Below are positions 1 to 64,000 of a stretch of 64,000 bases of DNA, one piece after another. This DNA comes from Mucor racemosus (lineage: Eukaryota; Mucoromycota; Mucoromycetes; Mucorales; Mucoraceae): contig JAPEHQ010000015.1 in the NCBI GenBank assembly GCA_027405735.1, positions 744,001 through 808,000 of the forward strand. Reading direction: 5' to 3'. The first letter of the stretch is position 1; each line of letters begins with the position of its first letter. Position numbers and translations under genes: made by a program. Under the pieces are notes generated by a model. The model was not told where the DNA came from. It did no database searches and saw only the letters and a program-made list of their open reading frames with translations.

Positions 1-1645
1 CACATGTTTATGTTTGTTCTTCTCTTTGTTGCTGCTACTAGTGTTCCTTTGACTCTCTGTGAATTTGATATCAATGCTGGTCCTGATGCTGCATTAAAAC
101 CAGATGGATGTTATAACATTGTGCCTATTTTTGAATGGTTAAAACGTGTGGTAATTTCGATATTTTCTATCATTTTTGTTGCATTTCTGCCACTATTTTT
201 GCAAGAATTAACTGAGCGTGGCTTCTTTCGAGCAGTTAGTCGACTTTGCAAGCATATGCTTTCATTCTCTCCTCTCTTTGAAATTTTTGTTACTCAAACT
301 TATGCAAATTCTATATTGAATAATTTATCATTTGGTGGTGCTCGCTATATTGGTACTGGTCGTGGTTTTGCAACTGCACGCTTACCATTTTCTGCACTTT
401 ATTCAAGATTTGCTGATACAAGCATGTATTCCGGTGCAAGATTAGCCATGGTTTTATTCTTTGGTTCACTAGTTCTTTGGATTCCACATTTGGCTTACTT
501 TTGGTTTACAGTTTTAGCATTGATTCTATCGCCATTTTTATTCAACCCACATCAATTCTCATTGACAGACTTTTTGATTGATTATCGTGAATATATCCGT
601 TGGTTATCAAGAGGTAATGGCGCTACTCATCTCAATTCCTGGATAGAGTTCTGTCGATTTACACGTATGCGCACAACTGGTGTCAAAAAGAAGCAGTTAG
701 ACCCTCAAAAGCCTGTACAACAGCAATCTCGTGCTCGATTTGGAGTAATCCTGTTTTCAGAAATCATTTTACCATTGATATTGGCAGTTTTAAGTGTTAC
801 AGCGTACTTGTTCATTCGTAGTTTTGATCCCAATGATAGCAGCAAGCCATATAAAGGTCCTAGTGCTCTCTTACGAGTTGGTATAATCGCAGTGGGCCCT
901 ATTTTACTCAACGCTGGTGCATTGGCCGTGTTATTTGTATTCTCGCTTTTAGGCGGATGTTTAGCTAATCTATGCTGTGGTGTCAAATTTGGAGCAACCG
1001 TAGCTACGGTTGCGCATGGATGGGCTGTACTGAATTTTATTTTATTCTTTGAAATATTGTACTTTTTGGAAAACTGGGATTTTGTTCATGTCGTATTGGG
1101 GATGATTGCAGTTGGGTCTGTACAACGATTTATATTTAAATTATTGACAGTATTACTATTGACAAGAGAATTTCATGACGATCAAAGCAATCAAGGTTGG
1201 TGGACAGGCCGTTGGTATGGTAGAGGTGTAAGTTTATTTAGTTTTTTTTTTTTTTGTATAAATGTAAACTTCATATTAATTTCAAATTTGTTAGCTTGGA
1301 TGGTATGCACTCACACAACCACTACGAGAATTTGTGTGTAAAACTATAGAGATGAGTCTATTTGCTACAGATTTCATTATGGGACACTTTATCCTGTTCT
1401 TTTTGTTTGTTATTTGCTTGATTCCAGGTATCGATAAATGGCATTCTTTGATGCTATTTTGGTTAAAACCTAGTGAGCAAATTCAACAACACATCTATTC
1501 CTCAAGCCAAAGATCAAAGAGACGCCGCACTGCAGTATTCTATGGATTTTTACTGCTATTGTTATTCATTGTATTTGCAGGATTATTGATTGCACCTGCA
1601 ATCATAGGTCCTAAATTAAAATTCAAAATCTCATTACCCATTTAA
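1..1645 (+). CDS. FKS1: 1,3-beta-glucan synthase catalytic subunit, C-terminal part (5' truncated by window edge)
   Basis: Membrane glycosyltransferase (GT48) that makes cell-wall 1,3-beta-glucan from UDP-glucose. Only the C-terminal membrane half is present; the frame is open from base 1. Two exons, 1-1227 and 1295-1645, are separated by an intron with GTAAGT donor and TTAG acceptor. The joined protein keeps FKS/callose-synthase hallmarks: GGARYIGTGRGFATAR, LYSRFA, SPFLFNPHQF, DFLIDYREYIRWLSRGN, and after the splice KTIEMSLFATDFIMGH and DKWHSLMLFWLKPSEQI. Many hydrophobic spans (for example around 1-90, 470-540 and 760-1000 nt) fit a polytopic membrane protein. It ends in a basic RSKRRR stretch and one last membrane helix. 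A polyadenylation-type AATAAA lies at 1678-1683. Nothing is broken; the missing 5' part is outside the window. Confidence 0.96.
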
Positions 1646-2110
1646 ATTTGTAAATTCATTATTCTAAATATATTCTCAATAAAAGTATTATTATTTTTAC
1701 CGACAATCATGAGTAAATAAAAATGTTTTAATGAATAAAACATGCATAGAATCAATCTGCAGTATTGATCAAAAAAATCCATTCCTTGATGATCGAGAAT
1801 AAATCCTTTAAAGATGCATAATATAAAATGTTTCACGTAAAAATGCAACTCCTCGACATATTTCAAGATAATTTTTTATATATTTTTTTTGATTAACCTA
1901 AAGGATATTGAAGTGAATTTATTATTGAACAAGATGAATAGGCTTTTTTTTTCTTTTCCTTCAAAAAAAAAGAAAGAGTTGTGTGTTTGTGTGTGTGCGT
2001 GTGGTTGTTTGTGGTTGAATCGTACGTTTTGAAAATGTGTTTTTAAGCGTAAAATTTGTGTGGGTGATTTTGTTTGTAAATAGTAAAGTTGTTAATCTTC
2101 ATCTTTTTAT
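1646..2110. other. Intergenic between convergent FKS and SmB genes
   Basis: About 465 bp between two convergent stop codons. It holds an AATAAA at 1678-1683 for FKS, a homopolymer-rich stretch near 1927-1975, and a short GT-rich microsatellite (about 1980-2010). No coding signal was seen. Confidence 0.7.
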
Positions 2111-3055
2111 TTATTGAGGAGGAGGACGTTGATACATTCCTGGTGGTGGTGCACCTCTACCAGCTCCTGGGAAACCTTGAGGAGGCTATAATATAAAAAA
2201 ATTCGCGTAAATAAATATATTGAAATTAGACATAACACATAATATAAACATCGACTTACCATGCCAGGACGGAAACCTGGGGGAGGCATACCAGGAGGAG
2301 GTCTGAAACCCATAGGAGGCATACCTGGAGGAGGACGGAAGCCTTGTGGAGGCATACCTTGTGGAGGCATACCTTGACCGGGCATAGGAGGACGACCATA
2401 TGCAACGGGTGCACCTTGATAACCAGGTCTAGGTTGCATCATCTACATGACAACGAATTAGTAAAAAAAAAACGACATTTTACACAATTATATAAACTTA
2501 CACCAGGAGCAGGTCCACCAACGCCACGAACAGGGCCAGAAAGACCAGCCATGGGACCACCCATAGGTGGAGGAGCAGCAGGTAAACCACGACCCATAGG
2601 CTGTAAAATAGACATTTAGTAAAAAATTGAATTTAGCATTAATTTGAACAAAAAAAAAATTACTTACTCTTCCCATACCAGGACCTGCCATTAAACCAGG
2701 ACCTCTTGATCTAATATCATCAGTAGTTGGTGGAGGAGGGCCATCGATGCTCATACTAACAATAGTTTCACCTCTTAAAATAACAAGACCTAAAGTTCTC
2801 TTTTGTTCAAGGTTTGCTGCAGAATTATCTTTGGCGTTCTTGTTGATTTTGCGAAACTCTTCACAATCAGCTAAAACGAGATTCATATGCTTATCGAAAG
2901 CCAACATTTGACCGGTCAAAATACGTGAATCGGATAAAGTGATTCGAAGTCTATAATTGACTATATTCGACATTTTCGAGCTTCTAGATGACTAATTTAA
3001 AATAAGATTAATACGCAATTACACGTAAAATAAAATCAATCAAATTTCTCACCAT
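2111..3055 (-). CDS. SNRPB: Small nuclear ribonucleoprotein SmB/B' (spliceosomal Sm core)
   Basis: Core Sm protein of U1, U2, U4 and U5 snRNPs. Five exons on the minus strand: 3053-3055 (the ATG only), 2668-2991, 2502-2600, 2260-2442, 2111-2185; 227 aa. All junctions are phase-consistent with GT-AG introns. The Sm fold is clear: Sm1 with FDKHMNLVLADCEEF, Sm2 with LGLVILRGETIVSMS, then a Pro/Gly/Met-rich tail with repeated RPPPGMPP-type motifs typical of SmB. The start was chosen at 3055 because it adds MSSRSSK before MSNIV, matching the K-SSKM context at the N terminus of animal SmB. A later ATG at 2973 is also in frame and would give 220 aa. The first intron (2992-3052) directly follows the initiator codon. 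Confidence 0.93.
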
Positions 3056-3468
3056 TTTGTGTATAATTTATTTCTTTTTCAGGATGTTTTGTCGAGTTGA
3101 TTCTTTTAGATTTATTCAACTTTTTTTTCAATTCAATTCAAAATATTCTACAGAAAAAAAAAGCCAGAAAAAACTATTATAAAAGAAAGATAATTCTCTA
3201 TAATTTGATTTTTAAGGAAAAAGGAATAAGTTTTTAAAGAAACAAGTTCACGTAAAATAACTATTTAGCTTCCCTTTGCTGCTGCAAAACTCTCTGATTT
3301 TTAGGTGGCTTATTGCTGCGTCATGATATGGCAATGATTGGCCTGTTGCAACACAACATCTTGGTTCAAAAAAAGTGTCCTTTGACCCTTGAACCCCAGT
3401 TCCAAAATTTCAATACCTTTTTTTTTTTTTTATCTCCCCTTTTTTGATAAAAAAAAACTAGATTCGAC
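3056..3468. promoter_or_regulatory. Divergent intergenic region between SmB and uS8m
   Basis: 413 bp separating the start codons of two divergently transcribed genes, so it presumably holds both promoters. It is rich in A and T tracts (for example 3120-3130, 3419-3432, 3449-3456). No clear TATA box was seen for either gene. A GATTGG (inverse CCAAT) sits near 3336. The regulatory role is inferred from position only. Confidence 0.5.
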
Positions 3469-3930
3469 ATGCCTCGTGTACACGATCTTTGTGCTAGAAT
3501 ACAAAATGGCTTCCGTGCCAGACTTCAAACTATTGCGATACCCGAGACAAAGATGAATTTGGCCGTTTCAAACATTCTTTACAAGGAAGGATTCTTATCC
3601 TCCGTCATTCGCGGAAATCACATTGGACCTGATCAAGCATACACTGCTACCACAAACGAAAATGTCGCAACTAGACGTCTTTGGCTCAACCTCAAATATA
3701 AAGAAAATAATCCTGCTTTGTCTCAATTATCTCTCATTAGTAAACCTTCCAAGAAGGTTCATTTTACAGTAAATGAACTTAAAAATGTTGCAAGCGGTAG
3801 AAGAGCTCAATTCATTAAGCCTCTTCAACCCGGAGAGATTGCTATTGTCAATACAAATCGTGGCGTTTTAGAAGTTCAAGAAGCAATTGAAAAGAATGTC
3901 GGTGGTGAACTTATCTGCCGTGCTTCATAA
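3469..3930 (+). CDS. MRPS8: Mitochondrial small ribosomal subunit protein uS8m
   Basis: Ribosomal protein S8 family, mitochondrial 30S-type subunit, an rRNA-binding protein of the platform/body. Single exon, 153 aa, about the usual length. The N terminus MPRVHDLCARIQNGF is typical of the family and has no long cleavable presequence. A central K-E-G-F-L-S-S-V-I segment and the C-terminal RGVLEVQEAIEKNVGGELICRAS-type ending are the most diagnostic parts. It starts directly after an A-rich leader (ATG at 3469). An AATAAA follows at 3951-3956. Mitochondrial rather than cytosolic S8 is inferred from the bacterial-like C terminus. Confidence 0.9.
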   Translation: MPRVHDLCARIQNGFRARLQTIAIPETKMNLAVSNILYKEGFLSSVIRGNHIGPDQAYTATTNENVATRRLWLNLKYKENNPALSQLSLISKPSKKVHFTVNELKNVASGRRAQFIKPLQPGEIAIVNTNRGVLEVQEAIEKNVGGELICRAS

Positions 3931-4518
3931 TTTATATGATATATAGATGAAATAAAAATGTAAATATACTTTTAAAAAACTTGATATTAATGCTTTTTTT
4001 TACTTTATTTGACGATGTATTATTTGATTTATGCGGAAAGTTTCGATGAGATGAGACATATCATAGGAGAGAGGAATCGACAATGAAAAAGTATCATGGG
4101 AAATGTTGATTAATTTGACAGTTCGCACAAAAAATAAGTAAAATCGGGGTGCAAAAGCACACATTTCAGATAAATATAGCCCCTTACAAAGCGTGGGGGA
4201 AAATGCATAATTTTGTTGTATACAATAAAAAAAAATAAGGATGCGTATTTCATATGTTACAAATTGCATTGGTTGTATTCGATCAATCCAAATAGCTCAA
4301 CTACATTGTTTTAAAATCCTTCGAAGATACGAAAATCATGTAAATGCCGATTGAATTTATATGATGGGCTCCAGGAGAAATAAATCAAAATATTAGCTTG
4401 AGCCGCTTTATGTTCTAACGTTTCATACTAAACACTTTTTAGGATATACCTTGGACACCGTTAGATAGATACATATTCCTAAGTTTATTTTATATCTCAC
4501 GAAAGACTCAAAAACACG
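3931..4518. other. AT-rich intergenic, 3' flank of uS8m
   Basis: AT-rich DNA with a polyadenylation-type AATAAA at 3951-3956. Short open frames on the minus strand show no recognisable protein. Nothing else was seen before the start of repeat R1. Confidence 0.6.
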
Positions 4519-5585
4519 TAAAATTCACTGCTTTTTCTTTGAAAACTGGGTCTCACTTTTCATCCCTGCTCAACTTTTTTTTTCACTAAATAACATCAAG
4601 AAAAAATTATACCCCAATGTACCTGAGATGTTCAGCTTTAATTCAAAAACAAGTATCCGGAAATATCCTATTTTTTACAATTGGTATTAATTTTTCAGTG
4701 CTAATGTTTCAGATTTTTTACGCGTATTTCACTGCTAAAGGATTGAAAACTTTGAGGCTTCATATCTCCAGAAAAAATTAAGCTATACTAACACTTTCTA
4801 ATAATGAAACTTACTTGTTTTAAAGTGCTCTATAACATATTCTAATATAAAAAAATTCTGAGCACTTTTATTTTTTTTTTATTTTTTTGACATTTCTATA
4901 GTAGGTTTCAAAATATTGATTAAATTGAGCAACATTTTTTTTGCATTCATGTCATTAAGCTCATTAAGCTCTCTCGGATCCAATTTAGGGTTTTTCAAAA
5001 TATTGATTTTTCGTGGAGATATCCTAAAAAATGTGTACAAAAAGGTACCTCCATTTCTAGCTTCCATTTTTCCCTTATATACCCTCATCCCAAATTCTGA
5101 ATCTGAAAAAAAATAAACGAAAATCTTGCTTTCTCTACGAAAAATGCAGCTAAAAGATTCCGCAATAGCTCGATCGATAGATACTGTTTTTGCGCATCCT
5201 TTCAATTAGTTATATTTTAAATATCCTTATAAAAAGTGATGTGCATCTTCAAAAAACCTCCAAAATTTCAATTGCATTTTGCGCACAATTTAATGTGGAA
5301 TGTTTGTCTAATTTTTATTTAGATGAATGCAGAATCCAAAACTGTACAAAAACTATTTAATATGCTAGGTCGGCTTACTTTGCAGTTAATGAGTATTTAA
5401 ACAATTTTATTTTTTGCATCATTTTTCATTCATTTCAATAAATAACTTTTGGAATCCCGGTATGATAGACTTTAAGCTATGATAAGAACTATTATTTTTG
5501 ATTATCTCGACGAAAAATTAATATTTTCTGCTAAAACAAAAAATGCAGAGTAGCAATCAATTAGACCTATCTTGTGAATACAGAA
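4519..5585 (+). repeat. Dispersed repeat R1, copy 1 (uninterrupted)
   Basis: About 1.07 kb that aligns in the same orientation with 42936-44815 once two insertions in that second copy are removed. Shared landmarks are the CTGCTTTTT start, TTTACGCGTATTTCA near 4720-4735, the TTTTTCGTGGAGATATCCT block near 5007-5025, and ACCTATCTTGTGAATA near the end. Copies are diverged by many substitutions. Short open frames (4916-5116 plus, 4879-5205 minus) are partly shared but have stops and no known domain. No terminal repeats or target duplication were found, so the class is unknown. This copy supplies empty sites for the solo LTR and the poly(A) retrocopy in copy 2. Confidence 0.7.
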
Positions 5586-5916
5586 ATTAAGCCCTGGATA
5601 ATGAGTTTAAAGCTTTACAAAATAATAAACTATTATTTACAACTGCAGAAAACAAAGAAAAAATCCCATGCTTGTGAATATTAATCCAATTAATCTTTAA
5701 TTATACATGATGATAGATTTAAATATATCCTGCATAAAAGTTTATATTTCTATTTTTACAAATCACTGTAAATTGAGAAAACTATCAGCAAAACATGATA
5801 TTTCTCTCCAATAAAACCACTTGTTGTGTCCTATATTTTCATATTTGATAAATAAGACTTAAAAAAAGAATACAATTAAAGGATAATAAGTAATAAACCA
5901 ATTCTTCAACCTCTGC
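5586..5916. other. AT-rich spacer between R1 and inverted-repeat arm A
   Basis: About 330 bp of AT-rich sequence with no recognisable gene, repeat boundary or regulatory signal. Confidence 0.5.
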
Positions 5917-6044
5917 GTCCGACCTGTGCTGCACAAGATGATTTCGTTGTGCCCAGGTGGGCTGCACACTATAGCCTGATGAGTTGTTGCGCCCACTGAA
6001 TAATGGCTAAAAAGATAACAAGATGCAGACTGGCACAACAAAAA

Positions 6045-6265
6045 AGAAACTGCACACGAGCATAACGAGAAGCCTGCATGTGCAGAATTATAGAATCTGT
6101 CCATGTGCATGACATTAATCCCGTGTGTGCATAATAGTAGAATTACCCATAAGCATATCATTATCCCTATTTGTGCATAATAAGAAATCTGACCATGAGC
6201 ATAATGAGCTGATCGTATGGGCACAAATTGATTGTTTGTACATGAGCATCATCGTGCTGTTCTCA
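6045..6265. repeat. Array of degenerate ~20-26 bp subterminal repeats in arm A
   Basis: About nine units share a core like (C)CATGTGCATAA or its GAGCATAA variant, each followed by an AT-rich filler such as TAGAATTA. Cores occur near 6056, 6076, 6103, 6124, 6150, 6171, 6194, 6216 and 6240, so spacing is roughly 20-26 bp. The mirrored copy lies at about 22125-22345 in arm B. Clustered subterminal repeats are known as transposase-binding regions in several DNA transposon families; that role here is inferred. Confidence 0.55.
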
Positions 6266-8076
6266 AAATTCCATTGCATTTTTTTACTGCAATGGGGTTT
6301 TAAATTATATTTGCTTTTATTTAATTAATTATATAGATTATAGACAATACAATTCAATAGGTTGTTGATGTAGTAGAGTAATACATTCAACTAACAGTCA
6401 ATATATTTACGATTATCATTATTTGTAAATATGTTTGTAGCTGTAATATTTGCAGCAACAGTAGTTTTTGCTTGGACATAAACTTAAATGGCACTTACTG
6501 CTTAAATTTATACCGTAAGACAAATCTAAGATTATAAATGTTACTTTATCACTCATAAAATTTAAACAAACCAACCTTCTTTAAACTTACTATTATTTTA
6601 GTTTACGATTGTCAGCTGTAAAAAAATTTGTTTTCAGGTACAGTATATATACAATCAAAACTATGGTAATTAGGCAAGACATTAGATTGTTCTTTTTTTT
6701 TTTGTGTTTCTATCTATATCATTTGAAATTTTATCACTTTCTTGGAACATTTCGTGAGTTTGTAGCCAGTTCTAGCTTCTCATTAAATAGATATAAATAT
6801 CATTGCCTTCGATTTTTTGATCTGGTAATCAAGAAATATGTCCAAAAATACAGTAGTAAATAATGACATTTGATTTTAAAATGCAATTAAATGAAAATAT
6901 CAGTCTCTAATGTAACGACTGCTACCTAATATTAAAAACATTAGTCCCTTATGTTAGCATGCGTATTCAAATAAAAGATAAAAGAATATCAGCTTGATAG
7001 TCTGATATGCCTTATCAAACGGTGAATAATATCCTTTTTGGAATATGAAAACAAAAAGAGAGAAACAACACACGTAGAAGAGGATTTTCAAGGCTTTACA
7101 TTATTATTTAGCGCATTTAAAGCTCTGCTAAATTGCACATTTCAGCCAATGTAAAAGCAGCATCATTACAGCGCCTGGACTATAAACTAAGTAAAATAGG
7201 CAATATCTGTTACTATAATAGAAATATACATTTTTCTATCAGAAAAACCGTCTGTCATACCATAGATTTATTAAAAAATTGCAAAAGCAAACCCATAGAG
7301 CAACACCGTAATTGAGCATAGCAAGATTGAATGGCTAATTAAGTCTCTTATACTATGGTATATATCTAAGTTTTAAATAAAAAAGCGGTTTTTTTAAACT
7401 TTTCTTATATTTAGCCACGTATGGTCTGAAAATTCAGACTTTGTAGCGGACATTTTCGAGGATCATTTTATCCTTACCAACACTCATGATTTTGATCAAA
7501 AAATAGAAAAATCAAATTTTGATACGAAAATCAACGTTTAAATATACTACATTGTGAGAGGAAATTGTAGCCATGACTAATACACATTTTATAAAAGCTT
7601 AATATTAAATGTTAAGTAATGAAATTTAGCATTTTTGGCCCAAAAACGGTTCTTTGATTAAAGGATTTTCATCTAATATTTTGCAATAAAACGGGTTGTT
7701 ATTTTTTATTGAACAAATAGAGCGCTAAATTCTGTATATGTGTATATTTTTTGTTTTTATAATTGGTAGTATAATTCACTCTAGATTTGCAAAATCAGAA
7801 AAAAAAAATTAAAAAATGTCAAAATTGATAATCTGGACAAAAATAATTTTTAAAATTAATATTCCGCTTATAAGCTTTGTAAGTCTTAAAAATAAGAGAT
7901 TTTATAATACTTGAGAACTTTTTTAAGGATTTTTTACGATGCTGTACCCACTTGATTCAAGCTTATTACTGTAAACCTTTATACATATCAATATTGTGTG
8001 GTAGTTTATTTGATGATAATATAGTCTTACTTTATAATTATTGCGCTAGAGATAATCTACATTGAGTTTAAGTCTT

Positions 8077-8300
8077 ACCTCTCCAATATCATAAATATAA
8101 ACGTGGCCTTCACTGGAACTTATTGCCACCTTTTTGCCGTCTGTGTCCCAAGCCAATTTATTCAATGCTTTACCACAATCAACTTAAGCACTTACAAATT
8201 GTTCCTCGATATTTGCATTCAAATTCCATAAATTAAAGTAACTGGTTCCATTTACAGTAGTATCAAACGTATTATCATCAGCTCGCCTTATGATAAATGT
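8077..8300 (-). pseudogene. Dynein intermediate chain WD40 fragment (arm A copy)
   Basis: On the minus strand this encodes a piece resembling the last WD40 blade of cytoplasmic dynein intermediate chain: a YFNLWNLNANIEE block, an in-frame TAA, then GKALNKLAWDTDGKKVAI, SSEGHVYIYDIGE, ending at a GTAAGA splice-donor-like sequence. About 70 residues of a protein normally over 600 aa are present, so it cannot be functional. The retained donor suggests capture from genomic DNA rather than from cDNA. An identical fragment sits in arm B (13575-13795, plus strand). Confidence 0.75.
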
Positions 8301-8650
8301 CAATCTAAACTTAGAAATATGCCACTGTCATTGTTATACAGTAAGCTATGAAAAGCTTGATTTTTAATAATACAGCAATTAAATAAAAAAACAAGATAAT
8401 ACTAATAGCATATGGTGAGTATTTAAGATTTAAGTAAGTTTGATGAAGTATGCTTTTGAACCCTTTTAAAAATCCTGAAGCAAACACAATGCCTTGGTCC
8501 TGTAATTTCTATCCATCAAAATGGTGCAATTCCCGCTACAGCACAATGAATACACCTTTTATTTATCTTGACCTCTTTGTACATTGCTGGGTACCAGCTT
8601 TTTACCATTTTTATTTTCTCTAATTCATTAATATCCAGTCATATTGAAGG

Positions 8651-9211
8651 GTGATTTGCAGCACTGCCAAAAGAAAAGAATGAATGCTTCAAGAGTTTTG
8701 TACATATCAAATTATTTGATTTAGTAGCAATTATTGCATTTAACTATAATTTTTGAACTTAATGATGTTAATCAAAATTATTAGTACTTTCGTTTAAAAG
8801 AAGCAAACTTTGATTTATACATTTACATTCACCCATTCAATAAATGACATTGCATTTATTATCCGTTATATCAATCAATTAACTCTCTCTTGATTCGATA
8901 CATCGTTTGGCAATTAAATGCCTAAATTACACTTAAGCCACCAGCCAAGTATCACTAGAAAAAAATCTCATACAGGTAGACAAAGCATCACAATTTGGAT
9001 CATTTTTTTGTGTTCATAGATCTGATGATTTCTCTCTTACATTCATATATCTCTGCATGAACCATATTTCTGTCTGTTTAATTTAACTGAAATACATTGA
9101 ACACCAACATCGTACTTAATGAAATACCTTACTTTATTGTGAGTCAACACAACTAATTTGATGCTACTAGTTTAGCATCAGCAGTTGAATCAGATAAATT
9201 TGAGATTAGAC
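8651..9211. other. Spacer of the inverted repeat, left part
   Basis: AT-rich, no homology to arm B was noticed beyond 8650, no gene-like reading frame. It ends at the gaccc target duplication of the solo LTR. Confidence 0.5.
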
Positions 9212-9216
9212 GACCC

Positions 9217-9948
9217 TGCAGTAAATTACGATGTTATTTACTAAAATAAAAAAAATATAAAAATAAAAGCAGTAGAAATACAATTATAATCAGCTAAAGT
9301 TTTTATTACAAAAGATTTCTGAAGAGTTAAAATAATTGAAAAGTATGAGGGTATTTATAGTGATTTGGAGAACTTGGATACCATCAGACTTGAATGGATG
9401 TATATTTAGTAATCTTCCAGTTTTGAGTACATTGTTATTGATTTAATATTTTAAGGGGTAAATTGTGTAGAGCATTGACCATAAGGGATTGTATGTCAAG
9501 TGTGACAATATCGACCTTTTGGGAAATGGTTGTTTTTGTTTATTTCTGTTATATCTATTTTATGTAACCTTGATTTTTAAGGGGTAGTTTTTATATGCTT
9601 GAATCTTATTTATATTGATAGTGCAACTACGATATAGATGAGTAGTTGACTAAATTGATATCTTTGTTTATTATCATTATTGATTTGGATAGAATCCTGT
9701 TTTGATATACAGTATATGTCATTTGTGTAATTGATTGCGCCGTGATCAAGGGTGCTATTATCTACACGACATGTATGGTTCAAAAAGGGTATTTCATATT
9801 TTTAGCATGCGTTTGTTATTGTGTTCAATTGAAGCGTTTGTTTATTATCGTTGTTCACATTTCAAATGGCATCATATTTTATGAGCGACACTTGAAATTT
9901 AGGTTGTTTTATTTTTATCAAGCGTTTTTAGTATGTAATTCCACTGCA
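9217..9948. mobile_element. Solo LTR (family L1), 732 bp
   Basis: Begins TGCAGTAAATTAC and ends GTAATTCCACTGCA, giving TG...CA ends with a 14-bp imperfect inverted terminus, and is flanked by a 5-bp duplication gaccc (9212-9216 and 9949-9953). A second copy lies inverted at 43160-43887 with a different duplication (attgt). TG...CA ends, 5-bp TSD and no coding internal region fit a solo LTR left by LTR-LTR recombination. A short open frame inside (9742-9960) is shared with the other copy but is not a recognised protein. Confidence 0.8.
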
Positions 9949-10134
9949 GACCCCTTTTAATACTTTGCATATCATGAGCTAACAATTGACCGTTTTTACT
10001 TATTATAGATACGCTAAACAAGGATGTTGAATCAACTCTAATGGACGAACGAGTCGATTAGCAGTATAAACAAAATATTAAATTCAAATATAGCAATTGA
10101 ATGAGCAAGAGATTATAAACCATTTAAATTAGTA

Positions 10135-10346
10135 CAGTGAGTCGCAAAACCCTTTCAATGATTTGGAAATTTGAATGAAAATAATCATAACTTTCTCAGT
10201 TTCAATCGGAGATACACTAAATTTTTATTTTAAGTAATTCAAACGTTTTTAAATTATTTTCAAAAAGTCCGATCTAATTAATTAAAGTTCCGCGAAAACT
10301 ATGCAAGTTTAAAAAAAGGTACATCATTGAAAGGGTTTTGCACGCA
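10135..10346 (+). repeat. Left TIR of the Tc1-like element
   Basis: About 212 bp, reverse complement of 11561-11771. Carries the 19-bp motif at both of its ends in opposite orientation. Confidence 0.9.
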
Positions 10347-10494
10347 CAGGCTTAAAATTACAATTTTGTAACCCCTAACTTGTACATTAACGCTGGATAT
10401 CTCATAAAACAGAGAAATATGCGAAAAATATATAAGATGTTTTTCAACTTTTACCCTGCCTTTTTTACTAGTAGTTTCAAGCAAAATCATCAAG

Positions 10495-11524
10495 ATGAAA
10501 ACTGTATCGGATGCCAAACGTAATGACGTTATCTCTCTGTTAAATTCAGGCCATACCGTATCGGAAATTGCTCGTCATGTAGCTGTTAGTCAAGCCACAG
10601 TATGTCTTATTGGAAAAAAGGCCTGTCCTGACCGAGAAAAACCTAAAGGAGACCGACCATCTAAGCTGACTACTGCGGATATGAGATATTGTGTCCATAA
10701 AATCACCAAAGGTGGCTTGGATAATGCGGTACAAGCCAAAAAAGAGCTTCATCGTAATGTACACGTTAATGGCAGTGCGAATACTGTACTAGGGCTCTTC
10801 GGGATAATGGGTTAGGCGCATTACCTAAGATAAAAAAGCCAGAAATTAGTGATGAAAATGCAAAGGATCGCCTCCGCTGATGTAAAAACAGAATTGATTG
10901 GAATTTGGATGACTGAAAGCGTGTTATATCTACTGATGAGGCTAGAATTAATCGTTTTAACTCGGATTATTGAATTTGGTGCTGGAAAAGAGACAGCGAG
11001 GAGATAAAACTTAAGCATACCAAAAAACAAGAAAAAATGGAGATGGTCGAATCATGATTTGGAGCTCTATTTCTTGGTCTGGTGTCATTTGGTTGTCCAA
11101 GGTCGAAGGTAATATGAACTCCAATCTATACAGAACTATTATTGATGATGATTTGGAAAAATCCATTGACGATATGTGTCAAAAATTGAAGTTGCGTCGT
11201 AATTAGGTTATCCTTCAACAAGACAACGATTCTAAGCACACCTCTAATTTAATGAAAGAAGACTTCAAAACAAAAAAATATGAAGTAATGTCATGGCCAG
11301 CGTAATTTCCAGACCTTAATCCCATTGAAAATATGTGGAGGTTATTGAAAATCCGTCTAAACGAATACGATACATCCCCAAAAGGGATGAATGATATTTG
11401 GGACAGAACTCAAGAGATTTGGTATGACAACGTAACAGTTGGGGAATATCAAAAAGTTATTTCGAGTATGCCTCATTGTGTGAAAGCTTGTATTAAAGCA
11501 AAAGGTTATGGTATTGATTATTGA
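10495..11524 (+). pseudogene. Tc1-family transposase, inactivated
   Basis: Starts with MKTVSDAKRNDVISLLNSG, a helix-turn-helix/paired-like DNA-binding start (HTVSEIARHVAVSQATV, residues about 19-36). The catalytic part is recoverable only across frames: ISTDEARINRF holds the first Asp, LQQDNDSKHTS the second, and DLNPIENMWRLLK the Glu, with 34 residues between the second Asp and the Glu (DD34E, Tc1 type). Two frameshifts are visible, near 10786 and in the A-rich stretch about 11020-11037. Five in-frame stops follow: TGA at 10878, 10914, 10971, TAG at 11204 and TAA at 11303. Four of these fall where the family has Trp. No functional protein can be made. Confidence 0.9.
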
Positions 11525-11560
11525 CTGCATTTAAATAAGCTTCAATTTTTTTTTGATAAT

Positions 11561-11771
11561 GTGTGCAAAACCCTTTCAATGATGTACCTTTTTTTAAACT
11601 TGCATAGTTTTCGCGGAACTTTAATTAATTAGATCGGACTTTTTGAAAATAATTTAAAAACGTTTGAATTACTTAAAATAAAAATTTAGTGTATCTCCGA
11701 TTGAAACTGAAAAAGTTATGGTTATTTTCATTCAAATTTCCAAATCATTGAAAGGGTTTTGCGACTCACTG
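11561..11771 (-). repeat. Right TIR of the Tc1-like element
   Basis: About 211 bp, reverse complement of the left TIR, ending at GCGACTCACTG next to the TA duplication. Confidence 0.9.
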
Positions 11772-11773
11772 TA

Positions 11774-12740
11774 TAATTGAATTGCTTCAAGCGCTTTGAG
11801 CTGAATACGCCTTTATTTTTGGCCTATGAAAATTGATTTATTAGCAAAATTAATTAACAAATTAATAAGTAATGATTATGATGTACTTTTGATAGTTGGT
11901 AGTAGTATAATGAAGGCAGCATCTTGTTTTCCTCTTCTTAGTTAGTTGTTGGCCACTAAATAGAAACAAATATTTTTTAGAAACTAAATAAATTAACATG
12001 AGTTATTTATTCATTTAAATCAAGCCAATACTATACATACTTTTATAATCACCAATTTTTCTGCAGGTAGTAGGTTTCGACTATAGACGAAAAAAGCATT
12101 GATTATAACGTAGATGATGGAACAAAATGACTAAGTGTTGGATGCTTTTTTTTTGTTTGAGAAAAATATTATAACGCGCCTTAACATTATTAATAGCTAA
12201 TAATTTATTTCCAAATAGACAGTAGGAAAAACATGTAATTATACCTGCTGCTTGATTTCAGTTTATAAAAGATCTTGGTCTTTTTGTTGTAGTTTTAAAC
12301 ATAAAGAAAAGAGCTGAGGAAAGTGTGGAAGAAAAAAGAAAAATAATCGTAGTAAATCAGTCGGTTTTATGTGTTACAAACAGAAATTTACAAAGGCATA
12401 AATACTTTTGTCAAACAGGTTGTTGTCGTTATTCCCATTTGATCTCAAAAGAAGAACATGGGCAGAACTCTTTCAAACCCCAAATTTCTAATTAATATAT
12501 CTCGTCAATAAGGCAATTCTGTTGAATCCGAATAACTCAAGCCTGCTTTAAATCACTCAGATTATCTTCGTTATTGATTATATTATGATTGATATACTTT
12601 AGTAAATTGATTAAAAAACTTTGATCTCATTGCTCTGCTCCGCTGGGCTGCCTGATCTGCATTAAAGTTTTTATTCTGCCCATCTGTGCAGATTAGTATG
12701 TTCATGGGAAGCATAATTCGGCCGTAATGAACTGATTAAT
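11774..12740. other. Spacer of the inverted repeat, right part
   Basis: About 970 bp of AT-rich sequence between the Tc1-like element and the R2 fragment. No open frame of note, no terminal repeats. Confidence 0.5.
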
Positions 12741-13178
12741 AAAAACAAGATTTCATTTATTTAGATATAAAAGTATGGCCTTTTATATTGATTTGACATT
12801 GAGATCTTGAGATGTAATTTAAGGTATTATATTAAGCCATTGGATCTGTTCGATGGTAATCTATGGATTGAAATGGATCAATCATGATTTAACCGTGCTT
12901 GCAGAATTTGTGAATTGCCTTGTTTCAATGCTGCGCTAAATGCGCTTGGATGTGGATTTGATAGCTACTTGATTGATTAACCGCTGGGATGAAATGATGT
13001 GGTGTCATAATTGAGGTCCAGGCATTCTTGGTTCTTGGTAATTACTGGATTAAACTTAGTACGCTAGGAGCTTCTTATATCCGATATCAAGATTTTGCAC
13101 TTCAATACATGTCGTAGTAGTCAATAAATTGTAAGATGTATTGATACTGTAGAAGGTGATAACGTATGATACTAGGTG
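12741..13178 (-). repeat. Dispersed repeat R2, partial copy (reverse)
   Basis: Reverse complement aligns with 27140-27580 and 53730-54165. Landmarks read on the minus strand: GTTATCACCTTCTACAG, TGATATCGGATATAAG, CAGCGGTTAATCAATC, CAATATAAAAGGCC, then a TAAATAAA-type polyA signal and CTTGTTTTTATTA. TATAAAAGG followed about 25 bp later by AATAAA resembles the promoter and polyA signal arrangement of an LTR; this is an inference, since no TSD was found. Confidence 0.65.
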
Positions 13179-13224
13179 AAATACAGCAATTATACTCATA
13201 ACTTGTAATTTAATACATTATCGT

Positions 13225-15301
13225 TCAATATGACCAAATATTAATGAAGCAGAGAAAATAAAACTAGTAAAAAGCTAGTACCCAGCAATGTACAAAGAAG
13301 TCGAGATTGATAAAAGGTGCATTCATGTGTGCTGGAAATCGCGACATTTTGATGGATAGAAATTACAGGACCAAGGCATTGTGTTTGCTTCAGGATTTTT
13401 AAAAGGGTTCAAAAGCATACTTCATCAAACTTACTTAAATCTTAAATACTCACCATATGCTATTAGTATTATCTTGTTTTTTTATTTAATTGCTGTATTA
13501 TTAAAAATCAAGCTTTTCATAGCTTACTGTATAACAATGACAGTGGCATATTTCTAAGTTTAGATTGACATTTATCATAAGGCGAGCTGATGATAATACG
13601 TTTGATACTACTGTAAATGGAACCAGTTACTTTAATTTATGGAATTTGAATGCAAATATCGAGGAACAATTTGTAAGTGCTTAAGTTGATTGTGGTAAAG
13701 CATTGAATAAATTGGCTTGGGACACAGACGGCAAAAAGGTGGCAATAAGTTCCAGTGAAGGCCACGTTTATATTTATGATATTGGAGAGGTAAGACTTAA
13801 ACTCAATGTAGATTATCTCTAGCGCAATAATTATAAAGTAAGACTATATTATCATCAAATAAACTACCACACAATATTGATATGTATAAAGGTTTACAGT
13901 AATAAGCTTGAATCAAGTGGGTACAGCATCGTAAAAAATCCTTAAAAAAGTTCTCAAGTATTATAAAATCTCTTATTTTTAAGACTTACAAAGCTTATAA
14001 GCGGAATATTAATTTTAAAAATTATTTTTGTCCAGATTATCAATTTTGACATTTTTTAATTTTTTTTTTCTGATTTTGCAAATCTAGAGTGAATTATACT
14101 ACCAATTATAAAAACAAAAAATATACACATATACAGAATTTAGCGCTCTATTTGTTCAATAAAAAATAACAACCCGTTTTATTGCAAAATATTAGATGAA
14201 AATCCTTTAATCAAAGAACCGTTTTTGGGCCAAAAATGCTAAATTTCATTACTTAACATTTAATATTAAGCTTTTATAAAATGTGTATTAGTCATGGCTA
14301 CAATTTCCTCTCACAATGTAGTATATTTAAACGTTGATTTTCGTATCAAAATTTGATTTTTCTATTTTTTGATCAAAATCATGAGTGTTGGTAAGGATAA
14401 AATGATCCTCGAAAATGTCCGCTACAAAGTCTGAATTTTCAGACCATACGTGGCTAAATATAAGAAAAGTTTAAAAAAACCGCTTTTTTATTTAAAACTT
14501 AGATATATACCATAGTATAAGAGACTTAATTAGCCATTCAATCTTGCTATGCTCAATTACGGTGTTGCTCTATGGGTTTGCTTTTGCAATTTTTTAATAA
14601 ATCTATGGTATGACAGACGGTTTTTCTGATAGAAAAATGTATATTTCTATTATAGTAACAGATATTGCCTATTTTACTTAGTTTATAGTCCAGGCGCTGT
14701 AATGATGCTGCTTTTACATTGGCTGAAATGTGCAATTTAGCAGAGCTTTAAATGCGCTAAATAATAATGTAAAGCCTTGAAAATCCTCTTCTACGTGTGT
14801 TGTTTCTCTCTTTTTGTTTTCATATTCCAAAAAGGATATTATTCACCGTTTGATAAGGCATATCAGACTATCAAGCTGATATTCTTTTATCTTTTATTTG
14901 AATACGCATGCTAACATAAGGGACTAATGTTTTTAATATTAGGTAGCAGTCGTTACATTAGAGACTGATATTTTCATTTAATTGCATTTTAAAATCAAAT
15001 GTCATTATTTACTACTGTATTTTTGGACATATTTCTTGATTACCAGATCAAAAAATCGAAGGCAATGATATTTATATCTATTTAATGAGAAGCTAGAACT
15101 GGCTACAAACTCACGAAATGTTCCAAGAAAGTGATAAAATTTCAAATGATATAGATAGAAACACAAAAAAAAAAAAGAACAATCTAATGTCTTGCCTAAT
15201 TACCATAGTTTTGATTGTATATATACTGTACCTGAAAACAAATTTTTTTACAGCTGACAATCGTAAACTAAAATAATAGTAAGTTTAAAGAAGGTTGGTT
15301 T
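13225..15301 (-). repeat. Long inverted repeat, arm B, inner segment
   Basis: Reverse complement of arm A from about 8650 down to 6572. The match is near-perfect from 13352 outward; the innermost about 130 bp show many substitutions. It is interrupted at 15301 by the Ty3/gypsy element and resumes at 21803. It contains the plus-strand copy of the dynein intermediate chain fragment. Confidence 0.88.
13575..13795 (+). pseudogene. Dynein intermediate chain WD40 fragment (arm B copy)
   Basis: Plus-strand twin of the fragment in arm A. Reading in frame gives ADDNTFDTTVNGTSYFNLW, then NLNANIEEQFVSA, TAA at 13682-13684, VDCGKALNKLAWDTDGKKVA and SSEGHVYIYDIGE, followed at once by GTAAGA. This resembles the final WD repeat of cytoplasmic dynein intermediate chain, where a KALN-x-x-W and a YD(V/I)GE ending are characteristic. 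A possible acceptor AG precedes the fragment near 13580, so one exon with its flanking splice signals may have been captured. The single in-frame stop and the lack of the rest of the gene make it a pseudogene. Confidence 0.75.
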
Positions 15302-15963
15302 TGTGCTGAACTAGGATACTATTTCCCCACATAAGAAATTAAATGTTATCTCACATAAAACCATGCTCTAATATTTCAATAGAGATAACATGAATTTAAC
15401 AGTAAATACAGAAAGTATTAGTAATTTAACATATAAATAAAATAGACCGAATCATAAACAAAGCAAATTGATTCATAAAATAAGCTGAAGAAACACATAG
15501 ATCAAAGTAAGGATTGCTCTATGCGGATCATTAACAAATATGCCAAAAACGGGCATTAAAAGACCGCCTTGATTATGTAAATCAAGAAGCTCAATATAAA
15601 CTTTAAAATCACAAACAAACTAATTGATTTACCAAAAAGAATAAACATATGGATATTGCATGAAGACAATGGAATCATGCTTCAATCATTTAATAAGTAG
15701 CATGATGATATATGTATGGAATGCAGCATTGTCTGATTCGCATGTTAAACATCACGGTTTGACAGAAGTCCTAAGTTGGTAATTCGGTTATTCCTAATTC
15801 TGATAGATCACTGACAGTTACGGTGCAACTCCCAGATATAACAAAAGCACAACTAATATAAATAGAGTAGAAATATAGACCTATTGCACACTATCTATTT
15901 TTTGAATAAAGAAGGATTTAAACTGTATCTTTTTTCAAAGCTTTTATTTTACATTTTACTGCA
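15302..15963 (+). repeat. Left LTR of the chromovirus
   Basis: 662 bp, TGTGCTGAAC...TTTTACTGCA. TATAAATAG at 15857-15865 is a plausible promoter and AATAAA near 15904 a plausible polyA signal. Confidence 0.95.
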
Positions 15964-15999
15964 TTTTTTACAGTTTACATCAATTATTGATTCTACCTT

Positions 16000-18900
16000 A
16001 TGTCTTCTATCGCCTCTGATTCTCCCTTGTCTCCCGAGCAACCTTTGTCTCCTGAACCCTTGGAGGAGTCTTTATTACCTTCTACTGCCATGTCGGTTGC
16101 TACTGAGAAGCTGAAGGACATGGAAATCTCTCCTCCTCCTCCTACCGTAGATGAAGAAGATAAGCTTAGTACTACATCTGATCAAGAGATCTTGGAAGAT
16201 GCTCGCCCTCCTGCACCTGTTTCTCACAAAGAAATTTTGAAAAGAACTTTGCAAAAAAAGGAAAAAGTAAAGAAGGACTACCTTGAAGCAATGTGTAATT
16301 TGGAAACTGTTGCAGGGAATAAGAAAGCGAATGAACTTCGGGAAGTCTTATCAAACTTGGAATTGCACATCAAGACTTTGACCGCAGGTCTCAAGGCTAC
16401 AAACTCAACAAGTAAATTGGCAATCTCTTCTGGGCTTAAGATTAGCAAAAGGGACCTCCCAAAGTTCCAGTTGGAGGATAGTAAGAGCAAGCCTTTTCCT
16501 CAAGAAGAAGTTTACAAATCCGTTGATCACTTTTTAGGTGAATTTGAAAAAATTGTTTATTCGTCTGGGCAAGACATAAACGATGTATGGAAAAAATATA
16601 TTCCTTTAACCCTGCCTTATGATCTTGACGACTGGATGAAGACAGTGGTCCTCAAATGTGTCTCTTGGTTGGAGGTCAAGTCCGTCTTTGCTAAGAAATT
16701 TGGCACTGTAATTTCCAAATTACACAAGAAGAGAGCCGTCATGACCATGGCTATTGAAGATGATGAAACGTTGGATGAATATTCCATTCGATTTTTCCGT
16801 ACCGCAGGGGAAGCTGGCTACCATCGAGAAGACTCAACACTTGGAGATATCTTTCTACTTAGTCTTCCTGATGAGTGGCAGCTTAATATCTCAACTGTCT
16901 TGTTGTCGCGTACCAACCAGCAAGGATGGACTCCTTCAGAAATCTCAACTGTTGCTCTCAATTTACTTGGAGAAAGAACGCCAGGTTCCTGGAATACCAG
17001 CCGTAAGTCAAGCAATCCTCCGTTGAAACGAAAGTTTCACTCTGAGAAGTCTGTCGCTGCTTCTGTGTCTTCTGGTGTGGATCTCACCTCTGAGTTGCCT
17101 AAAGCAAGGATGTTGGGGGAGAAAAATAGGCCAAACCGCGCTACCAAGAACCCTGCTCCTTGCCGCCATTGCGGTCGTACTTGGCGCCATGGCCACACTT
17201 GTGAAGAATATCATGCTGCCAAGAAGCAAAAGTCTGCTTCTGTTTCCGTTTTGTCGGTCTCTTCTGCTTCTAAAAGTGAAGGAAATGAAAATGAAAATTT
17301 AGAAAATAGTATCAAGGAAATTTATGAAAATGGAGCATATCCTTGTAAGTCGAAAAAGACAAACAATAACAATAATATGAAACTAATAACACCTTTACTA
17401 TTAAATAATAGGAGAGTAATTGGCAAAGTTGATCCTGGCTCTGATATTAGTTTTATAAATATTAAAATTTTAAATAAAGATTTCTCATCTATTAAAACAA
17501 TCAAGACAAATGGTTACCTAAATTTCCTTTCAGTAAATGATAATAAACAAAACAGCTCTGTAACTAGAGTTGGTAAAACTGAGCCAATGGAAGTTACGTA
17601 CACAAATAACATTAAATTTAAACATGAATTTGAGGTAATCGAATTTAATGATGAATTGTCAACTGAATTTGATGTCCTTCTTGGTATCGACATTCTCCCA
17701 AAATTAAATATCTATCTGAGTGGTGTAGCCTTTAAATGGCCTGATTCAGATAGAGAAAATGAATTGAAACAATTTGAAGACATAAATCATGATCCTGAAA
17801 ATACGTTTAACCCTGAAAAAGCAGATTATGGGACGCCAAGCGAAAGAAAGGAATTATTAGCTTTAATTCAACCAGCTTTGGAAAAAAACATTGCCATTCC
17901 TAGTGATTCTGCTTGTACTATGCCTGAATCAGTTGTAAAAATAAAAATAACAAATCCTAGCAATTGCTTTGTTCGTCAATACCCCTTAGCTGTTAATGCA
18001 AATGCCGAAATCAAGATACAACTGGAACAATGGTTGAAAGATGGAATTGTTGAAATAACAAAACCTGATCCTACTTTCCATTCGCCTTTACTAGCTGTAC
18101 CCAAACGTGATCCAGTTACTGGAAAACAAACCAAATTAAGAATTTGTTGTGATTTGAGAAGAATCAACGCAGCAATATCTGACAATGATTGTCATGAAAA
18201 CTTTGCCATTCCAAAAATTCAGGAAATATTTGGTAGAGTATCAGGTCGTGCTAATATAATAAGTGTTTTAGACCTAAAACAAGCGTATTTTGCATACCCT
18301 GTGTCACCTGAATCGAGACGTTGCCTCATATTTAGTCATAATAATATTACATATCAATGGACTCGTGCACCTTTCGGATTGAAATTTCTAGTAAGCCAGT
18401 TCGTTTATAATATGTCAGTTTTATTCAATGGCATTGAACAAGAACTGAGAAATGAAGTAAAAAAAGTATATGTCAAAGAAAATAAAGATATTAGCAAAAT
18501 TGACAGTGAATTCCAAGGTAGTCTGGAGCATTATGTCGATGATATTGTTCTCTTTTCTAAAGATGTACAAACACAAATTATCCTTATAAATTTAGTTGTA
18601 AATCGACTAACAAAAGTAAACCTCAGAATCAATATTGACAAGTGCTCTTTCTTCCAAACAAGTGTTTATTTGCTTGGCTTTGTAATCAGTAGAAATGTCA
18701 CCAAAATTGATACCAGAAAATTATCTAACATTGATTCTTGGGAAATCCCAAAAACAACAAAACAAGTACGAAGCATCATGGGCATTATTTCTCACTTACG
18801 AGATTATTGTCCCATGTTGTCAAAGGTAGCTGCCCCAATTGATAGTCTACGAAACGAAAAAGACATCAAAAAGAAATGGACCCCGTTGCATACAGATCGA

Positions 18901-20931
18901 CTCGAAAGAATAAAACAAATCTTAATGTCTAATCAAATTTTATATGCACCTGAACCATCGCAACCGTATTATTTACAAACTGATGCAAGTGTACTTGGCA
19001 TTTCGGCTTGTCTATTTCAAAAAGATGAGTTTGATCGAATCAAACATATTGCATTTGCAAGTAGATCTCTTAATAGTGCAGAAAGAAATTGGTCGACTAA
19101 TAGGAGAGAAACTGCTGCCATTGTATATGGTTTCCAAAAGTATAAACCCTTACTATGGGGACACAATAATATAACTGTACTTTGTGATCACTTAGCCCTT
19201 ACCTATTTGTTCACGTCGTCTACTCTAAATAGTACACTTCAAAGTTACTTGGAAATATTGGGTGAATTCAATTTCTCGGTATCACATATCAAAGGTATGG
19301 AAAATATCTTAGCTGATCGATTATCGAGATTGTACCCTGCCATTACTGAAGACGAAGAACTTGCTGATGAGCATGACCAGCAAATAAAAAAATTAGAAAA
19401 ATTGATCCTGTTACGAAGAGCAAAAGGAGGAAACCAAGTTATAAAACAAAAGAAGGTGTACTCCAAGGATAAAAATCTAAATGTGCTTGCCGTCAAGATT
19501 AATAGTAAAGAATTTAAGGAAGCAACCACTGACTACATTTGCCCACCTGAAAGTGATAGAATCCAAATAATTAAAGATGCGCATAAATTTGGCCATTTTG
19601 GAATATCAGCTTGTGTAAAGCAAATTCAAACATATCATGGGCTGCACTGGAATTCTATATATAAAGATGTAAAAGAGGTGTTGTTGTCGTGTAAAGAGTG
19701 TGCAATGCATAATATAACCAAGAAAGGATTTAATCCATTGAAGAGTGTCGTATCGTATGAACCTTTTGAATTTATAGGACTCGACATGATTGGACCCTTA
19801 CCCGTATCTGGGAAAGGAAATTGCTATATCTTGGTTGTGGTTGATATTTGCACAAAATATATTATCGCTCGCCCAGCACCGAATAAACAAAGTGATACAA
19901 TTGCTTCCTTGCTACTATCCATTTTTTCTGATTACGGTTGTAGTGTAAATGTCATTGTCAGCGATAATGCCCGCGAATTTCGCAATTCCTTGTCGTCTTA
20001 TATCAATAAAGCATTAAATATTGATATGGTCTTTAGTACACCTTATTACCCCCAAGGGAATGGCCATAGCGAAAATGCGGTGAAAATAGTCATAAATACC
20101 CTACGAAAAATGTGCGGAAATGACACATACAATTGGGATGATCGCTTACCTGTTGCTCAGTTGGTAATCAACATGAAAGTAAGAGACAGGACTGCAAGCA
20201 CTCCATTTTCCCTAATGTACGCTCGACAAGTGAACATTGACCCCAAAAGAAAAAATAGAAACAATCGAAAAGCATTAACACTTGAAGAATTGCAAAAACG
20301 TGCAGAAATCATGAATGACATTGTTTTTCCTGCTATACAACAACGCACATTAGAATTAGCAAAGTTGTACAGCGATAAATTTAACAAAAAACATTATATA
20401 CTTGAAAATATTCCCGTTGATACACCTGTAATGGTACGATTGGCGGAAGGACGTGCTAATAAATTAGCTCCAATGTATGCAGGACCCTATGTTATAGTAC
20501 GTCGCACCCAAGCAGGAAATTACGTTTTAAAAGACGATTCACATGAACTTCTCCATCGTGAATATACACCTTCTGAATTAAAAGTAGTTTCCCTTGATGA
20601 AACAGCTCTTGAAGAGAAAGTATACGACGTCGAGGAAATTCGCGACCACCGAACCTTATCAGATGGTACCACAGAATACTTGACTAAATGGAGTGGATAT
20701 GGTGAAAGAGAAAATGATTGGCTCACACCTGACTTGTTCTCCTCCCCCATCCCAATTTCAAATTACTGGAAGAAAATTAAGGATCTTCGTAACCGTGAAA
20801 CTTTACGTAAAAGAATCAATAATACTTCACCCAAAGATACTGAAATAGACTCTACAAATAATTCACGCAAAACTAAATCCTCATCAAATAGCACTTTCCG
20901 TCGCAACAAGCGTCCTAAAACTTCCAAGTAA
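16000..20931 (+). CDS. Gag-Pol polyprotein of the chromovirus (1643 aa)
   Basis: One frame with no Gag/Pol frameshift. Domains in order: Gag about 1-385 with a retrotransposon-gag region (YSIRFFRTAGEAGY, near 260-275). A zinc knuckle of type C388-X2-C391-X5-H397-X3-C401. A retropepsin-like protease at about 465-575, whose active site reads D478-P-G-S instead of D-S/T-G, with FDVLLGIDILP later. Reverse transcriptase about 650-900 with LDLKQAY and YVDD at 845-848. RNase H starting at D995 (TDAS). An integrase with H1195-X3-H1199...C1231-X2-C1234 and catalytic D1262, D1322, E1358 (59 and 35 residues between). A C-terminal chromodomain at about 1541-1597 (YDVEEI, YLTKWSGY, NDWLTP). Chromodomains of this class can guide integration to methylated histone H3; that is family knowledge. 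The start at 16000 is the first ATG after the LTR with a long frame. Confidence 0.96.
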   Translation: MSSIASDSPLSPEQPLSPEPLEESLLPSTAMSVATEKLKDMEISPPPPTVDEEDKLSTTSDQEILEDARPPAPVSHKEILKRTLQKKEKVKKDYLEAMCNLETVAGNKKANELREVLSNLELHIKTLTAGLKATNSTSKLAISSGLKISKRDLPKFQLEDSKSKPFPQEEVYKSVDHFLGEFEKIVYSSGQDINDVWKKYIPLTLPYDLDDWMKTVVLKCVSWLEVKSVFAKKFGTVISKLHKKRAVMTMAIEDDETLDEYSIRFFRTAGEAGYHREDSTLGDIFLLSLPDEWQLNISTVLLSRTNQQGWTPSEISTVALNLLGERTPGSWNTSRKSSNPPLKRKFHSEKSVAASVSSGVDLTSELPKARMLGEKNRPNRATKNPAPCRHCGRTWRHGHTCEEYHAAKKQKSASVSVLSVSSASKSEGNENENLENSIKEIYENGAYPCKSKKTNNNNNMKLITPLLLNNRRVIGKVDPGSDISFINIKILNKDFSSIKTIKTNGYLNFLSVNDNKQNSSVTRVGKTEPMEVTYTNNIKFKHEFEVIEFNDELSTEFDVLLGIDILPKLNIYLSGVAFKWPDSDRENELKQFEDINHDPENTFNPEKADYGTPSERKELLALIQPALEKNIAIPSDSACTMPESVVKIKITNPSNCFVRQYPLAVNANAEIKIQLEQWLKDGIVEITKPDPTFHSPLLAVPKRDPVTGKQTKLRICCDLRRINAAISDNDCHENFAIPKIQEIFGRVSGRANIISVLDLKQAYFAYPVSPESRRCLIFSHNNITYQWTRAPFGLKFLVSQFVYNMSVLFNGIEQELRNEVKKVYVKENKDISKIDSEFQGSLEHYVDDIVLFSKDVQTQIILINLVVNRLTKVNLRINIDKCSFFQTSVYLLGFVISRNVTKIDTRKLSNIDSWEIPKTTKQVRSIMGIISHLRDYCPMLSKVAAPIDSLRNEKDIKKKWTPLHTDRLERIKQILMSNQILYAPEPSQPYYLQTDASVLGISACLFQKDEFDRIKHIAFASRSLNSAERNWSTNRRETAAIVYGFQKYKPLLWGHNNITVLCDHLALTYLFTSSTLNSTLQSYLEILGEFNFSVSHIKGMENILADRLSRLYPAITEDEELADEHDQQIKKLEKLILLRRAKGGNQVIKQKKVYSKDKNLNVLAVKINSKEFKEATTDYICPPESDRIQIIKDAHKFGHFGISACVKQIQTYHGLHWNSIYKDVKEVLLSCKECAMHNITKKGFNPLKSVVSYEPFEFIGLDMIGPLPVSGKGNCYILVVVDICTKYIIARPAPNKQSDTIASLLLSIFSDYGCSVNVIVSDNAREFRNSLSSYINKALNIDMVFSTPYYPQGNGHSENAVKIVINTLRKMCGNDTYNWDDRLPVAQLVINMKVRDRTASTPFSLMYARQVNIDPKRKNRNNRKALTLEELQKRAEIMNDIVFPAIQQRTLELAKLYSDKFNKKHYILENIPVDTPVMVRLAEGRANKLAPMYAGPYVIVRRTQAGNYVLKDDSHELLHREYTPSELKVVSLDETALEEKVYDVEEIRDHRTLSDGTTEYLTKWSGYGERENDWLTPDLFSSPIPISNYWKKIKDLRNRETLRKRINNTSPKDTEIDSTNNSRKTKSSSNSTFRRNKRPKTSK

Positions 20932-20934
20932 ACG

Positions 20935-20966
<32 letters not shown>

Positions 20967-21135
20967 GTTGCAATACTCTTTCTACCTATATTATCAATCA
21001 AATAAACAACAAAACTACAAAAAAAAAAAAAAATATTTTTTACTACTCCAAACAATAACTTTATAAAGAAATAGTTTCTCCAAATGTCGAATCTTCGGGT
21101 CAACTCAATGCTTGATTGAGTTTAGCGGGGGGGCA
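20932..21135 (+). other. Internal 3' region of the chromovirus with polypurine tract
   Basis: Contains a long A tract directly after the stop codon (about 20937-20963), a second at 21019-21032, and the polypurine tract ending at 21135. The tract primes plus-strand synthesis in this class of element. Confidence 0.75.
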
Positions 21136-21797
21136 TGTGCTGAACTAGGATACTATTTCCCCACATAAGAAATTAAATGTTATCTCACATAAAACCATGC
21201 TCTAATATTTCAATAGAGATAACATGAATTTAACAGTAAATACAGAAAGTATTAGTAATTTAACATATAAATAAAATAGACCGAATCATAAACAAAGCAA
21301 ATTGATTCATAAAATAAGCTGAAGAAACACATAGATCAAAGTAAGGATTGCTCTATGCGGATCATTAACAAATATGCCAAAAACGGGCATTAAAAGACCG
21401 CCTTGATTATGTAAATCAAGAAGCTCAATATAAACTTTAAAATCACAAACAAACTAATTGATTTACCAAAAAGAATAAACATATGGATATTGCATGAAGA
21501 CAATGGAATCATGCTTCAATCATTTAATAAGTAGCATGATGATATATGTATGGAATGCAGCATTGTCTGATTCGCATGTTAAACATCACGGTTTGACAGA
21601 AGTCCTAAGTTGGTAATTCGGTTATTCCTAATTCTGATAGATCACTGACAGTTACGGTGCAACTCCCAGATATAACAAAAGCACAACTAATATAAATAGA
21701 GTAGAAATATAGACCTATTGCACACTATCTATTTTTTGAATAAAGAAGGATTTAAACTGTATCTTTTTTCAAAGCTTTTATTTTACATTTTACTGCA
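21136..21797 (+). repeat. Right LTR of the chromovirus
   Basis: 662 bp; no mismatch to the left LTR was noticed by eye. Followed by the ggttt duplication. Confidence 0.95.
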
Positions 21798-21802
21798 GGT
21801 TT

Positions 21803-22413
21803 GTTTAAATTTTATGAGTGATAAAGTAACATTTATAATCTTAGATTTGTCTTACGGTATAAATTTAAGCAGTAAGTGCCATTTAAGTTTATGTCCAAGC
21901 AAAAACTACTGTTGCTGCAAATATTACAGCTACAAACATATTTACAAATAATGATAATCGTAAATATATTGACTGTTAGTTGAATGTATTACTCTACTAC
22001 ATCAACAACCTATTGAATTGTATTGTCTATAATCTATATAATTAATTAAATAAAAGCAAATATAATTTAAAACCCCATTGCAGTAAAAAAATGCAATGGA
22101 ATTTTGAGAACAGCACGATGATGCTCATGTACAAACAATCAATTTGTGCCCATACGATCAGCTCATTATGCTCATGGTCAGATTTCTTATTATGCACAAA
22201 TAGGGATAATGATATGCTTATGGGTAATTCTACTATTATGCACACACGGGATTAATGTCATGCACATGGACAGATTCTATAATTCTGCACATGCAGGCTT
22301 CTCGTTATGCTCGTGTGCAGTTTCTTTTTTGTTGTGCCAGTCTGCATCTTGTTATCTTTTTAGCCATTATTCAGTGGGCACAACAACAGCTCAGTCTATA
22401 GTGTGCAGCCCAC
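21803..22413 (-). repeat. Long inverted repeat, arm B, outer segment
   Basis: Continues arm B after the chromovirus: reverse complement of arm A about 5957-6567. Includes the mirrored subterminal repeat array (about 22125-22345). It ends at cccac (22409-22413), the left target duplication of the next insertion, and resumes at 26717. Confidence 0.88.
22125..22345. repeat. Array of degenerate subterminal repeats in arm B
   Basis: Reverse complement of the array at 6045-6265, with cores such as TTATGCTCATG, TTATGCACA and TCATGCACATG at about 20-26 bp spacing. Confidence 0.55.
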
Positions 22414-22584
22414 TGTAATAGATCAATGGATTGTCAAACTGAATATATAATATAGAGGATTATATGTCTGACTTTGATTCTATGATTGGATATGAAAGGT
22501 TGGTGTTACTACTTGTAATTGCTATTACTAGTATACGATTATTACCTATGATTGATTATATGGAGTTATATAATAATTGGTTAT

Positions 22585-22923
22585 TGATGTATCATTCTTA
22601 AACCGGATCATGTCAAAATCCAAAAAAGTAAATAATAACAGATCCGGAACTGGAAGTTCCTTAATTAAATATTAACTATACAATGCTCCTAGAAGCATGG
22701 TATAGAAGCATGGTACAAAAGCATAATACGCCAGTGCGATATTCCAACGTGATATACCAGCATGACACATTACTATTAAATAACATCTAAACTACCTTAC
22801 CACACCATTAATTCCCCAAATCAAATAGTATATAAACCCTATTAATTTCATTCCAATAAACGATATCTCTTTACTTGATTAAATTTCTAATTTTATTTAA
22901 CCTAAACATATTTTGATAAATCA
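22585..22923 (+). repeat. Left LTR of the gag-only element
   Basis: 339 bp. Contains TATATAAACC near 22830 and CCAATAAACG near 22855 as likely promoter and polyA signal. One visible difference from the right LTR is attaaatatt against attaaacatt near 22675. Confidence 0.92.
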
Positions 22924-22974
22924 TTTTTTAATCACACAAGAACTCTTCGTTTATCTGGTTCTGAAACTTTCTAT

Positions 22975-24168
22975 ATGGCTCCCAATACAAGAAATTCGAG
23001 TCAATCGACTATCGGACGTAACGCTGGTCAAGCAGACAATTCCCCTTCTCAATCATCGACTTCCATACCTATGGATATAGATGAAGCTAATGAAAATGAT
23101 GATATTCGGGAGAATACATCTGACAATATTAACAATGATGTTCGGGAGAGCACGTTGAATATTAGTGGTGATGTTCGGGAGAACACACTAAACACTAGTA
23201 ATAATGATGATACTCGGGAGAGTACATCCAATAATAACTGGATGGACAGTATTCATGATAATACTACGACACCAGATTATTCATCTCATGTACCACTAGG
23301 TAACAATGAAGAAAATTTTAGTAATATTAACAACAAATTACTCACAAATTTAAAAGCAAACAGAAAATTTGCAACTTCTATTAATAGTGCAGGACGTTTA
23401 ACACTGATCAATGAAATTGAGAGATTAAATCTTGCAGTGTTCAGAGCTACCATTAATAATCTTGCTTGTCCCAAAGAATTAGTATCTGAAGCTATTCTTG
23501 AGGCCGTTATAGCAGATTTAAAAATAGCTAAAAAAGCCTATCAACTTATTTTTAGTGATGAAAGTACATTAGTACCCAGTGAAATACCATATTTTCAATG
23601 GAAAGGTCATCAGTTTCATAGGCGTCGTGTCATATTTGCAACGCCTACTGATTGTTTAGATCACTTTGAATTAGTAATGAATGCTTATCGTCTTTCAATT
23701 AATGATAATTGGGAAAGAATTGTACCTGCTAAATTGTCCACTGGAATGGCTAAATGGTACGCAAAGCTAATCAATAACAATGGTAGATTAACATGGAATG
23801 AATTCCGTGCAGCTGTTATAAATAAATATGGCAAATCAGTCAAAGATATGAAAGATGAAGCTAGAGAAAAGCTAGAGAGTTTATTATACGATAAAAATGG
23901 ATCTTTTACCAAATTCATAGAAAAGTTCCAAAAACTACGTTTTCAAGCGGGTATCCAAGACGAGGATTGTCTAATTCGATATCTAATCAAATCTTTGCCT
24001 AATAATTTAGCAAATCATACTAAGTTTTACTTAAACACAAACGAGGATAGAGAGTCTGTCACAATAGACTTAGTCATTACAAAAGTCAAAGCAATTTACA
24101 ATGCTCTTTTTAAAGACAAATGGAAAATGGAAAGAGCATCTTACTCAACCCCAAACGGTTTTCAATAA
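22975..24168 (+). CDS. Gag-like protein of the non-autonomous LTR element (397 aa)
   Basis: Residues about 43-88 are an acidic, Asn-rich low-complexity tract made of four imperfect 11-13 residue repeats with core D-(I/V/T)-R-E-(N/S)-T (coding 23101-23240). Residues about 110-190 are helical. The segment KWYAKLINN, LTWNEFRAAVINKYG and the following FIEKFQKLRFQAG match the retrotransposon-gag family pattern (about 260-325). There is no CCHC knuckle and no Pol. The frame is intact, which suggests either recent insertion or a maintained capsid function. It ends at TAA 24166-24168 with only non-coding DNA after it. Confidence 0.82.
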   Translation: MAPNTRNSSQSTIGRNAGQADNSPSQSSTSIPMDIDEANENDDIRENTSDNINNDVRESTLNISGDVRENTLNTSNNDDTRESTSNNNWMDSIHDNTTTPDYSSHVPLGNNEENFSNINNKLLTNLKANRKFATSINSAGRLTLINEIERLNLAVFRATINNLACPKELVSEAILEAVIADLKIAKKAYQLIFSDESTLVPSEIPYFQWKGHQFHRRRVIFATPTDCLDHFELVMNAYRLSINDNWERIVPAKLSTGMAKWYAKLINNNGRLTWNEFRAAVINKYGKSVKDMKDEAREKLESLLYDKNGSFTKFIEKFQKLRFQAGIQDEDCLIRYLIKSLPNNLANHTKFYLNTNEDRESVTIDLVITKVKAIYNALFKDKWKMERASYSTPNGFQ

Positions 24169-26201
24169 CAACAATGACAGTATCAGCCACAAAAAAAGCG
24201 TAAACCTATACACATTTTCAATTTAGCCTATATATATACTAGATATAAATAAACAATTTACAGTTTTAAATTAGTAAACAAGTTGTAAAAAAAGAAAGAA
24301 AATGTTAATAAAAATCGGATTTACTGCAAATAATATCGAAATTCCTCTTAAAATCACATCAATATATACTGATTTTTATTTGAGATATTAACATCTCCAG
24401 TATCATTGATGTAATTGGTATGGTTAAATTATATAAAAAATAGATATTGCTAGATTACTAGCCACAACAATAACAAAAAAATACATCACATATAGCATTG
24501 ATCATTTTCAAAACAAAAGCTAGCCTTACGATCGTGCTTAACTTATAATCAATATTAGCTCAAAAGAGCAATTCTAAACTTTGTCTATCACAAACAAGGA
24601 TTATCCTTGATTTTACCAAGTTCATAACGTTTAATTTTGGAACCATTGGTTGCCAACAGAAAAGAACTTACATATCATTTTGGTATTACCATTTTGAGAT
24701 ATTTTATTTGTTATGTCGCTGAATTCACGACTTTACAATGTCATTCACAATACATCTCATATTAATAGTATCCTGACAAAAGAAAATCTCATCATATTTA
24801 CCAAATTACAGCGTTCATTCGTTAATCCCATCTTTCAGCTACAAATTTACACAAAATAGCCTTTGTTTCAATATTAAATCACAAGTACCTGATCAATGCT
24901 TGCCCGTATTTAGTATTTATTACACATGTCTTATTTTGGTTTCGTTGCTCCTCAACTTTCCTCTACTGGAAGACGTTATGGCCTTGCCTAGCGTGAGCTT
25001 TAAGCAGTAGTAGTATATGCTTTTATAGAATTTTCATAGATTATGCGTTAAAAAAGTGTCATATATTCCTGAATAATCGTGGCCAATTGTACCCGAATTC
25101 TTAAACAGAACACATTTGCACATTGAAAATACTTACGAAATTTAAATTTAACGTACTTTGAATGCTATCATCATCATACATACTAGTAATGTTGATAATA
25201 TTCTCGCTGATTACACAATTTATCGCATCTTTGCACGTGGTACAAAGAGGCTGAGGGGGAGTGGTACTCTAGCTATAAAAGCTACAGCTATAACGTGAAC
25301 AATTAATTCAAATTGAATTTATAAACATGATAGACCATAGCAATTAAATAATACGGCAATGTTGATGTATATAATTGCCAAAAACATCATTATTTCTGAA
25401 AACAATAGTGGCATTAGCAACACAAACATTTATAACAGCATAAGAAGCACAAAACAATAGTAGTAGAAATAACATTATATTCATAAATACAAATGATACA
25501 ATAATAGCAGTAAATAATGATAATGGCATAGCAAAAAAGCAAATGCATAGTTAGCTTAACAGATCAACATAAATCTGATGTTAAACGCAAGACAGAAGAA
25601 AAAATTACCTACTTGCTTAAACATATATAGCCATTCGAAGGTTAAGAAGTAAGGATAAAAAACTAAAACAAACATACATAACATAGCAGTAATTACCAAT
25701 AGCAATCATTCTTACATGATAGTTATTCAAACATATGTATCATATTTATTATGATGTAGATTGTACAAAACTTAATTCAAACGCTTACATGATAAGTACC
25801 ACAATCAGCAATCTGACTGATTTCAATACAAAAGAAATCTTTTAAATATATTAGTGGTCAAAGGAAGGTTCTATTAAACAATTTATACATTGATAGACAA
25901 ACTAAAACCACGATTCAGCAAGAAAGTTAATCTGCCTTTTCCTTGAAAAGTACATTTAATATTTTTTCCATACATACATCAGTATATTTGGTTTTTTCTA
26001 ATGTATAGAGGTTTTTACTGGCGATTCAAACAACTATCAATTCAACAACTTCACATCAATATATCAAGACACAATTTTACTTTTCTTTTCTTTTTCTTTT
26101 TTTTCACGGTTTATCACTCAACATCACGAACACTTATCAAGAGGTGCAATTTCTATGGTTTCCGCTAACAAACATACTGTTTCCAAGCTGGTGCGGGGTA
26201 A
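24169..26201 (+). other. Two-kilobase non-coding interior of the gag-only element
   Basis: AT-rich, stops in every frame, no Pol motif found on either strand. The last bases form the presumed polypurine tract before the right LTR. Function, if any, may be packaging or dimerisation RNA; this is speculation. Confidence 0.7.
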
Positions 26202-26540
26202 TGATGTATCATTCTTAAACCGGATCATGTCAAAATCCAAAAAAGTAAATAATAACAGATCCGGAACTGGAAGTTCCTTAATTAAACATTAACTATACAA
26301 TGCTCCTAGAAGCATGGTATAGAAGCATGGTACAAAAGCATAATACGCCAGTGCGATATTCCAACGTGATATACCAGCATGACACATTACTATTAAATAA
26401 CATCTAAACTACCTTACCACACCATTAATTCCCCATATCAAATAGTATATAAACCCTATTAATTTCATTCCAATAAACGATATCTCTTTACTTGATTAAA
26501 TTTCTAATTTCATTTAACCTAAACATATTTTGATAAATCA
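26202..26540 (+). repeat. Right LTR of the gag-only element
   Basis: 339 bp, followed by the gttat duplication at 26541-26545. Confidence 0.92.
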
Positions 26541-26716
26541 GTTATAAGTAACAATGATAAATAAGTAATAATATATATTTATTTGGATTGTGGTTATAAA
26601 TATAATAAGAGGAAAGGAAAGAACAGATAAATTCACTAATGTGCAATTGATCCGTTCTTGGTTGTTATTTATATGTGTAATTTGCTTATGTAATGTAACT
26701 GGATCATTATACCCAC

Positions 26717-26756
26717 CTGGGCACAACGAAATCATCTTGTGCAGCACAAGTCGACC
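26717..26756 (-). repeat. Long inverted repeat, arm B, outermost stub
   Basis: Reads ctgggcacaacgaaatcatc and on to gcagcacaag; its reverse complement matches arm A about 5917-5956. Homology ends near tcgaccg, giving the outer limit of the inverted repeat. Confidence 0.8.
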
Positions 26757-26828
26757 GTAGTGCTTTTGTATATAAATCCTTTAAATTTGTGATTTTATAG
26801 ACTTTTTTTGAATCCAGTTGTATCACCT

Positions 26829-27666
26829 TATACTTTTCAAGTTAGATCCGTTATTAGGCTAATAATGTTGTAGGTTGTATTTATGTTTTACTTAAAATAA
26901 GCCTTTGAATAATTAATAGCAATACAGTCGAACCTTAATTTGAGTATAAAATTTCAATACCTGCATTTTATAGCTGCTTGGAATATTTAAACAACCGTGT
27001 CCGGGCTGTCCGGTAATTTTTTCTAGAAATTTAAAGCTTGGAAATATGATTAGATGGCCGCTTCCGGAGATTGTTCAGCTTTTTTTTGGAAGAGTGACCA
27101 TTATTGGCAAAAATATGAATAATATACTACGTACTATCTTGTGTACCATTAAGTACCATATGTTATCACCTTCTACAGTATCAATAAATCTTACAATCTA
27201 TTGATTACGACATGTATTGAAGTGCAAAGTCTTGATATCGGATATAAGAAACTTCTAGAGTAATAAGTTTAATCCAATAATTGCCAAGAACGCTTGGACC
27301 TCAATTATGACACCATATTATTTTATCCCAGCGGTTAATTAATCAAGTAGCTATTAAATCAACATCCAAGCACAACTAGCGCAGCATTGAAACAAGGCAA
27401 TTCACAAGCTCTGCAAGAACGGTTAAATTATGATTGATCCATTTCGATCGATAAATTACTATCAAATAGATCTAATGGTGCAATAGTGCCTTAAATTACA
27501 CCTCAGGATCTCAATGTCAAATCAATATAAAAGGCCATACTTTTATATCTAAATAAACGATATCTTGTTTTTATTATACAGTTGAAGAATTGGTTCATTA
27601 CTCATTTTCCTTTAATTTTATTCTTTTTTTTAAGTTATTTATCAAACCTGAAAATATACGACACAT
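26829..27666 (+). repeat. Dispersed repeat R2, copy 1
   Basis: About 840 bp aligning in the same orientation with 53407-54255. Landmarks: AAAATAAGCCTTTGAA, CCGGGCTGTC, GATGGCCGCTTCCGGAGAT, TCACCTTCTACAGTATC, CAATATAAAAGGCC, AAATAAACGATATC. Roughly 85-90 percent similar by eye. The right half also occurs at 12741-13178. A TATA box and AATAAA in the right half suggest an LTR-derived unit inside a larger repeat. Confidence 0.72.
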
Positions 27667-29009
27667 ATCTTTAATATGCTGGTCTTAAAGAGCAACGTCC
27701 ATGACCTACTGTGTGTTGAGAAAATCATCACCGAAGTGCATCTATAGCTTATTGCGCATTTTTATTTAAAATCATTTTAAAACAATCTCTATGAATACTG
27801 ATACAAGTAAGCTACCACTCTTCATAAGTATAGGTATAAATAGATACTGCAAGTATCTCGGGTACCAGCCTCCATGGATTATTGTGCATTCGGTAAATTT
27901 GAACAACAAGTTGGCTGCCTGCTATCTATTACACCTAATGTGACCAGTAAACGCATCAGTATCCAGAATTAGTATTGTAGCATTCCACTGATTTGCTGGT
28001 TGAATCGATAGGATCAAACGCTCACTTTTTCAATGAATGTAGCTTAGCGAACCATTTGAAATTAGAAATAGCCAAATTTAACATATATTGCCATGATAAT
28101 TACCAAAATTGTTAAAAAACATCTTCTTTATGGATAACCAAATTGTAATGCAATGTATTCTACATCTAGTTTCAAAGAAATGTAAATCTTAGATGTTGAA
28201 TTTTCTTCAGATATTCAGCTTTCATTTATCTAATATGCTCAATTTTGCTTGATTCTAGTTGCATTTTGACGAAGTAATAATCTAATAAAATTTTACCGTG
28301 AATTAAATATAATATGTAAAGAGAACGTAGCATAATCTATAATGAGATTATCCTATGATTATAGTTAAATTTGTGTATATAATATATGAAAAGCTACAAA
28401 AAAAAAACATTAGCATTATATACATGTATGGACGAAAATAATGAATGTCTTCCCATACTTGTCTAGGAAATAATTACAGCAGGTTGTATGGTATTCATAT
28501 ATATAATATATATAATTAAAAGCTCTTAGCCAGGGCTATCCAGTCATGTTTATTAGTTTTTGATAGGTCATTGATATTTAACACGTTTCAATGTTGAAAA
28601 ATACTATCGTATACTGTATATTTTTGAAAAAAAATTAAAAACGTACCATCTTCCGTAACGTTAATTTACAGAAATTTAAAAAAGTTCAAATATATTGTAT
28701 GGGGATGTCTATATAAAGTGCTTTTCGAATTTTAAGCAATCTGATATGGAATTTTTAGATTTTTAGTATGATAACATGAAATCACTTCCTTCAATACTTC
28801 AAATTGCATTTGCGTTGACAGTGCATAATTAAACCCAGTGGTCGAAAGCTCAAGAGAGCTTCGCATAAAAGTAGTGCTTCCGTGATAAAGTTCTGGGTCT
28901 AAAGCGAAGGGGCGTAAATTTTGCAGGTAAAATACAGGCTTTCCGTAAACCGACCTTTTAAACTCTTTATACCCACTCCTTACACTAACCTGAACATAAA
29001 CAAACGAAG
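27667..29009. other. AT-rich intergenic with fragment of repeat R4
   Basis: 27860-28260 shares diverged blocks with 45120-46090, for example CATTGTGCATTCGG and TTTGAACAACAAGT. The rest has no gene. A 103-codon minus-strand frame (28732-29043) overlaps the next gene's start and looks accidental. Confidence 0.5.
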
Positions 29010-29724
29010 ATGTTGTATACACAAGCAACTTTGAAGCATGCATGCAGTTTTAAGCCTCTTGTGTCAAGAGCATTTTCTGTTTGCGCATCATTGAATAAAA
29101 GCGTTCCGCTCTCTTGTAAGTAATTGTTTTTATAACGACCACGCTTTACTTTTTGGACTAATCAACATTGTTCATTACAGCGAATTCTTATTTGCATTCT
29201 CATGAAACTAGCAATAAAGATCGGTTTGCAATCTCATATTTGTCTGATAAAGATCTTCCCAAGCCTGAAGCATTGACATCTGAATTTATCATTGGTTGGA
29301 CTCCTGAACAAGATAAAGTAGATCCAAGAACATTCATCGAAAATACTAAATTTGTCGATTTCATGACAAGCGTGTTGAAGGAAAACGTACATAAAGTGAA
29401 TGACAGTCATTTGAAAGCTATGGCAGATTGGCAAAAAGAAGGGTACGTATGATTTGAGTTTGAGTAATTAACGATATTTATGCAAATTATAATTTTACTA
29501 GTTGGTTACATATTGGAGATGAGCGTAATCCACCAGCATGGGGTAGAATCAATTACCCAGAAGATATCATTGGAAGTGTTGAATTAGATCATGGAAAAAT
29601 TAAAGAAGGATCATATCAACCTATGCCTGCACACAGATTAATCACTAATAGTGGTTTATTTCAACTTTCAGAGCCATTGACTAAATGCGTTGTAGAAGCC
29701 GCTAAAAAAGCCATTGCATCCTAA
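29010..29724 (+). CDS. Conserved protein with probable mitochondrial presequence, function unknown
   Basis: Three exons, 29010-29115, 29181-29442, 29502-29724; 196 aa, all junctions phase-consistent. The N terminus MLYTQATLKHACSFKPLVSRAFSV-type stretch is rich in Arg/Lys/Ser and lacks acidic residues, as expected of a mitochondrial targeting peptide. The body has TSEFIIGWTPEQDKVDP, then the striking WLHIGDERNPPAWGRI, PEDIIGSVEL and GSYQPMPAHRL motifs, ending in an amphipathic helix. I recognise the pattern as conserved-looking but cannot assign a named family or reaction. The start was chosen because it alone gives an open, spliced frame with a presequence. Neighbour mS45 is also mitochondrial, but nothing shows a link. 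Confidence 0.78.
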
Positions 29725-30235
29725 AAAACCGGGGTAAAAAAAAAAGAATAAAATGTTTTGTTAAATTAGAAGGCAGCTATTCCATATGAAGGATTTTTAA
29801 ATGAAGAGGATAAACACTAGAGACTTTAAATCAACGGTATATTGTATGCATGTTAGTATTATTGTGCCTAGTATTTTTTTAAGTTTATATTTGATGGCTT
29901 TACAATTGAATTTGGCTTGTTTTGAGATAGAAATGTTGACATTTCAACTGATTTTTGGGGGTTGGTTTCTGTTGATTTTAAAGGGGATTTCTATCACATA
30001 TTAATGCTACAATGATTAACAAAACATACAGCTATTCCTGATGGCTTAATTGATTCGGGAAGGAGTGTGTGCATCGAATATGATGAGTTGGGAGCAATGA
30101 ACCTTGTAAAACATAGTCCATTGTCGTGACTCCATAATCGAACGGTGGGTGGTCGTTAATTCTAGTAAAAAAAAGTGTGAAAGCTTGACAAGGGCATATA
30201 TTTTTTTCTTTTAACAAATATACAACTTTTTCGAC
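29725..30235. other. Intergenic between the unknown mitochondrial gene and mS45
   Basis: About 510 bp, including AATAAA near 29749 as a polyA candidate. A 67-codon plus frame (29801-30004) is hydrophobic and T-rich and is not supported. Presumably holds the mS45 promoter. Confidence 0.5.
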
Positions 30236-31189
30236 ATGCAGACAACAAGATTGTTCGCACCAGCAACCGGTCTTTTCAGAGGTTTTGCTAGAACTCAAAC
30301 TCAAACTGCTGTCATCGGCCAACGTTTTTTCTCAAATACATTTCAAATTAGAAATGAAGACACAACAAAGACCCCTGAAGCTGTTGAAGCAGCTGGAGAG
30401 GAATTAATCGAAGAAGAAGAGGCCGAACCTGTCAAACTTTCAAGAAGAAGACGTAGATTTCATGAATGGGCTAATGGCAGTGGTTCCAAATATAGCCGAC
30501 CTGCCAAGGGTACCACCAATTATTTAGGCACTTCCAATGTAAATATAGAAGAAGAAAAAACTAGTAAAATGTCAAAATTGATTTATTTACCTTTTTCTTT
30601 GTTAGCCTTTCCCTAATAATCCTTTATTTCAACCAAGAGCACCTCTTTCTGATGCTCGTCGTCAAGAAATTTATGATGCTTTTGTTGCTGATCCAGAGCA
30701 ATGGTCTGTCCGTAAACTTGCTACCAAATTTGGTGTTTCTTTAAAGAGAATTGAAGCAATTTTAACATTGAAGGCTTCAGAGAAAGAGATGGAAATGAAT
30801 GTAAATATTGTATATACATGTGTTTTGCATGATAAACTAATATCTATATATAGGGTGTTGCTTTACAAAAGAAATTCAACAAGGGTATGGAACAACTTAT
30901 GGGTGTAGATCAAGCTATGGGATCATTGAAGGAACCATTGATTGATATTTTCCCCGCTGTTGGTAAACCTAAATTCAAGACATTAAAGGAAGATGCTTCG
31001 TTTAGTCCAAAGGATGCAGCCGATGTTCTTGGTCGTATTCCTTTCAAGGATCTCGAAAGACGTGTGATTGAATCTGAACAAGCAGAATTCACTTTACCCA
31101 CATCGTCTGCAACTTTAGAATCATCAACCGGAAACAACAACAAAACTACAAAACGCAGTAAATTTGTTATTGTAGATACTAGCTCTTAG
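30236..31189 (+). CDS. Mitochondrial small ribosomal subunit protein mS45 (Bot1/Mrps35-like)
   Basis: Fungal mitoribosome protein of the eukaryotic mitochondrial regulator family (Bot1 of fission yeast, Mrps35 of budding yeast). Three exons, 30236-30538, 30606-30800, 30854-31189; 277 aa. The N terminus MQTTRLFAPATGLFRGFARTQ is a typical mitochondrial presequence. It is followed by an acidic Glu-rich stretch (about 57-65) and RRRRRFHEWANGSG-type basic linker. The diagnostic core NPLFQPRAPLSDARRQEIY, ADPEQWSVRKLATKFGVSLKRIEAIL is a helix-turn-helix-like segment at about 104-150. The C terminus is Ser/Asn/Lys-rich. Family assignment is by memory of the core pattern, so the exact ribosomal name is likely rather than certain. 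Confidence 0.82.
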
Positions 31190-32304
31190 AAACATTATAT
31201 TGTATATTTAAAAAAATAAATTTTACGCACTTTTTTTTTATGTTATTTGCCTTCTTTCTTTGTTTTTTTTCATTGCGGGGAATCCGCAGGGGCCAGTATT
31301 TCGTATGCTATTCTGTAACGTAATGTAATATATTTGACAGAGTATTGAATTGAGCATTTTCCGATATAGTCTTTTCAGTCAACGAGATGTTTGATCTAAT
31401 AGTTTACCATAAGCACCCTTACAGAGAATTTTGGACACATGAAAATAGTTGGTAGCAGTGAAAAAAATTGAGGCAAATTATAAACTAAACTTATTCTTAC
31501 GCCATAAATCTTTTTTACAGATGAAAAACAATATCTAAAAACTTTACAAGAAAGAATGCTATATAACGATCAACTATTATTAGAGTATTTTTTAGTTATC
31601 ATTTCTTTAGAGGTGCCAAAAATCCTTTAAAACTGGTACAACGATGCAATATAATACATGCATTAAATCGCAATGACTTATTATTTTCAAAGCCTCAGAA
31701 AGTACACAAATTCAACACGGATAGTTTAAGATTCTATGATTATACTACTTTTGAAGACATATCCTACGATACTTTTCACTAGCAAATTTGTCGATTAGAT
31801 TTACTTTGTTTAGCTGATTGAAGATTAGAATCGCTTCCATTAAAACCAAGATGCATGGAAAATGTTCAAATTAAACTTTTTCATTGACTACATCTTAGCC
31901 GAGATTATCTTAAAATAAAAGTATTTGAAAGAAGCTCTCAAGATCATATATATCTGATTGGTGAGAGCACTAGTTTATGAAGCTTTCAAGGTCTGTCAAG
32001 CTATAATCCATTGACATTTTGAATTGCTTATTTTCGACATCTCGACATAATTTTAATATTTCTTTTGAGCCGTTACTATGGTTACCGTCAATCTAGAGCT
32101 TAAATATAGCAACGAATGATCCGAATACCTATACATTTAACCAAGTTGCATTTGCATACAAGTAGGTAATGTCAAACGCATTTAGTTTACAACAATTGTT
32201 CTTCGTGTGACGCATTTCATGACTCTCTTTTGGCTATGGAAGCAACATTTTTTCACCATTTAGTCAATCAAACTTTTTCTTGAACAACATAAAATACGAA
32301 AATC
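31190..32304. other. Intergenic upstream of RVB2
   Basis: About 1.1 kb, AT-rich, AATAAA near 31214 for mS45. No gene or repeat was recognised; presumably contains the RVB2 promoter in its right end. Confidence 0.5.
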
Positions 32305-34042
<1,738 letters not shown>

Positions 34043-35028
34043 AAAGAAATAAAATAAAATGCTTTAAATATTAATGTAATAATCTTTTAAATGGTAAAAT
34101 AGCTCTCTCATCTTTTAGACTTTGTTATTTTGGTGCTATATGGCATATTCCAATGATCTTGAATAATTGTATTGCTTGTATCTGTTTCCAGCAGATCCTA
34201 AATGGGCACAAATGATGATTTTGTATCGCATTTTGTCTTGATTTTTAGACCAAAACAGCTTGGGCTGATGTTAAATTTATTTTTCAATTCTAATTTCATT
34301 TTTTGAAATTTTGTTCCAATTCTCAGTTTTCGTCTAATATCGATTCCAAATCATCTCTAATCAAAAACCATTACTAAGCTTGTATATGTGGAATTTAACG
34401 CTTCGTTCAATGGTCCAATTTTTAGCGAGATCGGGTTTGATTTCATCGAGAAAATATGATAAAACCGAATTCTAGTTTTTCTCAATTAGGTTGATTTGTC
34501 ACATATAAAATGTTAAAAAAAAACATGCAGTGTTGAAGAGCAACTTTTTCTGATCATTTTGAGCTTATAAATATCATAGTAAAAAATGTCTATTTTGGGT
34601 CGAAAAAGTTCGATGATTGAATTTCACTGATTTGAACGTATGAATGCAAGGGATTTTGGCAGATTTTTCATCGAAGAAAAAAGTTGCTTCAAATTAGCTG
34701 AAAGTTTTCAGGTATATATTTCCTGATTAGAGATTATGATTCCACCTGTTTTTGAGCCCTCAACTTGATATGAAAAGCAGGAAAATCGATGTTTTGTAGG
34801 TAGTTTTTCAAGGAAATGCATAAAAACTGCTATGTATGGAATTTTTTCAAGAGATGAAGACAAGTAAAACTTCATAACAAAACTTTTATACCTTCAATAC
34901 CTTGTCTAGAGTATTTAAGTATTTTTTTTTTCCTTTGAAAGAGATATACAGTAAGCAAATTTGAGATTGAGCTCTGTTTCAATCGTTGCACTAAATTGAA
35001 GGATTTAAAATAGAAAAAAAAAACTTTA
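34043..35028. other. Intergenic between convergent RVB2 and Kre9-like genes
   Basis: About 990 bp of AT-rich sequence between two stop codons; AATAAA near 34050 for RVB2. No coding signal or known repeat was recognised. Confidence 0.5.
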
Positions 35029-35914
35029 TTAGATCAAAGAATGAATAAGAGCTATTAAAAATGAGCCTGCAAAAACAATACCAGGCATTATAATATTTGA
35101 ACTACTGGTACTTGGCTCTGTAGAAACAGCTATCACCACAGCAGCATTCTTCTCGGCTGCTGATGCCATTGCTGAATTCATAGAATAAGAAGCAGTTGTT
35201 GCACTATTTGCGTTTCTAGTAGGGTCTCCAACTAATTTACCCACACCCCAAGGAATTTTTGCACCATCAGGTTGAACTGCATTTTCAGGTTTAACCAATT
35301 TTCCATCTGCACCAGTAATGCCAAATCTTGTTGTCCAAGTATTCTCTCCCTTTTCTATGAAAAATGATAATTATTAAATAGAAAATTTCCCGATGATGCA
35401 AATCAAAAGATCAATACCATTTGTAAACATGAGAAAATAAACAGCAGAATGAGGCTCTACTTCCGGCGCTGTCCAATTAAAAGATTTGATAGATTTAGCA
35501 TCCAAATCCTAGATTGATATATTTAGTAAATTTCATATACACAACAAAGGGAAAAAAAATAGCACATACACGAGCAACATTTTTCAAAAACTTTTGACTA
35601 TTGTTATCTCCAGTCATAAAGTCTAGATCAATGATTAAAAATTATTCAAACATTTCAATAACCCATTTACCAATCTTGAATTTATTCCAGGTTTTTTCCA
35701 TTGGTGGAGCTTGTTTATCGTCAACTAATTAGTAGTAAATAGTAATTGAGTAAGTTGCATTAAATGAAAACATTTGAATATACTTGCACCAAGTTATTTC
35801 ATATGATTGACCAGATTTCCAAACAGTTCCAGGTTCTGGATAATTTGGAGCCATATTTGCATGAACATAGTAGCAAATTAAAGAGACAATAAGTGCAAAT
35901 CTAGTTAAGATCAT
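35029..35914 (-). CDS. Kre9/Knh1-like GPI-anchored cell-wall protein
   Basis: Small Ser/Thr-rich secreted protein of the Kre9/Knh1 type, linked to cell-wall beta-glucan in yeasts. Five exons: 35788-35914, 35671-35724, 35570-35622, 35418-35508, 35029-35354; 216 aa. Residues 1-19 are a signal peptide ending near YYVHA-N. Then come PNYPEPGTVWKSGQSYEITW, KIDFMTGDNNSQKFLKNVA, SFNWTAPEV, SAVYFLMFTNG and NTWTTRFGI, the Kre9/Knh1 N-terminal domain pattern. A Ser/Ala-rich linker and a hydrophobic C-terminal tail (IIMPGIVFAGSFLIALIHSLI-type, last about 20 residues) predict a GPI anchor. Intron 1 appears to use a GC donor (GCAAGT at 35782-35787), the only choice that keeps the frame. A TATA-like element on the minus strand lies at about 35960-35970. 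Confidence 0.85.
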
Positions 35915-38664
35915 TTAGAAAATACCAAAGAGAAAGGAAGAGAGCCCGGATAATATCAATTTTATATATAGATGATTCAATATTTTTTACATCAAATATA
36001 TATATACAAACATACATTCCCTTTTTTTTATTAGCTAATATCGAAATAAAATAATGAAAACAAATAACGATAATCTGGAATAAATTATGATTGTTTTTTA
36101 ATAAAATAATGTCATAGAAATAAAACTATTTCTTTGAACCAGGCATGTTCTAAAGAGTTTGCAAATTATAAAGTTTCAAACTACCACATACTTTTGAAAG
36201 CTATAGCACCTTTATTCATCGTTTACCGCCTTTCCGTCTACCTATATACCAAAGCAATTGATATATATATATATATATATGTATGTATGTGTGTGTGTGT
36301 GTGCGTAATTGTAAACTTGCTTCCTCGATGATCAATTTTTCTATTACATTCGTATTTTGTATATTTAAAATATGCATTAATAAAGCTCCTGCAATTTTTG
36401 TGATAATATTATAATTTCAGTATTATATCAATATTATATCGTAGGTCGCACATCCAAGGTTTCGGTCCATAGTAAACCAACGTGCGCTCACGTTGATTTG
36501 CATGCGTCCACGTTGATTTACATCATGTCCTTAGATAGTAAATCTGTGTGATAGTTATAGTGAAAGTGTGTGAATATATCCTCTGGATGTATCGTTAATA
36601 AAAGTGTAATATTTTGGCAAGATTATTTCTATCGACCGATTTGACATTTCATTCAGATTATATTTAAGAAAAGCAACAAAGACATACAAAGGGTGGCATT
36701 TGGCTCAGCTATATTGCAAAAATAAATATGAACAAGTATTATGCAAGTATCGGCAGACATACAGCAATATTTTAGCCAACAGTATGATCAACATGTACAC
36801 GATAAACGTTTATCTTGAGCTGTCAATATAAAATAATACAAAATTATCAGGCAATATCAATGTAGTCATTGAAAGATTTGAAGCGCACCTAAGCGTGAAA
36901 ACATGAAATATACACTAGATCTACTTGCTAATGATAATGCTAATACATCAAAACAATAAATCGCATGAACACAACATAAAATGGACGAAGTATTATAAGT
37001 ACTAGAGTAGCCTTTGCTGCTATAACGTACTGAGATCAAGCCTTTGTCATTGAATTTATTCCATTACGGAATATCTTCTAATAAAAAATAGTTTCTTCTA
37101 ATTAAACAAGTAGAGATTAGTGGATTATAGTTCATTTTGAGCTGAAATCTTAAAAGTAGATAAATATACTAATAATGGAGTTATTTTGAATATCACATGT
37201 TGAAGTTGTGCAAGACCAAAGCAATGCAACATCATAAAATACTAGTATGGGAGGGGGGTTTTTTTTTTCTTATACCTTGATTTTCTCCTGTTTTTATCAC
37301 CCCTCTTGCAATTTATTTGAAACAGTGTACAAGATTAGATACTCCTAAGAGCAACATATCCGCATATTGAAATAGAACATTTGATGGTCGGAGTTACATC
37401 GATAGAACTAATAGGGCTTCCATATGTTGGAGTTTTGAGAATCCCATTAAAGGTTAAATAATCTTGATGCGATGATGTTTATTTTTAATACTTTAGTATC
37501 AATTTCAAGTAGTACTGAGTCGGGCTACCATAGTACATATATTGTATAAAACCAATATTCATATCAAAAAGCATAATAGTTTACTCGTATATGCAATCGT
37601 TTTGAAAACCAGGTTATTGTTCTTGGTATAGATAACGTATACAATTATCAAACTTGTAGCTTATCATGTGCTATTTAAAGAACCGTTAAAACACAATATT
37701 TAGTTAATGCATGCCATGTTGCAGTATATATACCAACGGAAACTGAATTTTAACAGGATGATGATGATGGTGCTGCTGCTATTGAAAGTGGTAAAAATAA
37801 AGTATAGCCGCCCTCTATCAGTAGTAAGATATCGCTTCGAGTCGGACACACCATTGATGATAATACATAATTAAGGGTTAATTACAGGTTAATGTCACAC
37901 CAAACCCTTTTGTTATTTGGGTGGCGAATTCTACTTGATATTGTCATGATACATAAATCTTAAACATAACCATTATAAACCTACTCTCTTGGTTTATTAA
38001 ATGACTAAACAAAAAATATAATCGAGTACTTTATCATGTTCTGTACCCACAAATTATTAACTATCTAAGATTGTATGCCCTAATAAACTTTAAAAATTCT
38101 AAATAACTCAAATGACGGGTGTAAAAAACGCACTAAAATGCATCAAATCAGCCATCGTAATTGTAGGACATTGAATTAAAACATGAAATGATTTTTTCTT
38201 GCCACATCTTGTTAGCCTTTAATGGTTTTTATGATGATGAGGGATTAAGATTATGGTGTGATTCTAGATATGGATTTGGTGCATATATCTCTCAAATTTT
38301 TGTACGAAATTGCCCTCGAAAATAGTTTGAAAATTGGATAGATAAGTCGTATTGAAGATAGGGTTTCATTTACAAACTTGTGCAGTTGTATGATAATGTG
38401 ATTGTTTTATACGCAGGGTTCTTCAATCTACAGTGCATTTTCTACGATATTGACAAGAGATCGCGTGCCCCTCTTTTTAGTGTGCACCAGATAAAATTTA
38501 GGATCTTACTCGATTAGTGACAGATAAGCTTGATGTTAATTTATTTAACGTTCCGAGTCTATACATACACTCAACCAATGTTCATTGGCTACCAAAACGT
38601 CATAGAAAACACTAATTAGTATTAAAACGCGGGGCGTGCCTTTGTATCTCGAAATTTGACATGA
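35915..38664. other. Long AT-rich intergenic with repeat R3 and microsatellites
   Basis: 2.75 kb without a gene. A compound (AT)n(GTAT)(GT)n microsatellite lies at about 36258-36303. Two direct copies of CACGTTGATTT stand near 36489 and 36511. 36905-37110 is a diverged repeat (R3) of 42715-42885, sharing CTACTTG-TAATGATAATGCTA and AAGTACTAGAGTAGCCTTTG. A GATGATG/GCTGCT microsatellite is near 37757-37780. No coding frame was recognised. Confidence 0.55.
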
Positions 38665-38672
38665 TATATAAA
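38665..38672 (+). promoter_or_regulatory. TATA box of the 62-aa protein gene
   Basis: TATATAAA about 83 bp before the ATG at 38755, with a CT-rich stretch after it. It is one of the clearest TATA boxes in the window and suggests an inducible or highly expressed gene. Confidence 0.6.
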
Positions 38673-38754
38673 GGCCTTGATTTCTTGTTCCTTTTTATTG
38701 TTATTATTATCAATTCAAATCAAATTAACAATTAAATAAACATCTATCTCAAAA

Positions 38755-38943
38755 ATGCTCGCTGTTTCATCTCGTACCGCTTCTATCGTTCTTGTCCCTG
38801 TTACCTCATTTGCTGGTTACGCTACTTATGTTCGTTCCAATGCTAAACCTGGTCAAGCTCATATTGGTAAAACCAATGCTGAATGGAGAAAATATAATCA
38901 AGGATTGGGTGTTGATGTCTCTAGATCTGGTGGAGGCCTCTAA
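38755..38943 (+). CDS. Small protein of 62 aa, function unknown
   Basis: Single-exon frame MLAVSSRTASIVLVPVTSF...SRSGGGL. Residues about 9-26 are moderately hydrophobic (ASIVLVPVTSFAGYATYV) and could be one membrane segment or part of a mitochondrial targeting peptide. The rest is polar with the motif KPGQAHIGKTNAEWRKYNQGLGVDVSRSGG, which reads like a conserved rather than random sequence. Codon use is biased to C/T third positions (GCT, ATC, GTC), unlike the AT-rich surroundings, and this with the strong TATA box supports a real, well expressed gene. I do not recognise the family. Confidence 0.7.
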   Translation: MLAVSSRTASIVLVPVTSFAGYATYVRSNAKPGQAHIGKTNAEWRKYNQGLGVDVSRSGGGL

Positions 38944-39422
38944 ATTATAGGTCGTTATGAAACCGTTTTCCTCCCCCCCTGACAAAACTTTATTTCAGTT
39001 GCTATAGCAACGTATATCTTCGGCTGGGCCGTACCTCTAACTTATTCATGCCATTCACACAAACATCACATTCATTTACTGCTTTTTATAATATTGAAAG
39101 CATTATACCTTTTTTTCAAATGAAATAAAAACTATTATACAACATGTTCATTTCTATAAAGTTATGAAACATGTTTGATAAAAAAGAAAAATTAAACTTT
39201 ATAAAACATTTTTGATTTGATATATTTTAAGAAAATTTGTTGGATTCATTAAAAGGACAACGCGGTGAATTATTTTATTAATAGGTGCGGAAGATTTCAT
39301 CATAGCTTTTTTGATCTTGATGAAACCGTAACTGTTAATGTAAAAGAATCACAGAAAATATAAAATTGTGTTTATTTTAATGTTTTTGTACAATTATGGT
39401 TATAAAAATGTTGATTAATTAT
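38944..39422. other. Intergenic between convergent small-protein and C2 genes
   Basis: About 480 bp; AATAAA near 39124. No coding signal seen. Confidence 0.5.
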
Positions 39423-39934
39423 TTATGAAGAGGGGAAGAATTGCATGTAGATGTGAAGTTCACCATGGCTGGACAAACCCAACTTGGCGGGCAACTTGAT
39501 CCAGGTATCAATTGGAGCACCGGAGAAGGCTTCTTCGAAATCAAATGTGGTATCACCAATCTTGTCAGAGCCAAGTGTGTCCTTATCCATGACCTTGAGA
39601 TAAAGTTTGTGCTTACGGGATTCACCCAAGTTGAAGGTGAAAGTTTGGTTCCAGACGGGATCATTAGTATTGTCAATAACGGTGGTCTTTTGCTTGTAGT
39701 CATCGTCGATCCATAATTCACTGTAAACACAGTTAGTATACTACTCTCACCCCTTGCACAATTATTGTATATTTATACTTACACATAAGGATCGTTCTTA
39801 CCGATCATATCTTGACCCTTAAGTTTACGGCCTTCGACTATAGTGAATAGGTTAGAAATTGCAATTGCAATTGCAAAATAGACAAACTTACTGATAGTAA
39901 CGTTGAGAGTTCCAGAGGGGTTCTTGCTAAGCAT
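39423..39934 (-). CDS. Small single C2-domain protein (131 aa)
   Basis: Three exons: 39892-39934, 39783-39837, 39423-39720. The whole protein is one C2 domain: LNVTI start, EGRKLKGQDMIGKNDPYVELWIDD, DPVWNQTFTFNL, LYLKVMDKDTLGSDKIGDTTFDF and WIKLPAKLGLSSHGELHIYMQF. The Asp residues in GQDMIGKNDPY and in VMDKDTLGSD are placed as the calcium-binding loops of C2 domains, so calcium-dependent phospholipid binding is likely; that is family inference. No membrane segment or signal peptide. Stand-alone C2 proteins of this size are common in fungi and plants. A TATATAAA on the minus strand at 39996-40003 lies about 62 bp before the ATG. Confidence 0.88.
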
Positions 39935-40700
39935 TTTTAATTGTGTATATGTAATTGAATAAAGAAAAAACTATAGAACTTCGCGATTGTTGACCTTTAT
40001 ATAGTTTTTCAGGTTGTTTGTACCAAGTTTTAAGTTGACTAACCGAAATAGGAACCGCTTTACCGCACAAACATAGTAATTTTTTATGCTAGACATAGTT
40101 AAGGCACCACATTATGCTTCCACATATATCATACATAACTGCTACGCAGGCCAAGCAAAATATACGTCATAATAGTCAGCCGAACATCAATTATTTCATC
40201 AAAAAAAGAACATATCTTGCATTTAATGTATAAAAAGGAGAATAGATACACGCTAATCTGAATTTAGTTTAACTATATGAGCATGGAAAAAAAAATATAA
40301 TGATAAAATAAAATGCTAAGGAACGACATAATTTTCTGTGCAACACTACTCCCAAATGCACTATAATGCCTAATTGAACAGAAAAAAACGGTTAAATGGC
40401 CCAACTATCCGGTTGATACTTGTTGTTACTTGATTAATTGACATAAACTTCTTGTCATTCTATGTTATAGAGGTGTACAGACAAGCTATTTTTAACGGAC
40501 TCAGTTTTGGGGTGAAATTTGTCATTTTTAATGCAAAGCATCTATTTTTATCCAGTGCAATCACAAGGAAATCCATCTTTATGCAAAATGTAAGTATATC
40601 AACAATTTAACATGTTTTAATTATTATTATAAATATATACATTTTACCAAGTAAAAACAAGGAAATAAGAGGGGTGGGGATATATTATTTACATTATTTG
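39935..40700. other. Intergenic upstream of the C2 gene
   Basis: Holds the minus-strand TATATAAA at 39996-40003 and AT-rich spacer up to the stop codon of the Ecl1-like gene. No other feature recognised. Confidence 0.5.
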
Positions 40701-41203
40701 TTAAAGTTTGGGTTGAGGTGCTGTATTGCTTAGTAAAACCGTTTCAGTAATCTTTTCAACTACAGGTAAATTATGTGAAAATGGAGGTGTGCGTAAGATT
40801 GTATTATGGCTACTTGCAGGAGAAATAGATGTTGATAGTCTTGGTGTTGGTTTAGAAGGAGGTGTACAGGGTATCATATCCATATGCATTACAGCAAGGT
40901 CTTCACTACACACACTGCTATTACTACTGCTACCACGACGGGATTGTTGGGTATATTCTGATACGTTGTTGTATATAGTGTTTGGGCTTAAATAGCTTCG
41001 TTGTTGCTGTTCAATATAGACCTTGTATAAAGGATCGTGTAATAAAGCATCTCGTTTAAAACAATCTTCTGAACAATATATTAAATTCTATTAATTAATT
41101 ATGAGTTTCCATGGATATCCTTAACAAAAAAAGACCACCAAAAACATACCGAGAACGGATTGATGGCACAATCACAAAAAGTACACCAATTTGTATCACA
41201 CAT
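40701..41203 (-). CDS. Ecl1-family zinc-binding protein
   Basis: Two exons, 41150-41203 and 40701-41087; 146 aa. The N terminus has C7-X2-C10-X12-C23-X3-C27 in the form WCTFCDCAINPFS then LIYCSEDCFKRDA, the zinc-binding pattern of the Ecl1/Ecl2 lifespan-regulatory factor family. In fission yeast these proteins extend chronological lifespan under nutrient limitation. The rest is low-complexity and Ser/Pro-rich (SRRGSSSNSSVCSED, PCTPPSKPTPRLSTSISPASS), which suggests phosphorylation. The function in this organism is inferred from the family motif only. Confidence 0.82.
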
Positions 41204-42935
41204 TGTATATCAAGTTTCAGCTGAATAAATATAATCAAGATGGAAAAAAGAAGAAAAAAAGAAATTGAATAAATGATATATCTTTGATATCACTATCAAA
41301 TCATGGAAATCTCATAGTTATATATAAATGTTTTCAATGAAACCTAATTATTTTTTCTAACTGAAAAATCATGACATGCGATTTCTATTAAAGCCAATGA
41401 GAGATTTCGCCGGTCTTTTCCATCAACTGAATCCATGTGGTTGACATATAACCTGAGATTGTAATTGAGATTCTCATTGTCGTTCGAGTAAAAGAAGCCA
41501 GTAGGAAAAGGGTTGAGCTGATCTCAAATCATTGATTATTATCTTTGGCCATCAATGTTGGCTACCATGGCAATAAGATCATGTACAAATTATATACATA
41601 TCTATATATCTTATTCACATATTTCCCTACTGCTTCTATGAAGAAAACATCTTACGAGAAAAAAGTTTTCCGTGATCATTATGTGATTCAATCTATCTCG
41701 AGATGAAAGCCCTGGATTATATAACTTTTTTAATAATTCATCCTATCAAAAATAATTTATATACTTGTTGGCAATAGCAAGGGCAATGTTTGAATGATTT
41801 TTTGCCATTCTGTTTCAAATTTTTATACCATTAGGCAATCAGATGTGAAACATAACCCTTTATTTTTGATGTTATCAATGATCATGCTATGACTTCAAAA
41901 AGCAACAGATCAATATAGCATGGAAAAGAATCCAATGCAATGGATCGCAGTAAATGCTTTCTGCATATATATGCAAAACGCAAAAAAAAAAAAAAAAAAA
42001 AAAAAAATCATGATTTCATTTCCATGTTTTAATTGTTTCGTGTATGCTAAAATGTAGTCCCTTCTTCCAATTGGTATTCGCATCACAAATTCCTACATTC
42101 TTACAAGTCAATGATTCGATTGAGCATAATAATGCTCCTTTAAAATTGCACCCAAATACACGTGGGATATACGCTCCTAGCCACATAGATTTCATTACAA
42201 ATCAAGACATCTGAATTCATGGAAGAACATGCTAATTTGATACTAACTAATAGTTTCCCTGTATGCACGGTCTGTTGCGTTCGTCAGGGTCTAGTGCAGT
42301 TGTCTGTGAGAAATTGCTCAATTATCATGCATTTATTACACCTATACATTTTTAATAAAAAAGACTCGTATTTTTAATTAAATATGGAAACAAATAAAAT
42401 TGAGTTAATTCTAATATCTGCATAAAACTTTAATTTATGTTGAAACTAATGAATGCATATCTGTAGATGCAAATGACTAATTATGTTAAATAGATATCAT
42501 TGAAATCACGGGCTTCCCCCTAAAAAATTCTACTTCAGGATATAATATCACAATATGGATGATATGAATATTCAGTATATGAATGGCTTGTAATAATTGT
42601 TGTTTTTAGAGGCAAAAATAGCTTCAAAACTTTTTTAAAAAAACCCGGAAGCAAGACAAAAATTTCAGATATAGTTTAGATAACTCCCCAATTATTTTGC
42701 TTTAGAGCAGACATAATGGAAATGTTACTAGACCTACTTGATAATGATAATGCTAGTACATAAAAAAAAAACACATGCAGATGGCATGATATGTACGGGG
42801 TATCGTAAGTACTAGAGTAGCCTTTGTCATTGAATTTGTTGTTTTACAGAACACCTTCTAAGAATAAAAAATAATGTGTTTACTGTGCAAAATTTTATCT
42901 AGTTTGATCAGTTACACTCTATAGTTGAGAAATTT
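41204..42935. other. AT-rich intergenic with poly(A) tract and R3 copy
   Basis: No gene. A run of about 25 A lies near 41983-42007. 42715-42885 is repeat R3 (partner 36905-37110). TATA-like TATATATAAA near 41318 on the plus strand reads TATATAAC on the minus strand, about 115 bp upstream of the Ecl1-like gene. Confidence 0.5.
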
Positions 42936-43159
42936 CATTAACCAATTCGCTGCTTTTTTCTTAAAAACTGGATGTCACTTTTCATCTGCTCTTCTACTTT
43001 TTTTTTTCACTAAATAACACCAAGAAAAAATTATATTCCAATGTACCTGAGATGATCAACTTTAATCCAAAAATGAGTATCCGGAAATATACTATTTTTT
43101 GCACTTGGTATTAATTTTTCAGTGCTAACATTTCAGATTTTTTACGCGTATTTCATTGT

Positions 43160-43887
43160 TGCAGTGGAATTACATACTAAAAACGCTTGATAAAATAAAA
43201 ACAACCTAAATTTCAAGTGTCGCTCATAAAATATGATGCCACTTGAAATGTGAACAACGATAATAAACAAACGCTTCAATTGAACACAATAACAAACGCA
43301 TGCTAAAAATATGAAATACCCTTTTTGAACCATACATGTCGTGTAGATGATAGCACCCTTGATCACGGCGCAATCAATTACACAAATGACATATATATCA
43401 AAACAGGATTCTATCCAAATCAATAATGATAATAAACAAAGATATCAATTTAGTCAACTACTCATCTATATCGTAGTTGCACTAGCAATATAGATAAGAT
43501 TCAAGCATATAAAAACTACCCCTTAAAAAATCAAGGTTACATAAAATAGATATAACAGAAATAAACAAAAACAACCATTCCCCAAAAGGTCGATATTGTC
43601 ACACTTGACATACAATCCCTTATGGTCAATGCTCTATACAATTTACCCCTTAAAATATCAAATCAATAACAATGTACTCAAAACTGGAAGATTACTAAAT
43701 ATACATTCATTCAAGTCTGATGGTATCCAAGTTCTCCAAATCACTATAAATACCCTCATACTTTTCAATTATTTTAACTCTTCAGAAATCTTTTGTAATA
43801 AAAACTTTAGCTGATTATAATTGTATTTCTACTGCTTTTATTTTTATATTTTTTTTATTTTAGTAAATAACATCGTAATTTACTGCA
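43160..43887. mobile_element. Solo LTR (family L1), 728 bp, inverted relative to the copy at 9217
   Basis: Begins TGCAGTGGAATTAC and ends GTAATTTACTGCA, flanked by attgt (43155-43159 and 43888-43892). Repeat R1 copy 1 shows the uninterrupted site near 4735. The two family copies are close to each other in sequence, differing by few substitutions and a 4-bp length difference. Confidence 0.82.
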
Positions 43888-44570
43888 ATTGTAAAAATCA
43901 AAAACTTTGAGGCTCCATATCTCTACAAAAAATTAAGATATACTAACACTTTTTAATAATAAAACTTACTTGTTTTAAGGTGCTCTATAACATATTTTAA
44001 TATAAAACAAATTTGGGCACTTTTATTTTTTTTCATTTTTTTGACATTTCTATAATAGATTTCAAAATATTAACTAAATTAAGCAACATTTTTTTTACAT
44101 TCATGTCATCCAGCTTGTTGAGCTCTCTCAGATCCAATTTAGTTTTTTTCAAAATATTGATTTTTCGTGGAGATATCCTCAAAAATGTGTACAAAGAGAT
44201 ACTTTCATTTCTGACCTCGATTTTTCCCTTATATACCCTCATCCCGAATTCTGAATTTCAAAAAAAATTGGACAAAAATCTCGTTTTCTCTACAAAAAAT
44301 GCAGCTAAAAGGTTAAATAATAGCTCAATCAGTAGGTAATTTTGCTATGCATTATCTCCATTATTTAAATTTAAAATGTTCTTATAAAAAGTGTTCTGTA
44401 TCTTCAAAAAACCTTTAAAATTTCAATTGCATTTTGCGCAAAATTTTACGTGAAGTATTAGTTTAAATTTTATTTAAATGGATGCAGAATTTAAAACTGT
44501 ACAAAAATTATTTAATACGCTAGGTCAGTTTACTTTGCAGTTCATGAACATTTAAACAATTTTGTTTTTT

Positions 44571-44623
44571 TTTTTTTTTTTTTTTTTTAAAATTGTTTTA
44601 TTAATTGCTCCGTGTAAGACAAG
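44571..44623 (-). mobile_element. Tiny poly(A)-tailed retrocopy in R1 copy 2
   Basis: On the minus strand an insert of about 35 nt (CTTGTCTTACACGGAGCAAT then TAATAAAACAATTTT) ends in a poly(A) run of at least 18. AATAAA lies about 12 nt before the poly(A), like a true mRNA 3' end. Both sides carry aattttgtttttt (44558-44570 and 44624-44636), a 13-bp target duplication. R1 copy 1 has the empty site near 5402. This is the signature of a severely 5'-truncated LINE-mediated retrocopy. Confidence 0.6.
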
Positions 44624-44815
44624 AATTTTGTTTTTTAAATCATTTTTCATTCATTTTTCGTTCATTTTTTCAAATCAATTTTGGAACCCCGTAACTATAG
44701 GGCTTAAGCTGTGATAAGAACTATTATTTTGATTATCTCGACAAAAAATATTGATTTTTTGCCGAAACAAAAAATACAGAGTAGCTTAGTGTTGGATCTA
44801 TCTTGTGAATATAAA

Positions 44816-46392
44816 AGATTGATACTTTCATTTAGGTACTCATTTTTTATAATCAATTTTAGGTCAGTTTTGGTCAGTTTTGGTCAATGTTTGACCAGCG
44901 CTTTTATATTCTGGTATTAATATTTCTATTTTACAAGGGGTATCAGTAACTTAAATAGTAAAGGGACATCTTCTTTGAAGATTTTACGTGATTCGATCCA
45001 ATATTGGGCGTAAACATTCGAAAACCATTTAAAAACCACCTGAAACCTACGTTCTTACAATCGTAAAAATTCGATAATAGAGGCCCTATAATATAAATAT
45101 TAATAGGTATTACGAGTAATTCAGATACCAGCTTTCACAGGTCATTGTGCATTCGGCAAGTTTGAACAACAAGTAAGGTACCTGCTATTTGCGCCTCCTA
45201 AGGTAAGTAAGCTCACCAACTCTCGACGAATATGGATCCAAATAACCTCCCATTACAATAGCAGGTACTTCTAATGTTGACCCACAGAATTAAAAAAAAA
45301 GGGTTTATCCTCCCCGAGTTGCTGTGGAAATGGAGGAAAGCTCGTACTTGTCTAAACTATTTTGTATGGATTGTTTGAGATATTCTTTGAAGATTTGTAT
45401 AAAATCAAATAATGGGTCAACATTAAATTTTGAAGTTGCACTTATTGCACAATAGATTCACAAAGAACATATCTTAATTTCATTAGCGAACATCTGTTTT
45501 TGAAGGATTTTTGGATATGTTTTTTTTAAAAAAAAAAACTCTCTTCTTCTGCTTAAACCTTAAGGAAATTAAGCAACTGGGAAAATACTTGCAATCAATG
45601 AATATGGATCCAAATGGGCTGGAAATTACAAAATACATACTACAACTTTAGCAGTATCCGATGATCCAGTGTTATAATTTTGACATTCCATTACTTTGTT
45701 GTTTGTTAAATTGTAGGAATCAAACGTCCATTTTTTTCAAGTGGGGTTTATGGCTACAATTGGCTAAGCAGACCATTTCAAACTAGAAATACCGTTTACT
45801 CAACCAAACCAGCATATGTGGCAGTAATAACTACCAAAATCAGCAAGTAAACATTATTTTGTGATAATCAAAGTTATATTACAATATGTTTTATATCAAA
45901 AACTTTGGATACCCAATATTGGTTTGAACCATTGAACGCGAAGAACTCTCAAAAAATTGAGATTTCCTTTGATTATATAGCTAAACATACTTTTGCGTAA
46001 ATCGTTCTGCAGCAATTACTTGATGATATCTGGATTTGAGGATCTCAAGAGGTAAACATTATGTTTGATGAGGATTGCACTCTGACGAGCAACTGCAATG
46101 TGAACTCCGAGTTGAAATTTAGATATACAAGTATACCAATGTCATGCGAATGTAGTACTCATAAAGAAAAACTTTGCAAATGTTTCTATATGCACATTGC
46201 TTAGCTTATGAATTAATACCAGGCGAATAATGCTCCTGATTTGTAATTTTTGTTAAAATATGTATGTTTTTAATAATATGTTGGTTTTATTGAGAGCTAA
46301 GTATAATACAAAAGGTTGATTTATTAAATATCAACTAATAATGGTCTTTCTTATTTGCTGCAATTTCACTGCAGCAATGATTAATAATGAAT
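44816..46392. other. AT-rich intergenic with diverged R4 fragments
   Basis: Blocks at 45120-45225 and 45670-46090 resemble 27860-28260. The motif GAATATGGATCCAAAT occurs twice, near 45231 and 45601. No gene recognised. Confidence 0.5.
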
Positions 46393-47368
46393 TTAGACAG
46401 AAACAAAGTTCTTCATGTTTTGGAGCCATTGAGTGTACTCCTTTTGTTCCTTGAATTCGACATAGTCGGGCAAGAAGTTGGCTAAAGCAGCATTGACACC
46501 ACGTTCTTCGAGATAACGTTCAAAGAGGTTTTGAAGACTTTCATCCAATTCAGCAAATTGAGGGCCAATGTAAAGGCCACGACGTTGCCAGTCAGCTTCA
46601 GCAGATTGCTCGTCGGCTAATTTGCCATCCTTATAGTACATGACACTCTCAACGGCAATCTCACCATCTTGAGCAACTGTATCGATGGTAACAGCACCTT
46701 GACCATCTTTCTCAATGGTAACAGAAGCACGAACAGGGAATGAAACAGCATCCTCTTCATTTTCGGCATCTACCATATCATCCTCAGGAAGGAATTCGTC
46801 GGGAGTTGCGTTGTTGATATCAGAAATAGAAAACAAGACACGGATCCTATATTGAGATAAAACAGATTAATTATCTTGCTCATCTAGAAGAAGAAAAAAA
46901 AAAGAATGGCATTCTTACTTTTCATTGCCAAAGGTACGAGAGAGAGTAACTTCATCAATACCAGCCTTATCCTCAATCTTTATATACAAGAAAAATCAGT
47001 ATCTTGAATTAACCTTCTCTAATTATCCAACTTACCTTGAAAGAGTTAGCTTCCAAGAACTCCTTGACAAATTCGGGTTGACCAACTTCCTCATTAGACT
47101 TTTCATATTGAAGCTCTTCATCCAACTTGTGAATAAGATCAGCATCAACTAATTAGTGGATATTAATAATCTAATGATACAATAGCAATTTACACGAATC
47201 AAACTTACCAACACCATTACTCCAACGAGGAGCAGCTGCAGAGAATGCACGGGTTACACTGAAAGCAGCAGTAGGCATGCGAGAAGCAACAGTAGGGGTT
47301 ACAAAGCTCTTGGCAAGAGAAGGACGAGCAATGGCACGAAGAGAAGAACGGAACAATTGAGAAGCCAT
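46393..47368 (-). CDS. MAM33: Mitochondrial acidic matrix protein MAM33 (p32/C1QBP family)
   Basis: Trimeric acidic protein of the mitochondrial matrix, involved in mitochondrial translation and ribosome biogenesis in yeast. Four exons: 47209-47368, 47036-47148, 46919-46977, 46393-46846; 261 aa. The N terminus MASQLFRSSLRAIARPSLAKS with further Arg/Ser/Ala is a strong presequence. The mature part has the family pattern: helical LIHKLDEELQYEKSNE, an acidic loop (PEDDMVDAENEEDAV) and the C-terminal helix pair DESLQNLFERYLEERGV, LPDYVEFKEQKEYTQWL. C-terminal codons are C/G-biased (for example GCC, TTC), as in an abundant protein. It sits 246 bp upstream, in the coding sense, of nothing on its own strand; WDR48 lies behind its start. 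Confidence 0.94.
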
Positions 47369-47614
47369 GTCAATATAAACTTTACGTATTTTAAGAGTTA
47401 GAAAAAAAAAAGAGTAAGACAAAGATGGGGGTAAAGAGTTGACAGGGATGGCTGCTTTTACATACAGGATCAAGCGGATATTCAATGTCCAACAGCAGCA
47501 CAATCATCCCCATTGAAACAGCAAACATTGTTCAAATGAAAAAATTGAGAAATTAAGGGCTTTTTTTTTGGGGCAATATAATTTAAAAGTTAAAAAAACT
47601 CTGCCTGCAAAGTT

Positions 47615-48327
47615 TTATTCATTAATTGCAACAGGCTCTTTCATGCGATAGCAAAGTGGAATATCTCCACTTGTTTTCAATATATGCTGTTTTATAGCTG
47701 CAAGAGTCATTGTTGGTGTAAGAATAGTGTCTCCACATAGTAATTCAATTGAACCATCGTCTACTGAAAGTTTTTCAGATATATATTGGACGAGCTTTCT
47801 AACCCTTAGAACTCGATTAGCTAATAATCGATTATTTGGGCTAGACAAATGTATTAGTTGTTTTGCAATTATCATTGAGTGTTCAAAATTTACCCTCCTG
47901 GAAGTTCTTCCAAGTTTGATCCCGTTGCTGGTTTCAAAACAAATGTCAATTTGACAGTTTCTTTAGGTGGTGTTTTGTTCTACAAGAAAAAATTGAGTAT
48001 TTTTAATGAGATATGGCTTAAATGCAACTTACATATAAAAGATATGATAATAACCAAGATGGTGCAACATCAATGATAGTTCCAGCATCTTCGCCAACCG
48101 ATCCAACTGTACCACGATACAAATCTATACCTGTAGAAGCTTCGGCACTCTCCTCTGCGACTATAATCATAGTAGATGAGGGGATTTCTAATGGTGGGAA
48201 ATCTTCCAAATGTGGTGGTGTATAAGATTCTGATTTGCTCTCTTCGATATCCTTCAATTTGGTGTCTTCTGCCGGTTTAGCTTCGCTATTGGGAGTAGTA
48301 CTTTGTGCTGCTTGAGGCGATGGTTGC

Positions 48328-48411
<84 letters not shown>

Positions 48412-51210
48412 GCAGTTTCTTCAGTAGGTGTAATAGATGCACTAATAGACGTAGTTGAAGTTGTAGGAGCCAGCAATTCATTGCTAGGCAACTCGTTGGT
48501 TGGAACTCGAGATAGTTTAGCTTTTACAGATAGATTTTTCAATCTATTCATAAAGTTTCCACTTGTTGGAGATGTTGGAGATGTAGGAAGAGCAGCAGGT
48601 GGTGGAAGTTGAACTGATGATTCTCTACGAACAGGAGTATGATGAGCACCAGAGAAATAATCTGACTGAGGGCTTGATGATGGTGGTGCAGTAAATGGAC
48701 CATTAAATTGTGCTGCTTGAGGTGAAGATGGTAAAAAGGGTGATTGATCTGCAGTATTACTAGTTACAGCAAGACGAGGGAGTTTTGGTTCGTCGATATT
48801 CACATTTGGAGGCGGTGGTGGTATACTGATAGGAGGGATAGGTGGTTCTGGTTCTGGGGTAGCTTTCTCTTCGCCAGGTGTTTGGACTGTTCTGCTTTTT
48901 ATAGATTCTGGTCTATCTGGTTGATCATCTCCATAACGAATATTCCCTTCGCTCTCGTTTTTGATCTCTTGCTCAATAAACTTTTCGAATAAATGTGCAA
49001 GCACCCATTTTCCAAGATTTACTATTATGAAATAATGTTAGTATAACGTTTTTTTTTTAAAAAAAAAGAGATTGTCATTTACATCTTTGATCTTCTCTAA
49101 CTTGATAATCTTCGGGTAATTCTATCTCATCAGCATACATTTCACAATCAAAACAACTGAATTCATGCAATTGCACAGTAATAGCCTATAAAAATGGTAT
49201 TTAGTCGCTATTTATACACTTTATATTCATGAAAAACTTACACCAATCTTGGTATCGACTGAACACCATGCTGGGAAACTCTCAAGGCTGTTGACTTCTT
49301 GAGCAACATCTTGTAAATCTCTTTTACCAAAATTTTTGACTTGTATACACTAATTATTATGAGGGTTAGCAACAATCAAATCGAAAAAAATCATAATTTA
49401 ATATTACTTTGGTCAAATCCCACATGGTGATTTCTCCATTTGTATCTTTTGTTAAAAGGTGGCGTCTATTATGAAGAATCAAATGAGATGTGATGCCTGG
49501 TTTACCAGGAATAACATAATCAGGAGTAGTTCTTAAAGGTGTTAATGAATCTTCGTTATCCAAATCATCATCTTGGTAACTAATAGGAATAGAAAGAACT
49601 GAACCAGCGTACATTGTAATTTGATCACTAGCTACAAACGCATCTGCAACTTGCGAAGAATATGCAGATTTAGCAGGTGGTAATTTTACAAGTGCAGAAT
49701 TGGGAATTTCAGGATTGAATTCTGAACGAGGCAAGAATTGACGAGACTCAATTGAAGGAACAGATAACTATCAGAATATTAATAACCTGAAGCGTTTTGT
49801 CTAACAATTGTAAAGCGTTTTACCCATCTATTTATACTGGAACTAGATGTTGCTGTCCAAACATAAGCATCTTCAAGTGCGGCAATCTGTTATAAATGTG
49901 AATATAATGATCAATATAACGGATCAAGCTATTTTTCTACCTTTAAAACACCACTATCTTCTCTAAATAATCCAACGCATTCGCTATCTCCTTCCGCTAA
50001 TGTCTGCCCTGTAATTTCTGTTTTATTTACAAGACCATCTCTAGAACCTGAATAGAACGTTTTCAGCTCAGGATGGTTTGAATAAAGCGACCAAACAGAA
50101 TCTGGATGCGTCTCATAAGTGGTTAAACAACGTTGGGCCTTTACGGACCAAAGCTTAATAGTAGAATCTGATGAACCAGATAAAATCTATAAAAAACAAT
50201 CAATCGACTACAATGTGGAATCCATATGAAAATATAAACTTTACGTATTGACCATCTTCACTTATCAACAAGGCACGAATGTTATCAGTATGACCTGTTA
50301 ATTTACTGATACGTTTTCCGGATTTAGGATCCCATAACCTTACTACTTTTTCGGGTGAGCCAGATACCAATATACTACCTGTTGGGTTGACAGCTAAAGC
50401 ATAAATTGAGCATTTACTCGATGTATTATGGAGCATGCCTATTAGATGAACCTGGTTAAAAGCTAAAATGTGTAATCTATATATCAACACATACTGGTAC
50501 TTTCACTTGATCCATCTGTGAAATGACTAGCTGGGCCAGCATCAATAGTTAAAGCTGCTTCTGATTTTTCTATATCCCAAATGTTGATTCTTCTATCTAA
50601 ACCACCACTTGCAACCCACCCAGGCTTTGATGCATACGTCAAACATTTTGCATAGTCAGTGTGGTATCCAATTGTATGAGCTGCTCGAGGCGTATCGCTG
50701 TATGGTTTCCATAATTTGATTGTTCTATCGGATGAAGCTGAAACAACTGTTTGAAATATGGTTGAAAAATAAGTTTAGAACTATTTCATTAATATAATAA
50801 TTTGTTGTATTACCACAAGTTCCTTGCTCACATAAAACAATATCATTTACCCAATCAGTGTGCATTTGTGAGAATGCCTTACATGTAGTTTTGGGTAAAG
50901 CCTAGAGTATATATTAGTACATTATCGCGTGCAACAGGAATTTTTTCATTGCTATTACCTTTGTCTCTCCATCTAATCTCCATTTCTCATCAGTATTCTT
51001 CATGTCCTTTTTAAAATCCATGTGTAAATCCCAACTAGCAACAATGCCGTCTCTTCCAGCTGAATACAATACACCACCCTCAGCGCTGTCTGTCTTGGCA
51101 TTGCAATTAGATGTATCAATAGCCAAGGAGTTGACACCCAAGCAATGTGTTTGCTCTTCGTTACATAACTTGACTACGTAAGATACCTTACGACGAGTTG
51201 CTGCTTTCAT
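47615..51210 (-). CDS. WDR48/UAF1 homologue (Bun107/Duf1-like), WD40 cofactor of deubiquitinases
   Basis: Binds and activates USP1/USP12/USP46-type deubiquitinases. Twelve exons: 50959-51210, 50814-50901, 50495-50746, 50245-50438, 49941-50186, 49824-49886, 49408-49767, 49242-49349, 49083-49185, 48033-49021, 47894-47979, 47615-47840; 988 aa, longer than human WDR48. The first about 500 residues form a WD40 propeller ([66 protein letters not shown]). [15 protein letters not shown] follows, then a long Pro/Ser linker with a polyQ of 29 residues (760-788). The last exon, [45 protein letters not shown], matches the C-terminal SUMO-like domain of WDR48. The start gives [13 protein letters not shown], typical of the family. 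Confidence 0.93.
48324..48410 (-). repeat. (CAA)n trinucleotide repeat encoding polyQ in WDR48
   Basis: 87 bp, 29 Gln codons: 28 CAA and one CAG near the 3' end (48327-48329). Nearly pure, so length variation between strains is likely. Confidence 0.95.
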
Positions 51211-52830
51211 TTTCTCTCGGTTATCTTGTTGAATACTGTAATAATTCTAGAGAAATGAAAAAGAGAGAAAAAGTATGAATGAGGAAAACAGGAATTATGA
51301 AAAAAATTAGTAGTACAGACTGAAATTTAATCTGGGTCCGTGTTTATCCCCTTTTAGTTTTGGAATTATGAAAGATATTTCATCATAATATTGATATATG
51401 ACACTTCAATTGCAGTAAGAGTCAGTTTATTTGATCCATGTTTATAATTAATTTGGCATGATCCTTCTTTTTAGACACATCCACAAAGATAATTTCGACA
51501 GTATATTTAGTTTTTCTATTTTTCTCTTAGCGTTCTTGTGTCCTGAGAATATGGTTAAACGTTTTACTTTCAGGTTCGCCCTTACTGCTATTGTTTCATT
51601 TTGAAAAATATGCTTTTATGCAATGAAAAAGCCCTGTTTATCTAATGATCAGTAAATGGCAGTGAGAATTTTAATAATTTATACAAAAATATTTGCTGGA
51701 TTTAGTCGCCTTCGATTTAAGGTCTCCGAACCCAAAAAAAAAAAAAGGGAGCCATGTAATTAGATTTTTGAAACTTTGATTTACTATTTAAGATGCCCAT
51801 TATTCTAAGAATTATTAGCAAATCTATTTATATTGGAATTGGATGTTTGCTCGAAAAATGATAAAATTCGATATTAGCATTTTATATAAAGCTTTATTGA
51901 GAATTGAGACTACTATCGCTGCTACAGCTTATTCAGACGAAATTATCATTTTTTTGGATAAAATGAGAATGAGATTTGATATCAAATGAGATTAAGATTA
52001 GGACAAGCAGAGAATTGATTTGAGATGAATATATATTTATATATATATATCTAAAAAGACATTACATATTAATAACAAACAGCCACCTACTTCTTTAGAG
52101 ACCTTCATGTAACACGAAGATCGATCCAAATCGTAAACCATGATGAAGAGTGTATAAACGTTCTGGAATAAACAAATATTTAAATTATTGCCAATTTGTA
52201 TGAATTTACATGCTCATTGTGTATACATTTCGTTAGGACTTTGTCTCAATATATAGTTACAGTCGTCCAAAATTCAATTGGAAAACGTCCAAACATTTTC
52301 TGAATTTCAAGTGGAAATACTGTAATATGATATTTTTTTGCGAGATTTTGGGATTTAAACAGGTACTCTTTGTTCACCCAGAAAATTAGGTTAATTCATG
52401 ATTATTAATGTGCAAAAAATGCCCGAGCAGTTCTCTTAATTTGAAGATTTCGAGCTACAACAAGATTTAGATTCTTCTAGATGCCATTGACTGAATATTG
52501 TCTTTTGTTGAAGCATTGTTTTCGTAATCTTTTATAGGGAATGCTTTTTGCTCGCCTTGCTTGAATAAAAACGACTTTGAAATAAAATCAATAAAGGGAG
52601 GTTTCGTAATCATGCCTGGATGTAATGAAGCAATTAAGGTTTTGTTCATGCTATTTCTTCATGTCTCCATTTTCATATAAATAATACTAGAAAATCATTC
52701 CATGATTAGTATTAGATTAAACTATTTTTTCACTACTTTTATAATAACAATTATTAAAAAATGAAATGATGAGTACGAGCAAAAAGCGATTTTGGCTACA
52801 TACACTTCATTAGTGGATAAAAATAAAAAA
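51211..52830. other. Intergenic between WDR48 and tRNA-Pro
   Basis: About 1.6 kb AT-rich. Holds the WDR48 promoter by position, a poly(A) run near 51735-51747 and a short TATA repeat near 52032-52050. A 60-codon minus frame (52467-52649) is not supported by any motif. Confidence 0.5.
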
Positions 52831-52902
52831 GGGCTTCTCCGGGAATCGAACCCGGGACCTCTCGCACCCTAAGCGAGAATTATACCACTAAACCAAGAAA
52901 CC
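52831..52902 (-). tRNA. tRNA-Pro (AGG)
   Basis: 72 nt on the minus strand starting GGTTTCTTGG. Acceptor stem GGTTTCT pairs with AGAAGCC with one G-U. The D-arm contains TTTAGTGGTATAA. Anticodon stem CTCGC/GCGAG encloses loop TTAGGGT, giving anticodon AGG. The T-arm CCGGG TTCGATT CCCGG is perfect, and the discriminator base is C. No intron. A T-rich run follows the 3' end on the minus strand (complement of the A-rich stretch at 52821-52830) and can serve as the RNA polymerase III terminator. Confidence 0.96.
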
Positions 52903-53406
52903 GCAGATATTTTTTTAAGTAATATATTAAATATATACTAATTGCAAGTTTACTAAAATCACGTGATATGTAACAGGTTTATTCCAGTTTGTCCTGTTCG
53001 ATAGATCTGTTCGGTATTTAGTCATTACTAGCTACGAGTATACATACAAGCTCATAATATATACTTCAATAATAAACTTAACTTTCTAATATAATCCATT
53101 ACTACTACACTAATTAATAGTCGTTCCTTACAGACCAAACATATAAAACATAACTAAAATACTTAATAATAGCCTTCGGCTATATGTACATAACAGTTAT
53201 GAGATTTTTGTCAAGTGTCATTTTTAATAAATAGTAATGGTAAATATATGAAGTAGTTGTTACTGTAACTAGAGTACGTATTACCTCGTTGTTACATCCA
53301 CCGGTTATTTGTAAGATAATGAAACTTTTGATTTGTAATTCTTATTGATAAGTCGTCAGCTAACTGATCTGTGGTAACATTTTTAATTGCTCTTACAGTA
53401 TCATCA
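52903..53406. other. AT-rich spacer upstream of tRNA-Pro
   Basis: About 500 bp with no recognised gene or repeat boundary. Confidence 0.5.
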
Positions 53407-54255
53407 TATACTTTCCAAGTTAAATCCCGTTATTAGTGGCTAATGTTGTATGTTTTATTTTATACTTTACGTAAAATAAGCCTTTGAAAAATTAGTTATA
53501 CAATATAACCTAACAACCTTAATTTTTGTGTGAAATTTCCATACCTGCATCTCATCATAGCTGCTTGAGATATTTAAACAACCGCGTCCGGGCTGTCTGG
53601 TAATTTTTTCTAAAAATTTAAAGCCTGGAAATATTATTTGATGGCCGCTTCCGGAGATTGTTCGGCTTTTTTTGGAAGAGTGACCATTGGCAAAAATATG
53701 AATCATATACTACTATGTTGTATGCCATCAAGTATCATATGTTATCACTTTCTACAGTATCAATAATACATCTTGCAATCTATTGATTACGGCATGTATT
53801 GAAGTTCAAAGTCTTGATATTGGATATAAGAAACTCCTAGCGTACTAAGTTTAATCTAGTAATTACCAAGAACGCTTAGGCCTCAATTATGACACCACAT
53901 TATTTCATCCCAGCAGTTAACCAATCAAGTAGCTATCAAATCAACATCCAACAAGCACATTTAGCGCAGCATTAAAACAAGGCAACTCACAAGCTCTGCA
54001 AGAACGGTTAAATTATGACTGATTTATTTCAATCCATAGATTACTATCAAACAGATGTAATGGTTCAATAGTGTCTTTAATTACATCTCAGAATTTCAAT
54101 GTCAAATCAATATAAAAAGCCGTACTTTTATATCTAAATAAACGATATCTTGTTTTTATTATACTGTTGAAGAACTGATTTATTATTCATTACTCATTCT
54201 GCTTTAATTGTATTCTTTTTTAAGTATTATTTATCAAACATGAAAATATACCACA
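53407..54255 (+). repeat. Dispersed repeat R2, copy 2
   Basis: Partner of 26829-27666 in the same orientation. It keeps the CCGGGCTGTC and GATGGCCGCTTCCGGAGAT blocks and the TATA/AATAAA pair in the right half. Neither copy shows an identifiable target duplication. Confidence 0.72.
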
Positions 54256-57200
54256 CTAGACTAAACTTTTAGAATTATACATCAAAACGTGCGGAATAAA
54301 TTGTTTAGCAACTTTTATTATGTGTTCAAGACTTTCTAATGAAATTTAAGGGTTGCCATAGGCGTAAATACTAGAATCCAGCAAAGTTTATACCACAAAA
54401 ATCTCGGCAAAATTGATAGATACAATAAAATAAATTGCAGATTCGTTTTCAGCAGCCAATTTCACCCCAGAAAACTTGGTTGCCTGATTTCTAGCGATAC
54501 TTTTGTAAAAAAATATGAAAATTTTCAAATTGTTAAAACTACAAAAAGAAAAAACAAAACAAAACAGGATTTACAATCACAAGGTTTAGGGGGTTCAAAA
54601 ATCATCCAAAAAAACCACCCCCTGAAACTTTAATATATAATAAATCATTGAAAAACAAGAAGATTTTGCTAAACAAGTTTTAAGTGCAACAAGCTTATTA
54701 AAACCTCGAGATATTTGACATTTTAGGTTGTCTTTTTAAGCTGGAAAAAAGCAAGTGTTTCAGTTTTGAAGCCTTTATACTCGCAGAAAAATCAAGATGA
54801 ATAGAAATAACTTTTTTGTCGATATTCTGTAGCATCTCAAGTATATCCTACATTTTATATTTCCTGATTATCTATTGAAATGGGGGGCACGCTCCGATTT
54901 TGAATATCACCATATAAAATTGTATAATCAGATATGCACAGGTAACTGAGCTTGAATCCAAAAAGTGTTCAAATGGAAAAAAAATTCAAAAAAATCCAAA
55001 AAAAACCTTGTATGTTGAATTACTCACAAAAGTGCATAGTAAGTTGAACTAGCGTATTAAGTATCTTGGGTTCAGTTTTTAATTCTGAATCGATCTATGT
55101 AGGTTTTAAAAATATTTTTCTCATAAAATTTCTAGTAAATTTAATATCAAATTTTAATGGTTTTTAATCAAAAAGTACCCTTCATTCAAATGTAACCCTA
55201 AAATATTTTATTTTTACGTTATGCGCAACAAAATTACCTACAGAATGAGTATTTATACGTAGCTGTAGCACTATTTTTTGTGGGGATATTAATTTTTTTG
55301 ACCATTTTTTTGTATCACGGAAATTTTTTCCTTGTATATCCTCGTCCAAAATTGATCCTTTTTTGTATCACCAAAAATCAATCATTCAATCACAATTTTC
55401 TCGACCAAAAATCAATATTTTTTGACGAGGTAAAATTCGTTAGATAGGTGCTAATGAGTACTATCTTATGGTTTTAGTTTTGCATACCAGTCATCCCTTC
55501 ATGGATCTCTATAACAGAAAAAGTGCTCTCATAAAATTTATAAAAAAATAAAAAAGTCTTCACAACCATCCAAACCCTATATATCCTGGTAGAGAATGAA
55601 AAATAAAGTAGACTTTACTTAATAACCATCATTGCAATACCTTAGTATTTTATCGACTTATTTCCATTTCAAATGCGGTTTCTCAATTTTAAGCTGGCCA
55701 TTTCTGCATCATTTAAATTTATGAAACAATCACTATTATAGTAACCATCCTTGCTTCATTTAATAAAATTTGTAGGCGGGACAATGTTGAATAGGATGAC
55801 AATTTTAATAATTGTGTTGTAATAACAAATGGACACAAAAAATGAGTATATAATTGTTGATGAAAGCTATCCCATGGATAAGGTTTGGCCTTGTTTTCGA
55901 ACCCTAATGATGTTGTACAAAGGAAAAAATACACACATTCTTTAACGTGCAGCCTTTTAGTTTGAGGTTTGGTGTTATCAAAATTGAGTATTTAACATGT
56001 TTGAATAGATAGAATCCATGTAAAAGCGATTTTCATGTTAGTATTTTTAAAAGAAAAAGGAGATATGTTTAAAGATGAGGGGAATAAATTAAAAGATTTT
56101 ATGAAATCTGTTGATTATGATGTGTGAAAATCAAAGAAAAGCGTGAAAACTTTACAACAAGGAAAGAACAGAGTCTTTGTAGCTTTATAATAATACAAAA
56201 TCTTTATTAAAATAATTTATATCTGAAATAATATTGCCAAAAGAAAGTAAATCAAAGGATTTTGGCTCTTTATAGATACAAGTACAACAGGGATACACAC
56301 TTACTACTTACATTGAGTGGACAAGATCTTGTAGTTCAACATTCGTCATGAGATGACTGTAACCTTTCCCATGGCCAGAACAGCAAAATATCATGTAATT
56401 CTAATAAAAAAAATGCTATAGTATGCCCCAAACCCCAAAAACCTTCATAAAACATAAGTAAAAAACATGTAAAAAAAGAAAAAAAGAAAACAAGAATAAG
56501 ACAAAAGGCAGATTGCTTCCCCTTCCTTATGTAACCGTACATTTCCCCTTGGGTAACTTCCCCTCGGTAACCTTGGCAAGACAGTCTTGGTAACACATGT
56601 ATATATTCTAGCAATTTTTAGACTTTTTTGTGCAAAATATAGAAAGCTATAATACATGTTAACATGTTATTTTATCGATTCAAAAGAAAGATGTTAAAAG
56701 TAAAAACGAAATGTATCACATCTAAAATCTACGATGATGAGGCCTTAATTAGAGCTCAATTCACTGATTTTAAGGTGTTTGTATTTGAGATGCTGTTCAG
56801 GTTGTCGTCAATATAAATAAATCTGTAGTAAGTCTGAAAAAGCAGTTATGCAAGGACATGGATACTAACTAAGTGTTTCTCTGTTTCCAACGAGCTAAAA
56901 AAAACAATGTTAGTAGTAAGCCAACTGGTACATCTTTCTGTATGATACTAGCTCTTTTATGAAGTCAAGTCTGTTCAAAAAATGAATGTCTTTCAAAATA
57001 AGAAAAAAATATTAGCATGTCAAATTGTGAGATAATGACAACATATAAATCCTTGGTTTACTTAATTCCGGTATGAATAATTACAAACACTTTACTTTTA
57101 AAAAAAGCTTTTGTGAAAATAACATCAATACGACTTAATTAAGCTCTGATCGTCAACTGTTTTGTTTGGTTTGCTAGAAAGGTTATACAGTATATGTATG

Positions 57201-57379
57201 ACATTATAAGAGTTTAAATGTTTCAAAAGATTATATATACATATATTTCAAATTTAGCATTTACTAATAACCATGCCTTATTTCTTTTTTTTTGTTGAAC
57301 ATTTAAAAATGATGTATTATTTATGTATATGTATATATAATTAAAGTAGGTATCAGATAGCAAATAACATATAAAGGAC
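54256..57379. other. Long AT-rich intergenic downstream of Hook
   Basis: 3.1 kb. 54450-55640 has scattered phrases resembling R1 (CCTTGTATATCCTCGTCC, TTTTTGACGAGG) that may be a very old copy. On the minus strand at about 56880-56930 there is a good intron 3' end, CTACTAAC then a T tract and AG (acceptor at 56895-56896), with no readable protein attached. Open frames at 56336-56657 (minus) carry no known motif. AT microsatellite near 57235-57260 and 57330-57345. Confidence 0.5.
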
Positions 57380-60281
57380 CTAACATAATCTTTGCCTTAA
57401 ATTCACATCTAGTGCTTTTCTTTGTCTACCTAACCAAGATGAAGGTGCAGAACGGAAAGCAAGACTAGATGCATCTCTGTCACTTCTTCTCACAAGATCG
57501 TACCAAGCTGAAATAATTAGTTGTTGCTCAATCTTTGATTGTTGACGAACATCTTGGATTTGTTTCTATTGTAATAGTGTGAATATATTGAAGGAAGAAA
57601 TTAAGCAGGTTTTGTAAATTTACCTTTAATAAATCCTGTTCCTCTTCCTTTGTTCTAGGGCTTCTACCGATTAAGCCTTCGTCAGATTTACGAACGTTAG
57701 AGAATCTAGCTGTCATTTCTTGCAACAATTGATTGTAAAGTTTAATCATCTACCAAAATGTGTTAGTATATGTACATATTTCCATTATGCGTTAAATGAG
57801 AAACAACTTACATCTCGAACCTTGCGGATCTTTCCTTGAGTTTCATTGATTTCCTCTTGTAAATGAAGAACGTGGATCTGTAAACTTGCATTTTGCTCTT
57901 TAATTACTTCAAGATCATCACTATAAAAAATAGAAGCTTGTCAGATGTTGCTAAACACACAAAAAGTAGAAATACGACTTACTCGCTTAAGCCTGGTCTC
58001 TCCTCATTATCGTTATTATTGATTCCATTCAAATAATTAGCCTCAACCAGCATACGGTTAATATCATGCAATTGCATTTTTGTAATATCTTCCAATCTGT
58101 TGACTCTATCTTGAATTTTGGCATGTTCTTTTTCAAAGTTTTGTAAGCTCAGTTTGTCTTTTGCAACACTGCGGGTTCCATCTAGCACAATTTTTTCAAG
58201 GTGGATTGTGTTTTCTTTCAGGTTACTAGATTCTTTTTCAAGATCCAAAATGCGGGAACGGAATGCCATAATGGTTTGCGTCTGGTTGAGTAATGAATCA
58301 GGAATACCGTTTCGAATTTGCGATAATTCATTTCGTAATCTATCTCTTTCTACCACTACAGATTCATAATTCTTTTCGAGATAAAGTTAGTACTTTTCTA
58401 TTATTGAGGTTGGCCATTGTACCTGTTGAAGCTCTTCTTTGTTTGTCTTTAAATTTTCTGTTTCATCGGCTAGACTATTGCCAGCTGGTGCTTTCACCTC
58501 GAATTCCTTGATTTGTCTCTGCAATCGTCCAATCATTAAACGTCTACACAATGTAAATATCAAATGCTCTATTAAATTATCCAGAACCATCCACTTACAA
58601 TTCTGTTACATTGGCTTTTTTCATATTTTCTTCCATTGTGCTTTGATCATCTTGTAAAGCTTCGTCGTCAATGACAACACTTGCTCTATGACTAACGACT
58701 TTATCAAGTGTTTGACCTCCACCAAACTCTAATTCTTTGATATGCTCTTCTAGTAATTGTACCTGTTCCATATTTCGGTCACGATCATTCTCCAAATAGG
58801 CACAGGTATCTGCCATACTTCTCATTTCATCTTCTAATAATGTTTTCTCTCTTAATATTTCTCGATTTCCAAATTCCAATTGTTGCACTTGCTCCTTGTA
58901 GGAATCCATTAATGTCTTGAAAGCTAAAACTTTTCTATATTCATCTTCGACTTGATGACTACGCTCTAGTAGACTTGAATTTTGGTCTTCCAATGCCTTT
59001 ATTTGTCTCTTTAAATCCGATGTATCTTCGACCTTTCTTTTGTATTTTTCAAGAGTGTTTTCCATCTTTTGCATTTTTTCAATAGCATGTTTGTATTCTT
59101 CCAACTGATATCTCAACGTAGATGCCTCTTCTGCTTGAGCAGTTAGCTCTTCCACTTTTTTTTGAAGCTCTTTAATTGAATCTAAATGAGTTTCCATCAT
59201 CATTTCTGTTTCCTGGCGTCGATCTTCACTACGCTCCCTATAACAAAAAGTCATATGAGTATGTTAAGGAGGCAAATAAATCAAGAAAGCCTATTTACAA
59301 ATCTTGTTTAAGATGGTCAATTTCAGTCCTCATAACATAGTCAGCTTTTCCGGTATTATTTGCTTGTGTAATTGCTTCATCCATATCTTGTAATCGAGTT
59401 TTTAAATCTTCTTTTTCACTCAATAAATCCTCCTAAAAAGCAAACCAATTTAATTATATGGGATATGTTTTTCATTGTGCAACTTACAAATCTCTCTCTC
59501 AATTCATCAAATTCACCCAATAATTGACTATGGGATGTTTCGAATTGCTTTCTTTCTAACAATACTTTTTCAAATTCTAGTTGATATCTATATGGCATAT
59601 CATCTAATTGGAAGTTCTTGGTTCCTGAACCACCAGAATTGCCGGATAAACAAGAAAATCGAGGATTATTGGATGCATAATCGGGTTCTGTATTGAAATG
59701 GTTCATTACTTCTTCGATTGAAACCATAAGCGCGTGTTGGCTCTTTTGTGATAGACTTTGTATCATTTCAATATAAATCTTATTATTATCTGATTGGACA
59801 GCAATAGCAATAACTAGTTGGCACATGAGTAACAATTCATGTAAATCAGCATCTTTAGCAATAGCAGTTAAATTTACTGTAGGAAGAAGTTCAGGGTCCT
59901 GCCCAACAATATCCTCAAAGTATCGTGTTATTAATTTGTGTAATTTCTTTTGGTTATTGAATCGAACAACCCAATTGCTGGCTGTTTCCGTTTGTTTAAT
60001 TTGTTTAAACCATTTTGGGTCACTAAATTTTGAAGGGAAAAAATAAATATTTTATGTGAAATGTGTTGTTTTTATCTACTTTACATGTCAGTTAAAATTT
60101 CAGATAAAACAACACCATCTGCTAATTCAACCACAGTGTCAATAGAATAAGATTTTATATCAAATGTATTAATCTAAAATATTTTATTAGTTGTTTTGTT
60201 GATGGTAGAAAAAATGTAATAATCTATTACCCATTCTACAAAAGCATCCTCCATAGCTGCTTCCATTTTTGAAAAGGTCAT
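57380..60281 (-). CDS. Hook-family dynein-dynactin adaptor
   Basis: Links early endosomes to cytoplasmic dynein (HookA in Aspergillus, HOOK1-3 in animals). Ten exons: 60231-60281, 60085-60173, 59488-60022, 59299-59432, 58599-59237, 58423-58543, 57983-58371, 57812-57920, 57624-57749, 57380-57565; 792 aa. The N-terminal Hook domain (about 1-165) has FVEWINTFDI, ELADGVVLSEILTDIDPKWF, LHKLITRYFEDIVGQ and DLHELLLMCQLVIAIAVQSDNN, the calponin-homology-like fold that contacts dynein light intermediate chain. From about 200 to 690 the protein is almost continuous coiled coil. The C-terminal block SAWYDLVRRSDRDA, PSSWLGRQRKALDVN is the conserved cargo-side end. Intron 6 shows a TACTAAC branch site only about 17 nt before its AG. 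ATG at 60266 is an in-frame alternative start. Confidence 0.93.
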
Positions 60282-61029
60282 AGTTTATGTAGAATATGAG
60301 AAAATAAAATAAAATAAAGAGAACAAAAAGAAAAAAGTTATCCTTTAATTTTCTCCCTCTGTCTCCTATATTTAAACTTATTAATTATGTGGATTGCTGC
60401 CCCTCTTTTTTTGTTAATTTTCTTGAAATTGGTCTGTGAATTTAACTCTCAGTCTAATTCCAGATATAATGATCTTGGTGTCACCTTTTTGTATAAAAGA
60501 TTTGAAAAAAAAAAAAAAAAAAAAGAATCATGGTTCATTTGCATACATTTACCTGCTTCTTAAATCAGGCTATTTGCATTTGTTTGCATTATTATTTTAT
60601 AAATATAAATTTACTATATCATCAAATTTATATACAAGAATGGCTTGGTTATAGCTTGTTGTTATTGTGGCTCAGGTTATACCAATATCTTGAGCATTTT
60701 CGTGCTCTTTTTAGGGTTGGACGCTTAGTTTTTAATCTTTATTATACACATATGCTGATTTTTCTTTCATTAGGCATGTCATGATAATTTTTACATTTTT
60801 AGTTCATATTCTTTACTGAATCTCCGACAGGATCCTTGTATTATTTATACTACTCGAGAACCATCGTCTTTATGGTTTGAGTAATTGTTGTTGTTCCTTT
60901 TTATACATCTAATGTTTGTTTTCTTACCCCGACGCACGGCTACGAGAGGATAAATCCGTTTTCCCATCAATTTTTGTACTAGGTACAAATAACCTTTCTT
61001 TCTCTTCCTGTGTAAATTTTATATTCAAG
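60282..61029. promoter_or_regulatory. Divergent intergenic region between Hook and SFT2
   Basis: About 750 bp between divergent start codons, so both promoters should lie here. A poly(A) tract of about 20 lies at 60505-60524. Short open frames in 60436-60784 are T-rich and unsupported. No clear TATA box. Confidence 0.5.
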
Positions 61030-61924
61030 ATGGCATTCGGTTTTTTTTCTACACAGTATGATGATCAAGGCACCATGGATGATGGTAAACCCCGAGAATA
61101 AATCTATTTAAATTTCAGATCAGTAACTTTTGCTATAGGAAACTGGCAATACTTTGGCCTTACAAAAACTCAACGTTTGTATGCGTTTGGTATTGCGTAA
61201 GTATTATCGACTTGAATTACAATAGACTATTCAGCTTATGATGCTTTTATAGATTTGTAACAGGTACCCTTTTGTCTATTGTGGTAAGTGTTCAAGTGGA
61301 ATTTTTTGTGGAAACTATAGGATGTATGCTGATGGAGGTTATATAGTCTACTATTATCTTGATTTCAAGTGTACCCGCATTTGCAATTCTGTATAGTATT
61401 GGAAATATCATTTCCTTGCTCAGGTAAAAGAAAAAATTTGTTGTTATGGCAACCAGAAATTGGTACCTGAAATCAACTAATTTTGTTTGTTTATCAGTTT
61501 AACCTTTATTATTGGTCTCAAAAAACAATTCAAGACAATGTTTGCGCCTGGTAAGGTTAAAATGGAATATTATTAGTGGCTGAATTGTTGATTATTCTCA
61601 TTTTGTAAAAGTTCGTTTCTGGGCAACTACCATATATCTCGCACTACTTGTCCTTACTATTATTATATCTGTTACTGTAAGTATATTAACCAACGTACAT
61701 GTCAAAATTGCTAATTCGATTGAATTATATAGTTGGCAAAATTTTTCATTTCATTGATTTTGGTTATTGTCCAATTTAGCGCTTTGATCTGGTATTCGTA
61801 AGTCAAATCACAACACAAATACTTGATATGAAACTCATTTACATTTGTTTACAGTGCAAGTTATATTCCCTATGGTCGTGAAATGATTCGTCGTTTCTTT
61901 GGCAGTTGTATTACATCAATTTAG
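61030..61924 (+). CDS. SFT2: SFT2-family vesicle transport membrane protein
   Basis: Tetraspanning Golgi protein acting in retrograde endosome-to-Golgi transport. Eight small exons: 61030-61084, 61139-61196, 61253-61283, 61347-61423, 61498-61550, 61612-61676, 61733-61797, 61855-61924; 157 aa. A short cytosolic N terminus is followed by NWQYFGLTKTQRLYAFGIAF and then four hydrophobic segments (about 32-60, 63-80, 93-115, 116-140). SFT2 hallmarks are LTKTQRLYAFG, FIIGLKKQFKTMF and the ending YIPYGREMIRRFFGSC. The start was chosen at 61030 since the upstream in-frame ATG at 60916 would add sequence unlike the family. Its stop lies 93 bp from the stop of the convergent dehydrogenase gene. Confidence 0.93.
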
Positions 61925-62017
61925 ATGATTTTTATTAATGTTTAATATCCCAAAAAAAAAATTAAGACATATTTATTGCATTTTGTCTATCATGTATTAA
62001 TCAAATATATATATATA

Positions 62018-63266
62018 TTAATATTTTAATCCAAATGGAATTGCCTCATTCTTTAAGGCGGATACTACATTTTCGATGCACATGTCGCCCATTGTTTCAC
62101 GAGCCTCAATTGTAGCGCTACCAATATGAGGAAGAATAACACAGTTATCCAACTTGAAAAGTGGATGATCTGTTGGCAATGGCTCCGGTGTGGTTACATC
62201 GAGACCAGCTCCGGCAATCAAATTTTCTTCCAATGCCTTTACTAAACCATCTTGATCTACTACACCACCTCTTGCAGTGTTGACAAAAATCTGTAATTTA
62301 AAATTGTTTAAACACAATGCCGTTTCGTTACTATAGTTTGATCCTTACTGCGTTTTTCTTCATGTTCTTGAAAGCATCATAATTGAAAATATTTTTAGTT
62401 TCAGGTGTTAATGCACAACAAGCAACAATAAAGTCGGATGTGGAAGTAAGCTCATCGAATGAAACAAAATCAGCATTCAATGACTCTTTTAACTCGGGCT
62501 TTTCACTTCTTCCCCAATAAACAACACGATCAATGCCGAACGCCTTTAGTCTTTTTGCTACGGCTTGGCCAATACGACCAATGCCCACAACGCCCAAGGT
62601 TTTGCCCTTGAATTGATATCCGCACAACCAATCGGGTCTCCATTCTCTCCACTACATGACACACAAAGCAACTTTAAGTAAACTTTAAGAAATAATCTTT
62701 CTCTAATTCATATACCTCTCCTGTTTCAGCAGCTCGAACGCCTGATTTCATTTGTCTAGCAGCCGCCAAAGTTAATAAAACTGTAAGGTCTGCTGTAGCA
62801 TCAGTTAAAACATCAGGAGTATAACCAATCTTGACATTATTTTCCTTAGCTACTTTTAAATCGATATGATCATAACCAACACTCATAGTGGAAACAACTT
62901 GAAGTTGAGGGCCTAAAAATAACAACAAAGTTTGAACAATGACTTTTTTTCTTTCAATGTGCATACAAATTTACCAGCTGCATCAAAAACTTGTTTATCG
63001 ATTTTATCAGAAAGCATACATATTAATCCCTCAGCTCCTTTGATATCTTTTAAAAGGGTCTCACGGGGCATAGAAGAATCCTTGGGCCATTGAATCAATT
63101 CAAATCCTTGTTGTTCGAGTCTCTCTTGACTTTTTTGTAATAATTTTCTTGTTGCAACTACCTTTTTTCCTGTACTGACGAAAGCAGAGCTATGGAAATA
63201 AACAGGGCTGACCAAGTGGACCTTTGAATAGACGCGAGGTCTTAATAATTGTAATGATTTGAACAT
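62018..63266 (-). CDS. Glyoxylate/hydroxypyruvate reductase-like D-2-hydroxyacid dehydrogenase
   Basis: NAD(P)H-dependent reductase of glyoxylate and hydroxypyruvate (GRHPR type). Four exons: 62975-63266, 62716-62912, 62349-62651, 62018-62290; 354 aa. The first about 30 residues (MFKSLQLLRPRVYSKVH, SSAFVS) look like a mitochondrial presequence, about 25 residues more than cytosolic relatives. The nucleotide-binding motif G186-X-G-X2-G191 lies in LGVVGIGRIG. The catalytic set is R271 (NTARGG), E300 (TPEPLP) and H319 (LPHIGSA), with spacing as in GRHPR. SVGYDHIDL and TDATADLTVLLTLAAAR are further family motifs. Substrate specificity cannot be fixed from sequence alone. TATAAAA on the minus strand at 63341-63347 lies about 75 bp before the ATG. 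Confidence 0.93.
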
Positions 63267-64000
63267 AGTTTCTGTTATACTGCTGTTCCTTGGTGCAAAA
63301 AGAGTTGAAAAAAGTAAACATAAATACTAAAGGGGTACATTTTTATAAGCTGAAATTAAAATCCATTGAAAATATACCCTTTGTTGGCATAGATGAAGCT
63401 ATAAATTATATGATTTATGCTTCTTTCAAATAATTAACGAGTTTATGAGTTTAATTACTGCCATTATTTGGCATTGTTACCAGAAAATTCCCTTCATCAA
63501 ACCAAATAATGTTAAAAATGCAAATCTTTTTTTTTTTATGGCTGATATGATATTTCTACTCATTCTAAAGGTTTTTAAGACTATAGTACACCACTGAAGG
63601 TACAGCTGTTATTATAAAATTCACATTACTATCAAAATGTTTCAAATTTTCTGGTTTTGAACATTTTTAGCATCTAGAAATGTAAGAAAATTTAAATAAT
63701 AGATTGTTTTAATCAATTAAGTAATCGACATTTAGCTTTTTTTGTGTCGTATATTTTTGCACTACAACAGACATCAAATGTCTAGCTTTTATTCAAATAA
63801 TCTCGCTTGATTTCAGCTGAATTTTTGATGGGTAATGATATGCTCTATTTATTTGAAATATCTAAATGACAAAAGCTACTGAAATCGTTTAAATTGTTCA
63901 GATCGCCTGGATATAAAATATAAAATCACTAATAATAAATTTCAAGGAAACATTTTTAAACTCTACACTATCCACGCTGTAAAGTGTGACATTCAGCATT
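63267..64000. other. AT-rich region upstream of the dehydrogenase gene to window end
   Basis: Minus-strand TATAAAA at 63341-63347 is a likely TATA box. The remaining about 650 bp has no recognised gene or repeat. Confidence 0.5.

What the first reader, a model, noticed from the sequence alone, without database searches (positions are those of the whole stretch)
5917..26756. 20-kb inverted-repeat structure with a readable insertion history
Arms of about 2.7 kb face each other across a 4.6-kb spacer. Arm A is uninterrupted; arm B carries a full chromovirus (TSD ggttt), a 337-bp solo-LTR-like element (TSD cccac) and, inside that, a gag-only LTR element (TSD gttat). Arm A holds the empty sites (aaacc at 6568-6572, gtggg at 5957-5961), so the order of events is fixed. 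What made the arms is unclear: a transposon with giant TIRs or an inverted duplication.
Basis: seen in the sequence. Interest (0 to 1): 0.75.

Follow-up and report, generated by a model that had tools for sequence, protein, structure and literature searches.

The report
Inverted transposon copies made identical
Two neighbouring copies of a fungal jumping gene that face each other have had their middle 2.5 kb copied from one onto the other, a natural case of sequence copying between mirror-image repeats, and several other mirror-image pairs in the same genome look alike.

Summary
The inverted structure and its nested insertions are real. The arms are neither giant terminal repeats of one transposon nor a plain inverted duplication. 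They are two different copies of one repeat family with CACTA-type ends (CACTACGGCCGA). Arm A is the left part of a complete copy, 5911-12729, with target duplication AAC, inserted in a 540-bp repeat. Arm B is an inverted copy of another structural subtype, truncated where it meets that repeat. From 5991 to 8523 the arms show no substitution in 2,533 bp. Beside it, at 8524-8648, they are 83.5% identical: A groups with subtype-1 copies, B with subtype-2 copies. Other scored copies are 81-92% identical to the arms. An identical block between two otherwise diverged copies is the mark of gene conversion, or templated copying, between inverted repeats. A second locus (C2) with the same junctions has arms 99.4% identical to each other but only about 84-87% to these. 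Of 14 inverted neighbour pairs measured, 10 exceed the family background, against 1 of 5 direct pairs: a lead only (Fisher p = 0.11). The host is a Mucorales-like fungus. Mechanism, direction and selective meaning are not shown.

The parts
5911..12729 (+). Copy A: complete CACTA-type element, subtype 1 (ends CTCTGCGTCCGA / TCGGCCGTAATG), carrying two later insertions
5908..5910 (+). target-site duplication AAC, left
12730..12732 (+). target-site duplication AAC, right
5827..5910 (+). left part of repeat Y (about 540 bp, TGTYG...CAACA) into which A inserted
   Evidence: 15 alignments in the held sequence run across this site without interruption, two of them elsewhere in the window; ends
12733..13188 (+). 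right part of repeat Y; abuts B at 13188/13189
4470..5821 (+). repeat X2, contiguous with Y here and at some other loci
5991..8523 (+). homogenised block in arm A: no substitution against B in 2,533 bp, one 1-bp indel at 6692
13345..15301 (-). homogenised block in arm B, inner part
21798..22379 (-). homogenised block in arm B, outer part
8524..8648 (+). edge region of A, subtype 1: 17 substitutions plus indels against B; 83.5% identical in the multiple alignment
13189..13344 (-). edge region of B, subtype 2, with the subtype-2 stretch 13189-13223
22380..22413 (-). outer edge of B: 5 substitutions within 16 bp (5975-5990 in A)
26717..26762 (-). outermost 46 bp of B with the CACTACGGTCG end; 5 substitutions against A at 5912-5924, then identical
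22414..22584 (+). 337-bp element, left half (TSD CCCAC)
26546..26711 (+). 337-bp element, right half
22585..26540 (+). gag-only LTR element (TSD GTTAT; gag match PF03732); LTRs differ by 6 substitutions in 348 columns
9217..9948 (-). 732-bp repeat inserted in A, about 96-98% alike between copies seen
10130..11778 (+). Tc1/mariner-like element inserted in A (class by my reading): 220-bp inverted ends, broken frame, weak HTH match below its cut-off

Best explanation
Two members of an abundant CACTA-type transposon family, of different structural subtypes, came to lie in opposite orientation about 4.6 kb apart. Later about 2.5 kb of one was copied onto the other by non-allelic gene conversion between the inverted repeats. 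Shown: two subtypes, a complete copy A with its own target duplication, an identical block bounded by diverged homologous edges, and near-identity at several other inverted pairs. Inferred: homologous recombination as the mechanism, the donor, and that any excess in inverted over direct pairs arises because crossing-over between direct copies deletes one of them.
For: Dispersed family: 40 candidates scored; over an 830-bp stretch 29 copies have best matches of 89.1-92.9% outside their own locus partner, star-like in the tree. A/B: 0 substitutions in 5991-8523, then 17 in 8524-8648 and 10 in 5911-5990 (17/125 against 0/2521, p = 1e-23). In 8524-8648, 14 of 15 other subtype-1 copies are closer to A and 8 of 8 subtype-2 copies closer to B (my split by the sequence that follows; one duplicate row dropped). 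C2 locus L033 shares the A|Y and Y|B junctions; its arms are 99.4% identical over 830 bp but about 84-87% identical to the window's. L013: 99.9% over 1,274 bp although its two arms continue as different subtypes. Within-locus inverted partners are sisters in the tree (L018, C22, L033, L013 with support 1.0; for the window pair no support value was printed). C10 pair: 400 bp with 0 mismatches inside an alignment of 93.6%.
Against: One assembly only: near-identical inverted arms can be artificially merged, and reads were not available. The outer edge is patchy: 5 substitutions at 5912-5924, none in 5925-5974, 5 at 5975-5990; part could be a local mutation cluster. C10 and C22 share insertion sites in both arms, so there an inverted duplication is the source of the pair. 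Four inverted pairs are at background or near it (two in L023 at 86.1 and 88.3%, C1:1.17 Mb 90.0%, C4 19 kb apart 92%), and one direct pair (C4, 9 kb apart) is at 95%.
Confidence: 0.82

Rival explanations
1. Replication-based template switching (a fork switching between the inverted copies) copied the segment, without a double-strand-break repair event.
For: Also yields an identical block with edges inside homology; inverted repeats favour fork switching (established knowledge, recalled).
Against: I saw no extra inserted bases at the block edges in the alignment, but did not test for microhomology; the data do not separate the two.
Confidence: 0.25
2. Local inverted duplication of one CACTA-type copy, with later insertions.
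For: Arms are far more alike than any other scored copies. At C10 and C22 both arms share the flank of the right element end, so such duplications do occur in this genome.
Against: A and B are of different subtypes next to the identical block and have different outer flanks; identity drops from 100% to 83.5% inside homologous DNA.
Confidence: 0.08
3. One transposon of about 20 kb with giant terminal inverted repeats.
For: Other loci hold paired inverted arms.
Against: No common target duplication outside the arms (AAC against CTT); A alone is complete with its own duplication in Y; many fetched loci show a single arm; spacers differ in length and content, with what look like host genes at C10 and C22 (gene names by look, not searched).
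Confidence: 0.03
4. Assembly artefact: reads of two moderately different arms were merged to one consensus.
For: No reads could be checked; the sequencing platform is unknown.
Against: Copies of the family mostly differ by about 8-19%, hard to merge; edges and insertions are resolved; the pattern appears at several loci with different degrees of identity (93.6-100%).
Confidence: 0.06

Closest known systems
Palindrome arm-to-arm gene conversion on mammalian sex chromosomes (PMC8981503, abstract read)
   Same: Inverted copies close together on one chromosome are kept more than 99% identical by gene conversion.
   Different: Here the arms are transposon copies of different subtypes that came together by insertion, not duplicated genes; the block is 2.5 kb and the host is a fungus.
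CACTA (En/Spm) superfamily and the TRC elements of animals and fungi (PMC1636069, abstract read)
   Same: CACTA ends, inverted terminal repeats, a 3-bp target duplication in the one clear case (that feature of the superfamily recalled), repeated motifs near the left end.
   Different: No Transposase_21 match lies in the window; only two broken ones were found in the genome and their link to this family is not shown.
Recombination between Ty1 retrotransposon copies in yeast (PMC9879454, seen in search listing only)
   Same: Recombination between dispersed transposon copies in a fungus.
   Different: That paper uses induced breaks in a retrotransposon, by its listing; here a natural block between two inverted copies with CACTA-type ends.
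Ectopic recombination between inverted repeats of insertion sequences in Wolbachia (PMC3004938, abstract read)
   Same: Inverted transposon repeats recombine in nature.
   Different: That work reports inversions between terminal repeats of one element; here a conversion block between two separate copies.

Membership tests
CACTA / EnSpm transposon | terminal inverted repeat beginning CACTA | tested here: met
   Left ends CACTACGGCCG without mismatch at 9 places and right ends at 5 places in the held loci; in the window A's ends are mutated (8 of 12 positions agree), B's left end is CACTACGGTCG.
CACTA / EnSpm transposon | 3-bp target-site duplication | tested here: inconclusive
   AAC/AAC for A with uninterrupted Y elsewhere; the only other copy for which one search shows both ends, L011, has AGC against TTG.
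CACTA / EnSpm transposon | subterminal repeats | tested here: inconclusive
   46-bp tandem units at 6079-6204; two typed motifs hit only in the left 600 bp, not in the right 600 bp.
CACTA / EnSpm transposon | Transposase_21 coding region | tested here: not met
   Genome-wide PF02992 search: 2 matches, both with stops, neither in the window. Filed as CACTA-type by its ends, presumably non-autonomous, not as a proven member.
Plavaka (fungal CMC group) | Plavaka transposase PF18759 in the genome | tested here: inconclusive
   No match in this genome, but none in the 14 controls either.
Giant-TIR transposon | one target duplication outside both arms | tested here: not met
   AAC left of 5911, CTT right of 26762.
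Gene-conversion tract | identical block flanked by diverged homologous sequence on both sides | tested here: met
   the outer edge is weaker and patchier than the inner edge.
Palindrome-type arm homogenisation | arms more alike than paralogous copies, recurrent | tested here: met
   10 of 14 inverted pairs above 92.9% identity, the highest background value; two of the ten (C10, C22) began as duplications.
Palindrome-type arm homogenisation | conversion seen between generations or strains | not testable with these tools
   one genome, no reads, no relatives held

The most novel reading that the evidence does not exclude
In this fungal genome nearby transposon copies in opposite orientation are regularly homogenised by gene conversion, while direct neighbours are not, so that chance insertions of a dispersed family turn into self-maintaining pseudo-palindromes, some flanking host genes. 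Such pairs could also be hairpin-RNA sources that silence the family (no evidence for this last step).
Probability: 0.35. Interest if true: 0.6.

Novelty: new member of a known kind. Interest (0 to 1): 0.4.

Why it matters
Gene conversion between inverted repeats is best known for sex-chromosome palindromes. Here a dispersed transposon family offers many inverted and direct pairs at different distances, with a family background as clock, in one small fungal genome. That would let one measure how orientation, distance and length control ectopic conversion. It also warns that the similarity of neighbouring transposon copies is no guide to their age.

Tried and rejected
Giant-TIR element and plain inverted duplication were tested and rejected for the window (see rivals). 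My early idea that the segment 11774-12729 in inverted pairs marked a large cargo transposon was dropped: at C10 and C22 it lies in arms that flank different gene-like interiors. I took repeat Y for the end of subtype 2; it is better read as a separate high-copy repeat that often sits beside or inside these elements; its class was not settled. I first read the Y|B junction in L013 as the same as in the window; it is not. Typed motifs for subterminal repeats gave nothing at the right end. The Plavaka search was uninformative. Host identity: the RuvB-like 2 fragment's closest matches (up to 100%) are unnamed and the nearest named ones are Rhizopus, 89 and 87%; size and composition fit Phycomyces by recall only, so the species stays open. 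Inverted neighbours seen in match lists but not measured: C1:3.61/3.63 Mb, C4:2.557/2.572 Mb, C5:824/848 kb and pairs of the right-end segment on C22 (355/377 kb), C3, C6 and C8; a direct one, C6:749/765 kb, was not measured either. Literature: PMC10294615 and PMC9879454 were seen in listings only.
Full report
What is there. The window is a 64-kb stretch of contig C15 in a 53.2-Mb genome of 54 contigs. A fragment of a RuvB-like 2 gene in it has Rhizopus proteins as nearest named relatives (89 and 87%; closer matches are unnamed), so the host is a Mucorales-like fungus; the species is not determined.

The arms are a dispersed family. The arm sequence 6000-8520 gave 59 matches from 40 scored candidates (of 2,785 in the first look), 81-92% identical apart from the window's own two arms. 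In 20 loci fetched around these hits, copies run from a common left end to either of two different interiors. Subtype 1 runs 5913-9216, 9950-10132, 11774-12729; the pieces between are later insertions. Subtype 2 shares 5913-8648, then a different stretch (13189-13223 in B) and in several loci about 890 bp more that the window lacks. The left end reads CACTACGGCCGACC and the right end, reversed, CACTACGGCCGAAC. A is a complete subtype-1 copy, 5911-12729, flanked by AAC on both sides and inserted into repeat Y; 15 alignments in the held sequence run across this site in Y without interruption. Only one other copy shows both ends (L011) and its flanks do not agree (AGC, TTG), so the 3-bp duplication rests on one case. 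A genome-wide Transposase_21 search found two broken matches, none in the window. I therefore call the family CACTA-type by its ends.

The arms are not equally similar along their length. Between 5991 and 8523 there is no substitution and one 1-bp indel in a T run. At 8524-8648 there are 17 substitutions plus indels, 83.5% identity in the multiple alignment, as low as between unrelated members of the family there (75-89%). At the outer side, 5912-5924 has 5 substitutions, 5925-5974 none, and 5975-5990 another 5. In the edge 8524-8648, 14 of 15 other subtype-1 copies are nearer to A, and 8 of 8 subtype-2 copies nearer to B (24 non-window rows, one of them a duplicate of the same L015 copy, dropped; several margins are under 1 point, and the exception is an L013 arm, itself part of a homogenised pair). 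So A and B are different members of the family that share a recently copied middle. That speaks against a plain inverted duplication and against a single element with giant TIRs.

The same happens elsewhere. In the 830-bp stretch 7357-8186, 29 copies were compared. Apart from within-locus inverted partners, no copy has a relative above 92.9%. Inverted partners reach 100 (window), 100 (L013), 99.5 (L033), 97.5 (C22) and 95.7 (L018); the L023 pair is at 89.6. Self-comparison added L009 (99.6 over 781 bp) and L026 (97.0 over 799 bp), and the C10 pair reaches 93.6 over about 3,836 columns with a 400-bp mismatch-free patch. From match coordinates I then picked three more inverted pairs and fetched 501 bp of each arm: C11 100%, C1:64-68 kb 95.0%, C1:1.17 Mb 90.0%. 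The match scores were visible when I chose them, so the choice was not fully blind. One search gives one more, C4:2.616/2.637 Mb, 92% at 19 kb. Taking one value per pair (longest stretch), 10 of 14 inverted pairs exceed 92.9%; the four that do not are two in L023 (86.1, 88.3), C1:1.17 Mb and C4. Flanking stretches of some pairs are lower (L018 77-78%, L026 88%, C22 91 and 83%). Direct neighbours: C23 88%, C21 88%, C4 95%, L023 85.5% over 525 bp and L025 85.7% over 223 bp: 1 of 5. Fisher p = 0.11, Mann-Whitney p = 0.012; without the window and L033 (chosen by its junction) 8 of 12, p = 0.13 and 0.020; without C22 and C10 too, 6 of 10, p = 0.28 and 0.027. C22 and C10 were chosen as inverted pairs and their two arms share the flank of the right element end, so they began as inverted duplications; their interiors look like host genes (by look). 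Short repeats such as Y are not homogenised in inverted pairs (85-90%), while an X2 pair at L010 is (99.3% over 1,550 bp). The orientation effect is therefore a lead, not a result.

A second copy of the arrangement. L033 on contig C2 has the same A|Y junction and the same Y|B junction, 87.4% identical to the window across 2.7 kb, yet its own arms are 99.4% identical over 830 bp. Its left arm lacks the outer end and part of the interior. If both junctions are inherited from one ancestor, each locus was homogenised separately after they parted.

Order of events. The gag-only LTRs differ by 6 substitutions in 348 columns and those of the full LTR element by 2 in about 676; the block has 0 in 2,521 compared positions. 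The gag-only insertion is thus older than the last homogenisation (p = 3e-6) and lies about 30 bp outside the block. For the full LTR element the comparison is weak (p = 0.045). If it is older too, the conversion passed around a 6.5-kb insert. This assumes that LTRs are identical at insertion and mutate like the arms.

Mechanism. Non-allelic gene conversion between inverted repeats explains the block, its edges and the near-identity at other loci. Fork template switching would leave the same trace, and the data do not separate them. Direction of copying is not resolved. Gene conversion in palindromes is well known (PMC8981503, abstract read; others seen in the listing). Recombination between transposon copies in fungi is also known (Ty1, PMC9879454, listing). 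My searches (20 of 62 listed, 15 of 19, 12 of 14, 5 of 5) listed no paper that, by title or start of abstract, reports homogenisation of inverted DNA-transposon pairs in a fungus; that is a limited library and a limited look.

Verdict. It is a clear natural conversion-type block in a transposon pair, a known kind of event, with a lead worth a genome-wide test.

Noticed in passing
window 7950-8420, minus strand (best 8079-8165): The arms carry a piece of a dynein intermediate chain gene (best match E 2e-5; other WD-repeat proteins match nearly as well) with stops in frame: a captured host-gene fragment spread with the transposon family.
   Followed up: partly
G000:C10 about 34.5-56.4 kb and C22 about 558.4-577.5 kb (L029-L036): Inverted arms of 3-4 kb made of CACTA-type plus other repeats flank 12-14 kb with long open frames that look like host genes (by look: sortilin-like, kelch, transporter at C10; subtilisin-like and lipase-like at C22), both arms sharing the same insertion site.
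   Followed up: partly
window 5822-13188 (Y, split), 27152-27665, 53716-54256: Repeat Y, about 540 bp, TGTYG...CAACA, is very abundant (1,958 first-look candidates) and often hosts or abuts the CACTA-type copies.
   Followed up: partly
L023:3264-7166: A CACTA-type copy lies between two Y copies with CACAT on the inner sides, as if a Y-interrupted element had been rearranged.
   Followed up: no
L010:1990-3535 and 8352-9901: An inverted pair including repeat X2, 99.3% identical, frames a single subtype-1 copy; the pattern is not limited to the CACTA-type family.
   Followed up: no
G000:C11:984907-985326 and C1:1433883-1434302: The only two Transposase_21 matches found in the genome, both with stops: possible remains of an autonomous partner.
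   Followed up: no
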